From positions 1-42,368 of the IMG/VR virus record IMGVR_UViG_3300010885_028387: a stretch of 42,368 nt of DNA. The stretch is one strand, 5' to 3'. Below are positions 1 through 42,368 of the stretch, piece after piece. Source of the stretch: a virus. Under the pieces are notes generated by a model. The model was not told where the DNA came from, made no database searches, and saw nothing but the letters and a program-made list of their open reading frames with translations. A program made the translations under genes and the position numbers. Within the stretch, counting starts at the first letter, position 1, and the number at the start of each line of letters is the position of its first letter.

Positions 1-3000
1 ATGTCCGCGCCGGATGGGGGCGGTGGCGGTGGCAGCACAATTGGTGGGTCTGCGGCGAGCTACGCGATCGTTTCCGACGCGATAACTCAGTCGATTCCAG
101 AAGCGGACCGCAATGCCGTGAGGCTTGGATCACAGAGGGCGATATTCGGCCGCGATCAGCTTGAGAATGGCATTCCATTCAAATCGACAACCAAGGTTGC
201 TGACCTTCAGATCAGGCGTCCCGAGGAGTTGCTTGAACGTGCTAAGTCTTACGGAATTAAGAATCCGTCAGACATTGCCGTGATTGGCTGCGGCACTATC
301 CCTGACTCGAAGGTTGTGATGGTGCCTCGCATTGGCGGCATAGAAGTGAAAAGCACTATTCCTTTCGGAGACGATCCTCTTTCTACGGCTACTGTCGAAG
401 CTGGCTTCAACGGCGAGCCTGACTCGGCTGTCAAGTACGGATACTTCCAACTGACTTCCCAAGCAAGAGAGAAGATTAACAGCGGAAGCATCAGCTTGAA
501 TCTTGTTTCGGCGACTATCATGTCAGCCATGTCTCAATCGCTTGAGGCAGCAGAGAAGAACGGATTGTCCAAGGCTGTCACGAACGCCGCCGGAAACGGC
601 ATCGGTCGTTTTGTGAGTGGACCAAGCGATGCCTTGCAGGGATATCGCCTGTGGCCGAAATTCGGGTTTGATGCCGACGTTGGCTCGATGATCACGGAGC
701 GTTTCCTGAACGCCGTGAACGAATCGACAGGAAAGAAATTCAGCGACGGACTACCCCCGGCGGCGAAAGTACATCTTGGTCGTCATGGAACTCTCCGCGT
801 ACAGCACATCATCGAGACAAAGCAGGGCGAGGAGTGGTGGAATAAGAACGGCTCTGGCACCGTGATGACTCTCGACTTCTCGGACAAGTCGAGCCTCGGC
901 TATCGGCGTTACACGGAGATGCTGTCGTGGGGAAAGAAGATGGCGGCGAGACTTGATAGGCAAGGACGGTCTGCCTTCGAGTTCTGGCTTTGGGCTTCGG
1001 AAGAGACTGGAATGCCGGAGTTCCGTAACTGCGAGATCGCGTTGTTCCCCGAGCAACGCGTCTTCTGTGCAACCGGAGTCGGCGGAGGGGTGAAGAACGA
1101 CTGCGGCCCCGGCCAGACCGAGAGGTCATTCCCTGAAGGCTCGCAGAACCTACGAGACGCCGTCGATTCAGTATCCCCCGATCCGGAGAAAGTCTGGGAT
1201 CGCTCGAAGGGCTTGGCTGAGACTCCTGCACCTAAGCAGATGGACGACATCGCCAACGAGCAGACCAGCCACTCAGGTGCCCCTCTCACGCCAGAGGCAG
1301 AGGCGTCATACGGATCACTCGTCGATGAGATCGGCAGGCAGTACGAGGCACTCACTGCCGCCGGGCTGAAGGCCAGAGCGTGGCGTGGAGAGGGCGAGCC
1401 ATACGGCGATCCGCCGGGCAGCACGAAACCCAACTCGGACAAGATGCGTCAAGAGGTCGCCAAGACTGGCGAGTTCTCTTTCTTCATGACCGACAAGGGG
1501 TTCGGCACGGGCGATGCTACGCCCAACCACCCGATGCTTCGCGAGACGAAGTACAAGACTGCCGACGGCGAGCCGATGATCGCCAACGACTTGTTCCGGG
1601 TCGTCCACGACATGGTCGCACACGTGCGAGGCGGCTACTCGTTCTCTACGAATGGCGAGTACAACGGAATGCTGACGCACGCGTCTACACTTCCAGAAGC
1701 GGCGTGGCCTGCCCTGTTCGCTGAGACGTTCGGCCAGAACGCCGTCTACGAGAAGACGAAGAACTACGCGCCGCAGAACGCCTACGCCTCGAAGGTCGGC
1801 CCAGAGATCATCCGCAGCGAACTGAAGAAGCAGTCTAAGAGCAGTCGAGCAGCAAAGGCTGAAAGTGACGAGCCGCTTGGCTACCAGCACATCAAGTCGA
1901 GGCCTTGGCTACTCAAGTCGCTTGTCGAGAAGCGAGGCTTCTGTGCAAACGGCCCCGGCGGCGGCGTAACGAACACGTGCGGAAAGGGCGTTGGCATAAA
2001 CGACTCTGATCAAGACTTTACCGGCCAGATTCTCTCTGGCGAGAAGACTATCGAGACTCGCCCGTCGAACTCGCTCAAGTCATTCATCGGCAAGACAGTT
2101 GGAATCGTTCGCACTGGCAAGGGCAAGGCCACGCTCGTCGGCGTGATGAAAATTGGTGAGCCGAAGTTCTACAAGACGCAGGAGGAGTTCGACGCCGACT
2201 TCGACAAGCACAGGGTTGGAAAAGACTCTAAGCACTACATCGGCCCGGAAGGAAAGTACGGATACCCTCTGTCTGAGGTTAAGCCTACCGTCCCATTGCC
2301 GCTCGACACAAAGCATTACGTTGCGAGAGTTATTCCAACGTCGGTTCAGTTGCGAGAGCTTGCGATCTGGTTCGACCTTAGCGGCGTCGAGATTCGCGGC
2401 GACGCTCCCGCCCCAAAGAAGGACAAGATCAAAGGCAGCGACGTCAACGACGAAGGCTCCGCTAAGAACAAGTCTGGCGACATCTCGCTGAACGAGAGCA
2501 TCGTCGCCTCGCTGAAGTCGAAGGCCGAAGAACACAACGCTGCGATGCGAAAGGCCAAGAAGCCGTCGTGGACTCACGTCAGCCTGCCCGCACTGAAGGC
2601 AGTCTATCGTCGAGGTGCTGGTGCTTTCTCGACGAGCCATCGTCCGGGCATGACTCGCGACCGATGGGCATTGGCGAGGGTAAATGCGTTCCTAACCTTG
2701 GCCCGGAGAGGCAGGCCAGAGAACGCGAAGTACACGACCGACAACGACCTTCTCCACTCCAGTCATCCGAAGCACAGCACGCAGGCTCGTGCCTTTTGCC
2801 CTAGAGGCGAAGGCAACGGTATCGACAACTCGTGCGGCGCGAAGACTATGTCCGCGCCGGATAAAGATGGCGGCGGCGGTGCCATGCCCAGCAAGGTTTC
2901 TCCGGGCTCATCGCAGTGGGGTGAGAACGAAAAAGAAATCGGACGCGGAGAAGACACGGTCTTCTTCCGTCCGGAAGAGCCTATGTTCGACGGTGCTGAT

Positions 3001-5160
3001 CGGCTTGGGGTGATCACGATCAAAGACCCAGACGCCACCAAAGCTGCGCTCAAGTCTCTTGGCATGTCCGTTGCTGACGCAATCGCCGCCTCTGGCGTGT
3101 GCCTAGACTCCATAGGGCGTCTTGGCATTTCGCCCCCCCGCGTGACGATCTCGCCAAACTACGGCAACGAGTCTGATCCGCTTGGAACAAGGGTTGCCCT
3201 GTTCCATGTTTGGTGGAGTTCTGCTGCGACTCAGGGAGATGACAACGACGATTCTCCGCCGTCGGTCGTGGGCGGCGAGAGGTCTTTCTACAGATCGACA
3301 GACGGAAGTGGCTTCTCGATCGTAGCTCAAACATTTCATATCAACTTGCGATACCGAGGAAAGGGAATCGCACTTGAGATGATGGAGAACATGATCAACT
3401 CTGGCGCAACAGAGATCGTCATGAGGGAGGCTTCAAGGGATGACGCCGGAGGAAACTCAAGGTACGCTCTGACCGGATATTCCGAGTGGCCCAAGTACGG
3501 ATACGACTGCCCGCGATCGGAGTTGCGGAGGGCAGCGCAGAGGCGCGGCCGAGAGGTTCCGCCCGAGTACAGTCGCGCTCGCAGTCTCCTTGACGTCTAC
3601 GCGACGCCGGGAGGCCGCGAGTGGTGGAAGGAGTCTGGAGACTCTGTGCCGCTTCGCTTTGACTGCACCCCCGGCAGCAGAAGCATGCAAGTCTTCGATG
3701 CGTACCGCACCGCTGCGAGAGCGAAGCACGATCGTCGCAGCCAGATCGAAGCCCGCCCGGCTGAGGACGCTTCGGACTGCGACTTCGATCCGGTGCTTGA
3801 CAAAGTGTGGGATGAGATCGAGAAGGCTGGGAAGTTGCCGGGCAAAGTGGCGACCGAGTCCCGCTCCGCCGACTGCGGTCGCGAAGACGACGGCCGCTTC
3901 GCCTCCGGCAACAAGTGCGGCGGCTCTGTCGATATGCCGAAGGAAGACCCTCGTGGCAGGATGCGGTACGACAACGGTGTGCAGACAGACGCAGCCCGGA
4001 AGCTCTACCAGATGGGATCGTCAGAGAAGAGACTCAAGAGTCTCGTTGACGTGATGGGCGGCGATCCGAAAAGCACGCGAGTCGACATCAACCCGCCAAG
4101 CCTGAACATCTCCGTCGCCGACAAGGATGGAAATAAACTATTCCACGTCGATCTTGAGAACGGTAGAGCGAGGCTCTACCCCGCCAAAGACTTGACCCCA
4201 GCCGAGGCTGCAAAGATCAAGGAAGCGGCTGGTGCAGCGTTTGGCGGACGTCAGTCTGACACTACAATTAAGGTCTTCGGCAAGGCTGAAGACATGAAGA
4301 AGTGGGAAACTGAGAACGCTGCCAAACTCCAGAAGTCGGAAGACAAGTACAAGTTCTCGACGCTTCTCCCGCCGCACCAGAGGCCGAAGAAATGGGAGCG
4401 GTCGATCGACGCCCGCCACGCCAGCCTCCTCGCCTTCGCCGAGTCTCGCGACTGCGGGCAAGAGAAGGACGGCAAGTTCTCGAAGGGCAACACGTGCGCG
4501 GGTGGCATCGCTGCCGACGCCGCAAAAGGGGCTGCGACCGGGGCTGTGTTCGGTGCCGTCTCTGGCCTTGCTAAGACGTTCCTTCCACAAGGTGCCGCGT
4601 CAGGGGCAGCGGCTGGTGCTGTCGCCGGTGCAGTCAAGGGAATCTACGACAACCAAATGCGTCCGACTCGTGTCTCTGCTCGAATCGAGAGAGTTGGCAT
4701 GACAGACAAGAGCGTCGCTGCCCTCGTGAAAGGCCTCGGAGGCACGAGCAAGTCTCTTGCTTCAACCAACGGACGATCCGGCCTTACTCTGACGATCCGG
4801 GCGAAGGGCGGAAAAGTCTCGCACGTCGTGGACGTCACCGACAAGAAGGTCTTGATCTATCCAGTTTCCGGTCGCAAAGAGATGACCGACGACCAGATCG
4901 CGAAGATCAAAACAATCGCGTCAGAGAACGCTCCGAAAGAGACGACCGTCGTCGTGAAAACTAACTCACTCAGCTACGCGTCTCGGCTTGCCAAAAAGGG
5001 CTTCGCCGTTGCTGCCAAGGAGGCTGGCGTTTTGACTGCAACCGCCATCGCGTCTGCATACGCACCGGCTGTTCCAGACTTTGTTCTGGGAGTCACAGAC
5101 CTCGTTTTAGATACGCATTTCACTGACTCTTTCTATAGGAAGCCAGATGCAAAGCGGTGA
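1..5160 (+). CDS. Giant multi-module phage polyvalent protein (1719 aa, probably 5'-truncated)
   Basis: Mosaic protein encoded before the capsid gene, where portal-associated or head-morphogenesis polyvalent proteins often lie. Modules I can see: a domain at about 1-340; a conserved polyvalent-protein domain near 520-600 with FRVVHD at 532-537; an ASCH/PUA-like domain near 663-777 with GEKTIETR at 680-687; a conserved phage domain near 850-920 with YRRGAGAFSTSHRPGM (family sometimes listed as DUF5824, from memory); a GNAT-like domain near 1080-1260 with RYRGKGIA at 1117-1124; two related beta-rich domains near 1320-1440 and 1560-1660; a Gly/Ala-zipper stretch at 1502-1548. Five two-Cys linkers start at C356, C648, C933, C1292 and C1485. 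The ATG at base 1 may be internal: MSAPD recurs after the third linker, so the true start could be upstream. The reading frame is intact to TGA 5158-5160. The function as a whole is unknown. Confidence 0.85.
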   Translation: MSAPDGGGGGGSTIGGSAASYAIVSDAITQSIPEADRNAVRLGSQRAIFGRDQLENGIPFKSTTKVADLQIRRPEELLERAKSYGIKNPSDIAVIGCGTIPDSKVVMVPRIGGIEVKSTIPFGDDPLSTATVEAGFNGEPDSAVKYGYFQLTSQAREKINSGSISLNLVSATIMSAMSQSLEAAEKNGLSKAVTNAAGNGIGRFVSGPSDALQGYRLWPKFGFDADVGSMITERFLNAVNESTGKKFSDGLPPAAKVHLGRHGTLRVQHIIETKQGEEWWNKNGSGTVMTLDFSDKSSLGYRRYTEMLSWGKKMAARLDRQGRSAFEFWLWASEETGMPEFRNCEIALFPEQRVFCATGVGGGVKNDCGPGQTERSFPEGSQNLRDAVDSVSPDPEKVWDRSKGLAETPAPKQMDDIANEQTSHSGAPLTPEAEASYGSLVDEIGRQYEALTAAGLKARAWRGEGEPYGDPPGSTKPNSDKMRQEVAKTGEFSFFMTDKGFGTGDATPNHPMLRETKYKTADGEPMIANDLFRVVHDMVAHVRGGYSFSTNGEYNGMLTHASTLPEAAWPALFAETFGQNAVYEKTKNYAPQNAYASKVGPEIIRSELKKQSKSSRAAKAESDEPLGYQHIKSRPWLLKSLVEKRGFCANGPGGGVTNTCGKGVGINDSDQDFTGQILSGEKTIETRPSNSLKSFIGKTVGIVRTGKGKATLVGVMKIGEPKFYKTQEEFDADFDKHRVGKDSKHYIGPEGKYGYPLSEVKPTVPLPLDTKHYVARVIPTSVQLRELAIWFDLSGVEIRGDAPAPKKDKIKGSDVNDEGSAKNKSGDISLNESIVASLKSKAEEHNAAMRKAKKPSWTHVSLPALKAVYRRGAGAFSTSHRPGMTRDRWALARVNAFLTLARRGRPENAKYTTDNDLLHSSHPKHSTQARAFCPRGEGNGIDNSCGAKTMSAPDKDGGGGAMPSKVSPGSSQWGENEKEIGRGEDTVFFRPEEPMFDGADRLGVITIKDPDATKAALKSLGMSVADAIAASGVCLDSIGRLGISPPRVTISPNYGNESDPLGTRVALFHVWWSSAATQGDDNDDSPPSVVGGERSFYRSTDGSGFSIVAQTFHINLRYRGKGIALEMMENMINSGATEIVMREASRDDAGGNSRYALTGYSEWPKYGYDCPRSELRRAAQRRGREVPPEYSRARSLLDVYATPGGREWWKESGDSVPLRFDCTPGSRSMQVFDAYRTAARAKHDRRSQIEARPAEDASDCDFDPVLDKVWDEIEKAGKLPGKVATESRSADCGREDDGRFASGNKCGGSVDMPKEDPRGRMRYDNGVQTDAARKLYQMGSSEKRLKSLVDVMGGDPKSTRVDINPPSLNISVADKDGNKLFHVDLENGRARLYPAKDLTPAEAAKIKEAAGAAFGGRQSDTTIKVFGKAEDMKKWETENAAKLQKSEDKYKFSTLLPPHQRPKKWERSIDARHASLLAFAESRDCGQEKDGKFSKGNTCAGGIAADAAKGAATGAVFGAVSGLAKTFLPQGAASGAAAGAVAGAVKGIYDNQMRPTRVSARIERVGMTDKSVAALVKGLGGTSKSLASTNGRSGLTLTIRAKGGKVSHVVDVTDKKVLIYPVSGRKEMTDDQIAKIKTIASENAPKETTVVVKTNSLSYASRLAKKGFAVAAKEAGVLTATAIASAYAPAVPDFVLGVTDLVLDTHFTDSFYRKPDAKR

Positions 5161-5332
5161 TAAGTGCCCGTGCAGTGGATGCAGCGGACGGATGATCACT
5201 CGAAGCAGTCGCCAAAGCGGCGATCTTCAGGTGAGGTATCTCCGCTGCCAAGTCTGCGGTCGTCAGGACCGCTGTATCGTCTCTGCAAACGACGTGCGAT
5301 CCATTTGCTGGCGTCGCACCAGTCCAAAATAG
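5147..5332 (+). CDS. Small zinc-ribbon protein (61 aa)
   Basis: Starts at ATG 5147, overlapping the last 14 bases of the giant gene in another frame, with AGGAAG a few bases upstream. The protein has CPCSGC near the N-terminus and RYLRCQVCG further on, a CxC/C...CxxC pattern typical of small zinc ribbons such as phage late regulators or head-assembly accessories. No homolog is recognised with certainty. Its place between the polyvalent protein and the capsid gene suggests a structural or regulatory accessory role; this is inference. Confidence 0.7.
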   Translation: MQSGDKCPCSGCSGRMITRSSRQSGDLQVRYLRCQVCGRQDRCIVSANDVRSICWRRTSPK

Positions 5333-5423
5333 TGTTGTTTCATACAACACTTTCTTTGACCCTCTTCTTCGGGTCATTCGTTCTTTGACCGTAGTTTGAA
5401 CGTGTCGCCACGCATCGCGTGGC
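5332..5423 (+). terminator. Three consecutive hairpins before the capsid gene
   Basis: GTGTTGT (5332-5338) pairs with ACAACAC (5344-5350) and is followed by a T-rich tract. TGACCC (5357-5362) pairs with GGGTCA (5371-5376). GCCACGC (5407-5413) pairs with GCGTGGC (5417-5423) around a 3-base loop. The first looks like an intrinsic terminator that would insulate the capsid gene; the third lies in the likely capsid leader. TTCTTTGACC occurs twice here. Roles are inferred. Confidence 0.55.
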
Positions 5424-5457
5424 CGCATCGTCAAACCACTAGCAAGGAACACGAAGC

Positions 5458-6921
5458 ATGGAAGCCTCGGCCAAAGTCAAGAAGCTCCTCGACGAACTCG
5501 CCGCCGTCCTCGCAGAGATGGGCGCGGTTCAGGAGACCGACACCGAGACCGCTGACCAGAACGAGGACATGGCCGAGCAGAACGGTATGCCACCCGCCGC
5601 CGCTGACGACGAAGCGGCAGACCAAGTCGAGGACACTCAGGAGGTCGAAGGCGAGAAGCAGAAGAAACTTCGCTGCCTGTGCGAGCGTGCTGAGAAGCTC
5701 CGCGACCAGATCACCTTCTACGAGAACGTCGCTGCCAAGGAGCTTGAACTCCGAGCGGTTCTCGACAAGTCCACCCCCGCCAAGATCGAAACTCGCAACT
5801 CCAAGGAGAGTACAGTGAAGATTTCCCCTATCGCCCTTGCGGGCGCAGGCCGACTCAAGAATTTCAAGGGTCCGAATGCCGAAGAGCGGGCCTACCGCGC
5901 TGGTCAATTCTTCCGGGCCACGCTCCTGAAGGACACCGAGGCTCAGCGGTGGTGCAACGACCACGGCGTGACCGAGTCGCGTGCCCTCAACGAAGGCGTC
6001 AACGCTCAGGGCGGCATCTTCGTCAACGAGGAAATCCTCAACGAGATCATCGTCCTCGTCGAAGAGTTCGGTGCGTTCCCGGCCAATGCCCGCAACCTCC
6101 AGATGAAGTCTGACACCCTCATCGTGCCTCGCAGGGTTGGAGGTCTCAAAGCGTATTTTGTCGGAGAAAATACGAGCGTGAGCGAATCCGACGCCAGTTG
6201 GGACCGTGTCCAGCTTGTCGCCAAGAAGGCTGCGGTTGCGAGTCGCATCTCTTCGGAGATTTTGGAAGACTCGTCCGTCCTGAACCTCGCCGATTATCTG
6301 ACGGGTGAAGTGTCGAGGGCCATCGCGGAACTCATCGACGTGTGTTCGTTCGTGGGGACTGGCAGCGGCGACCACGGCGGTATCGTCGGTGTGGTCAACA
6401 AGATCACCGACGGCACTCATGCCGCTGGCGTGATCACGGCTGGCAGCGGCGAGACCGGGGCGCAGTCGCTGACCCTGAACTCGCTGATCGCTGCGGCTGG
6501 TCGTCTCCCGCTGTACGCGAGGGCCAACGCCAAGTGGTACGTGAACCCCGCCGTCTTCGCGGCCAGCGTTCAGCGTCTGGGTCTCGTCAACAACGTCGGC
6601 ATCGCTGGCGGCAACACGCCCGCGACCCTGTCGGCGGGAACCGAGATGCGACTTCTCGGATATCCAATTGTTTTCGTGCATACACTTTCCAACAACGTGT
6701 CGGCTGACCCCGGCGTCGTGAAGTTCCTCTTCGGCGACCTGTCGCTGAGTTCCTTCTACGCGACCCGTCGCGGCCTGACCATCAAGCAGTCCACCGAGCG
6801 TTATGCGGAACTCGATCAGACGCTGCTCGTCAGCACGATGCGGTTCGACGCGGTCACCCACGACTGCGGTGACGCGAACCGTGCCGGTCCGATCGTTGCT
6901 CTCAAGACTGCGGCCTCCTGA
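5458..6921 (+). CDS. HK97-fold major capsid protein with N-terminal scaffolding domain (487 aa)
   Basis: Forms the head shell. Residues about 1-115 are charged and coiled-coil-like (Glu/Lys-rich), as in the delta/scaffold domain of HK97-type capsid proteins. The body starts near 120. The GGIFVNEE segment, the TLIVPRRVGG strand, the ASRISSEILEDS helix and the VGTGSG...GIVGV loop match the P-domain and E-loop layout of the family, as do the length and the downstream head-tail genes. The start ATG has AAGGAA at 5443-5448. No protease gene is seen in the window, so whether the N-domain is cleaved is open. A long minus-strand ORF over this gene is a codon-bias shadow. Confidence 0.92.
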   Translation: MEASAKVKKLLDELAAVLAEMGAVQETDTETADQNEDMAEQNGMPPAAADDEAADQVEDTQEVEGEKQKKLRCLCERAEKLRDQITFYENVAAKELELRAVLDKSTPAKIETRNSKESTVKISPIALAGAGRLKNFKGPNAEERAYRAGQFFRATLLKDTEAQRWCNDHGVTESRALNEGVNAQGGIFVNEEILNEIIVLVEEFGAFPANARNLQMKSDTLIVPRRVGGLKAYFVGENTSVSESDASWDRVQLVAKKAAVASRISSEILEDSSVLNLADYLTGEVSRAIAELIDVCSFVGTGSGDHGGIVGVVNKITDGTHAAGVITAGSGETGAQSLTLNSLIAAAGRLPLYARANAKWYVNPAVFAASVQRLGLVNNVGIAGGNTPATLSAGTEMRLLGYPIVFVHTLSNNVSADPGVVKFLFGDLSLSSFYATRRGLTIKQSTERYAELDQTLLVSTMRFDAVTHDCGDANRAGPIVALKTAAS

Positions 6922-6970
6922 TAGTACGGAAACACTTGCCCCTCTCAACTCCCTTAACAAGGACTAGAAC

Positions 6971-7429
6971 GTGAATCACATTGAAGGTACGAAGACGGTT
7001 GCGAAGGTTTCCGTGGCGGTCGCCACGAGCGGCACTCACTCGCATGAGATCGACACTCTCGGTGCCGACTACGCGAGCATCGACGTGGTGTTCAGCCAGT
7101 TCACGGCTGCGACCACGAGCTACGCCAGCATCCTGAAGCTCCAGCAGTCGGACTCGTCTGGCAGCGGTCAGGCTGACGTCAGCGGCTACACCATCACCGC
7201 CGGTGCTGGCGCGACGACTGGCGGCACGGGTGCTGTGGCACGGTTCAACGTCGATATGCGTGGGAAGAAGCGTTACTTGACGGTCGTCGCGACCCCCGGC
7301 AACGCAGCCACGATCTCGACCGTTGCTCGCCTGAGCAAGACGGAAGATATGCCGATCACCGCTGCCGCGATGGGTGTCAACGACCTCGTCCCGTCGGTCA
7401 CGATCAACAAGCAGTTCCAGACCTACTAG
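6971..7429 (+). CDS. Head decoration-like or minor head protein (152 aa)
   Basis: GTG start at 6971 after an AAGGA stretch, about 50 bases after the capsid stop. Composition is Ala/Thr/Ser/Gly-rich with alternating beta-type segments, a GSGQADVSGYTITAGAGATTGG stretch in the middle and a compact hydrophobic end. Position right after the capsid gene fits a decoration or small head protein. I do not recognise a specific family, and the role comes from synteny. Confidence 0.6.
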   Translation: MNHIEGTKTVAKVSVAVATSGTHSHEIDTLGADYASIDVVFSQFTAATTSYASILKLQQSDSSGSGQADVSGYTITAGAGATTGGTGAVARFNVDMRGKKRYLTVVATPGNAATISTVARLSKTEDMPITAAAMGVNDLVPSVTINKQFQTY

Positions 7430-7499
7430 TCCACGGACGGACACGACGGGCAAGGATGCCCAAGCCTATTTTCACTTCAGGAGGGGCTTGGAGTGTCAG

Positions 7500-8255
7500 A
7501 TGCGGATTCTCGTCGGCAACGTGGAACATGATGTAAAAGTCGCGGCGTGCTTGAGCATGCCGCGACTTGCTTTTACAGACAACTTTTTCACGGTCACCAG
7601 CACGTTTGCCCCTCATGGCATTCAGGTCGTGAAAGGAACTGGGGCTTTCTGGGATCAGACAATGACCCGGATTCTCACAGACCTGTCTAAGGAAGAGACC
7701 GGCAACGATTTTATCTGCACTCTCGATTACGATAGCGTCTTCGAGCCTGAGTGCCTGCCTCGTCTCTTGTCTGCGATCTTGATCTCAGGAGTCGACGCGA
7801 TCGCGCCGCTTCAAATGAAGCGAGACGACAAGCAACTCATGTTTACCCCCGAAGGCCTCGGCGGTAAGGGCGAGCAGACTGTCACGATGCCAGCCGACTG
7901 GTGGGAGAAGCCCGCCCAGATCGTTGATACGGCTCACTTCGGCCTGACTCTGATTCGGACGGCGGCTCTTCGCAGGATGAAGAAGCCGTGGTTCCTCGGC
8001 GTCCCCGGCGAGGACGGCGACTGGGGATCAGATCGGCAAGACCCTGATATCTACTTCTGGCACAAATTCCGTGAGTGCGGCAACAAGCTGGCAGTCTGCC
8101 CGCAAGTCGCGATCGGCCACGCGGAGCTTGTCATTAACTGGCCTGATCAGAGGTTGAAGACCATCTATCAGTACCCGACTCATTTCTGGAACAGCGGCGG
8201 ACGGCGACCACCGGAGGCATGGGGATCGCAGGAACACGCGGAGAAATCCAAATGA
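7500..8255 (+). CDS. GT-A-like glycosyltransferase in the head operon (251 aa)
   Basis: Predicted nucleotide-sugar-dependent glycosyltransferase. It has a DxD motif (LDYDS, D76 and D78) that would bind the metal and sugar nucleotide, an acidic EDGDWGSD segment near 171-178, and a late VAIGHAE with H207, the order seen in GT-A folds. ATG 7500 is chosen because the fold begins there; the frame is open upstream to 7374. A Shine-Dalgarno-like AGGAGG sits at about 7479-7484. Lying between head and connector genes, it may modify a virion protein or a host surface sugar; the substrate is unknown. Confidence 0.7.
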   Translation: MRILVGNVEHDVKVAACLSMPRLAFTDNFFTVTSTFAPHGIQVVKGTGAFWDQTMTRILTDLSKEETGNDFICTLDYDSVFEPECLPRLLSAILISGVDAIAPLQMKRDDKQLMFTPEGLGGKGEQTVTMPADWWEKPAQIVDTAHFGLTLIRTAALRRMKKPWFLGVPGEDGDWGSDRQDPDIYFWHKFRECGNKLAVCPQVAIGHAELVINWPDQRLKTIYQYPTHFWNSGGRRPPEAWGSQEHAEKSK

Positions 8256-8434
8256 AGATCAAGATGCTGAGGGACTGGGGCTGGCACAAAGAAGGCGATG
8301 TTGTCGAAATCTTCGACGTCACTGCCAAGGGCTGGATTTCTGACGGCATTGCCAAGCCAATCACTGAAGAATCGAGGTCGATCAAGGTCGAGCAGGCGAC
8401 GATGACCGTCGAAAAGCGGAAAGTGAAGCCGTGA
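8252..8434 (+). CDS. Small protein of unknown function in head module (60 aa)
   Basis: ATG 8252 overlaps the preceding stop as ATGA, which decides the start over an upstream in-frame ATG at 8219. Short basic protein (MKIKMLRDWG... ending KRKVKP) with a GDVVEIFDVTAKGWISDGIA core. This resembles short head-module proteins whose N-terminus has a KxLxD...GDVVEV pattern, but no function can be given. Confidence 0.65.
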   Translation: MKIKMLRDWGWHKEGDVVEIFDVTAKGWISDGIAKPITEESRSIKVEQATMTVEKRKVKP

Positions 8435-9057
8435 AATACTACGAACTGATTCAGCGTGGGAACCTCCGCTACCGATCTCTCCGAAGGATCACGGAGCCTG
8501 TCGTTGAGCCAGTCTCGCTGGCGGAGGCCAAGTCTCACCTCCGCATCGATCCGGACTTCGACTCTGACGACCTGTACGTGATGAGTCTCGTGTCTGCCGC
8601 GAGGCATCACGTCGAGACGGTGTGCGACCGCACGCTGATCCGTTCGCAGTGGCAGATGAAGCTCGACTTCTTTCCAAGCTGGGACATCGAGCTTCCCCGC
8701 CCTCCGGTCACGACTGGCGACATCGTCGTGACCTACGTACCAAGTGACGGCGTCTACGCTCCCGTGCCGTTCACGGACTTTCGGCAGGACAGGGACGCTA
8801 CGCCTGCCGTGATCCGGCCGCAGTGGAACCGCACGTGGCCCCCGTGCCGTGGTGCGGAGAACGACGTTACTGTGACCTACTGGGCAGGCTACGGCGACAA
8901 CACCCGCGCGGTGCCCACCCCCGCGCGTCACGCGATGCTCATGCTCGTCGGTGGGTGGTACGCAAATCGCGAGTCGATCGTTCAGGGCGCGTTGAATCCC
9001 GCCCCGATGGCTGTGGATATGCTCCTAGGATCGATCAACTGGGGGCAGTACCGATGA
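8431..9057 (+). CDS. Head-tail connector, gp6-like adaptor (208 aa)
   Basis: GTG 8431 overlaps the preceding stop (GTGA). The N-terminal EPVSLAEAKSHLRID followed by a helix containing LVSAARHHVETVCDRTL is the signature of phage gp6/gp15-like connector proteins, which form a ring below the portal. The C-terminal part has the usual WAGYG segment and a helical ARHAMLMLVGGWYANRE. Translationally coupled to its neighbours on both sides. Confidence 0.85.
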   Translation: MKYYELIQRGNLRYRSLRRITEPVVEPVSLAEAKSHLRIDPDFDSDDLYVMSLVSAARHHVETVCDRTLIRSQWQMKLDFFPSWDIELPRPPVTTGDIVVTYVPSDGVYAPVPFTDFRQDRDATPAVIRPQWNRTWPPCRGAENDVTVTYWAGYGDNTRAVPTPARHAMLMLVGGWYANRESIVQGALNPAPMAVDMLLGSINWGQYR

Positions 9058-9392
9058 CAATCCGGGCGGGAGACTTGCGAGAGTCTGTGACCATTCAGGT
9101 CGCGACTCAGGCAACCAACGCCTACGGCGAATCGACTGCCACGTGGGGTGTGTTCGCTACTCGCCGCGCTGCGGTCGAGGGTCTGACGGCGAGCGAGGCG
9201 ATGCTCAGCCAAGAGCTTGCCACGATCGCCACCCATACCGTCCGCTTCCGCTACGTGCCCGGCCTGACGTCAGGAATGCGTGTTGTCTGGACTAGCCGGT
9301 CCCCAGTCCGCACGCTCGACATCGTATCGGTGACCGAGAAGAACAATCGAGAAGAACACTCGCTTGTTTGCAAGGAGCGGCTTACGACATGA
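9054..9392 (+). CDS. Head-tail joining protein (112 aa)
   Basis: ATG 9054 overlaps the connector stop (ATGA). The protein matches the short head-closure/head-tail joining family: MTIRAGDLRE opening, VTIQ..TQ...YGE...TW strands, then HTVRFRYVPG and the SVTEKNNREEHSLVCKE end. It would seal the connector after packaging. Length of about 110 residues is usual for the family. Confidence 0.85.
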   Translation: MTIRAGDLRESVTIQVATQATNAYGESTATWGVFATRRAAVEGLTASEAMLSQELATIATHTVRFRYVPGLTSGMRVVWTSRSPVRTLDIVSVTEKNNREEHSLVCKERLTT

Positions 9393-9793
9393 GTGGCGTG
9401 AAGGTCACAGGCCTGAGCAAGGTTATCGATGAGCTTCAAAAGCTCCCCTCGGTGATCGATAGCGACCCTGTGCTAAGGGAGGCCTCTCAAATCTTTGCCG
9501 CCCGGCTCCGCGCGGCTACCCCGAAAGGGTACAGCGGAAAGCTCAAGGAATCGGTGATCTACAAGTCTTCGGACGAAGGTGCGTTCGTCGGCTACGAGCG
9601 AGAGGTGGAGACTGCTGGAAACCCAGACCTCGACAGTGTTACTCGCCCAAGGACGAAGGGCAGGAGTGTCATTAGGTGGGTCTCTGCGGACGAGCTAGGC
9701 ACGGTTCTCGAAGAGACTTTCGACGCCTACGCGGCGGAAGGCGTTTTGTTCATAGAAGAGCGTCTCGCGGAGCAGATTAATGGCGGCACCTGA
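9389..9793 (+). CDS. HK97 gp10-like tail/neck protein (134 aa)
   Basis: ATG 9389 overlaps the preceding stop (ATGA). It shows the gp10-like pattern: VTGLSKVIDELQKLP start, a helix with FAARLRAATPK followed by SGKLKESV, a VGYE strand and a C-terminal helix. The family acts at the head-tail interface, helping tail attachment or terminator function. Confidence 0.8.
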   Translation: MSGVKVTGLSKVIDELQKLPSVIDSDPVLREASQIFAARLRAATPKGYSGKLKESVIYKSSDEGAFVGYEREVETAGNPDLDSVTRPRTKGRSVIRWVSADELGTVLEETFDAYAAEGVLFIEERLAEQINGGT

Positions 9794-10175
9794 AAAGTGG
9801 CTTCGCGAGAGGCTTGACTCAGCGACGACGGCTGGCATCTATCCGGTGCTTGCCGTCCAGAATGCCCCATTCCCTCTTGTTGTCTACCGCCGCACGGGCA
9901 CACGTCGCGAGCGAGGACTGACGGGCAATTTCGGCGTCCCCGTGGCGACGTTTTCCGTCGCGATCGTGTCGGAGACTTACAGCCAAGCCAAGGACATCGC
10001 CGACTCGATTCGCATCGCTTGCGACAACTTTACGGGCGACACGCAGGGCGTGAAAATAGTAACGACGGCCCTCGTCTCCGAGCAGGACAACATGGAGCGT
10101 CCGTTCGAGGGGCAGGCCAAACCACTGTACAGGGTTGATCAGGTCTACGAGGTCCGTTTCACAGAATTCGTCTGA
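9780..10175 (+). CDS. Tail terminator / DUF3168-like protein (131 aa)
   Basis: ATG 9780 overlaps the previous gene by 14 bases. WLRERLDSAT..GIYPV....APFPLVVYRR and the central SETYSQAKDIADSIRIACD helix are typical of tail-completion proteins that cap the tail tube. It is followed at once by the tube genes, which fits. Confidence 0.78.
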   Translation: MAAPEKWLRERLDSATTAGIYPVLAVQNAPFPLVVYRRTGTRRERGLTGNFGVPVATFSVAIVSETYSQAKDIADSIRIACDNFTGDTQGVKIVTTALVSEQDNMERPFEGQAKPLYRVDQVYEVRFTEFV

Positions 10176-10196
10176 CGTCCGAGGAGGGACGGCACA

Positions 10197-10568
10197 ATGG
10201 CTTACGAAGCATCGCAGGGTATTGGTTTCTCTTTCTCGGGCACGAAGTTCACCGCCACCCAGATTTCCGTCTCCAAGAAGACGCCTGAGATCGACGTCAC
10301 GTCGCTCGAAGCTCCCAACGGAAGCTATCGCTCGTACCGTCTCGGCTCGATCCGCGACGGAGACGAACTGAAGGTGGATTTCATCGGCCTCACGCTGCCG
10401 CAGATGACGTCGACTGGCTCGATCACGTGGGCGATCGACGGCACTGGCTCGAACGCCGGGTTCACTGCCGGTCTGCCCACCGCAGCCCTCGTGACTTCGG
10501 CGGACGTGACGGCTCAGGTCGGCGAGTTGATCAAAGGCAGTATGTCGCTCCGATTGACCCAGAACTAG
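10197..10568 (+). CDS. Major tail tube protein, copy 1 (123 aa)
   Basis: ATG 10197 with GAGGAGGGAC upstream. Beta-rich tube-type protein: SFSGTKFTATQISVSKKTPEIDVTS, then GELIKGSMSLRLTQ at the end. Phage lambda gpV-like and related tube proteins share the IDVTSL strand. The next gene is a divergent paralog, so the pair may assemble together or serve different tail segments. Confidence 0.78.
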   Translation: MAYEASQGIGFSFSGTKFTATQISVSKKTPEIDVTSLEAPNGSYRSYRLGSIRDGDELKVDFIGLTLPQMTSTGSITWAIDGTGSNAGFTAGLPTAALVTSADVTAQVGELIKGSMSLRLTQN

Positions 10569-10572
10569 TTCA

Positions 10573-11007
10573 ATGGCTTTCGTAGAACCATTCTCGTCTC
10601 ACTGCTTAAAGCTGTATTGGGGCGAAGATGTTTTCTATGCGAACTCCATCAAGCGAAGCGCGTCGTCGGCCACTGAGGTAGATATCACGAGCATGGATTC
10701 TAGGGTCACGCAAGACCCTAGGAACACACAGAGGAAGATGATTTGGAAGGAAGTCGACTCTTGCCTCGCCGATCCCGGCGAGGTTTCAGTTGACTTCTGG
10801 GCAGTCGCGGCTGATTTGTACTCACTTCCGGATGCAATTGGGTACAAGAAGCTCTTGACTGTCAAAGAGCTAGATCAATACGGAGCAGACACAGGCAACA
10901 TACTGCTTTCGTATCAGTGCATCCTGACTAAGGTCGATCTCGATGCGAGTGTTGGTGAATACGTGAGGGGAAGCGTCACGTTTAAATTGTCTGGATACAA
11001 GGAGTAG
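10573..11007 (+). CDS. Tail tube-like protein, copy 2 (144 aa)
   Basis: ATG 10573 four bases after copy 1. It shares with copy 1 the VDITS(M/L) strand, a V-D-F strand and the ending VGEYVRGSVTFKLSG (copy 1: VGELIKGSMSLRL). Codon use looks less GC-biased than copy 1, hinting at a separate origin or acquisition. An 8-bp perfect hairpin lies inside the gene at 10700-10721. Confidence 0.7.
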   Translation: MAFVEPFSSHCLKLYWGEDVFYANSIKRSASSATEVDITSMDSRVTQDPRNTQRKMIWKEVDSCLADPGEVSVDFWAVAADLYSLPDAIGYKKLLTVKELDQYGADTGNILLSYQCILTKVDLDASVGEYVRGSVTFKLSGYKE

Positions 11008-11009
11008 GC

Positions 11010-11354
11010 ATGGCTCTCAGTAAAGCGGCGATTCTGGCGGCGAACGACAAGAAGATGGTCGACATGGAAGTTCCTGAGTGGAACGGCTCTGTGAAGATCA
11101 GGGTGATGAGCGGCACCGAGCGTGACCGTTTCGAGGCGGAGTTCGTCGGCGGCAACAAGTCGGTCGACATGGTCCGCGCGAAGCTCGTGGCGAAGTGCTT
11201 GTGCGACGAGGACGGCACACGTCTTTTCACAGAAGCTGAGATTCCTCAGCTTGGCGAGAAGTCGGCGGCGGTCCTCGACAAGCTCTTCACGGCTTGCATG
11301 AAATTGAATCGATTCACGAAGGACGACGTTGAGGAGATGGCGGGAAACTCCTGA
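11010..11354 (+). CDS. Tail assembly chaperone, upstream frame (gpG-like, 114 aa)
   Basis: ATG 11010 three bases after the tube gene. Small acidic/helical protein with the VPEWNGSVKIRVMSGTERDRFEAEF opening typical of lambda gpG-like chaperones that coat the tape measure. The zero frame ends at TGA 11352-11354, four bases after a slippery heptamer, so most product should be this form and a minority the frameshifted long form. Confidence 0.85.
   Translation: MALSKAAILAANDKKMVDMEVPEWNGSVKIRVMSGTERDRFEAEFVGGNKSVDMVRAKLVAKCLCDEDGTRLFTEAEIPQLGEKSAAVLDKLFTACMKLNRFTKDDVEEMAGNS
11342..11348 (+). other. Programmed -1 frameshift slippery site GGGAAAC
   Basis: In the zero frame the heptamer reads G_GGA_AAC, a canonical X_XXY_YYZ site that lets both tRNAs re-pair on GGG and AAA. 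It lies just before the zero-frame stop and directly upstream of an open -1 frame coding the gpT-like half. Its place between tube and tape measure genes is exactly where this event occurs in siphophages. Confidence 0.85.
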
Positions 11355-11641
11355 GCCGTCCGAGGCGGCGTTTCGAGTTTCGACTGGCACTGGCCCTCGG
11401 GATGACGCACAAGCAACTCTTGGAGTCTTGCGACGCCGAGGAGTTGGCGGAATGGGAGAGCTTTTGGCTCATAGAGCCGTGGGGAGACGAGTGGCGACAG
11501 ACCGCTCGCCTTACCACGGCTCTTTGCACGGCGTGGGGCAGCAAGAACCTCGAAGAGGAGATGATCATGCCGTCGAGTCGAAAGCCACCGCAGACGAAGG
11601 AGCAGATGATCGCGGAACTCCGAAAGGCATCCGGAGGCTAA
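11348..11641 (+). CDS. Tail assembly chaperone, frameshift extension (gpT-like, 97 codons)
   Basis: After a -1 slip at 11342-11348 the next codon is CTC 11348 and the frame stays open to TAA 11639-11641, giving a fusion of about 210 residues from ATG 11010. The extension starts with an Arg-rich stretch then RFEFRLALALGMTHKQLLE and AEELAEWESFWLIEPWG, the hallmark of gpGT C-terminal halves. An ATG at 11402 in the same frame is probably not a real start, since the conserved FRLALALGM lies partly before it. Confidence 0.82.
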   Translation, partial: LLSRPRRRFEFRLALALGMTHKQLLESCDAEELAEWESFWLIEPWGDEWRQTARLTTALCTAWGSKNLEEEMIMPSSRKPPQTKEQMIAELRKASGG

Positions 11642-11644
11642 GCG

Positions 11645-14600
11645 ATGGCAACAATCGGAAGCATTGTCGCCCAGTTCACCGCCGATACAGGTGGACTACA
11701 GAAAGGCGTCGAGGATGCCGTCAGCTACTTTCAAGGTCTTCGCGATCAGATCGCTGGAGCGACTGAAGACATCAAGCAGTTCAACGCTGTTCTCTCGGCG
11801 CAGATTGCTGTAGCGAACGCGGAACTGAACAAGCTGGACGTCGAGAAGTCGATTCGCATCGATGCTGATGTGAGCGACCTGAAGACGTCGATCGAGGAGG
11901 TTGACAAGCTCGCCTCAGTTTCTTTCGACGCAGACACGTCTTCCGTATCGTCCGCCGTCGAAGAGATATCCAAAGAGAAGCCAGCCGAAATCGAGGTGAA
12001 GGCCGACACCACAAACCTCTCTACGGCCACTGGCGTTATCAAGCAGTTTGCAAGCACGTCAAAAGAACTTTTCTCTCAGTCTGGAGAAGAAGTCGTAGAG
12101 GGAGCGGAGAAGTTTGACACGTTTCGCACCTCCGCCGCAGTAATGGCGAGCGGAGTGACGAAGGCCTACTCCGATATAAAAAATGCGTCGAACCAGACTG
12201 CCAACGCAATAAATGCAATCGGTGTTGCCGCTAGTGCGATATCGAAGACTGGTCAGGATGGGTTCAAGGGCTTCTCAAGCGCAGTCGAAGCGACAGTCAT
12301 CGCCACCGGAAGGGCTTACGACGCGACAGAGACTCTCGCCAAGACTTACAAGGAATCTCTTCCCGCCGCAGCGTCGGCCTCGATTGCTGGCTTTAGGGCG
12401 TTTGTTGGTCAGCTTGGCGGCATAGACACACTCGGCCGCGCCGCAGGCGGCAGCGCGGCAGCGACCGCCATAACTGTAGGGAGCCTCGGCGGCGCGTTTG
12501 CGTCAGCGGCAGCATCTGTTGGCACATACGCAGCCGTGATCACGGCTGCGAAGGTGGCTTCTGCGGGGATGAGCGAGGAGGCTCAGGCCTATGTTCAGAG
12601 AGGTGCTGAATACGCGGGAGCATTTGCCGGTGTTGCCGCAGGCGCGGCTGCGACAACGTCGGCATACAATCTCGTGGCTGGCGCGTTGTATAAGTCTTCG
12701 ACGGCCACACAGTTCTTTCAGAACGTGCTTCAGGGGCTGGGCGGCGGCATCACGACAGCCGTTGCTAGCTCGGCCAGCTTGGTTAAAAGTCTGACGCAAA
12801 TCAATACCGTCATGAGTCTGGTTTCCTCGGCTGCGAACGAGAAAACAACCGGCTTGGGCTTTGTGTCACTCGCGGCTCGCGTTGCCGTAACATCTGTAAT
12901 GTTTGGCGCGCTCGCCGGAGGCGTGCGTGCCTATGCGGCTGGCACGGCAGTGGCTGCGGGGGTGACTGGCGGAGCGTCTGCGGCGATCACCGGCCTAGCT
13001 GCCACGTTCCCTCTTGCTGCCGTCGGTGCTATGGCAGCAGCGGTAGCGACAGGGAAGTTCTTCCACGCACTTGAGCATCTCAGTGTTGCCACTCAGTCGC
13101 TCGATCAGATGGCTGAACGGTTCGGCACGACCACTCAGGAGATGGAGAAGCTAAAGCTCGCCGCCGACAACACTCAGGTGAGCATGAGAATGCTGGGCAA
13201 GGCACAGCAGTCTTTCTATCAGAACCTGAGCAAGATTAAATCAGGCCAGTTCAACACAGAGAGCGTTCGCGAAGCCAAGATTGCTTTCGATAAGCTTGGC
13301 ATCTCAACAGAAGAACTCAAAAACAAAAGACCTGACGAAGCCTTCCGCCTAGCGGCAGCAGAACTGTCTAAGGTCGAAGACGCCGCCAAGCGAACGTCCA
13401 TCGCGATGGACTTGTTTGGGCGAACTGGCGGAATGATCCTTCCAGCCTTGAAAGAGCTTGAAGAAATCGATCAGGACTTCGCGAGACTTGGCGGTGCCTT
13501 GAATTCTCTTGATACGAAGAGGCTCCTTGACGTCGAGGCTTCGTTCGACAGGCTTTCAGCGTCTGGGAAAAGCCTTGGCAGAACTCTCCTCATTCCGTTC
13601 GTCGAGCTTCAGAGAGCGTTCAACAATTTTTCCGCAGAGGTGAAGGGCGGCTTGTCCACTGCGCTGGCACCGCTTGCGAGTATGCTCGCAGACGTCAGCA
13701 AGCCGCTTTCGATCATCATTGAGATGGTCGGAAGAGTGATCGGCATCTTCCTGAGAATGGTTGCGGTGATTTTTCAGATTGCCGCCTCCTTGCAAGCGTT
13801 CGCCGCCTTTGCTGCCATATTTGAAGGCATTCGGTACGGCTTCGACATGATGATGAAGCCGATTGAGGATTTTATTGCCGGTGCTGCGGAGCTTGCGTCT
13901 GCATTTGCTGCTGCAATGAGGCCAGCCGCAGAGTACACGGGCATCCTTAGTCTTTTCGGAGTCGGCCTTCGGGCAATTGGAACCGCTGTAGGCGTCGTCT
14001 TGGCTTTTATAGGGCAGCTTGCGATTTACGTAGGAGTAGGAGCCGCTGCGTGGGGGATTTACACGGTCGCTATCTCGCTCGCCAGCGCGACGTCTCTGCT
14101 CGCTGCCGCTAACTTCGCACTAGCATGGGCTGCGGCACTCGGACCAATTGCCGTCGCGGCCCTCGCGCTTGCGGCAATCGGCGGCGTATTAACTGTCTTG
14201 GTCAAGGGACTGGTTGAAGCTGGAAAGTGGGTCTACGGACTCGCAAAGTCGTTCATTGGCTTTAAGTCCGCACCTGAGAAAATCGACGCCACCCGCGCTT
14301 CTGTCGACGAACTTGCCGAGGCTTCGCGCGCGGCCTCTGCGTTCAAGGGCGGTAAGTCTCCTGCGTTTGATGAGGTCAAGAAGTCAGTTACTGAAGCAAA
14401 AGAAGAGATCAACTCGCTGACGATCGAGTCGGCGAGGTATGGCTCCGAGGGGTCTGCCGCTGCGAAGGCTGCTCAGGAGGGCTTCAGCGAGCTTCAGCAA
14501 AAGCTTGCCGACGGAAGGATCACGCTCGAAGAGTTTGATGAGCAGACAAAAAAGAACGCCGAAAACCTCCGCGAAAACCTGAAGTCATACAAAGACGACA

Positions 14601-16909
14601 GCCCGGCTATCGCGCTCAAGAAAAACCTCGAACTCTACAAGCAACTCAACGACGCTGCGAAGGCAGCAACGAAGTCCACCAGAGACATTGGTGCCGGTAC
14701 GGTGATCGAAGACAAGTTCTTTCCGACTTCCGAAAAGATCAAGACTAAGGCGGCAGAGTATAAGGCCGAGTACATAAAGGCTCTTGAGGAGATCAAGAAA
14801 AAGCAGCAGGAGGGCTTTTTCGCCGACGAGATCAAGCAAAAGAAGGAAAAAAATCAGTCAGACTTCGACAACAATCTGATCTCGAAAGATCAGTTCGAGA
14901 CGGTCAAGCTTGAACTTGACTCGACGAACGCTCAAGAGGAAGCATCAATCGCGGCCGAGGAGGTCAAGAGAGAGTTTGATCGCAATAACAAGATCAACAT
15001 CGAGCTTGACACTTCGTTTGCAGAAAAGATTCGCAAGGAACTCGAAGACGCTTTCATGAGTCCGGTCGACAAGTTCGAGGACGAGCTTGACAAGATCAAA
15101 AACAACAAGTCGCTGACCGACACTGAAAAAGCACTCGCAAGGGCGAACCTGACCAAGAAAACAAGAGAAAGCCTCGTCGGCAAGTCTGCCCAGACTCAGT
15201 TTCAGGAACGCACCCGTGACGTTAAGCAGGCTGCTGCGGCTGGCCTGATCAGCACAGGCGAGTTGAACGCGGAACTCAAGAAGGCCTCTGAAGACTTTGC
15301 GTCAGCCGTCGGCGTGACCAAGACCCCGTTCGAGACGTTCTCTTCGTCTCTCAACAACATTGCCAAGCAGTTTGGCTTCGCAGGCCAGCCTATCGACGTC
15401 GTTCGTGAGAAGCTCAAGGGCAATGCCGAGCAACTTGCGATGTTTGATCGGGCGGTCAAGGAGTCTCGCGACAATCTCCTCGCGTCACTGGGCATCGAGA
15501 AGACTCCTCAGCAAGTCTTCGATGAGCAGATCGAGAAGATCGAGGAGGCCGCGAACTCGAAAGACCCAAACAAGAGCATCACCAGCGAGCAGGCCGATCA
15601 GGCGAGGGCCGCAGCGAGACGCAAGCGAGACGAGGCTCTCGGTGCCGGTGCAGACCTCGCGGGGCAGTTTAGCGATCGTCAGGCGAAGATCAACGAGGCC
15701 TACGGCGGTGGAAAAGACCCGGCAAAACTTGCGGTGGCACAGAACAAGCTTGACATGGACAAGAGGTCTGCCGCCGGTCTTGATGCTACGCCCGCTCAGG
15801 CACTGAAGGCCGGTATCGATAAGGTAAACGACGCGTTCGGCGTGACAGGAAAGTCGCTGGCTGAGATTCAGTCGTCTCTCTCGCCAGCAGAGTTCGAGGA
15901 GTACCAAGAGGCGATCAAGAAAAACAAGACCGCCGTCGAGGAGTCTCTTGGAATTCAAAAGCCGTCGATCGTGAAACTGCAAGAGGCTCAAGACAAGCTC
16001 TCCGACGCCGTCGGAGAGAACGTCATCTCTCAGCAACAGGCTAGCTCTGCGGCTAGAAAACTTCGAGACGACTTTATGTCTTCTATTGGCGTCGCCAAGA
16101 CTCCGTTTGAGGAGTTTTCGGGTGCCATCGACAACATCGCAGAGCAGTTCGACATGGCGGGCCAGCCTCTCGAAACAATTCGAGACAAGCTGAAGGGCAA
16201 CGCGGATCAGCTTGCGTTGTTTGACCGTGCCGTAAAGACAGCACGTGACAATCTTCTGTCATCCCTCGGCATCGAGAAGACTCCTCAGCAAATCTTCGAC
16301 GAGCAGATGAAGAAAATCGAGGAAGCAGCGAACTCGACTGACCCCAATAAGAAAATCACGAAAGAGCAGGCTGAGCAGGCAAGGACAAACGCCCTAAGAA
16401 AGCGAGATGAGGCTCTCGGTGGCGAGAGTGCGGCAGACTTCGGCGGCAAGATCAAGGAACAACGCGCGAAGATCGAGGAAGCATACGGCAAGAACGGCGC
16501 GAACGATCCTGAGAAGTTCAAGTCTGCCATGCGGAAGCTCAACGAGTCTATCCCCGGTGCTGAGCAGCAAAGCCCAGTCCAGAAGTTCCAAGAAGACCTT
16601 GAGAAGCTCAAGGCAGCTTTCGGCGAGGGAACTCCCGAGTTCGAGCAGGGCAAGAAGAACCTTCAGGCTCAACTTCAAGATGAACTGAAGCCCGCCCTCG
16701 ATGCGACTAAGGAGGACCGCAGAAGCGTCGATGCCTCTGATTCTCGAAGCAAAGGCGGCGTCGACACGTTCTTCCGTATCCTGCGAGGCAACGACAACCC
16801 GTCTCTCAAGGCTCAGCTTGAAGTCGCACGCAACACGAAGTTTCTCGCCGATGCGGCGAGGGATAGGGACGCAGCACCAGTCATCGCTCAACTCTCAGCA
16901 CCACGGTAA
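11645..16909 (+). CDS. Tail tape measure protein (1754 aa)
   Basis: Sets tail length and occupies the tube lumen. N-terminus AQFTADTGGLQKGVEDA is typical of the family. Residues 1-220 are coiled-coil-like. Several hydrophobic Ala/Gly-rich segments between about 270 and 470 and 690 and 860 fit membrane insertion during DNA entry. The C-terminal third is helical and charged and carries repeats: a long unit starting at residue 1217 (DFASAVGV) returns at 1476 (DFMSSIGV), 777 bases later, with weaker related half-units between and after, marked by TP.Q.F and SLGI.K. ATG 11645 is four bases after the chaperone stop. Confidence 0.93.
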   Translation: MATIGSIVAQFTADTGGLQKGVEDAVSYFQGLRDQIAGATEDIKQFNAVLSAQIAVANAELNKLDVEKSIRIDADVSDLKTSIEEVDKLASVSFDADTSSVSSAVEEISKEKPAEIEVKADTTNLSTATGVIKQFASTSKELFSQSGEEVVEGAEKFDTFRTSAAVMASGVTKAYSDIKNASNQTANAINAIGVAASAISKTGQDGFKGFSSAVEATVIATGRAYDATETLAKTYKESLPAAASASIAGFRAFVGQLGGIDTLGRAAGGSAAATAITVGSLGGAFASAAASVGTYAAVITAAKVASAGMSEEAQAYVQRGAEYAGAFAGVAAGAAATTSAYNLVAGALYKSSTATQFFQNVLQGLGGGITTAVASSASLVKSLTQINTVMSLVSSAANEKTTGLGFVSLAARVAVTSVMFGALAGGVRAYAAGTAVAAGVTGGASAAITGLAATFPLAAVGAMAAAVATGKFFHALEHLSVATQSLDQMAERFGTTTQEMEKLKLAADNTQVSMRMLGKAQQSFYQNLSKIKSGQFNTESVREAKIAFDKLGISTEELKNKRPDEAFRLAAAELSKVEDAAKRTSIAMDLFGRTGGMILPALKELEEIDQDFARLGGALNSLDTKRLLDVEASFDRLSASGKSLGRTLLIPFVELQRAFNNFSAEVKGGLSTALAPLASMLADVSKPLSIIIEMVGRVIGIFLRMVAVIFQIAASLQAFAAFAAIFEGIRYGFDMMMKPIEDFIAGAAELASAFAAAMRPAAEYTGILSLFGVGLRAIGTAVGVVLAFIGQLAIYVGVGAAAWGIYTVAISLASATSLLAAANFALAWAAALGPIAVAALALAAIGGVLTVLVKGLVEAGKWVYGLAKSFIGFKSAPEKIDATRASVDELAEASRAASAFKGGKSPAFDEVKKSVTEAKEEINSLTIESARYGSEGSAAAKAAQEGFSELQQKLADGRITLEEFDEQTKKNAENLRENLKSYKDDSPAIALKKNLELYKQLNDAAKAATKSTRDIGAGTVIEDKFFPTSEKIKTKAAEYKAEYIKALEEIKKKQQEGFFADEIKQKKEKNQSDFDNNLISKDQFETVKLELDSTNAQEEASIAAEEVKREFDRNNKINIELDTSFAEKIRKELEDAFMSPVDKFEDELDKIKNNKSLTDTEKALARANLTKKTRESLVGKSAQTQFQERTRDVKQAAAAGLISTGELNAELKKASEDFASAVGVTKTPFETFSSSLNNIAKQFGFAGQPIDVVREKLKGNAEQLAMFDRAVKESRDNLLASLGIEKTPQQVFDEQIEKIEEAANSKDPNKSITSEQADQARAAARRKRDEALGAGADLAGQFSDRQAKINEAYGGGKDPAKLAVAQNKLDMDKRSAAGLDATPAQALKAGIDKVNDAFGVTGKSLAEIQSSLSPAEFEEYQEAIKKNKTAVEESLGIQKPSIVKLQEAQDKLSDAVGENVISQQQASSAARKLRDDFMSSIGVAKTPFEEFSGAIDNIAEQFDMAGQPLETIRDKLKGNADQLALFDRAVKTARDNLLSSLGIEKTPQQIFDEQMKKIEEAANSTDPNKKITKEQAEQARTNALRKRDEALGGESAADFGGKIKEQRAKIEEAYGKNGANDPEKFKSAMRKLNESIPGAEQQSPVQKFQEDLEKLKAAFGEGTPEFEQGKKNLQAQLQDELKPALDATKEDRRSVDASDSRSKGGVDTFFRILRGNDNPSLKAQLEVARNTKFLADAARDRDAAPVIAQLSAPR

Positions 16910-16911
16910 TC

Positions 16912-17769
16912 ATGGCAGTAGTAGATTCTAGAGAGATGTATCGCGGCCGGAGTCGCCAGACGACCTACGGCGACGTGCCAACGTACACTCGCATTTTTCT
17001 TGTGCGTGTCGACGACCCCAACACGGACCTTCAGGCTATATCCGAAGAGCCGGGCATCGACTGGCTGGACCCTCACCCGGAGGACGAGAACGCTCTGCTC
17101 GTTGACTCGAACATTCAGCAGGACGGCGACTCGCCGTTTCACTACAGGCTGACGTTCACATACAAGTCTGCAACAGACCTCGACAAAGACCCGCTAAACC
17201 GTCCCGCTCAGTTTTCGTTCAGCGGGGGACTCGCGTCCGCGCCAGCGTTTTGGCACTTCCCCAACAGCAACGACAACAGCACGAAGCGGATCATCATCAA
17301 CACAGCCGGAGACCCGATCGGAGGGCTCGACCGAGACGAGGGTGAGTTCACGGTGTCGATCACGATCAACAAGGCTCCGCCGTTCAACTACGCGAAAGCG
17401 CAGGCGTATGTCGGTGCGATCAATTCTGACTCGTGGAGCGGCGGTGCCCCCAAGACGTGGAAGTGTATGTCCATCACGGGGAACCGAAAAATCGAGGACG
17501 TCCAAGCTGAGCAGTATATCTACTGGGAGACAAGCACAACTCTCGCGTATCGAGGCACCGGCTGGGACTTGCAGACTTGGGACGTCGGTTTCAATCAGAT
17601 CGTCGGCGGGAAACGGAAAAAAATTATGGCTGGGTCTGAGCCTGTCAGTGAACCAGCCGCACTTAGCAACGGTCGAGAGAAGACTCCGGGCCAGCCGCCT
17701 GATCTCCTGTCGTTTCGCGTCTATCCGATGCTGCCTTTCACCGATACTTTCCCGCCCCTGCCGTCGTGA
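16912..17769 (+). CDS. Distal tail protein candidate, unknown family (285 aa)
   Basis: ATG 16912 directly after the tape measure gene. Beta-rich, no signal peptide. The order tape measure then this gene suggests a distal-tail or baseplate hub protein. Visible features are an N-terminal YTRIFLVRVDDPNTD strand, a central SFSGGLASAPAFWHFPN stretch, an ITINKAPPFNY segment and a proline-rich C-terminus. I do not recognise a named family. Confidence 0.65.
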   Translation: MAVVDSREMYRGRSRQTTYGDVPTYTRIFLVRVDDPNTDLQAISEEPGIDWLDPHPEDENALLVDSNIQQDGDSPFHYRLTFTYKSATDLDKDPLNRPAQFSFSGGLASAPAFWHFPNSNDNSTKRIIINTAGDPIGGLDRDEGEFTVSITINKAPPFNYAKAQAYVGAINSDSWSGGAPKTWKCMSITGNRKIEDVQAEQYIYWETSTTLAYRGTGWDLQTWDVGFNQIVGGKRKKIMAGSEPVSEPAALSNGREKTPGQPPDLLSFRVYPMLPFTDTFPPLPS

Positions 17770-17777
17770 GGTGATGC

Positions 17778-18401
17778 ATGAGTTATGGACCGTCGAGGCA
17801 GGACCGTGGTGCTGGCAACTCTGGTGAGCAGCCGGTGCAGTTCAAGCTGGCTGACGCTCAGCGTATTGCGAACGTCGTCGGAACGGTCGAGGGGGCGAGG
17901 AGAGATCGAAAGAACAGCTTCCTGTCGAGGGCCGTTGGACAGTCGTCGCATTACCTGAGCAAGACGACGGCTACGTGGACGATTGGAACAAGCCAGACGT
18001 TGACTCTGTACGTTGGTGACCCCGGCAGCGAAGCGGCGTCGAGCGGCGATACTGTTGACGCGTGGAACAAGACCGGCGGCGATATTGCCAGTGGCAAGTG
18101 GGTGCTGCTCGCTCGGGCTAACGGAAATTTTTACCTTGCCGAGCCGGAGGTAGTTGAGCAGGAAGTTTTGACCGGCGTAACGCTTGGCCCGTCTGGTCTA
18201 GTGTTTACGAAAGAAACGGTCTACGTCATCGGCAAGAAGTCGCCGTCGCCGTCTGACATAACGATCTCGCCGGTGGATGCCAGCGTGATAACGCACGTGT
18301 CGCTTGGAGCGGGTGGCCTTACCTTTACGAAGCGAGGCATTAAGGTGCTTGCCACCTCGACGGCATCGGAGGTAACTATCGGAACAACGACCTGCCCATA
18401 A
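17778..18401 (+). CDS. Tail-region protein with C-terminal beta repeats (207 aa)
   Basis: ATG 17778 preceded by GAGGTGATGC. After a charged N-terminus (about 1-60) comes a Thr/Gly-rich beta domain. Two C-terminal repeats read VLTGVTLGPSGLVFTKETVYVI and VITHVSLGAGGLTFTKRGIKVL, each of about 30-45 residues, suggesting a fibre or spike-like beta structure. The stop overlaps the next start as TAATG. Confidence 0.65.
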   Translation: MSYGPSRQDRGAGNSGEQPVQFKLADAQRIANVVGTVEGARRDRKNSFLSRAVGQSSHYLSKTTATWTIGTSQTLTLYVGDPGSEAASSGDTVDAWNKTGGDIASGKWVLLARANGNFYLAEPEVVEQEVLTGVTLGPSGLVFTKETVYVIGKKSPSPSDITISPVDASVITHVSLGAGGLTFTKRGIKVLATSTASEVTIGTTTCP

Positions 18402-18817
18402 TGCCACTCGCAATAAAAAACGGCTTGTTGGTTCTGAAAAGTGGCCTTCTTGCGCAGAACTGCGCGTGCTGCGGAAAGCAGTGCGACTCCAATGTTAATT
18501 TTTATGAATGCGACGACATGGTGACTTATGAATTCTTGGATATGACGAACTATCCGGGAAACGTCGTAAAAGAGATTGTTGCAAGCCGCCAGTTGATTAC
18601 CATCCCAGCAAGCTATTCTCTGCCAGTTACGGTAAAGTTTTGCGGTACTGCTGACGACGGATTCTTGATTGATGGTGCTTTGCTGGCAATGTTTGGAGTT
18701 AACCCGCCTGACCGTACATTGAACACAAGGACATTTACGATAAGTGTTTACAACGCTGGCGGGCCGATTGCCGGTAACTTGAAAATGTGCTTTGCTTCTG
18801 TGAACCCACTTCCGTGA
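18401..18817 (+). CDS. Tail-region protein with Cys-rich segment (138 aa)
   Basis: ATG 18401 overlaps the preceding stop by one base. It opens MPLAIKNGLLVLKSGLLA, followed by NCACCGKQC, four Cys in seven residues, which could bind metal or form disulfides. The rest is beta-type. A short N-terminal GLLVLKSGLL unit of this kind recurs in tail-fibre-associated proteins, but no function is known to me. Codon use is noticeably more AT-rich than neighbours. Confidence 0.6.
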   Translation: MPLAIKNGLLVLKSGLLAQNCACCGKQCDSNVNFYECDDMVTYEFLDMTNYPGNVVKEIVASRQLITIPASYSLPVTVKFCGTADDGFLIDGALLAMFGVNPPDRTLNTRTFTISVYNAGGPIAGNLKMCFASVNPLP

Positions 18818-19257
18818 TTACATGCCACCGCTCACACCTTGAAGCCCGTTGCACTGAGCGTGGCTACACGCTCAAAGAGGTGCTGCCGTGCGTTGTATCG
18901 CAAGACGGCGACGAGTGGACTATTGACGTTGAGCATCCGGCGTATCCGCGAGTTTCTCGGCTACCGGAGCCGCCAGCCACACCAGCGAGCGGCCCCGGCA
19001 CCGAGCTAAAGAAGCTCCTCGCCAAGGTCGGCATCACCGCCACGCCCGACTGCGCGTGCAACGATCGCGCCGCAGAGATGGACCGCCGCGAGCAGGAGAC
19101 GCCCGGCTGGTGCGAGGCCAACCTAGACACGATCGTCGGCTGGCTCCGCGAGCAGGCCGAGGCTCGCGGGCTGCCGTTCATTGATCTGGCGGGCAGGATG
19201 CTCGTGCGGCGGGCGATCAAGAATGCACGCAAGGAGGCGGGCAAATATTCTATCTGA
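18814..19257 (+). CDS. Conserved phage protein of unknown function (147 aa)
   Basis: GTG 18814 overlaps the preceding stop (GTGA), which decides the start over an upstream in-frame ATG at 18787. It begins MITCHRSHLEARCTERGYTL, a conserved opening I associate from memory with planctomycete phage/prophage proteins. A C-terminal half with DCACNDRAAEMDRR and a helical NLDTIVGWLREQAEARGL resembles a small Cys-containing domain seen at the C-terminus of other phage proteins. Function unknown. Confidence 0.65.
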   Translation: MITCHRSHLEARCTERGYTLKEVLPCVVSQDGDEWTIDVEHPAYPRVSRLPEPPATPASGPGTELKKLLAKVGITATPDCACNDRAAEMDRREQETPGWCEANLDTIVGWLREQAEARGLPFIDLAGRMLVRRAIKNARKEAGKYSI

Positions 19258-19283
19258 GGCTGCGTTATTTTCGAGAAACTATT

Positions 19284-19565
19284 TTGCAACCAAGCGACCA
19301 CCACTTCCAAATAGACAACCAGAAATGGCTCTGGCGTTACTCACCGCTCAAGGGCCGGGCCGACGGCTGGACTGAGTTCGACAAGAGAAAAGTGTTGATC
19401 CATTCGGAGCTACAGGGTAGAAAGAGGCTCGAAATCGAGCTACACGAAGGGCTTCACGCCAGCCTTGGCCCTACGATCTCGGAAGAGTCGGTCACGCAGA
19501 CGGCTCGCGATCTTGCCAAGATTCTCTGGTCTCTCGGCTACAGGATTCAGGAGGAATCTAAGTGA
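19284..19565 (+). CDS. Small HExxH putative metallopeptidase-like protein (93 aa)
   Basis: IELHEGLHASLG carries HExxH (H54, E55, H58), the zinc-binding/catalytic motif of zincin peptidases; a third ligand could be Glu or Asp in the following helix. TTG 19284 is the first usable start; the frame is open further upstream without ATG or GTG, so a start near 19260 is possible. It ends GTGA-coupled to the next gene. It might be a peptidase, or a protein using the motif for metal binding only. Confidence 0.6.
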   Translation: MQPSDHHFQIDNQKWLWRYSPLKGRADGWTEFDKRKVLIHSELQGRKRLEIELHEGLHASLGPTISEESVTQTARDLAKILWSLGYRIQEESK

Positions 19566-20152
19566 TCAACGAAAGTACGGATACTATTGCCAGCGACGAC
19601 GATGACGATGAGATCGCCGACGATCTCGAAGCGTCGGTCGATATGGACTGTGCAAACCCGCTGCCGGGCGTGTTCTCTGTGAGCAGCGGCGTCATCGAGG
19701 CATGGAAGACCATGACCGAGACCTCGGCGGCGGTCTCAGAGCCAGACAACCCAAAAGACATCGTCGGCACCGACAAGCTCCCGTTGCACCTCTGGCCGAC
19801 TACGGCCACGGCAATGGGCTCTATCGCTCTCCTGAACGGTGCGTTGAAGTACGGCAGATCGAACTGGCGGCACACCGGAGTCCGCTCCAGCGTCTACGTG
19901 GACGCGTGCCAGCGGCATCTGGCGGCGTGGTTCGAGGGTGTGGAGTCGGACGAGGAGGGAGTGCCTCATCTGTCTGCGGCTCTCGCCTGTCTCGCGATCA
20001 TCGTCGACTGCCAAGCGGCCGGGAAGCTAAAGGACGATAGGCAGTTCCCCGGCGGTCATCGGAAGTTGATCGACTCGCTCACGCCGCACGTGAAACGGCT
20101 GCGAGAGTTGCACGCCGACAAGTCTCCGACGCACTATGACGCCAGAACTTGA
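19562..20152 (+). CDS. dATP/dGTP diphosphohydrolase-like protein (196 aa)
   Basis: GTG 19562 overlaps the preceding stop. An acidic leader rich in Asp precedes a domain matching the phage family formerly DUF5664 (dATP/dGTP diphosphohydrolase N-terminal): TDKLPLHLWP, NGALKYGRSNWR, VYVDACQRHLAAWFEG.E.D and a PHLSAALACLAIIVD helix. The family is MazG/HD-like and hydrolyses purine dNTPs, changing nucleotide pools. Next to a dCMP deaminase-like gene, it forms a small nucleotide-metabolism pair. Exact substrate is not shown by sequence. Confidence 0.72.
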   Translation: MINESTDTIASDDDDDEIADDLEASVDMDCANPLPGVFSVSSGVIEAWKTMTETSAAVSEPDNPKDIVGTDKLPLHLWPTTATAMGSIALLNGALKYGRSNWRHTGVRSSVYVDACQRHLAAWFEGVESDEEGVPHLSAALACLAIIVDCQAAGKLKDDRQFPGGHRKLIDSLTPHVKRLRELHADKSPTHYDART

Positions 20153-20621
20153 CATCCTGAAGCAGGCCTGCCACATCGCCAGACAGGAGTCTCACGATCC
20201 CCGCACGCACGTCGGTGCGATTCTTGTGTCTCGTCGTGGCATCCCGGTCTACGCTGCGAACCAACTCCCGCCGGGAGTGTTTCGCACGCTCTCCAGACTG
20301 GAGCCGCCACGCAAATACAAGTACATGGAACACGCTGAGAGAGCCGCGATCTACGCGGCTGCGGCGGCTGGTATCTGCACTCACGGAGCGATTCTTTACG
20401 CCCCGTGGTTCTCGTGTGCAGACTGTGCTAGAGGCATCATCTGCGCCGGAATCAAAGAGGTCGTCGGTCTCGCATCGCTTCGAGCGGCAACGCCTGAGAG
20501 GTGGGAACGCGATATCGCGATGGCGGAGCAGATGATGAACGAGGCCGGGATCGCCACGAGGTGGCTCGCTGGCACCGTTGGTGAAACCATCCGGTTCGAC
20601 GATCGAGACATCTCAGTCTAA
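20136..20621 (+). CDS. dCMP/cytidine deaminase family protein (161 aa)
   Basis: Overlaps the previous gene by 17 bases. It has the zinc-deaminase core: HAE (H66, E68) and PWFSCADC with C94 and C97. A deoxycytidylate deaminase would make dUMP for thymidylate synthesis. The N-terminal RTHVGAILVSRRG strand fits the family. Followed by a strong terminator, so this is the last gene of the plus-strand late module. Confidence 0.85.
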   Translation: MTPELDILKQACHIARQESHDPRTHVGAILVSRRGIPVYAANQLPPGVFRTLSRLEPPRKYKYMEHAERAAIYAAAAAGICTHGAILYAPWFSCADCARGIICAGIKEVVGLASLRAATPERWERDIAMAEQMMNEAGIATRWLAGTVGETIRFDDRDISV

Positions 20622-20623
20622 GT

Positions 20624-20681
20624 CCTGCCGAGGGAGGGCGGCGTGACGCCCAGCCTACCCCGTCACGCCGCCCCCGGCAGG
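20624..20681. terminator. Bidirectional terminator hairpin
   Basis: GGGCGGCGTGACG (20636-20648) pairs perfectly with CGTCACGCCGCCC (20661-20673) around a 12-base loop. An outer CCTGCCG (20624-20630) pairs with CGGCAGG (20675-20681). No T-run follows, but it sits exactly between convergent genes. Confidence 0.75.
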
Positions 20682-20687
20682 CACTTC

Positions 20688-21560
20688 TCAGCCGATCTTC
20701 GGAAGCACGTCACAGGGCTTCGGCCCCGTTTCAATGAAACGCAAATCGATGTAGGCCTTTGTGACACGTGGCGAACTGTGATCAAGCAACGCCGTAGGGT
20801 CGCCTCCTCCAGCAAGGAAGTGAGTCGCTGAACTTCTGCGGATCATGTGAAATTTAGTCTTGCGTCCGCCGTCTAGGCCAGCACGCTTGACGATCCTTCC
20901 AAACGAATGCCAGAGCAAGGTCTTGACCTTGTCCCACGAGAAGATCGCCTGCGACGGCTTCTTACCCCGACACACCTGTTCGACAAGGTGCTGGGTCTCA
21001 AGTGACAGGCTGTAAAGCTTGTCACGCTTGCCGCCCTTCCTGTGTTCAGCACGGACGAGCAGTTGTCCCTGCTGATAGTCGAGGACTTGAACCCCCATTA
21101 TCGCGCCGATGCGTTCCGCCGACTCCCAGAGAACACTCACAAGTGCCCTAAAATAGAGACTCGTCGGAACCCCATCAACAGTGCCGACTTCCTTGTCAGT
21201 CGCACGAATCAAAGATCGAATCTGATCGATCGTCCACGCCGTCGGAATTCTTTCCGGCAGCGTTGCAGGCGGCACGCACGGTCGTGTCTTGACTAGACCT
21301 CGATCGTGAGCGAAGCGAGCCAGACTCAAAAGTTGAGTTCGTTCCTTCTCTGCCGTAAACGCGCTCCTCTCGCTTGCTCGCTTCGTCAAAAAACGAGCGA
21401 GTGAGAGATCGTCGAGGTCAGCCAACGTCGGCTGACGCTGGAGAAACTTAGCAAGCGATCGAAGAGTGCAGTGGTAGAGGCGAACGGTGTTCTCGCTTTT
21501 CCCACGCAGTTTCAGCGGAGCGTAAATCGTCTCGAAAAACTCAACCAGCGTCATCGTCAT
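20688..21560 (-). CDS. int: Tyrosine recombinase / integrase (290 aa)
   Basis: Site-specific recombinase for integration and excision. N-terminal SAM-like core-binding domain (about 1-95), then the catalytic domain with R150, K175, H238-x-x-R241, H261 and nucleophile Y270. ATG 21560 is chosen because AAGGAGG (complement of 21571-21577) lies ten bases upstream; the frame is open to 21638 without a good site. Convergent with the late genes. A perfect inverted repeat lies 24 bases upstream of the start. Confidence 0.93.
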   Translation of the reverse strand: MTMTLVEFFETIYAPLKLRGKSENTVRLYHCTLRSLAKFLQRQPTLADLDDLSLARFLTKRASERSAFTAEKERTQLLSLARFAHDRGLVKTRPCVPPATLPERIPTAWTIDQIRSLIRATDKEVGTVDGVPTSLYFRALVSVLWESAERIGAIMGVQVLDYQQGQLLVRAEHRKGGKRDKLYSLSLETQHLVEQVCRGKKPSQAIFSWDKVKTLLWHSFGRIVKRAGLDGGRKTKFHMIRRSSATHFLAGGGDPTALLDHSSPRVTKAYIDLRFIETGPKPCDVLPKIG

Positions 21561-21583
21561 GGTGGTGTGTCCTCCTTCATTTG

Positions 21584-21627
21584 CCACCAGATCGAGGTAG
21601 CTCACCACGAGTACCTCGATCTGGTGG
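21584..21627. repeat. Perfect 16-bp inverted repeat upstream of integrase
   Basis: CCACCAGATCGAGGTA (21584-21599) and its exact complement TACCTCGATCTGGTGG (21612-21627) flank a 12-base centre. It could be an operator, an attenuator hairpin in the integrase leader, or recombinase core sites of an attP; the spacer is longer than the usual 6-8 bases. Confidence 0.8.
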
Positions 21628-21653
21628 GCAGAGTACACATCCGTGCAAAAAAG

Positions 21654-21686
21654 TTGACCCCCATGAGTACCTTACTTGGGGGGCAA
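21654..21686. repeat. G/C-run hairpin in integrase upstream region
   Basis: TTGACCCCC (21654-21662) can pair with GGGGGGCAA (21678-21686), eight of nine positions. It sits between the 79-residue gene and the integrase and might stop or attenuate transcription between them. Confidence 0.4.
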
Positions 21687-21703
21687 GACTCGCCTCGTGC
21701 GCG

Positions 21704-21943
21704 TCACAGTTCGGATAGTCGGCAAGATTTCCCATTTCCAAACAGGTCCGCCAGACCGTCGGCCAAGACCTCAGCCGCCTTGCGGCGAGTCTTCACACGA
21801 CCCGCAAAAATGTCGTCGATGAGCCAGACGACAATCTGGTCGACGATCACGTCGGCCTTCTTGTCGACTCCTCGATAAAACCTCTCGCGGACGGCTCTGC
21901 GGATCGACTGCACAGACTTGGGGGCTACTTCCTTGGTTGCCAT
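21704..21943 (-). CDS. Small protein of unknown function upstream of integrase (79 aa)
   Basis: ATG at 21943 on the minus strand with GGAGGA upstream (complement of 21951-21956). The frame is open further but the upstream part is antisense to the HTH gene. Helical, basic protein: MATKEVAPKSVQSIRRAVRE, then ADVIVDQIVVWLIDDIFAGRVKT. Same strand as the integrase and divergent from the HTH gene, so a recombination directionality factor or a regulator is conceivable, but no family is recognised. Confidence 0.6.
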   Translation of the reverse strand: MATKEVAPKSVQSIRRAVRERFYRGVDKKADVIVDQIVVWLIDDIFAGRVKTRRKAAEVLADGLADLFGNGKSCRLSEL

Positions 21944-22037
21944 GTCTTCATCCTCCGTGGTGCCTACCTTCAGCCTTCCGGAACACCCTTCAGGCCCACC
22001 ATCAGAATCCTGTCCCCGCCATTTTTTTTCAAGTCCA

Positions 22038-22070
22038 CAGCGGGTTTCACGGTGAAACCCGCTGTTTTTT
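22038..22070 (+). terminator. Hairpin with T-run in the divergent control region
   Basis: CAGCGGGTTTCAC (22038-22050) and GTGAAACCCGCTG (22052-22064) are perfect complements around one base, followed by TTTTTT (22065-22070). On the plus strand it has intrinsic-terminator form, yet no plus-strand gene precedes it. It may block readthrough or act as an attenuator for the HTH gene at 22103. Confidence 0.65.
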
Positions 22071-22102
22071 GAGTGGTTTGTACGGAAGCAAGGAGGACTC
22101 TG

Positions 22103-22573
22103 ATGTATTTCAGGCCAATTTCGATCGAAGAGGCAGCAAAGGCGACGGGGCTGACCAAGTCGGGCGTCGTGAAGGCGATCAACTCGAAGAGACTTGTGGC
22201 GGTGCCGCTCAGCGGCAGGGGGCTGATGCTCTGTCTGGAGCAGTGCAAAGGCCAGTCGTTCGACGCGGCTGAGTTCCGGAAACTTTGCAAGAGGTGGATT
22301 TGCGTCCCCGAGGCCTGCGACATTGTCTGCAAGACAGACGCTTCGGTGATGCGAGACCTGAGAAGCGGAAAGATTAAGGGTTTCAGGCTGAACGGCAGGG
22401 CTTGGGCGGTCGAGAAGGCCTCGGCAGAGGAGGAGTTTCGCGACTACCTCGCGAACCCCGGCCGTCGGGGACAGCCACGGCAGATCGGCACGAGCCGGTC
22501 GCCGCGTGTGATCCGGAAAAAATCCTTGCACGCCAAGAAGTCGAAGGTACGATCACGCCCCGGCAGCAAGTGA
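22103..22573 (+). CDS. Double helix-turn-helix DNA-binding protein (156 aa)
   Basis: ATG 22103 with AAGGAGGA at 22090-22097. Two excisionase/MerR-like HTH units: residues about 4-45 (ISIEEAAKATGLTKSGVVKAI) and about 67-105 (WICVPEACDIVCKTDASVMRDLRSGKIKGF). A basic C-terminal tail follows (PRVIRKKSLHAKKSKVRSR). It is the first gene of the plus-strand accessory array, divergent from the integrase side, so it is a candidate regulator of the lysogeny switch or of the repeated promoters; this is inference. Confidence 0.7.
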   Translation: MYFRPISIEEAAKATGLTKSGVVKAINSKRLVAVPLSGRGLMLCLEQCKGQSFDAAEFRKLCKRWICVPEACDIVCKTDASVMRDLRSGKIKGFRLNGRAWAVEKASAEEEFRDYLANPGRRGQPRQIGTSRSPRVIRKKSLHAKKSKVRSRPGSK

Positions 22574-22598
22574 TTGCTGCCTCCTCCTGCTCGCCATA

Positions 22599-22608
22599 GT
22601 ACGGATAC
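22599..22608 (+). promoter_or_regulatory. GTACGGATAC element
   Basis: Exact copy of the recurring decamer, ending four bases before ATG 22613. This spacing is unlike the 30-47 bases seen at most other intergenic copies. Confidence 0.5.
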
Positions 22609-22612
22609 GCTG

Positions 22613-22849
22613 ATGAGCAACGTCGATCACCCGGACCACTACCAGTCCGATCAGTTCGAGTGCATCGACGTCATCGAGTCTCTTGGGCTTGGCTCAGGGT
22701 TCTCAATTGGGAACGCGATCAAGTACCTATGGCGAGCGGGGAGGAAGGGCAACGACATCGAAGACTTGGAGAAAGCACGATGGTATCTGGACCGGGAGAT
22801 CGAACGAAGAAAGAGATGCTCGACTTCGCAGTCGCCGCCACCGTCGTGA
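22613..22849 (+). CDS. DUF3310 phage protein (78 aa)
   Basis: ATG 22613 chosen over an upstream in-frame start because the conserved domain begins there. It matches the DUF3310 signature: HPDHYQ, FECIDVIE, GNAIKYLWRAGRKG and EDLEKARWYLDREI. Common in phage early regions and sometimes annotated as nucleotide-kinase-like, but the activity is unproven. Its 3' end overlaps the next gene. Confidence 0.88.
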   Translation: MSNVDHPDHYQSDQFECIDVIESLGLGSGFSIGNAIKYLWRAGRKGNDIEDLEKARWYLDREIERRKRCSTSQSPPPS

Positions 22850-23025
22850 TCGCGTGCTTCGCTCTGGAGACGTTCTTGTTCAGTATCGGATGGAACCTCG
22901 CATTGCCGTCGATCTTCAACATGAAGCAGATCACGATCGCCGAGTCTCTGGGGCTGGTCATTTTCTTGAAGATTGCCGGGCTTCAGTTTTTCCCAGTCGG
23001 TGCGTTGAAGAGAGCGATCAAATGA
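22816..23025 (+). CDS. Small membrane protein (69 aa)
   Basis: Two hydrophobic segments: FAVAATVVIACFALETFLFSI and ITIAESLGLVIFLKIAGLQFF, so probably an inner-membrane protein with both ends on the same side. ATG 22816 overlaps the DUF3310 gene by 34 bases; an alternative ATG 22780 with GGAGA upstream would give 81 residues and a 70-base overlap. Stop overlaps the next ATG (ATGA). No family recognised. Confidence 0.55.
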   Translation: MLDFAVAATVVIACFALETFLFSIGWNLALPSIFNMKQITIAESLGLVIFLKIAGLQFFPVGALKRAIK

Positions 23026-23216
23026 AGCCACGTGCGTTCCATTCTGACCTGTTCGTCGTGCGTGCCGAGTGCGTCGTCTCTGAGGACGGCGAGCGAACGG
23101 TCGACACGTCGATCGACCTATTCGACGACGCGACGACGGCGGACGATCTCAAGCGATACGGTCAGTGGTTAATCAAAGCGAGCAAATGGCTCAAGGAGAA
23201 GAAATGCGATGATTGA
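23022..23216 (+). CDS. Small acidic protein of unknown function (64 aa)
   Basis: ATG 23022 coupled to the preceding stop. An N-terminal beta segment (FHSDLFVVRAECVVSEDGE) is followed by an Asp-rich stretch and a helix ending SKWLKEKK. Its start and end overlaps place it in the same operon as its neighbours. Function unknown. Confidence 0.55.
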   Translation: MKPRAFHSDLFVVRAECVVSEDGERTVDTSIDLFDDATTADDLKRYGQWLIKASKWLKEKKCDD

Positions 23217-23412
23217 CTGGCTATTCAATCGTCACGAGGTTCGAGAGCTTCGTGCTGAAGTTCAGCGTCGTCGTGCCTCGTATGTCGAACGCGAGACTCG
23301 CATTCACATGCTGACGAAAGAGAATCAACAGCAAAGAGTCCTCATCGAAGCCTTGCGGGACGTGAACAAGTCTCTCGATGAGCGACTGATCGCAATGGAG
23401 CGAGACAAGTGA
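23209..23412 (+). CDS. Coiled-coil protein (67 aa)
   Basis: ATG 23209 overlaps the previous gene by eight bases. After MIDWLFNRHEVREL it is a continuous charged helix with heptad-type spacing, likely a dimeric coiled coil. No family recognised; overlaps the next GTG start. Confidence 0.55.
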   Translation: MIDWLFNRHEVRELRAEVQRRRASYVERETRIHMLTKENQQQRVLIEALRDVNKSLDERLIAMERDK

Positions 23413-23768
23413 GCCCCGAACTCGAAGAGAAGCTGTACAGCGACTTTCCTGCCTTGTTTGCGAATCGCGAGCATCGTCACAGCCCGATGATCTTCGGCTG
23501 CGAACACGGCGACGGCTGGCACGCGATCCTCCGCGATGTGTGCGAGAAGATCGACGCACACAAGTGCGAGTCGCCGTTTCTCTTCGTTCAGATCAAGGAG
23601 AAGTGGGGCGCACTCCGCGTGTATTACTCTGGCGGCGACGAATACACGTCTCGCGTGATAAAAAAAGCAGAGACCAAGAGTGCCAAGACGTGCGAGGGTT
23701 GCGGCCAGCCGGGTACGGCAAGCAAGAGCGGATGGATTACGACTCTCTGTGAGGGGTGCCGCAAGTGA
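23409..23768 (+). CDS. Conserved phage protein with zinc-binding Cys pairs (119 aa)
   Basis: GTG 23409 coupled to the preceding stop. Core CEHGDGWHAILRDVCEKID followed by IKEKWGALRVYY and a C-terminal CEGCGQPG...LCEGC zinc-finger-like pair. The layout matches a widespread small phage protein family of unknown role. The C-terminal Cys pairs probably bind zinc. Confidence 0.7.
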   Translation: MSPELEEKLYSDFPALFANREHRHSPMIFGCEHGDGWHAILRDVCEKIDAHKCESPFLFVQIKEKWGALRVYYSGGDEYTSRVIKKAETKSAKTCEGCGQPGTASKSGWITTLCEGCRK

Positions 23769-23995
23769 CGCTCCCCTACGAACGCACTCGTGCCGTCATC
23801 AACGCGAGAGAGTTTCTCTTCCGTCTGTCGACGCCGTACATCGAGAACGGCATCAAGAGAGTCCCGACGGCGGTCCGTGACGAGGCAAGGCGACTCTTGC
23901 GGCACTATCCAAACGTCGTCGATCTAAAACACGCGGGGGCGTCGTTCTCTGCCGACGAGGCTGACAAGATCATGGAGGAACGCTATGGATCGTAG
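23765..23995 (+). CDS. Small conserved protein, BPSL0761-like (76 aa)
   Basis: GTG 23765 overlaps the preceding stop. LPYERTRAVINAREFLFRL and RVPTAVRDEARRLLRHYP match a small helical family seen in phages and bacteria (BPSL0761-type, from memory). Function unknown. Overlaps the start of the next gene by 11 bases. Confidence 0.65.
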   Translation: MTLPYERTRAVINAREFLFRLSTPYIENGIKRVPTAVRDEARRLLRHYPNVVDLKHAGASFSADEADKIMEERYGS

Positions 23996-24338
23996 AGGCT
24001 TTCTTGGTTCGTTGATGGCGGTGACGACGGCGATCTCCTCTGGCGTGAAGCTGCCGACGGGTGCCGAGGTCGCGACTGGCAAGGCACTGCCGAAGTCACT
24101 CGCTGTTCAGAACGATCTGCTCGCGATACTCAATGAGTGTCACGTCATCTCGATTTTGTGTCATCAGACCTACGACGGCCCGATGCACTACGAGGTCGAG
24201 TACGTTCACGCCCCCGGCGGCAAGAAGGGTGAAGACACTCTGATGGTTGAGACATACACAAAGAAGCTGCGTCCAGTTGACGTGAGCTACGCGATGACTG
24301 CGAGCGAGCTTATGCGGGTCACGGTGACGTGGGCATGA
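23985..24338 (+). CDS. Protein with twin-arginine-type signal (117 aa)
   Basis: N-terminus MDRRGFLGSLMAVTTAISSG contains RRGFL followed by a moderately hydrophobic stretch, the form of a Tat export signal. The remainder (about 30-117) is a small beta-type domain with no motif I recognise. If exported it would act outside the cytoplasm, unusual for a gene in a phage accessory array. Could also be an N-terminal membrane anchor. Confidence 0.6.
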   Translation: MDRRGFLGSLMAVTTAISSGVKLPTGAEVATGKALPKSLAVQNDLLAILNECHVISILCHQTYDGPMHYEVEYVHAPGGKKGEDTLMVETYTKKLRPVDVSYAMTASELMRVTVTWA

Positions 24339-24589
24339 AACGTCTCGCCACCGTCGTCGGATTCGTCCTTCTATGCCTCGGCGTATGCTTGGTGGCGTGG
24401 CCCGCCCCGCTGTTCACGCTCAATCAGCCGTACCTAGACTGGTATGTCATTAACGTACTCTCGTGCCCGATCGACAAAGACTTGAGTGCCGGTGCTGGAT
24501 TGCCGCTCGTATGGATGTTTCTGTCCATGCCCGTCGGCTTGCTTTGCTTTTGCGTCGGCGTCCCGTTGTTTCACTGGGGTAAGTCATGA
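24335..24589 (+). CDS. Small membrane protein (84 aa)
   Basis: ATG 24335 forms ATGA with the preceding stop. Two membrane segments near 4-24 (ATVVGFVLLCLGVCLVAW) and 55-80 (LPLVWMFLSMPVGLLCFCVG) separated by a short loop with one Cys. Neighbours on both sides also carry a hydrophobic segment, so a small envelope-linked cluster is possible. A holin-like role is conceivable but no evidence singles it out. Confidence 0.6.
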   Translation: MKRLATVVGFVLLCLGVCLVAWPAPLFTLNQPYLDWYVINVLSCPIDKDLSAGAGLPLVWMFLSMPVGLLCFCVGVPLFHWGKS

Positions 24590-24795
24590 CCACTCGCGAC
24601 CCACTTACCTCGTACACGTTTGCGTTCATGCTGATCACAGTCGGATTCTGTGTCGTTGCGGCACTGAGTGACATCAACAAGTCACTTCGGGAAGTAGCAA
24701 GCGAGATTCGGCTACAGACGACTCAGCAAACTTGGCTCGTCGAGCATTACTCGAAACCAGTGCGGCCGATCCTACCGTGGAAGGACGATAAGTGA
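24586..24795 (+). CDS. Single-span membrane protein with helical tail (69 aa)
   Basis: ATG 24586 coupled to the preceding stop. One hydrophobic segment (SYTFAFMLITVGFCVVAAL), then an amphipathic helix (SDINKSLREVASEIRLQTTQQ) and a Pro-rich end. Size and shape resemble spanin-like or holin-accessory proteins, but no lysis enzyme is nearby. Confidence 0.55.
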   Translation: MTTRDPLTSYTFAFMLITVGFCVVAALSDINKSLREVASEIRLQTTQQTWLVEHYSKPVRPILPWKDDK

Positions 24796-25148
24796 ACGAC
24801 TTCGAGCAACTCAAGAAGCTTGCAGAGCAACAGGCCGCGAGCCGACGGGCCTACGAGGGCGACATTGTCTCTCGCCTGAAGAACTGGCGTGGCCTCCACC
24901 TCGCCCACGGCGGCGATCTGTTCGCGGAGGCGGCAGTCGAGATCGACCGCCTCCACGAAGCAGTCCGCCGACTCGCAGATCAGGACGCCACGCTCTCTGT
25001 GCAGGGCGGCAGCGTGACGGTGACGATGGACGCCACGCTCACCGACGAGGAGCGGGCGGCGATCAACGCTGCCAGCAAACTGCTTGCCATGGACGGCTAC
25101 CAGACGATCGCCGCCACGCTCCGCTCGCTGCTGGAGCGACTGAAATGA
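24792..25148 (+). CDS. Helical protein of unknown function (118 aa)
   Basis: GTG 24792 coupled to the preceding stop. Mostly helical with DIVSRLKNWRGLHLAHGGDLFAEAAVEIDRLHE, a pattern common in small phage proteins of the Ead/Ea22-like or similar type, then a short beta part and a final helix ending LRSLLERLK. Function unknown. Confidence 0.6.
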   Translation: MNDFEQLKKLAEQQAASRRAYEGDIVSRLKNWRGLHLAHGGDLFAEAAVEIDRLHEAVRRLADQDATLSVQGGSVTVTMDATLTDEERAAINAASKLLAMDGYQTIAATLRSLLERLK

Positions 25149-25234
25149 ATCGTGGCGTGTGCCATAGATGTGCGGGCCGATGGGCGCGGTGCTGGTGGTG
25201 CCAAGCCGCCACGCTACTGGAGCGACTCGCTTGA
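25145..25234 (+). CDS. Tiny two-CxxC protein (29 aa)
   Basis: ATG 25145 overlaps the preceding stop (ATGA) and its own stop overlaps the next start (TTGA). Sequence MNRGVCHRCAGRWARCWWCQ has two CxxC pairs, enough to bind one zinc ion. Coupling on both sides argues that it is translated, though its size makes this uncertain. Confidence 0.5.
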   Translation: MNRGVCHRCAGRWARCWWCQAATLLERLA

Positions 25235-25824
25235 ACGCCGACATCCCAACGCTTCGATGCTGGGTAAGACTGCCTTACATCGCCGACTCAAGCGGCGTCG
25301 AGGAGGCCTATGCGTTCGCGATTCAAAGCATCGGCGGACGTGCCCTTGGATTTCACTGCATGATGATCAGCGGTGCCCACTATCGCGGTGTGCCGATCCA
25401 CGCTATCGCCCTGCGTCCTGACGCCGTCGAGACCACTTTGGGCGATTGCCAGTTGTGGGACTGCTTCTCTGCTCGTCCGGTTGTTCATGTGTTTGACTAC
25501 CTTCGCGGCCACAGGTGCATCGCATACACTCGAAGCGGTTCGCAGAACGGACGGTATCTATTCACGGCAGACTGGCTTCCCGAGACTCAAGAGCGTCCGG
25601 GGTTCACGCTGACTCCTGAGCAGAACAAGTGTGCGCACGTGATCGCGTTGGACAACGGCAATCTCTGTGCGTTGCCCACAAACCGCATCGCGTGGACGGA
25701 CGCCTACTTCGTTGGTGGCAGGCCAAACCCACGGAGTCGCGGCTATCGAGTCCAGTCTGAGGTGTATCGGTGCGAAGGCGGCGACTGGGACGTGTCGAAA
25801 GACGAGAGGTATATGTATGAGTGA
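25231..25824 (+). CDS. Protein of unknown function (197 aa)
   Basis: TTG 25231 is preferred: it overlaps the preceding stop and has GGAG at 25219-25222; an ATG at 25168 would add 21 residues overlapping the tiny gene. Mixed alpha/beta protein with several Cys, GFHCMMISGAHYRGVPIHAIAL, FDYLRGHRCIAYTRSG and a Tyr/Asp-rich end. No family recognised. Confidence 0.6.
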   Translation: MNADIPTLRCWVRLPYIADSSGVEEAYAFAIQSIGGRALGFHCMMISGAHYRGVPIHAIALRPDAVETTLGDCQLWDCFSARPVVHVFDYLRGHRCIAYTRSGSQNGRYLFTADWLPETQERPGFTLTPEQNKCAHVIALDNGNLCALPTNRIAWTDAYFVGGRPNPRSRGYRVQSEVYRCEGGDWDVSKDERYMYE

Positions 25825-26305
25825 CATCGTCGCGGACGCCAAGACGTGGCTCGCCGACATCGGCAGCGGACAGCGGCTGCAAACACATTCCGAGAACTGC
25901 CACCGGAGGCACTCGACGTGCCTCGTCCTCAAGCTGATCAGAGAGATCGGGCGGCTCCGTCTGCTTGTGCCTCCGATCGCCGGAACAGTTAACGAGACGA
26001 CTGGCATGGACTTCATCCCGTGGAGTGTCGCGGCCTCGACGAGCCACGCCAGCTACTACTCTGCTCCGGTGCTTCCGAAGGGATTTGAGCCGATCAGGCT
26101 CGACGGATGGATTCAAGTCAGCGACCGTCTCCCGCCAGACGGCGAGTGGGTGCTGTGGTGGAACCCTGACGACGACATCTGTCAGACGATCCTCGCTGAA
26201 AGAGACGGCAATAGCCTTGATTTCGGCGGCGACGTCAACTTACCACTCACTGGAATCACGCACTGGCGACCTCTTCCGGGTCCGCCGTCGTCGTCCGTAA
26301 AATGA
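25817..26305 (+). CDS. DUF551-like protein (162 aa)
   Basis: ATG 25817 overlaps the previous gene. The C-terminal half reads WIQVSDRLPPDGEWVLWW and ITHWRPLPGPP, the pattern of DUF551, a small domain common in phage accessory genes with unknown function. The N-terminal helix has HSENCHRRHSTCLVLKLI, a possible metal-binding His/Cys cluster. Confidence 0.72.
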   Translation: MSDIVADAKTWLADIGSGQRLQTHSENCHRRHSTCLVLKLIREIGRLRLLVPPIAGTVNETTGMDFIPWSVAASTSHASYYSAPVLPKGFEPIRLDGWIQVSDRLPPDGEWVLWWNPDDDICQTILAERDGNSLDFGGDVNLPLTGITHWRPLPGPPSSSVK

Positions 26306-26311
26306 ACGTAG

Positions 26312-27001
26312 ATGCCCAAGCAACAGCGAGTGAAAAAGTCTCGACCGAAGCAGCCGGTAGCCATCGAGCCGCTTCGCGACGTCGAGATCGTGCCGCTCAA
26401 CCGCCAGCAAGACGCGGCATTGAAAGCCGTTGCTCGCTCGTCGATCTCGTTTCTTATTGGACCGGCCGGAACAGGCAAGACTCACCTCGCGTGCGGTTAC
26501 GCCGCGCGGTGCGTGGCTGACGGTCGCTTCGAGAGAATCATCTTGACGCGTCCGATCGTCGAGGCTGGCGAGAGTCTTGGATACTTGCCCGGCACGTTTG
26601 AGGAAAAAGCCGCGCCGTATCTCTTGCCGATTCACGACGCGCTCGACGCCGTCGCCGGTCGCACTGGTAGACGTCGCGAGCAACTCAGGGCGATGCTTCA
26701 GGTCGCGCCGATCGCCTACCTTCGTGGAAGAAGTTTCAACCGCTCAATCGTCATCGTCGACGAGTCTCAGAACTGCACGCTCTCGCAACTCAAGCTTGTC
26801 ATCACGAGACTAGGCCGAGACTCGCAGATGATCCTGACCGGCGACCTGTCGCAGAGCGATCTTCGCACTCACGAGCAAGCTCTTGGGACGGTAGTCAACA
26901 AACTTGAAGGACTGCCGGGAGTCACCGTCTTCCGGTTCGACTCGACTGGGATTGTCCGCCATCCGATTCTCGCGGGTGTGCTGGAACGCCTAGGAAACTA
27001 G
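26312..27001 (+). CDS. phoH: PhoH-family ATPase (229 aa)
   Basis: ATG 26312 after a short gap. Walker A GPAGTGKT at 50-57 and Walker B IVIVDESQN with D150-E151. LTRPIVEAGESLGYLPGTFEEK and the ILTGDLSQSD sensor motif are diagnostic of PhoH. Lacks the KH or PIN domains of some relatives. PhoH proteins are RNA-associated ATPases often carried by phages; their role is uncertain. A GAAA-loop hairpin covers its end. Confidence 0.93.
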   Translation: MPKQQRVKKSRPKQPVAIEPLRDVEIVPLNRQQDAALKAVARSSISFLIGPAGTGKTHLACGYAARCVADGRFERIILTRPIVEAGESLGYLPGTFEEKAAPYLLPIHDALDAVAGRTGRRREQLRAMLQVAPIAYLRGRSFNRSIVIVDESQNCTLSQLKLVITRLGRDSQMILTGDLSQSDLRTHEQALGTVVNKLEGLPGVTVFRFDSTGIVRHPILAGVLERLGN

Positions 27002-27007
27002 GCCTTT
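26988..27007 (+). terminator. GAAA-tetraloop terminator at the phoH end
   Basis: GCCTAG (26988-26993) and CTAGGC (26998-27003) pair around GAAA, followed by CTTTT. It overlaps the stop codon and carries the CCTAGG core also found in the downstream promoter spacers. Confidence 0.6.
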
Positions 27008-27016
27008 TCGTCTTCT

Positions 27017-27068
27017 GTGTCATAGCAGACACTTGACACTTGACATTAGGCCTACGTAGGCCTATCTT
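27017..27068 (+). promoter_or_regulatory. Promoter with perfect spacer palindrome and upstream GTGTCATAGCA box
   Basis: GTGTCATAGCA at 27017-27027; -35 TTGACA at 27040-27045 (another TTGACA at 27033-27038); -10 TATCTT at 27063-27068; spacer 17. The palindrome AGGCCTACGTAGGCCT (27048-27063) fills the spacer. Drives the MoxR-like gene at 27112. Confidence 0.75.
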
Positions 27069-27111
27069 ATGGGGGCAGTCGATTTCAGCCTTCAACCAAA
27101 GGAACACACCA

Positions 27112-28197
27112 GTGAACACAACTCTCGCCGCCCCAGCATGGAAGTCCTACCGCGTCGGCACGATCGTCAAGCTCGACGACGGACGCAGCTTCACGATCGA
27201 CAGCATCTCGATCGTTCACACTGACCGTGGCTACAACTCCCGCCGCTTCACCCTGCGTGGCCCCGGCGGCAAGGAAGTCGTCAAGTCGAGCCGTGGCATC
27301 ACCCTCTGGGTGGCTGGTCTCGAAAACGATCGCGGCGAGCCGACGCCCGCCGCCAAGCCTGTTGAGAAGCCGCCGGTCTCGCCGGTCGTCACGACGGCTG
27401 GCAAGATACAGCACGCCTACTTCGAGGCACTGCTGCGGATCGTAAGGGCACGCCGCAACTCGTGGCTTTGCGGCCCGGCGGGCAGCGGTAAGACGACGTC
27501 TGCCAGCGAGGTGGCGAAGCTTCTCGGGCTGCGATTCTTTGCTAAGTCTGTCGGTCCGCAGGTGACCGAGTCGAGCCTGATTGGCTATCAGGACGCCAAC
27601 GGTAGGACTGTCCGGACTCAGCTTCGCGAGGCGTTCGAGTTTGGCGGCGTGTTCCTCCTCGACGAGGTCGATGCCGCCAGCCCGGCGGTTTTGGTCGTCA
27701 TCAACGCCCTGTTAGCCAACGGCGAGGCTTCCTTCCCCGACGTCGTCGTCGAGAAGCATCCGGATTTCGTCTTGATTGCCGGTGCCAACACGATCGGCCT
27801 CGGCGCGGATCGCCAGTACGTTGGACGTCAGCAGATCGACGCTGCCACCCTCGACCGCTTCGTCCTGCTCGACTGGCCCTACGATCCCCGGATCGAGGCG
27901 GCTGCGGCTGGCGTGGACGTGTCGGCTGTGTCGAAGTCGGCCTGCCCGTCCCCGTTCCGATTCGAGAGCGAGGACGGTGCTGAGGCTCGTTGCTACGAGT
28001 ACGTTCAGAAGGTGGTCGCGATCCGCAATGCGGTCTCCACCTTCGGCAAGGCCGTCCGCGTGATCATCAGTCCCCGCGCCTCGATCAACGGAACGGCCCT
28101 GATCCGGCAGGGCTTCTCGATTAACGACGCCCTGACCCTTTGCGTCTGGAAAGGTCTGGATACGGACACCCGCTCGAAGATCGAGGGGGCTTGCTAA
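27112..28197 (+). CDS. MoxR/CobS-like AAA+ ATPase (361 aa)
   Basis: GTG 27112 preceded by AAAGGAACACACCA. An N-terminal beta-rich domain (about 8-66) precedes a Pro-rich linker and the AAA+ core: Walker A GPAGSGKT from residue 121, Walker B FLLDEVDAAS near 182, sensor-1 LIAGANT, and the arginine-finger region DAATLDRFV. The lid is at the C-terminus (SPRASINGTALIRQGF). MoxR-type ATPases remodel proteins together with VWA-domain partners; the next gene looks like such a partner. Own promoter at 27040. Confidence 0.85.
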   Translation: MNTTLAAPAWKSYRVGTIVKLDDGRSFTIDSISIVHTDRGYNSRRFTLRGPGGKEVVKSSRGITLWVAGLENDRGEPTPAAKPVEKPPVSPVVTTAGKIQHAYFEALLRIVRARRNSWLCGPAGSGKTTSASEVAKLLGLRFFAKSVGPQVTESSLIGYQDANGRTVRTQLREAFEFGGVFLLDEVDAASPAVLVVINALLANGEASFPDVVVEKHPDFVLIAGANTIGLGADRQYVGRQQIDAATLDRFVLLDWPYDPRIEAAAAGVDVSAVSKSACPSPFRFESEDGAEARCYEYVQKVVAIRNAVSTFGKAVRVIISPRASINGTALIRQGFSINDALTLCVWKGLDTDTRSKIEGAC

Positions 28198-28219
28198 TCC
28201 GCCGACGTCCGCTTATACT
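28191..28219 (+). promoter_or_regulatory. Promoter TTGCTA-17-TATACT
   Basis: -35 TTGCTA (28191-28196) overlaps the end of the ATPase gene; -10 TATACT at 28214-28219; spacer 17. It lacks the CCTAGG core and the GTGTCATAGCA box. Allows the VWA-like gene to be expressed apart from the ATPase gene. Confidence 0.6.
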
Positions 28220-28253
28220 CAACAGCCACCACCAACCCCCCGGAGACTTACCA

Positions 28254-29078
28254 GTGAAGAAGATCACAACCGCTCGATTCGATTCTTGGGAAGAGTTCGT
28301 CGCCTCAGCCGAGAAGAGTTCCTATCGAGGATGGGACGCAGGCCACAGCAAAGGCAACGAGCCTTTCTACGGTACCTACAGTTTTGGGGAAGCCGCGAAG
28401 CTGGCCCGCGACGGCTGGGCCGAGGGTGCCGCCAGAGTTCAGAGCATCCGCGCCAGTCTGGGCGAGGTTATCAGCACGCTCGTGGCGGCTCGCGCCGAGT
28501 CGATCGGCTATGACGTCGCAGGAGACTACGTGGACGTCGGTCGATTTCTCGGAGGGGAGCCGGAGTGCTTCGGGGTCCGGGTGTGCGACGAGTCTCAGTC
28601 GAAGCCAGTCGTCAGGATCAACGTCAACACCGCAGTCAGTGCCTCCGTCTCGGCGTCTGCCATCTTCGGTCGCGGTGCGGCGATCCTTGCCGCGATCGAC
28701 GTGATCGAGGCCACTGGGAGCCGCGTCGAGGTCTGGGCGGTCAACGGCAACGTGAACAACAAAGGCAATCACGTCCACGAGACCTACGCGTTGATCAAGT
28801 CTGCGAGCCAGCCGCTCGACATCGACCGCCTTGCGTTTGCGTTCTGCCACCAGAGCAGCCACAGGAGGTTGGCGTTCTCTGTTTTTGAGCATTACGGCAT
28901 CAGGGCTGGCGAGTCATGCCCTCACGACGTGAGCATCACTGAGGGTATCAACACCCGCCCAGCCCGCCGCTCGCAGACTTTCACCCGTCAGGAATTGCTC
29001 GAAGAGATCAAGTGGATTTGCGATCAGGCCGGAGTGTGCATCTCGCAGGAAGAGATCGACGCTCTGGCTGTTGCCTGA
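28254..29078 (+). CDS. VWA-like partner of the MoxR-like ATPase (274 aa)
   Basis: GTG 28254 with CGGAG upstream. Residues about 1-115 contain SWEEFVASAE, GWDAGHSKGNEPFYGTYSFGEAAKLARDGW, a conserved phage/plasmid opening (possibly DUF7192). Residues about 119-215 read INVNTAVSASVSAS, RGAAILAAIDVIEATGSRVEVWAV: the layout of a von Willebrand factor A fold, but with the first MIDAS Asp replaced by Asn. A C-terminal helix follows (TRQELLEEIKWICDQAG). Its place after a MoxR-like gene supports the assignment; function of the pair is unknown. Confidence 0.62.
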   Translation: MKKITTARFDSWEEFVASAEKSSYRGWDAGHSKGNEPFYGTYSFGEAAKLARDGWAEGAARVQSIRASLGEVISTLVAARAESIGYDVAGDYVDVGRFLGGEPECFGVRVCDESQSKPVVRINVNTAVSASVSASAIFGRGAAILAAIDVIEATGSRVEVWAVNGNVNNKGNHVHETYALIKSASQPLDIDRLAFAFCHQSSHRRLAFSVFEHYGIRAGESCPHDVSITEGINTRPARRSQTFTRQELLEEIKWICDQAGVCISQEEIDALAVA

Positions 29079-29080
29079 TT

Positions 29081-29090
29081 GTTTGGATAC
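29081..29090 (+). promoter_or_regulatory. GTTTGGATAC element
   Basis: Variant of the GTACGGATAC element, just after the VWA-like gene and 38 bases before ATG 29119, followed by the usual CATCACCCCCAACGAAAG leader. Confidence 0.45.
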
Positions 29091-29118
29091 CATCACCCCC
29101 AACGAAAGAGACAGTGGA

Positions 29119-29247
29119 ATGAGCCTGATCAAGTTCATCGAAGCCGCTGAGTCTCACGGCTGGCATCACGAGCCAAGCGGTGCCCGCAGCGAGACTGGCG
29201 GCTGGACGCCAAACCCGGCAGCGATCACGTGGGGTTGCGGGCACTAA
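29119..29247 (+). CDS. Small ORF, 42 aa, in frame with the next gene
   Basis: ATG 29119 with AAAGAGACA upstream and a recurring leader element. MSLIKFIEAAESHGWHHEP, then Gly/Pro-rich to TAA 29245-29247. It is in the same frame as the GNAT gene ten bases on, so it may be a separate gene or the front of a larger protein broken by one stop. Confidence 0.5.
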   Translation: MSLIKFIEAAESHGWHHEPSGARSETGGWTPNPAAITWGCGH

Positions 29248-29256
29248 CCGACGCTC

Positions 29257-29613
29257 GTGCGTGGTGCGGTGCGTGTCGCGATCGAGAACATCGACCTCTA
29301 CTACCACAACGGACGCGCGTGGCGTGGAGACCCAACCGTGCAGCCTGACGATCGAGTCACGCTGGCAGCGATCATCGTTGACGGCGAGAGCCGGAGGCAA
29401 GGGCTGGCGACGGAGGCGATGAAAGACTTGCAGTCGATCGCTGCGAGTCTAGGCATGGAGATCAATCTCGAAGTCGCACCGATGGGTGCGTTCAAGGCGA
29501 AGGGCAAGAGGACGATCGAGACGCGAAGTCTGATTCGGTGGTACAAGTCCCTTGGGTTCCAGCCAGCGTGGCCGGGCGAGGGCGAGACCATACTCGTATG
29601 GAGGGCAACGTGA
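29257..29613 (+). CDS. GNAT-family acetyltransferase-like protein (118 aa)
   Basis: GTG 29257 is the first start after the in-frame TAA. Motif A VDGESRRQGLATEAMKDL with R46-x-x-G49-x-A51 would hold acetyl-CoA; SLIRWYKSLGF is the usual GNAT C-terminal motif. The N-terminal strands before motif A are short, consistent with a truncated or compact form. Substrate unknown. Confidence 0.7.
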   Translation: MRGAVRVAIENIDLYYHNGRAWRGDPTVQPDDRVTLAAIIVDGESRRQGLATEAMKDLQSIAASLGMEINLEVAPMGAFKAKGKRTIETRSLIRWYKSLGFQPAWPGEGETILVWRAT

Positions 29614-29861
29614 TGCACCAGATCAAACCGACGACATCGTTCGCAGGGACGCCGCGTGACCGGATGGCAGACGCACTGGCGTCAGTCGCGAACGCTCTCG
29701 AAGCGGCTCAGCGGCTCATGGGAGAGGCAACTCCCAACGGGCGAGACTACCATGATCAATCGCAGTGGGCGATCGATCGCAAGGAGTCGGATCGTCGCAT
29801 CCGGCTCGTCGAGGAGTTGGCGAGGCAATACTGGACCGAGGCCATGGAGGTGCAAGAATGA
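29613..29861 (+). CDS. Small helical protein (82 aa)
   Basis: ATG 29613 with GGAGGG seven bases upstream and overlapping the previous stop; GTG 29610 in the same frame is an alternative. Ala/Glu/Arg-rich helical protein with DRMADALASVANALEAAQRLMG and a final helix. No family recognised. Confidence 0.5.
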   Translation: MHQIKPTTSFAGTPRDRMADALASVANALEAAQRLMGEATPNGRDYHDQSQWAIDRKESDRRIRLVEELARQYWTEAMEVQE

Positions 29862-30085
29862 TCAAGAGTCAAGCGACGATCTGCAAGGAGGTCTACGAAT
29901 ACTTCCTGAAGCACGGCCTCGTCTGCGAGAACGGCGAACGCCGCACTGCCAGCATGGGGACGGCGAGCAACGCGTTTGTCGTCGCCTACGAGACGGGCAA
30001 GATTCACATCGCGGTGCGGAAGGGATCGGCGGCTCACGCGGCGGCACGGGCCGGGCTCAAGCTGAGGAAGGAGGCGCAAGAGTGA
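29858..30085 (+). CDS. Small basic protein (75 aa)
   Basis: ATG 29858 overlaps the preceding stop (ATGA). MIKSQATICKEVYEYFLKHGL is a helical opening, followed by a short beta part and a basic Ala-rich helix ending LKLRKEAQE. Possibly DNA-binding; no family recognised. Coupled to the next gene. Confidence 0.5.
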   Translation: MIKSQATICKEVYEYFLKHGLVCENGERRTASMGTASNAFVVAYETGKIHIAVRKGSAAHAAARAGLKLRKEAQE

Positions 30086-30297
30086 GAAAGACTGGAGACG
30101 CCGTCGACTGCCACCTCTGCGGGCGTGCCGTGACGGTCGTCCGCAGCGGCGTGAGCGGCAGACTGGCAAGGCACAAGTGCCCGCACGGCACGTGGTGCCA
30201 AGCCAGTCTCAGGGGGTGCTGGAGCAAGCGGCGATCGACCGTCTGCCGGGAGTGTCGACAGACCTGTCCGGGGGCAAGCCTCGAAAAACAGGCCTAA
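30082..30297 (+). CDS. Cys/His-rich zinc-finger-like protein (71 aa)
   Basis: GTG 30082 coupled to the previous stop. Cys/His clusters CHLCGRAV, HKCPHGTWC and CRECRQTC suggest two zinc sites. Basic overall, so nucleic-acid binding is plausible. Followed by a terminator hairpin. Confidence 0.6.
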   Translation: MRKTGDAVDCHLCGRAVTVVRSGVSGRLARHKCPHGTWCQASLRGCWSKRRSTVCRECRQTCPGASLEKQA

Positions 30298-30324
30298 AAA
30301 TCCGTGTGTCATAGCAGGATTTTT
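30296..30324 (+). terminator. Hairpin terminator containing the GTGTCATAGCA box
   Basis: AAAAATCC (30296-30303) pairs with GGATTTTT (30317-30324), and the T-rich arm makes it an intrinsic terminator for the operon before it. The loop carries the GTGTCATAGCA box of the next promoter. Confidence 0.65.
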
Positions 30325-30357
30325 CCCCTTGCCAATCCGCCTAGGTTGCCCTATACT
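30306..30357 (+). promoter_or_regulatory. Promoter TTGCCA-17-TATACT with upstream box
   Basis: GTGTCATAGCA 30306-30316, gap of 12, -35 TTGCCA 30329-30334, spacer with GCCTAGGTTGCC, -10 TATACT 30352-30357. GAGACACCA in the leader at 30372-30380. Drives the gene at 30401. Confidence 0.8.
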
Positions 30358-30400
30358 GCAAGGGCACAGACGAGACACCAGCCACAAAGGAGCCGCCACA

Positions 30401-31390
30401 ATGACCAACCTCAGCAACCTCTCGCCGGTCGCCGCCGACACGCTCTACGTGGAGCGGCTCGCCGCCCGAAGCACGGCTGCATTCTACGCCAAGCAGGATG
30501 AAGACTCTCTGGTGTACCTCTTCGGCCGGGGAGTCTACGTGAAGGGCGACCGTCGCTCTGGACCGACGCACGTCTACGTTCACCCAGACGCCCCGATCGC
30601 CGCCGGAGATGGCTGGCACCACAACCCCCTGCCGACTCTGGGGGACGTTCAGCCGCTCAAGGCCTATCAGGTCGTCGAGGCCTTCATCACCGGCCATCCC
30701 AAGGCCGCAGGCTACGGCGACCTGATCAAGGCCTACGGCAACGCCGAGGGGCGTCTCGCCGAGGCACGTCTTGCCGTCCAAGAGTCCGAAAACGACTACC
30801 GAAGCCGCCCGTGGGCACGCTACTTCCTCGTGACCTCCAGCGACGGCCACATTCACGCCTCGACCGGCTGCTCGACGTGCAACAAGGGCCGGGAGCCGAC
30901 CGGCTTCGCCCTCGTCCCCTACCTCAGCGGCGCGGCCCCAGCGGACGCCGTCGCAGACCTTGGCCCGGCTCTGTGCAGCGTGTGCTTCCCAGAGGCTCCC
31001 GTCGAGGACAAGGAGCAGGCTACGATCCCGGCCCGGCTTGCACTGGCTCTCAAGGAGCAAGGCTCCGAGGCCTTCCAGCAGGCCCGTCAGGAGGCCTCCG
31101 CCAAGGCCAAGTCCAAGGCGGCTGATCGCTGCCCCGGCAGCGGCGAGCGGGTCCAGATCGGCAAGCACGGCTACGTGAAGTGCCCGTCCTGCGGCTGGTC
31201 GTGCCGCTCCTCGACCGGGAAGGTCGCCGCCCACCGCCGCCCCCGGTTCTACGCCGTGCAGGCGGTCGAATACGGCAACGACAAGTTCTGGACCGGCACC
31301 GGCTGGGGGCCGTCGACCAAGAAGGTCGCCTTCGAGAGCCGGGAGGCGGCTCTGGCGATCGAGGGTGCGACGGAGGCCCGGAAAGACTGA
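30401..31390 (+). CDS. Multi-Cys zinc-binding phage protein (329 aa)
   Basis: ATG 30401 with AAAGGAG upstream. Domain near 140-210: SSDGHIHASTGCSTCNKG and LCSVCFPEAP, paired Cys sites resembling a small conserved module in many phage accessory proteins. A second zinc ribbon near 245-270 reads CPGSGERV...YVKCPSCGW. The C-terminus is beta-type. Probably binds DNA or RNA; specific role unknown. Has its own member of the repeated promoter family and shares a MTN opening with the gene at 39651. Confidence 0.7.
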   Translation: MTNLSNLSPVAADTLYVERLAARSTAAFYAKQDEDSLVYLFGRGVYVKGDRRSGPTHVYVHPDAPIAAGDGWHHNPLPTLGDVQPLKAYQVVEAFITGHPKAAGYGDLIKAYGNAEGRLAEARLAVQESENDYRSRPWARYFLVTSSDGHIHASTGCSTCNKGREPTGFALVPYLSGAAPADAVADLGPALCSVCFPEAPVEDKEQATIPARLALALKEQGSEAFQQARQEASAKAKSKAADRCPGSGERVQIGKHGYVKCPSCGWSCRSSTGKVAAHRRPRFYAVQAVEYGNDKFWTGTGWGPSTKKVAFESREAALAIEGATEARKD

Positions 31391-31393
31391 TCC

Positions 31394-31434
31394 GTGTCAT
31401 AGCATTTGACAATCGGCCTAGGTTGCCCTATACT
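31394..31434 (+). promoter_or_regulatory. Promoter TTGACA-17-TATACT with abutting upstream box
   Basis: GTGTCATAGCA 31394-31404, one base, -35 TTGACA 31406-31411, spacer with GGCCTAGGTTGCCC, -10 TATACT 31429-31434. GAGACACCA at 31450-31458. Drives the gene at 31479. Confidence 0.82.
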
Positions 31435-31478
31435 TGGGGCTCAGAGATCGAGACACCAGACACGAGGAGACGCGAGAC

Positions 31479-31841
31479 ATGAACGAGAACAAGACCAGCC
31501 AGCAATCGATCCACGAGGGCATCGAAGCCTACAACCGCGAACACCGCGAGCGTGAGAAGCGTGAGTTTTTTGCTTGGGCTTTGCCAAGACTGCTGGCGAG
31601 GCTTGGCGAAACCGACAAACTTTTGGGGCAGGCGGGCGGCGATCGCCCGGAGGTTGCCCGCCAGCAAGCCCGCAATCGCGACGCTATCGCCGCCGCCGGG
31701 GCGGACGCCGAAGGGCTTCTCGCAAGGCTGCGGGAGTCAGACAAACTGCTCTGGAAGATTCGCCCGGCCGACCGTCGCAGCAGGCTCAGGCTCGCCATTC
31801 TGGGGCAGTGCCAGCGAAACGAAAGCTTGATTGAATATTGA
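31479..31841 (+). CDS. Helical basic protein of unknown function (120 aa)
   Basis: ATG 31479 with AGGAGA upstream. Charged helical protein: KTSQQSIHEGIEAYNREHREREK, then two Leu/Arg-rich similar segments LLARLGETDKLLGQ and LLARLRESDKLLWK about 35 residues apart, suggesting an internal duplication. No family recognised. Sole or first gene behind its own strong promoter. Confidence 0.6.
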   Translation: MNENKTSQQSIHEGIEAYNREHREREKREFFAWALPRLLARLGETDKLLGQAGGDRPEVARQQARNRDAIAAAGADAEGLLARLRESDKLLWKIRPADRRSRLRLAILGQCQRNESLIEY

Positions 31842-31867
31842 ATGACCCGTCTTTCACCGTCCAACTT

Positions 31868-31877
31868 GTCCGGATAC
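31868..31877 (+). promoter_or_regulatory. GTCCGGATAC element
   Basis: Variant of the recurring element, 46 bases before GTG 31914, followed by ACTCGCCACCCCCCC and a Shine-Dalgarno sequence. Confidence 0.5.
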
Positions 31878-31913
31878 ACTCGCCACCCCCCCAAGACTCA
31901 AGGAGACTCACCA

Positions 31914-32144
31914 GTGAAGAACAAAAGCAGCCAGCAACGGATCGCGGAAGCCGCCCTGAAGTACGCACACAACACGACCAACGGCATCCTTCACGACAGC
32001 CTCTTGGAGAGCATTGCCCTTGGGCAAGTCTCAGTGTGGGTCGAGCAGCAGGACGATTGCATCTCGCCAGAGCGGATCGTGTTCGTCGCCCGCGAGGCCT
32101 GCAAACTGATTCGCAACCACTACCGGATTCTCGCCAGTCTCTAG
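31914..32144 (+). CDS. Small protein of unknown function (76 aa)
   Basis: GTG 31914 in the recurring CCAGTGAA context with AAGGAGA upstream. Helical: SSQQRIAEAALKYAHNTTNGILHDSLLESIALGQ and ERIVFVAREACKLIRNHY. It begins like the previous product (N-K-x-S-Q-Q), hinting at a relation. Function unknown. Confidence 0.55.
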   Translation: MKNKSSQQRIAEAALKYAHNTTNGILHDSLLESIALGQVSVWVEQQDDCISPERIVFVAREACKLIRNHYRILASL

Positions 32145-32153
32145 TCTGGATAC
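32144..32153 (+). promoter_or_regulatory. GTCTGGATAC element
   Basis: Variant placed at the stop codon of the previous gene and 34 bases before GTG 32178, with the leader CATCACCCGAAAGGAA. Confidence 0.45.
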
Positions 32154-32177
32154 CATCACCCGAAAGGAACCCAACCC

Positions 32178-32525
32178 GTGAACACCATCAACAAGCCAGA
32201 CGGCAGAGTGCATCGTCATCCCAACGGCGGCTACACGCTCGCGTGTGCGACATTCCTCGACGGCAAGCTTGCCACTGTGAACTACCGGACGATCAAAGGC
32301 CTCTGCGGAGGAGGCCAAAGACCCTACTGGGTGACTGAGGCCACCGTGGCCTTCTACGAAGGCGACGGGACTCAGTACCCGGTTCACACGAGCAAGCACG
32401 GCCTGCGGACGGTCAAGAACGGATTCACCAAGAAGCAGGCACTCGACGTGTTTCACATCGGTCACGAAGGCTTTGTACTGCGGGGCGACGTCGCCGTGCG
32501 GGCAAAGTTTGCACACCCAGAATGA
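32178..32525 (+). CDS. Protein of unknown function (115 aa)
   Basis: GTG 32178 with AAAGGAACC upstream. Beta-rich: NGGYTLACATFLDGKLATVNYRT and ATVAFYEGDGTQYPVHTSKHG. No motif recognised. The 3' end overlaps the leader of the next gene. Confidence 0.55.
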   Translation: MNTINKPDGRVHRHPNGGYTLACATFLDGKLATVNYRTIKGLCGGGQRPYWVTEATVAFYEGDGTQYPVHTSKHGLRTVKNGFTKKQALDVFHIGHEGFVLRGDVAVRAKFAHPE

Positions 32526-32539
32526 AAGGAACCCCACCA

Positions 32540-32713
32540 GTGACGCTCTTCATCAAGATCGATACCGACAACGCAGCGTTCGAGAACCCGCGAGAGATCG
32601 AGCGGTGCCTCGCGAAAGTCTACGACGACATCAGAGAACAGCCGGGCGTAGCTCAGAGCGGAGCCATCCGCGACTACAACGGCAACACCGTCGGCCAGTG
32701 GCAGCTTCAGTAG
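32540..32713 (+). CDS. Small protein of unknown function (57 aa)
   Basis: GTG 32540 with GAAAGGAACCCC upstream; ATG 32522 in frame is less likely since it lies within the ribosome-binding region. Opens MTLFIKIDTDNAAFENP and is short and alpha/beta; the pattern ENPREIERCLAKVYDDI resembles small phage proteins with the same opening. Function unknown. Confidence 0.55.
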   Translation: MTLFIKIDTDNAAFENPREIERCLAKVYDDIREQPGVAQSGAIRDYNGNTVGQWQLQ

Positions 32714-32722
32714 TACGGACTT
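32713..32722 (+). promoter_or_regulatory. GTACGGACTT element
   Basis: Variant overlapping the previous stop codon (TAG), 30 bases before ATG 32743. Confidence 0.4.
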
Positions 32723-32742
32723 AATCACCCGAAAGGAACCCC

Positions 32743-33147
32743 ATGACACACAAACAAGCCAAGCTGCACGCGGAACACTTCTCGTGCGTGACGCGTTCGG
32801 ACTACGGCATCGCAAGGAACGCGTTCGGAGGATGCTCCGTCTTCATCCTGCCTCCCGAGAAGGACAGGAGCGGATCGGAGCTTCTCTGCGAGGTCGTTCG
32901 CTACGCCGATATCGGGCCGCAGACTCGCGAGAAGCATCTGTCGCTCGATCAACTTCACGGAGATCACTGGAGTTGGCACTGGCACGTCCCCGAGACTCTC
33001 GGCGAGTCTGCGGACCTGAACCAGACCGACATCCCCGGACTGTGCCTGACGGCGGTCTGCCAGTTGCTCGACGAGGGCAAGATCACGATCGCCGACGTGG
33101 ATGGTGCATACACCCGATCGAAGGAGCGTGCATCTTCAAAGTTGTGA
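32743..33147 (+). CDS. Protein of unknown function (134 aa)
   Basis: ATG 32743 with AAAGGAACCCC upstream. Mixed alpha/beta protein with His- and Trp-rich HGDHWSWHWHVPE in the middle, which could bind metal. Ends coupled to a tiny gene. No family recognised. Confidence 0.55.
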   Translation: MTHKQAKLHAEHFSCVTRSDYGIARNAFGGCSVFILPPEKDRSGSELLCEVVRYADIGPQTREKHLSLDQLHGDHWSWHWHVPETLGESADLNQTDIPGLCLTAVCQLLDEGKITIADVDGAYTRSKERASSKL

Positions 33148-33230
33148 ACCCGGAACTCCTGAGACTTGCCACCGTGGCGACAGTCCAACTTCGACAGGTC
33201 ACTCTCAAGAAGAAAGAGGTGCTGAAGTGA
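33144..33230 (+). CDS. Tiny protein (28 aa)
   Basis: GTG 33144 overlaps the previous stop (GTGA), and its own stop overlaps the next GTG. MNPELLRLATVATVQLRQ then basic KKKEVLK. The coupling on both sides is the only support. Confidence 0.45.
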   Translation: MNPELLRLATVATVQLRQVTLKKKEVLK

Positions 33231-33505
33231 AACCATTCTGCGTCAGTTCAAATTGGATCGCCTACGCTCACGGCCCGGCAGCGGACGACCGCCAGCCGTC
33301 GGCAGTCGAACTCTGCGACTTGATCACGGAGCGAGACTATGTGCTGGTGCCCGGCGACCGGCTCGACCTCATCAGGGAGATCATCGACGTGGCAGGCCTC
33401 TACACGTCTGCCTACGGCGGCGACCGCGAGGAGAAGCTTCAGGCGGCACGGGCGAGGCAGTTGATTCAACGGGCGTGCAAGTACATCGAGGAGACAAGCA
33501 AATGA
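33227..33505 (+). CDS. Protein of unknown function (92 aa)
   Basis: GTG 33227 coupled to the previous stop with AGAAAGAGG upstream. FCVSSNWIAYAHGPAADDRQPS then helical; LDLIREIIDVAGLYTSAYGGDREEKLQAARARQL. No family recognised. Coupled to the next ATG. Confidence 0.55.
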   Translation: MKPFCVSSNWIAYAHGPAADDRQPSAVELCDLITERDYVLVPGDRLDLIREIIDVAGLYTSAYGGDREEKLQAARARQLIQRACKYIEETSK

Positions 33506-33783
33506 CTCAGATCGACATCGGTCAGGTTGTAGCCACTCGCGGAGTGGCGGAGTGGGTCGAGGAAAAGCCGGTCGAGCGGCGGATTGGCGCGGGCCGGGCG
33601 TTGCAGCAGCACCAGTCTGGAGACTGGGGCAAGGTCTGCCAAGAGGACAAGGCGACAAACGACGAGGCATTGAGTGAGGGCAACCGTCTGCTCTCGTGCT
33701 ACGAGATCGACGGTCGCGACGTGTGGGTGATTACCGAGTGGGATCGCAGCGTGACCACCATTCTTTTTCCGGAGGAATACTGA
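33502..33783 (+). CDS. Conserved plasmid/phage protein (93 aa)
   Basis: ATG 33502. IGQVVATRGVAEW, QHQSGDWGKVCQED and the C-terminal LLSCYEIDGRDVWVITEWDRSVTTILFPEEY match a widespread family of small plasmid and phage proteins with unknown function. The family's central zinc-free beta fold and length of about 90-100 residues agree. Stop overlaps the next start as TGATG. Confidence 0.72.
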   Translation: MTQIDIGQVVATRGVAEWVEEKPVERRIGAGRALQQHQSGDWGKVCQEDKATNDEALSEGNRLLSCYEIDGRDVWVITEWDRSVTTILFPEEY

Positions 33784-34223
33784 TGACCATCAACAGCGTG
33801 ATCGAGCGGCTGATCGCCGTCGTCACCCGCGACGGGCAGGAAGTCGAGTGGTTCGCGAGCGAGAAGGACGCGTCAGCGTTTGTGCAGCACGTCTACGGCC
33901 TGTCTCCCTACGATCTGATCGGCCACCCCAGCGTGGCGATCGGCGGGATCAGGGAGCCCCGCGCGGGTGATCTGGTCAAGACTCTGGAGGGGATCGCGAT
34001 GCTGTGCGGAGACGGGCGGGCGACACTCAACGCCCGGACGTTCCGCGCGGGGGCGCGAGTCTCGTGTTCAGGAGGCCCGGACGTGCCCGTAGACGTCGAT
34101 CGGCTGCGGCTGGTGGGTCTGGAGAGGGTCCAAGTCTGGCGGTGGGCAGACGGCTACCCAGCGGCTCACAACGACGGCTACTACGGCGTCACGGTGCCCG
34201 TCTGGGAGGAGGCAAAAACATGA
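33783..34223 (+). CDS. Protein of unknown function (146 aa)
   Basis: ATG 33783 coupled to the preceding stop with GGAGGAATAC upstream. Alpha/beta N-terminus VIERLIAVVTRDGQEVEWFASEKDASAF, a Gly-rich middle, and GYYGVTVPVWEE near the end. No family recognised. Confidence 0.55.
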   Translation: MTINSVIERLIAVVTRDGQEVEWFASEKDASAFVQHVYGLSPYDLIGHPSVAIGGIREPRAGDLVKTLEGIAMLCGDGRATLNARTFRAGARVSCSGGPDVPVDVDRLRLVGLERVQVWRWADGYPAAHNDGYYGVTVPVWEEAKT

Positions 34224-34342
34224 ACCGGATCATCGAGACCTTGCTCCTGATCCGGCTGGGGCAGGAACTGGGGACGGACAGCCCGCTTGCCCGAGCCGTT
34301 GCAGAAGTGCTGGAGTTGGCCGTAAAACAGGGCTTTTTCTGA
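34220..34342 (+). CDS. Small helical protein (40 aa)
   Basis: ATG 34220 overlaps the previous stop and has GGAGGAGGC upstream. MNRIIETLLLIRLGQELGTD with a hydrophobic helix and a C-terminal helix. Last gene before the promoter at 34358. No family recognised. Confidence 0.5.
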   Translation: MNRIIETLLLIRLGQELGTDSPLARAVAEVLELAVKQGFF

Positions 34343-34345
34343 ACT

Positions 34346-34385
34346 GTGTCATAGCACTTGCAATTCGCCTAGGTTGCCCTATAAT
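34346..34385 (+). promoter_or_regulatory. Promoter TTGCAA-16-TATAAT with abutting upstream box
   Basis: GTGTCATAGCA 34346-34356, one base, -35 TTGCAA 34358-34363, spacer with GCCTAGGTTGCC, -10 TATAAT 34380-34385. GAGACACCA at 34400-34408. Drives the gene at 34430. Confidence 0.8.
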
Positions 34386-34429
34386 GCAGGGGTCGAGACG
34401 AGACACCACGAACCACGAGGAGATCACCA

Positions 34430-35170
34430 GTGAACGCCACCGCCACCAACTACACCGTCGATCAGGCCTTCGCCGCCCTTGACGCTCTCAAGGCAATCAA
34501 GCCCAAGCACGATGCCATCTCGTCCGAGAGGGGCGGGTTTGTGTTCTGCCCGGACGCTCAAGTGTCTGCCGCTTATGTTGCCGCTGGCAAGCGGCTCTTC
34601 GAGGTCGCCAACTACTTCTACGCCACTTTGACCGGCTTCAAGACTCTCAACGATTGCCTCGACGCTCAGGGGCACGGCTACCGTCCGACCTTCAACGAGG
34701 ACGGCGGCAAGGATCGCGAGACGGTGTTTCTCGCCGAGGTCTACGATCTCATCGCTGAGGCTCGTGGGCTGGCTCTCCGGGCCTACCGTCCGCAGCAGGC
34801 CAAGCCGGAGCCCAAGCCCGCCCTGACGCTCCAGTCGCTCAAGGCGAACCTCAAGCACCTCCGAGACGAGGCCCATCGCGACACCAAGTCGATCGACGCA
34901 CGGTTCTTCCGTTCGAGCGGCACCGAGGTTCGATTCGGCGGCGATGCCGACGTCGACTACTGCTTCGTTGGAGAGTGGAATGGCACTCTCAAGCAACTCA
35001 AGAGTCTGGCCGAGGACTGCCGGAGCCGGGGCGGCAAGGTCGTGAGCCTCAGCGGGCACTGGAAGTGCGGCGACAACCTCGAAGACATCTTCGACCCGAC
35101 CGACTGCGAGTGGGAAGTCAACCTGACCCCGGACGAGATTCTGAACATCGGCAGGCGGTCTGCGTCATAG
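34430..35170 (+). CDS. Protein of unknown function (246 aa)
   Basis: GTG 34430 in the CCAGTGAA context. Helical N-terminal half (YTVDQAFAALDALKAIKPKHDAI, a Tyr-rich ANYFYATLTGF), a Pro/Ala linker near 120-130, then a smaller alpha/beta domain with SGTEVRFGGDADVDYCFVGEWNG and a Cys near the end. Two-domain layout, no family recognised. The largest unknown gene in this part and behind its own strong promoter. Confidence 0.6.
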   Translation: MNATATNYTVDQAFAALDALKAIKPKHDAISSERGGFVFCPDAQVSAAYVAAGKRLFEVANYFYATLTGFKTLNDCLDAQGHGYRPTFNEDGGKDRETVFLAEVYDLIAEARGLALRAYRPQQAKPEPKPALTLQSLKANLKHLRDEAHRDTKSIDARFFRSSGTEVRFGGDADVDYCFVGEWNGTLKQLKSLAEDCRSRGGKVVSLSGHWKCGDNLEDIFDPTDCEWEVNLTPDEILNIGRRSAS

Positions 35171-35202
35171 CACTTGCCAATCTGCCTACATCCGCTGTGA
35201 CC
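35162..35202 (+). promoter_or_regulatory. Degenerate copy of the repeated promoter
   Basis: GCGTCATAGCA (one mismatch) 35162-35172, one base, TTGCCA 35174-35179, a GCCTACATCC spacer, and only a poor -10 (GTGACC, 35197-35202). Appears decayed; the gene at 35268 would depend on it or on readthrough. Confidence 0.5.
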
Positions 35203-35267
35203 AAGACCTCTCGTCATGGATCGATTCCTGAGCATTGCCCATCACCACCAACCCGAGGAGACGACCA

Positions 35268-35615
35268 GTGAACATCATCACCCCCGAGATCGAGACCGAA
35301 GCCGCCCTTTACGCTGAGGGCACGAAGTACACCAAGGCGGACATCATCGCTGAGTATCGCGCGCACGTCCGACGCGCCGCCGAGGACGGCGTCGAGCATC
35401 TCGACATTCAGCGGTTCTGCGAGGGCGTGCTGTGTATCGGTCAGCGTGAGTATCAGATCGCGTTCGTGAAGGCGGACGGATCGTTCGACGTGGTTCAGAC
35501 GCTTCTGGCTGGCAACGACGAGGAGGCAAACGACTACGCCTCGCACGCCTACGCCGGTCGCGAGTGGTTCGTGTTGGACGAGAACGGCAACAACATCAAC
35601 GGAGGTGACCAGTGA
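35268..35615 (+). CDS. Protein of unknown function (115 aa)
   Basis: GTG 35268 with GAGGAGACGACCA upstream; in-frame ATG 35235 ignored as it precedes the Shine-Dalgarno. Acidic alpha/beta protein with GQREYQIAFVKADGSFDVVQT and a C-terminal AYAGREWFVLDENGNNI. No family recognised. Coupled to the next gene. Confidence 0.55.
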   Translation: MNIITPEIETEAALYAEGTKYTKADIIAEYRAHVRRAAEDGVEHLDIQRFCEGVLCIGQREYQIAFVKADGSFDVVQTLLAGNDEEANDYASHAYAGREWFVLDENGNNINGGDQ

Positions 35616-35818
35616 ACACCAGCGAAACCAACGACGACATCGCGTGGCGGCTCCTGCGGGAGGCCCGCTACGCCAAGCCGAGCCGGAAGGTCGAGGCGTG
35701 CCACCGGGCGGCGGCTTGGCTCGACGAGGGGCCGTGCGACGACGCCGGGCTCCTCGACGAGATGCACAAGGAACTGGCGGAGATCGAGTCAGCAATTCCA
35801 GAGTGGCAAAGGAGGTGA
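35612..35818 (+). CDS. Small helical protein (68 aa)
   Basis: GTG 35612 with a perfect GGAGGTGA ribosome binding site, overlapping the previous stop. Helical with AWRLLREARYAKPSRKVEACHRAAAWLDEGP; resembles tetratricopeptide-like helix pairs but is too short to assign. Function unknown. Confidence 0.55.
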   Translation: MNTSETNDDIAWRLLREARYAKPSRKVEACHRAAAWLDEGPCDDAGLLDEMHKELAEIESAIPEWQRR

Positions 35819-35821
35819 CCC

Positions 35822-36064
35822 ATGCACCCCAACATCGAAGCCGCCGTGCGGTGGTCGATCGACGAGTTCGATCGCCGCACGCGGCTGCTCGAAGAAAACT
35901 CGCCCGAGGCGAGAGTTGACTGGATCAACCCGGACTATCGAGTCTCGTGGACCGACGTCTGTGCAAGGTTCTTCGACGACCCGCCCGTGCGGGACTTCGC
36001 TGGACTGCGGATCGATTACGACACGGCATTCAAACAGGAACTCAAGAGGAGGAACAGCAAGTGA
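35822..36064 (+). CDS. Small protein of unknown function (80 aa)
   Basis: ATG 35822 with GGAGGTGACCC upstream. Acidic/aromatic helical protein: MHPNIEAAVRWSIDEFDRRT then DWINPDYRVSWTDVCARFFDD. No family recognised. Stop overlaps the next start (GTGA). Confidence 0.55.
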   Translation: MHPNIEAAVRWSIDEFDRRTRLLEENSPEARVDWINPDYRVSWTDVCARFFDDPPVRDFAGLRIDYDTAFKQELKRRNSK

Positions 36065-36330
36065 ACACCATCTACACCCCTGAAGCACTTGAGCGAAGCG
36101 TTGCTAAGGGCAAGTACAAGACTTGCCTCTTGCGAGACTTCGGCAAGACCGACACCGACGACGCGTTTGTCTTCGTCTTTCCGTCGCCAGACTTGATCAA
36201 CGCCGAGAACGGCGACGGCAACTTCCTCGAAGTCTGGGACTACGCCCGCGACCTGTCGAGCGTCACCACGAGCCGTGGCGACATCGCAACCAACCCCGAG
36301 ACCGTCATCTACTACACGTGGGAGGACTGA
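36061..36330 (+). CDS. Small protein of unknown function (89 aa)
   Basis: GTG 36061 coupled to the preceding stop with AAGAGGAGGAA upstream. Beta-rich with CLLRDFGKTDTDDAFVFVFPS and ending ETVIYYTWED. No family recognised. Confidence 0.55.
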   Translation: MNTIYTPEALERSVAKGKYKTCLLRDFGKTDTDDAFVFVFPSPDLINAENGDGNFLEVWDYARDLSSVTTSRGDIATNPETVIYYTWED

Positions 36331-36332
36331 GC

Positions 36333-36536
36333 ATGAAAAAGTGGAACGTCCGTAGCTGGAAGACTCACGACCGCAGAACCCTTCGAGGGGCGGTGATCAA
36401 GCTCATGGTTCACCACGAGGTGATCGTGGCACAGATCAAGACCGATGCGTTGCGGTTTTTCTTCGAGAAGCACCCGGAGGACCGCGACGGGCTGACCGTC
36501 ACGGCGTCGCCGCTGAAGGTGAGGGCAGGGACATGA
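36333..36536 (+). CDS. Small basic protein (67 aa)
   Basis: ATG 36333 two bases after the previous stop with GGAGGACTGAGC upstream. Basic with MKKWNVRSWKTHDRRTLRG and HHEVIVAQIKTDALRFFFEKHP. Could bind nucleic acid, but no motif is clear. Coupled to the next ATG. Confidence 0.5.
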   Translation: MKKWNVRSWKTHDRRTLRGAVIKLMVHHEVIVAQIKTDALRFFFEKHPEDRDGLTVTASPLKVRAGT

Positions 36537-36805
36537 GCAATGAATTCATCACGACTGATCACGCCTACGAAACGCTCGATCTGCTTCGGCGAAGCATCGA
36601 GGACTTGACGTCGATCCGGCGGATTCTCCGCCGGGCACGGCGTCAGGGCAAAGGCGTTCACCCCGGCAAGTGTCGAGACACGCTCTCGTCGTGCATTGCC
36701 GACCTGATCGAGTCTTGCGCTCACCTGTCGCAGGGCGACGACGCTGATCGGATTGCACTGAGCAAGGAACTGGCGACGCGGATCATCGAGGAGGACACCA
36801 AGTGA
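36533..36805 (+). CDS. Small helical protein (90 aa)
   Basis: ATG 36533 overlaps the previous stop with AGGGACA upstream. Helical with a basic middle stretch RRILRRARRQGKGVHPGKC and helices before and after. No family recognised. Confidence 0.5.
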   Translation: MSNEFITTDHAYETLDLLRRSIEDLTSIRRILRRARRQGKGVHPGKCRDTLSSCIADLIESCAHLSQGDDADRIALSKELATRIIEEDTK

Positions 36806-37044
36806 GCAACATGACGGGCGACGATCAGCAACTTCTGGACGATTGCGTCAACCACTTGCGAGGCACCATCCACATGAATGCGAAAGTCGCGCCGCGACTG
36901 CGGGTGCCGGTCAGCATCTGCGGCTCAGTACGCACTTGGATGCACAGGCATCTCGTCGGCGTGGGCTTGCTATGGGGCCACGCTGCCGAGACGAACGAAT
37001 ACGAAAGACTTGTTTCACTGGTCAAGGAAAGGGTCGAGCGATGA
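36802..37044 (+). CDS. Small protein of unknown function (80 aa)
   Basis: GTG 36802 coupled to the preceding stop with GAGGAGGAC upstream. Helical with MTGDDQQLLDDCVNHLRGTIHM and SVRTWMHRHLVGVG. No family recognised. Next ATG overlaps its stop. Confidence 0.5.
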   Translation: MSNMTGDDQQLLDDCVNHLRGTIHMNAKVAPRLRVPVSICGSVRTWMHRHLVGVGLLWGHAAETNEYERLVSLVKERVER

Positions 37045-37415
37045 GCATAATTAGCGACAAGAACGGCAGGCCTGTCTACGTAAGGCGAAACAACAGGTAT
37101 GTCGTCTACAGGATCGGCAAGTTCGGAAACTACGAGTGCGACGACGAGCGTACCTACGGCTCAGTTGAAGACGTTCGTGCCGACTACCCTGAAGCGGTCA
37201 AGCACGTAGACAAGAGAGCAACAAAGGCCAAGAAGCGACACCCAGACACGCACTACAGGCCTTCCGGCAAGGCGGCTCAATGTCTTGGAACACCCGGATC
37301 AACGCTGAGCAATGATCAATGGCTCAACTGCAAGGCGACAAGCGACATCTCGAAGGTGACTTGCAAGGAATGCCTGAAGCAAGTCCGCACACTCATCAAC
37401 AGTAGGCTCGAATGA
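37041..37415 (+). CDS. Basic Cys-containing protein (124 aa)
   Basis: ATG 37041 coupled to the previous stop. An N-terminal beta part (VYVRRNNRYVVYRIGKFGNYECDDERTY), a basic linker with THYRPSGKAAQCLG, and a C-terminal CKATSDISKVTCKECLKQ with CxxC that could bind zinc. No family recognised. Confidence 0.55.
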   Translation: MSIISDKNGRPVYVRRNNRYVVYRIGKFGNYECDDERTYGSVEDVRADYPEAVKHVDKRATKAKKRHPDTHYRPSGKAAQCLGTPGSTLSNDQWLNCKATSDISKVTCKECLKQVRTLINSRLE

Positions 37416-37714
37416 CACTCCCCCTCTACCCCGGCGCGTCGCCGTGCGTCGGCTCAGGCTATTGCTGCAAGGTGCGGCCGTGCCCGTTCGGAAAGGGGAC
37501 GCCGTGCGTGCATCTCAAGCCGGTCGACGGCCTGCGGTACACGTGCGGCATCGCTGAGGAGATCATGACAAAGCCGGGATGGGAACTGTCGCCAGCGTTC
37601 GGCGCGGGCTGCTCATCGACACTCTTCAACGCTGACCGGGCCCGGATAATTCGCTTGGCTCGCGCGACCGGTACGGATACGCTTTCCACAACCATAGAAG
37701 GGATAATCCAGTGA
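37412..37714 (+). CDS. Cys-rich metal-binding-like protein (100 aa)
   Basis: ATG 37412 coupled to the previous stop. CVGSGYCCKVRPCPFGKGTPCVHL, YTCGIAEEI and FGAGCSSTLFN give many Cys in an arrangement seen in small conserved phage/bacterial proteins (YkgJ-type zinc/iron chelators have a similar opening). Metal binding is likely; role unknown. An exact GTACGGATAC lies inside it at 37671. Confidence 0.65.
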   Translation: MTLPLYPGASPCVGSGYCCKVRPCPFGKGTPCVHLKPVDGLRYTCGIAEEIMTKPGWELSPAFGAGCSSTLFNADRARIIRLARATGTDTLSTTIEGIIQ

Positions 37715-38103
37715 GAAAAAAACGCACAGTCGCCAAGCAAGTCAACGATCCGCTCAAGTACGTGAGGGAGTTTGCGCCCAGCCTCACGGTGGCGAGGGCG
37801 AGTCTCCTGCCGTTTGAAGACCTGATCGCCTCAGAGTCTGCCGGGCCACAAAACGGCGAATCCGATGAAGCCTACTTCGAGATCATGGTTGACACTCACG
37901 AGTACGGCCCGGACACGAGAGTCGCGGCTCACGTCACTGCCGAAGACGTGACCATGTCCGTCTACGAGGTTCTGCTCGATGAGGACGGCGAGCCGGAGAG
38001 CGAGTTCGAGATCGACACGTGGAAGTCTTCCCTCGAAGGCCTTTGGGAATGGCTGCGACAACTCCCCCGCCCCGCTCGATCGTACCGTCGGCGAACTCGT
38101 TGA
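37711..38103 (+). CDS. Acidic protein of unknown function (130 aa)
   Basis: GTG 37711 coupled to the previous stop. A basic start (MRKKRTVAKQ) is followed by an acidic alpha/beta body with EAYFEIMVDTHEYGPDTRVAAHV and a final basic RSYRRRTR. No family recognised. A promoter overlaps its 3' end. Confidence 0.55.
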   Translation: MRKKRTVAKQVNDPLKYVREFAPSLTVARASLLPFEDLIASESAGPQNGESDEAYFEIMVDTHEYGPDTRVAAHVTAEDVTMSVYEVLLDEDGEPESEFEIDTWKSSLEGLWEWLRQLPRPARSYRRRTR

Positions 38104-38128
38104 CATTGTTCCTATCTCACGCGATAAT
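38100..38128 (+). promoter_or_regulatory. Promoter TTGACA-17-GATAAT
   Basis: -35 TTGACA 38100-38105 begins at the end of the preceding gene, spacer 17, -10 GATAAT 38123-38128. It lacks the CCTAGG core of the other family. Drives the HTH gene at 38149, so a separately controlled regulator is likely. Confidence 0.7.
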
Positions 38129-38148
38129 CCAGACAGAAGGAGAACCCT

Positions 38149-38448
38149 ATGTCCAAACCACTTGTTACGCCTCCAGAGATTCGGCTCGTGCTGACTCGTG
38201 AGGCCGCGAAAATCATCGGCTGCTCCATGCGTCAAGTTCGCTCTCTCGCAGAGCGTGGCGTGATCAAGAGTTGGTCGCTAGGCCCGAAGTCTTCCGCGTA
38301 TGACATCGAAGAGATCAAGAAGTACAAGACCGAGAAGGAAGCCGGTCGCAAGGCAGGCACCGTTCGAGGTGCCCGTCCGCAGGGGTACAAGCGAGATGTG
38401 ATGCCTCACGAGCGGGCGGCGGCAGCGGCAGCGGCAAAGAAGAAATAG
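38149..38448 (+). CDS. Excisionase/MerR-like HTH protein (99 aa)
   Basis: ATG 38149 with AAGGAGAACCCT upstream. LTREAAKIIGCSMRQVRSLAERGVIKSW followed by SAYDIEEIKKY is the winged-helix opening of excisionase/MerR-type proteins. A basic/Ala-rich tail follows. It may be a directionality factor or a repressor; the array's repeated operators make a regulatory role attractive. Its stop is next to a GTGTCATAGCA box and terminator. Confidence 0.75.
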   Translation: MSKPLVTPPEIRLVLTREAAKIIGCSMRQVRSLAERGVIKSWSLGPKSSAYDIEEIKKYKTEKEAGRKAGTVRGARPQGYKRDVMPHERAAAAAAAKKK

Positions 38449-38520
38449 TGTCATAGCAAAAAGCCCTTGTTTTTCAGGGGCTTTCTGCCTGTTGACAATC
38501 GGCCTAGCTTGCCCTATACT
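38448..38520 (+). promoter_or_regulatory. Promoter TTGACA-17-TATACT with distant upstream box
   Basis: GTGTCATAGCA 38448-38458, gap of 33, -35 TTGACA 38492-38497, spacer with GGCCTAGCTTGCCC, -10 TATACT 38515-38520; GAGACACCG at 38536-38544. A terminator hairpin lies in the gap. Drives the gene at 38566. Confidence 0.78.
38460..38484 (+). terminator. Hairpin terminator after the HTH gene
   Basis: AAAGCCC (38460-38466) pairs with GGGCTTT (38478-38484) around a T-rich loop. It closes the HTH transcript before the next promoter. Confidence 0.65.
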
Positions 38521-38565
38521 AGGGGCTGAGAGATCGAGACACCGCGAACCAAAGGACGACGAACA

Positions 38566-38964
38566 ATGAAGACCACCAACAGCAATCAGAAGAACCCAGC
38601 CAGCTACCTGCTCGCCGCCACCGTCGGCTGCGGCTTCAACTACCGCACCACGTCCAGCAAGCTCCACCGCGTCGGAAGCAACGGCGTCGGCGTTGTCGAA
38701 GTGCTGTACGACGCCGTCGCCGTCAGCAAGAACACCGGGCACGTGACGCCGCTGCTGTGCAGCACGAACCGTGCCGAGTGCAAGCGTGCGGTCGAAACGC
38801 ACAAAGCTCGCCAATTGGTTCACAGTCTGGAAGCGACGCTTGAGACGTTCCGCAAGTGGCACGCGGACGGAGACACGACCGACGCGGAACACGCGGACGC
38901 AGTGCGGACGACGGTTCGGCGGATCGCTGACGCCAAGGCGAGGCTCGACAAGCTGAACGGCTGA
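38566..38964 (+). CDS. Protein of unknown function (132 aa)
   Basis: ATG 38566 with AAAGGACGACGAACA upstream. A beta-type N-terminal half (SYLLAATVGCGFNYRTTSSKLHRVG) and a helical C-terminal half (HSLEATLETFRKWHADGDTT). No family recognised. Behind its own member of the promoter family. Confidence 0.55.
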   Translation: MKTTNSNQKNPASYLLAATVGCGFNYRTTSSKLHRVGSNGVGVVEVLYDAVAVSKNTGHVTPLLCSTNRAECKRAVETHKARQLVHSLEATLETFRKWHADGDTTDAEHADAVRTTVRRIADAKARLDKLNG

Positions 38965-38967
38965 TTT

Positions 38968-38977
38968 GTACGGATAC
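38968..38977 (+). promoter_or_regulatory. GTACGGATAC element
   Basis: Exact copy just after the stop codon and 39 bases before ATG 39007, with leader CACCACCCTCAACCAAAGGA. Confidence 0.55.
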
Positions 38978-39006
38978 CACCACCCTCAACCAAAGGACAA
39001 CGAGCA

Positions 39007-39291
39007 ATGGCAACGATCAGCAACTCCGACGGCTCCTGCAAGGTCCGCTCCTGCTTCGTGGACGGCAAGTGGGTGCCTTACGACGAGATCATCGCGAAGA
39101 CGAGCGAGCGGGTCTTGGGCCTGCTCTCCGACGGCCCTAAGACTCGCCGCTACCTAGGCAAGGCAATCGGCAGCAAGGCAGTGTTTATCGACGCTGCCCT
39201 CCGCAGCCTCTCGCGGTCAGGCCGCGCGGTGGCTTCGATCGGCCCAGTCCTGAACTGCCGTCGCGGACGGGTCTGGACGATCCTCGACTGA
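39007..39291 (+). CDS. Winged-helix-like small protein (94 aa)
   Basis: ATG 39007. After an N-terminal strand, ASERV-like helices ERVLGLLSDGPKTRRYLGKAIG, then AALRSLSRSGRAVASIG and a wing (NCRRGRVWTIL). The layout fits a winged helix DNA-binding fold. Similar to the small protein at 41081 in size and the C-terminal basic wing. Target unknown. Confidence 0.62.
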   Translation: MATISNSDGSCKVRSCFVDGKWVPYDEIIAKTSERVLGLLSDGPKTRRYLGKAIGSKAVFIDAALRSLSRSGRAVASIGPVLNCRRGRVWTILD

Positions 39292-39294
39292 TTT

Positions 39295-39304
39295 GTACGG
39301 ATAC
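39295..39304 (+). promoter_or_regulatory. GTACGGATAC element
   Basis: Exact copy just after the stop codon and 40 bases before ATG 39335, with a leader nearly identical to that at 38968. Confidence 0.55.
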
Positions 39305-39334
39305 AACCACCCCTAGCCAAAGGACGACGAACAG

Positions 39335-39559
39335 ATGAAGCGACTCTGGACAGGCAATACGGTTCGGCAAGAGGTGATCCGGTTTGCGTCGGTGCGGCGT
39401 GACTTCGCCCCCGGCGATGCCGTCGAAGCCGTGTGCGACGGCTGGGAGCGTTGCCCGGTCAACAGCATCAATCATCAGATAGGCCTTTACGTCCGCGACC
39501 TGTCGGACTGTGCTTGGAAGCGGCTGGTTCGGGACGTTAAAAAAGCGCGACGCGGCTGA
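39335..39559 (+). CDS. Small basic protein (74 aa)
   Basis: ATG 39335 with AAAGGACGACGAACAG upstream. TVRQEVIRFASVRRDFAPGDAVEAVCDGWERC then a helix ending VRDVKKARRG. Could be a small beta domain with a basic tail; no family recognised. Confidence 0.55.
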   Translation: MKRLWTGNTVRQEVIRFASVRRDFAPGDAVEAVCDGWERCPVNSINHQIGLYVRDLSDCAWKRLVRDVKKARRG

Positions 39560-39561
39560 TT

Positions 39562-39571
39562 GTCCGGATAC
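39562..39571 (+). promoter_or_regulatory. GTCCGGATAC element
   Basis: Variant directly after the stop codon and eight bases upstream of the -35 of the promoter at 39579, the only case where both elements meet. Confidence 0.5.
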
Positions 39572-39578
39572 CACCCAA

Positions 39579-39607
39579 TTGACAATCCGCCTAGGTTGTC
39601 CTATACT
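39579..39607 (+). promoter_or_regulatory. Promoter TTGACA-17-TATACT
   Basis: -35 TTGACA 39579-39584, spacer with GCCTAGGTTGTCC, -10 TATACT 39602-39607. No GTGTCATAGCA box; the GTCCGGATAC element lies where that box would be. The leader contains CGACACCA. Drives the gene at 39651. Confidence 0.8.
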
Positions 39608-39650
39608 TCACCCAGACGAGAACGACACCAACCGCAAAGGAGCCGACACA

Positions 39651-40571
39651 ATGACCAACATTCGCACCGACGTCCACGCCCCCTCTTCCGCCGCCTTCGA
39701 TCCGAGCCTCTACGATTGCTACGGCTGCTGGGACGGTAGCCCTGAATTTGTTTGCGTCGGCTTCGATCCGCTCCAAGAGTATCGCGAGCAAATCAAGTCT
39801 CTCGTCGCCCGTGGCTACACGTGCGGCAGGGGCTGCAAGGCAGTCTGCGGCCACTGCGGCGCGAACATCCGCTACTTCGCCCTGCTCGTCCGCGACGACG
39901 TCAAGCAGTTCATCCACGTCGGCGAGCAGTGCCTCGACAACCGCTTTCAGGTCGAGACTGCTGCCGAGTTTCAGAATCTCCGCAAGTCCGCGAAGCTGAA
40001 CCGCGAGCGGGCTACCCGCGACGAGCGGATCGAGTCCCTCCGCCAGAACCCGGCGATCGCCCGTCTCCTCGACGGCGGAAGGGACGTCGAGGCCAGCGAG
40101 TTCCTCTACGACGTCCGGAGCAAGGCTCTCGAATACGGGCGTCTCAGCGACGGCCAGATCGCAGCCGTGGAGCGGGCCTTCGCGCAGATTGCCCGCCGGG
40201 AGCAGTGGGCGGCGGAGCGGCGTGCGGAAGCTCTCCGTCTGGCTGAGGCTGGCGTCAAGGCACCGGAGGGGCGTGTCGAGGTGACTGGCGTGGTGCTGTC
40301 GGCCAAGGAACACCAGAGCCAGTTCGGCACCGCGATCAAGATCGTGGTCAAGTCGGACGACGGCTGGAAGGTCTGGACGACCGCCCCGGCGTCGCTGTTG
40401 ATCAACGTCGATGCCGCAGCCGTGAAGTCTGCCACGACGGTCATCGATGAGGTCCGCGAGGCTCTCGTCGGCAAGCGGATCAAGTTCGTGGCCGCTCTCA
40501 CTCGAAGCCCTAGCGACGCCGCCTTCGCCTTCGGCAAGCGGCCCACGAAGGCCTCGTTCGTCGCGGCTTGA
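39651..40571 (+). CDS. Multi-domain phage protein with zinc site and OB-like end (306 aa)
   Basis: ATG 39651 with AAAGGAGCCGACACA, almost the same leader as the gene at 30401. N-terminal half has YTCGRGCKAVCGHCGANIRYFALL and HVGEQCLD, a probable zinc-binding module found in actinophage and other phage accessory proteins. A charged helical middle (about 120-210) follows, then a beta domain GRVEVTGVVLSAKEH...TAIKIVVKSDDGWKVWTTAPASLL with the shape of an OB fold. A nucleic-acid role is plausible; not established. Confidence 0.7.
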   Translation: MTNIRTDVHAPSSAAFDPSLYDCYGCWDGSPEFVCVGFDPLQEYREQIKSLVARGYTCGRGCKAVCGHCGANIRYFALLVRDDVKQFIHVGEQCLDNRFQVETAAEFQNLRKSAKLNRERATRDERIESLRQNPAIARLLDGGRDVEASEFLYDVRSKALEYGRLSDGQIAAVERAFAQIARREQWAAERRAEALRLAEAGVKAPEGRVEVTGVVLSAKEHQSQFGTAIKIVVKSDDGWKVWTTAPASLLINVDAAAVKSATTVIDEVREALVGKRIKFVAALTRSPSDAAFAFGKRPTKASFVAA

Positions 40572-40578
40572 CCAAATT

Positions 40579-40588
40579 GTCCGGACTC
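40579..40588 (+). promoter_or_regulatory. GTCCGGACTC element
   Basis: Variant after the stop codon, 47 bases before ATG 40626. TTGACC (40568-40573) and TTACCA (40591-40596) with a 17-base spacer bracket it, so it lies in the position of a promoter spacer. Confidence 0.4.
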
Positions 40589-40625
40589 GTTTACCATCCC
40601 ACCCCCAACGAAGGAGAGGTCACCG

Positions 40626-41054
40626 ATGAGCTTCACAGCATTCCACTGCACGTGCCAGAAGTGCCGCAAGCGGTTCTGGGCTTACCCCAACCGCAAGGGT
40701 TCGAGCGGCACCTATCCAAAGTTCTGCTCGCGTGCCTGCTACACGGCAGACGTCAAGCAGACGGCGGAGTGCAACCGTCTCAGGCGAGAGCGGAAAGAGC
40801 AGTCGACCGTTCGCGTCCCGGCAGCGTTCTTCGCGGATCACGAGTCGCGAGACTGCGAGCCGTACTGCGAGCCGGTCAAGCGTGCCGGTCGCTATGTCTG
40901 GCTCAAGCTCGACGACCCCGGCCTCGAAGAGTTGCTCAGCGATGCCCGTCACTACGCCGACCCGACGTGGACTCTCGACCCGTGCTACTTCGGCCTCAAG
41001 CGGTCCGCAGTGGCGACGGTCAAGGCGATCGAGGCGGCTCAGGTCAGCAAGTAA
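40626..41054 (+). CDS. Zinc-ribbon protein (142 aa)
   Basis: ATG 40626 with GAAGGAGAGGTCACCG upstream. N-terminus MSFTAFHCTCQKCRKRFWAYPNRKG...KFCSRACYTAD forms a CxC..C and CxxxC zinc ribbon of the treble-clef type. The C-terminal part is helical. Probably binds nucleic acid; no family name known to me. Confidence 0.62.
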   Translation: MSFTAFHCTCQKCRKRFWAYPNRKGSSGTYPKFCSRACYTADVKQTAECNRLRRERKEQSTVRVPAAFFADHESRDCEPYCEPVKRAGRYVWLKLDDPGLEELLSDARHYADPTWTLDPCYFGLKRSAVATVKAIEAAQVSK

Positions 41055-41080
41055 CACCACCAACAGCAAAGGGGCTACCA

Positions 41081-41335
41081 GTGAACAGCTACGCAATCAT
41101 CAACGACACAGCGGTCCTCGATCAGGCTCTGAGCCTGTGCCGGGGCAGCTACCAGCGTGACATCCTCTTGGGTCGCGAGTCTCTGTCTGGCTCGACGCTC
41201 AGGGGCAAGGCCAAGAGTTACGGCGGCAAGTACAAGGCGTCTGCCGCCTCGATCCTGCGGAAGTGCCAGCAGGCCGGTCTCGCGGTTCGCGAGGAGGCTG
41301 GACTGCGGGGCAAGCGGCTCGTGGTCGTCGGTTAG
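41081..41335 (+). CDS. Small winged-helix-like protein (84 aa)
   Basis: GTG 41081 in the CCAGTGAAC context with AAAGGGGCTACCA upstream. LDQALSLCRGSYQRDILLGRESLSGSTLRGKAKSYG and a KASAASILRKCQQAGLAVREEAGLRGKRLVVV end. The C-terminal helix-turn-wing resembles the protein at 39007. DNA binding is plausible. Confidence 0.55.
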   Translation: MNSYAIINDTAVLDQALSLCRGSYQRDILLGRESLSGSTLRGKAKSYGGKYKASAASILRKCQQAGLAVREEAGLRGKRLVVVG

Positions 41336-41344
41336 TACGGACTC
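41335..41344 (+). promoter_or_regulatory. GTACGGACTC element
   Basis: Variant overlapping the stop codon (TAG) and 39 bases before GTG 41374, with leader ATTCACCCCCAACACCGAAGGAG. Confidence 0.45.
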
Positions 41345-41373
41345 ATTCACCCCCAACACCGAAGGAGCTACCA

Positions 41374-41673
41374 GTGAACATCGTCCTAGACGCCGACACG
41401 AGCGACTGCCCCGGAGCGATTTGCAAAGTGCTGGACTCGACCGAGTCTCGCTCGATCCTTGTGCAGCAAGACACCGACGCGCCGGGCGTGGCTTCGGCTT
41501 TCGGATGGTCGCCCCGGTACGTGAGTTCGATCGCTGGGTGCAAGCACCTGACGACTGACGGCACGATCGACTGCCAAGAGTGCGGAGCGAAGGCGATCCA
41601 GTTCATCGAGTCTGCGGTGGAGTTCTTGAACGACAACGACGGGGCCGTCGCGGACGATCCCGGCTACTTCTGA
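41374..41673 (+). CDS. Small Cys-containing protein (99 aa)
   Basis: GTG 41374 in the CCAGTGAAC context. CPGAICKVL near the start, CKHLTTDGTIDCQECGAKAIQ in the middle, which is a plausible zinc finger. The rest is alpha/beta with an acidic end. No family recognised. Confidence 0.55.
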   Translation: MNIVLDADTSDCPGAICKVLDSTESRSILVQQDTDAPGVASAFGWSPRYVSSIAGCKHLTTDGTIDCQECGAKAIQFIESAVEFLNDNDGAVADDPGYF

Positions 41674-41687
41674 AAGGTAGGTGAGCA

Positions 41688-42035
41688 GTGGAGACGATCG
41701 ACATCGGCAACGCGACGATCCTGCTCGATGCCGTGGACACTGACCGCGATGGGCGGACTGTCTACGGCTACTCGATCCGGATCGATGGAGTCGAGCCGAC
41801 GCATCAGGCTCGCGACTTGAGGAGCGGCTGTCAGGGCGGCACGGAGCGAGAGGGACTTGCGAGTCTCCTGTCGTTCCTGTCGGCAGCAGCAGAGTCTCGG
41901 CAGTACCGGGAGCGGACCGGACGAGAGGGCGACAACGAAGCATTTTTCCCGGCGGAAATCGTTGACTGGGCGTGCCAGTACAGCGAAGCGATTGCGGTGG
42001 CATCACTCGAACTTGAAGGAGGTGACCAGTGTTGA
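41688..42035 (+). CDS. Protein of unknown function (115 aa)
   Basis: GTG 41688 with AGGTAGGTGAGCA upstream. A beta opening (IGNATILLDAVDTDRDGRTVYGYSIRIDG) is followed by a helical part (GLASLLSFLSAAAESRQYR) and an acidic end. No family recognised. Its 3' end overlaps the next gene. Confidence 0.55.
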   Translation: METIDIGNATILLDAVDTDRDGRTVYGYSIRIDGVEPTHQARDLRSGCQGGTEREGLASLLSFLSAAAESRQYRERTGREGDNEAFFPAEIVDWACQYSEAIAVASLELEGGDQC

Positions 42036-42283
42036 ATGTGCGAGTCGAACATACGGATACATTTGCCGGAGAGGCCAACTACTCATGGGTGAATCGCCAC
42101 GAGTTCGAGGCTCTCGACAACGCAAGCCGCAGAACACTTGTTCGGCGTGCGAAGGCGGAGTGCGGACTGACGAACGTCCCCTGTGACGTGACTGAATGGG
42201 GGGACGATATCACGATCCAGCCTCGTGGGCTGTGTCAAATCGTCTTCATCACTTGCGAGACGAAGGCGGAGGAAGACCAGTGA
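42029..42283 (+). CDS. Conserved small phage protein (84 aa)
   Basis: GTG 42029 with GAAGGAGGTGACCA upstream and overlapping the previous gene by seven bases. VRVEHTDTFAGEANYSWVNRHEF then a helical RRAKAECGLTNVPCDVTEWGDDITIQPRGLCQIVF: the pattern of a small phage protein family common in planctomycete and proteobacterial phages; function unknown. Confidence 0.62.
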   Translation: MLNVRVEHTDTFAGEANYSWVNRHEFEALDNASRRTLVRRAKAECGLTNVPCDVTEWGDDITIQPRGLCQIVFITCETKAEEDQ

Positions 42284-42368
42284 GCAAAAACCTGATCCAT
42301 GTGATTCACCCCTATTGGGATCACGGCAGTCTCATGTTCGACGACCCGAGTGTTGGCCTTGAGAAGGA
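42280..42368 (+). CDS. DUF6717-like protein, cut by window end (29+ aa)
   Basis: GTG 42280 coupled to the preceding stop. MSKNLIHVIHPYWDHGSLMF then FDDPSVGLEKE matches the start of a small phage family (PYWD...WVFDD..VGL, DUF6717 from memory). Only the N-terminal part is present; the 3' end lies beyond the window. Confidence 0.6.
   Translation, partial: MSKNLIHVIHPYWDHGSLMFDDPSVGLEK

Follow-up and report, generated by a model that had tools for sequence, protein, structure and literature searches.

How might a phage control several separate transcription units at once? The question is raised by an uncultured bacterial virus which carries a set of strong promoters, nearly all of them with the same palindrome between the -35 and -10 boxes. 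The window is the whole stretch of DNA that was analysed (42,368 nucleotides); a 75.6-kb record, G001, is the same phage, with six mismatches across the window.

Promoters and spacer dyads

The sequence-only reading described a near-identical promoter family at 27040, 30329, 31406, 34358, 38492 and 39579. All six are present on the + strand of the window, and a strict scan set against shuffled sequence bears them out. The -35 box is TTGACA in four (27040, 31406, 38492, 39579), TTGCCA at 30329 and TTGCAA at 34358; the -10 box is TATACT in four, TATAAT at 34358 and TATCTT at 27040; the spacer is 17 bp in five and 16 bp in one (34358). Five copies are indeed near-identical: GCCTAGGTTGCCC is exact in three (30339, 31416, 34367), and the other two (38502, 39589) are one mismatch away from it. 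The copy at 27040 is clearly different; its spacer holds the perfect palindrome that the reading had pointed out, GGCCTACGTAGGCC.

The strict scan keeps TTG and TA..T and allows up to two mismatches overall and a spacing of 16-18, limits chosen after the sites were known. It finds six sites on the + strand of the window and none on the - strand; in 60 Markov-1 shuffles the mean is 0.13 per strand and the maximum 1. Per phage it finds seven promoters in G001, five in G004 and seven in G006, all on + and none on -. The seventh strong member of the set lies beyond the window end, at 44556 of G001. A generic scan of 22600-42368 gives a milder excess: nine promoter-like sites, all six included, where 50 shuffles average 2.8 (sd 1.8). 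At up to three mismatches, GCCTAGGTTGCCC has 19 matches where 9.2 are expected, and 0 of 100 shuffles reach 19. CCTAGG alone is unremarkable: there are eight in the window, and 4 of 100 shuffles equal that.

Promoter I (27040..27068, +; dyad at 27049-27062) precedes a MoxR-like AAA gene (27112-28197) and has orthologs in G004, G006, G005 and G008. Promoter II (30329..30357, +; operator CGCCTAGGTTGCCC) precedes an ORF at 30401-31390; promoter IIb (31406..31434, +) has operator GGCCTAGGTTGCCC; promoter III (34358..34385, +), again with CGCCTAGGTTGCCC, precedes an ORF at 34430-35170. Promoter V (38492..38520, +; operator GGCCTAGCTTGCCC) has orthologs in G004, G006, G007 and G008, and promoter Vb (39579..39607, +; operator CGCCTAGGTTGTCC) precedes an ORF at 39651-40571. 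A further copy, which had been called decayed at 35174, is just that: site IV (35162..35179, +) retains GCGTCATAGC and TTGCCA with the left half-site GCCTA just after, and its -10 box is lost. Its ortholog in G006 (17862) is intact and has a perfect dyad.

Four features are absent from the earlier list: the sites at 28191, 38100 and G001 44556, and an upstream element, GTGTCATAGC. Promoter Ib (28191..28219, +; TTGCTA-17-TATACT) is weaker; its dyad, CGCCGACGTCCGCT, has the core CCGACGTCCG instead of CCTA and is an exception within the CCTA class. The promoter of the HTH gene at 38149 (38100..38128, +; TTGACA-17-GATAAT) has no dyad, only the left half CCTA; it is the same in G004, weakly resembled in G007 and G006, and not resembled in G008.

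Two other readings of the motif were rejected by reasoning: that CCTAGG serves restriction or methylation, and that the palindromes fold into RNA hairpins. Against both, the sequence switches between phages and sits upstream of the expected start. Rfam has no family within 20000-42368, and terminator-like stems are not in excess (14 versus 14.3 in shuffles).

Operator switching between related phages

At orthologous promoters in related phages, the place, the boxes and the flanks are kept and the 14-bp spacer dyad differs. It is of CCTA type (class A) in this phage and G004, CKGA-SS-TCMG (class B) in G006, and of other forms in three further classes. Class E has perfect dyads, TACCGA-TG-TCGGTA or TACCGA-TA-TCGGTA, in promoters that were read by sight; these have 3-4 mismatches to the consensus and fail the strict scan. 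A G007 site has a -35 box TTGACT at 12140; in the fixed-register symmetry test and the upstream-element count below it stands one base off, as 12139, and its row there is unreliable.

Identity was compared over 22 sites of G001, G004 and G006, including the exception Ib and excluding the decayed IV of G001; the dyad register of 10 of 28 sites was placed by hand on the core before identities were counted. Operators at different loci of the same phage are 73% (G001), 67% (G004) and 70% (G006) identical. Between classes A and B, identity is 42% at the same locus (12 pairs) and 38% at different loci (100 pairs). None of 5000 label shuffles separates the operators as well as the class labels do, for sites that are non-independent (G001 and G004 share loci). 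In the same-locus A-B pairs, the 40 flanking positions upstream show 67% identity and the 40 downstream 73%. This concerted replacement of the dyad within conserved flanks suggests a single trans-acting dimer, specific to each phage; the comparison strongly supports the idea that one factor encoded by the phage controls several transcription units by way of the spacer palindrome.

The flanks also bear on whether any trans-acting factor is needed. Likeness within a phage could stem from recent duplication or conversion of a promoter cassette, and CGCCTAGGTTGCCC and GGCCTAGGTTGCCC do recur nearly letter for letter in five class A copies. That likeness, however, ends at the promoter: between loci within a phage the flanks are only 47-53% (upstream) and 56-59% (downstream) identical, less than at the same locus in the other class. 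The copies in G006, moreover, differ in sequence but retain their symmetry. A cassette origin is very improbable.

Symmetry was scored at the best of four registers, with data and spacer shuffles treated alike. Class A has 54 of 84 symmetric pairs (null 36.3, sd 3.1) and class B 46 of 60 (null 26.0, sd 2.7), each matched by 0 of 4000 shuffles. Apart from promoter I, class A operators are symmetric in just 3-4 of 6 pairs. Classes C and D are weaker (27 and 46 of 4000 shuffles), and class D is negative at a fixed register (5 of 24 versus a null of 6.2). The core CKGASSTCMG occurs at eight places in the 54 kb of G006, and 8/8 are inside promoter spacers. Exact class A matches (G001, G004) and exact class B matches (G006) are found in promoter spacers only; matches with one or two mismatches also occur elsewhere, and the class A pattern has 18 of these in the class B phage G006.

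The switch is incomplete. Ib of this phage has a class-B-like core (CCGACGTCCG), and Ib of G004 is a hybrid. Such odd sites matter to the question of whose protein reads the dyad. A host regulator could do so, the classes then reflecting different hosts. Two scans of genome contigs for the host gave no confirmed relative (71 candidate stretches with the integrase alignment, 15 with the HTH alignment). On a host reading, however, regulators would have to differ between the hosts of otherwise similar phages (G001 and G006 share 91% identity in PhoH), and the odd sites Ib and IV look like leftovers of a switch made in the phage. A host reader seems quite improbable.

Proposed mechanism

A phage-encoded repressor is the probable explanation of these sequences. 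Strong sigma-70 promoters would head several phage transcription units, each with a 14-bp operator between the -35 and -10 boxes that consists of two 6-bp half-sites and a 2-bp centre. One phage-encoded dimer, most likely the product of the gene at 38149, would occupy the operator and block RNA polymerase, so that several units are silenced together. In related phages the half-site would have changed in step across almost the whole promoter set, as it does among heteroimmune phages. The promoter-like sequences, the dyads, their concerted replacement and the conserved positions and flanks are observed; that a protein binds and represses, when it does so, its part in lysogeny and which protein it is are inferences from them. 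Of the earlier proposal that one phage repressor silences several units, the shared factor is supported by the concerted switch with conserved flanks; repression would follow from the position of the site between near-consensus boxes spaced 16-17 bp apart.

MerR regulators bind dyads within the promoter spacer, so a bound dimer could instead reshape the spacer and switch these promoters on. The 38149 protein is predicted to have a MerR-type fold, and the dyad position is shared with SoxR, CueR and BmrR. MerR-activated promoters, however, have elongated spacers of 19-20 bp, unlike the 16-17 bp and near-consensus boxes found here. Activation of this kind is improbable.

The candidate repressor

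The 38149 gene (38149..38448, +) encodes a 99-aa HTH protein, predicted to be a MerR/Xis-type winged helix, and is the leading candidate for the dyad binder; the odds that it is the binder are a little short of even (the estimate was lowered slightly after the recognition helices were compared). Of the two HTH proteins singled out by the sequence-only reading, 38149 and 22103, the former is preferred because every record with dyad operators that extends far enough has a homolog of it (10 of 10), whereas no 22103 homolog is found in the fragments of the distant class E (tblastn, E up to 0.01). This co-occurrence is partly built in, because six of the ten (G007-G012) were found by a search with the gene itself. 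Also in favour of 38149, its own promoter is free of the dyad in G001 and G004.

The protein is 97% identical to its counterpart in G004 (same class) and 65% to that in G006 (other class). By this A-B identity difference it ranks second of 50 orthologs (median 0.8 points), behind a 532-aa protein (G001 49168); by G001-G006 identity alone, it is just the 11th most diverged of 66. The alignment rows span mainly residues 8-74 and give little information on the remainder. Its recognition helix has the same SMRQVR stretch in both of these classes, A and B.

The closest structural neighbours of the predicted model (pLDDT 74) include BldC (Z 7.9; 57 aligned, 2.5 A) and SoxR (Z 6.6), all with Z below 8; a Foldseek search gave no match with E at or below 0.001. 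Beyond the winged helix the model has only helices 53-69 and 86-98 and, unlike MerR-family regulators, no C-terminal effector-binding domain.

It is possible, if less than likely, that the same regulon is read by another phage protein, such as 22103 or an unrecognised one, and that 38149 is only an excisionase. Pukovnik Xis is among its closest solved neighbours, and it resembles two families below their cut-offs, TIGR01764 'excise' (17.7 of 28.8 bits) and HTH_17 (17.6 of 27). In class E, its homolog adjoins both the integrase and perfect dyads; in this phage the gene lies about 16.5 kb from the integrase, and 22103 occupies the integrase-adjacent place. Three of 12 helix residues differ between classes A and B in 38149 and two of 14 in each 22103 helix, so helix change does not single out 38149; a special between-class conservation of the 22103 helices was considered and dropped on the same counts. 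The known Xis-type relative Apl binds direct repeats rather than dyads, in the part of its description available (PMC7498355). Against another binder stand the class E fragments, which bear dyad operators and gave no 22103 homolog, and the compatibility of excisionase and repressor roles, both of which Apl of phage 186 fills in the same account (PMC7498355).

The upstream element

The element GTGTCATAGC is the same between phages, with no switching, and lies upstream of the promoters on the + strand at distances that are roughly helically phased. It is 23 nt ahead of the -35 box at promoters I (27017..27026) and II (30306..30315), 12 nt ahead at IIb (31394..31403) and III (34346..34355; its orthologs in G004 and G006 have it 24 nt ahead) and 44 nt ahead at V (38448..38457). 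After the last of these lies a stem, AAAGCCC...GGGCTTT, which was spotted by eye and is absent from the matches of the terminator-stem scan. With up to two mismatches, the element is present at 20 of 29 promoter sites; the nine without it are G001 41197 and 44556, G004 14348, G006 13126, 13550, 21344 and 24913, G005 17640 and G007 12139. Promoter Vb has none.

The 20 sites were collapsed by hand to 15 and then to 7 locus/distance states, among which orthologs are non-independent. At a period of 10.5 bp, R is 0.90 for 15 states and 0.94 for 7 (compared with uniform 10-49, the printed p is 0.00000 and 0.00005); the periods that fit best are 11.1 and 10.7. This is a hint of helical phasing, not proof. 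A search with the composite pattern returned two known records (G001, G006) and three chance matches, and so gives no independent test of the phasing. Pattern matches L058, L059 and L060 (36-40% GC, without an HTH homolog) and L008 and L010 (41-42% GC, no set promoter in the scan) were dropped as unrelated.

A tyrosine integrase gene (20688..21638, -) suggests that the phage is temperate. It adjoins the gene for the 156-aa protein 22103 (22103..22573, +), which has two HTH-like segments; its model (mean pLDDT 50) hints at two winged-helix units, each helix-helix-strand-strand. Speculatively, 22103 could bind GTGTCATAGC. Its class D homolog is just 50% identical though GTGTCATAG is retained in class D, which counts against this pairing; the G004 record begins after the gene. 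An unlikely extension of the repressor model is a two-input module: a minimal MerR-fold, excisionase-related protein would have become an immunity-type master repressor acting in the 16-17-bp spacers of the whole promoter set, with a specificity that differs among the five phage classes, and 22103 would read the non-switching GTGTCATAGC on one helix face 12, 23-24 or 44-46 bp before the -35 box, activating or gating the same promoters.

Comparison with known systems

Among 50,697 phage records, there is no near-identity match to window positions 27000-42368 or to either HTH protein. The capsid protein matched 24 phage records (25-31% identical among the 12 matches listed), and a protein at G001 48325-49068, SSB-like by sight, matched one (22%).

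In the portion of PMC6550527 available, cluster A mycobacteriophages (L5, Bxb1, Trixie) have many genome-wide repressor sites in one orientation with a type-specific consensus; L5 and Bxb1 differ in consensus and are heteroimmune. Their 13-bp sites lie mostly outside promoters and affect elongation. This phage likewise has many site copies in one orientation with class-specific dyads (Ib of G001 excepted); unlike those stoperators, its well-supported sites are dyads within promoter spacers. The comparison covers the sites.

As partially available accounts describe them, other phage regulators differ further. SPbeta MrpR is one master repressor at about ten promoter regions across the prophage (the SPBRE element) and resembles tyrosine recombinases (PMC10516654); the candidate here is a 99-aa predicted winged helix, with its element between -35 and -10. 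BPs gp33 has a 12-bp palindromic operator at the early promoter and more copies between genes, full sites being two half-sites with variable spacing (PMC4557955); here, one 14-bp dyad has a nearly fixed place in at least seven promoters. Phage 186 Apl, an excisionase that also regulates early promoters, binds cooperatively to direct repeats one helix turn apart (PMC7498355), whereas the sites here are dyads.

Implications

Five operator types on the promoters of these related phages make up a natural series, and each type comes with its own small candidate reader. Such a series opens to direct test the way in which a regulator and its many operators change specificity together in a phage; the literature on this joint change, as far as it was available here, concerns mainly mycobacteriophages. 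As a resource, the series also supplies a related set of operators and promoters taken from uncultured phages.

Promoters of the set

The window (IMG/VR virus record, 42,368 bases) carries genes for an HK97-type capsid protein, a tyrosine integrase (- strand), PhoH and a MoxR-like AAA protein. The same phage is represented by a longer record, IMGVR_UViG_3300027747_001390 (G001; 75,626 bases). At offset +1618 it shows 6 mismatches to the whole window and is identical over 27000-42368; because of this near-identity, it is no independent relative. The six promoters described in the sequence-only reading (27040, 30329, 31406, 34358, 38492 and 39579) were all found at those positions. A strict scan of the window yields six promoters on the + strand and none on the - strand, whereas 60 Markov-1 shuffles average 0.13 per strand. 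With generic criteria, 22600-42368 gives 9 promoter-like sites against 2.8 (sd 1.8) in 50 shuffles, namely the six and further sites at 28191 (TTGCTA-17-TATACT), 38100 (TTGACA-17-GATAAT) and 40568. A seventh strict promoter of the phage lies outside the window, at G001 44556, ahead of a DUF932 gene; helicase- and nuclease-like genes (identified by sight only) are also downstream of it.

Other elements were noted in this phage. A terminator-like hairpin with a T-rich tail, GCCTAGGAAACTAGGC, is located at 26988-27003 between PhoH and promoter I (27040); CCTAGG is present in it, but as part of the stem. The stem is kept in the related phages G004 and G005 and has altered letters in G006. A second, strand-biased element, TTGT[AC][CT]GGATAC and variants, occurs at 10987, 29079, 31866, 38966, 39293 and 39560, and elsewhere in G001. 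It often lies directly 3' of a stop codon, ~25-45 nt ahead of the next start; some copies are intragenic (by sight). Counts on the + and - strands are 17/0 in G001, 11/0 in G004, 8/1 in G006 and 13/1 in G008, many of them the same place counted twice, and a looser expression in G001 gives 37 and 9. An ARAGORN tRNA-Thr call within an ORF (L018 1600-1670; window ~39982-40052, - strand) is probably a false positive.

Dyad types in related phages

Relatives were sought with PhoH, both HTH proteins (encoded at 22103 and 38149) and DNA patterns; all records are environmental contigs and probably incomplete. They comprise G004 (3300032305_001858), G005 (3300004123_000133), G006 (3300032313_000663), G007 (3300034101_002812), G008 (3300034101_003081), G018 (3300042515_002333) and the more distant G009 (3300009155_000163), G010 (3300009151_007382), G011 (3300032312_002146) and G012 (3300009684_000078). 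Two further window proteins used as queries gave no new relatives, again just G001, G004 and G006. G013 and G014 contain the integrase and 22103; promoters of the set were not found in them. Five DNA-pattern matches were discarded as unrelated records, as was L014, which matches PhoH at 77% and lacked promoters of the set when checked with the pattern.

The dyad in the promoter spacer differs in type between phages. All seven strict promoters of G001, including that at 44556, have CCTA in the left half, and the five of G004 share this type (class A). At orthologous positions in G006, CKGA-SS-TCMG replaces it in 7/7 strict promoters (class B), two of the dyads being perfect (GACTGACCTCAGTC and TGCTGACGTCAGCA); G005 has two sites resembling this type. 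G007 has GTGTGACGTCGCAC and GTATGACGTCAGGC (class C), and G008 has TCCCGACATCTGCA and similar dyads (class D). In G009-G012 (class E), a perfect dyad, TACCGATGTCGGTA or TACCGATATCGGTA, lies in a promoter-like stretch 3' of an HTH gene; the boxes there were placed by sight, carry 3-4 mismatches and fail the strict scan. These four records also carry the integrase, and their perfect TACCGA-NN-TCGGTA dyad is followed by a primase/polymerase-like gene (by sight); their HTH mRNA may be nearly leaderless. Dyad symmetry is clearest in class B (46/60 pairs, null 26.0) and class E; in class A, apart from promoter I, just 3-4 of 6 pairs match.

Concerted change of the operators

Across 22 sites of G001, G004 and G006, which are not independent since G001 and G004 share loci, the type is nearly uniform within each phage: CCTA in 7/8 sites of G001 (decayed promoter IV left out), a CCTA half in 6/6 of G004, and class B type in 8/8 of G006. 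The G001 exception, included in the count, is promoter Ib (28191), whose core, CCGACGTCCG, belongs to the class B or class D kind; at Ib, G004 has a hybrid dyad, TCCTACATCCGC. The decayed site at 35174 is likewise a hybrid, with left half GCCTA and right half TCCGC. These exceptions look like leftovers; the proposed regulon is nonetheless not uniform.

Among these 22 sites, operators at different loci within one phage are 67-73% identical. At the same locus, class A and class B operators share 42% (12 pairs), barely above the 38% for different loci in different classes (100 pairs). The flanks behave in the opposite way: across classes at the same locus they are 67% (upstream) and 73% (downstream) identical, against 47-53% and 56-59% between loci of one phage. 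Recent duplication of a promoter cassette would not produce these opposite trends, whereas selection by a common reader would. The observed class separation was matched by 0/5000 label shuffles, in which sites are not independent. The earlier proposal that one phage-encoded repressor could silence several units through the spacer palindrome is partly supported, and comparison across phages strengthens it.

Polymerase should be able to work at these promoters without help, since the boxes are near consensus with 16-17 bp spacing, and a dimer sitting on the dyad would mask DNA that polymerase requires. The arrangement is most economically read as the target of a putative repressor with phage-type-specific recognition. 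Solely from the integrase, we infer that it may maintain lysogeny.

Candidate reader of the dyad

The HTH protein encoded at 38149 is a plausible dyad binder, at slightly below even chance. It is 97% identical to its G004 counterpart (same class) and 65% to that of G006 (other class). By within- minus between-class identity it ranks second of 50 proteins with orthologs measurable in G001, G004 and G006 (median 0.8 points), behind a 532-aa protein; when only G001-G006 identity is considered, it takes 11th place among 66 in divergence. All 10 operator-bearing records covering the region contain a homolog; of these, G001, G004, G006 and G018 were found without the 38149 query and the other six with it. 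In class E the homolog is divergent from and adjoins the integrase, with the perfect dyad after it; the half-site TATCGGTA directly precedes the HTH gene in three of four records examined (G010, G011, G012).

The AlphaFold model is a winged helix (mean pLDDT 74). Its closest structures are BldC, Pukovnik Xis and MerR-type proteins (Z of 7.9 at most); Foldseek with this model gave no strong match. Recognition-helix changes between classes A and B number 3/12, against 2/14 in each helix of 22103, and SMRQVR is the same in both classes. As these changes hardly exceed those of 22103 and SMRQVR is unchanged, the identification was lowered from an even chance.

The gene's own promoter is near-consensus and dyad-free in G001 and G004; G007 and G006 have merely 3- and 4-mismatch forms there, respectively, and G008 none. 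Weak autoregulation is possible, because the class A promoter (38100) keeps a single CCTA half-site in register.

A second site upstream

The sequence GTGTCATAGC (<=2 mismatches) lies 12, 23-24 or 44-46 bp ahead of the -35 box at 20/29 sites examined. Window copies are at 27017, 30306, 31394, 34346 and 38448 (12, 23 or 44 bp), with a variant, GCGTCATAGC, at 35162 by the decayed promoter. All six exact TCATAGCA words in the window are of the promoter-upstream kind, one at the decayed copy; two promoter-remote words occur elsewhere (G005 2857, G006 44026). GTGTCATAGC persists across classes A to D, in contrast to the switching spacer dyad. The 9-base word GTGTCATAG is absent from G009, G010 and G011 and occurs once in G012, on the opposite strand.

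Orthologous promoters may shift by about one turn: at promoter III (34358) the distance is 12 in G001 and G007 versus 24 in G004 and G006. Helical phasing near 10.5-11 bp is favoured by a circular test with locus states collapsed by hand and orthologs not independent; such phasing points to a DNA-bound partner. The 22103 protein, for which the class E fragments gave no homolog, may read GTGTCATAGC, but this pairing is speculation, because the site persists in class D, where the homolog shares just 50% identity. A two-input module, with a repressor on the dyads and 22103 on GTGTCATAGC, is accordingly rated improbable, a little more so than at first, given this speculative pairing.

Relation to known systems

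Operators and stoperators of cluster A mycobacteriophages have a consensus that varies by phage type, and repressors discriminate between them [PMC6550527]. SPbeta MrpR works with an element that recurs in some ten promoter regions [PMC10516654], the palindromic sites of BPs gp33 are spread over several intergenic places [PMC4557955], and Apl of phage 186 doubles as excisionase and regulator of early promoters [PMC7498355]. Literature searches not aimed at this group by name place cluster A operators/stoperators and MrpR nearest. The present system would resemble both in its working, but differ in the place of its sites and in its likely regulator.
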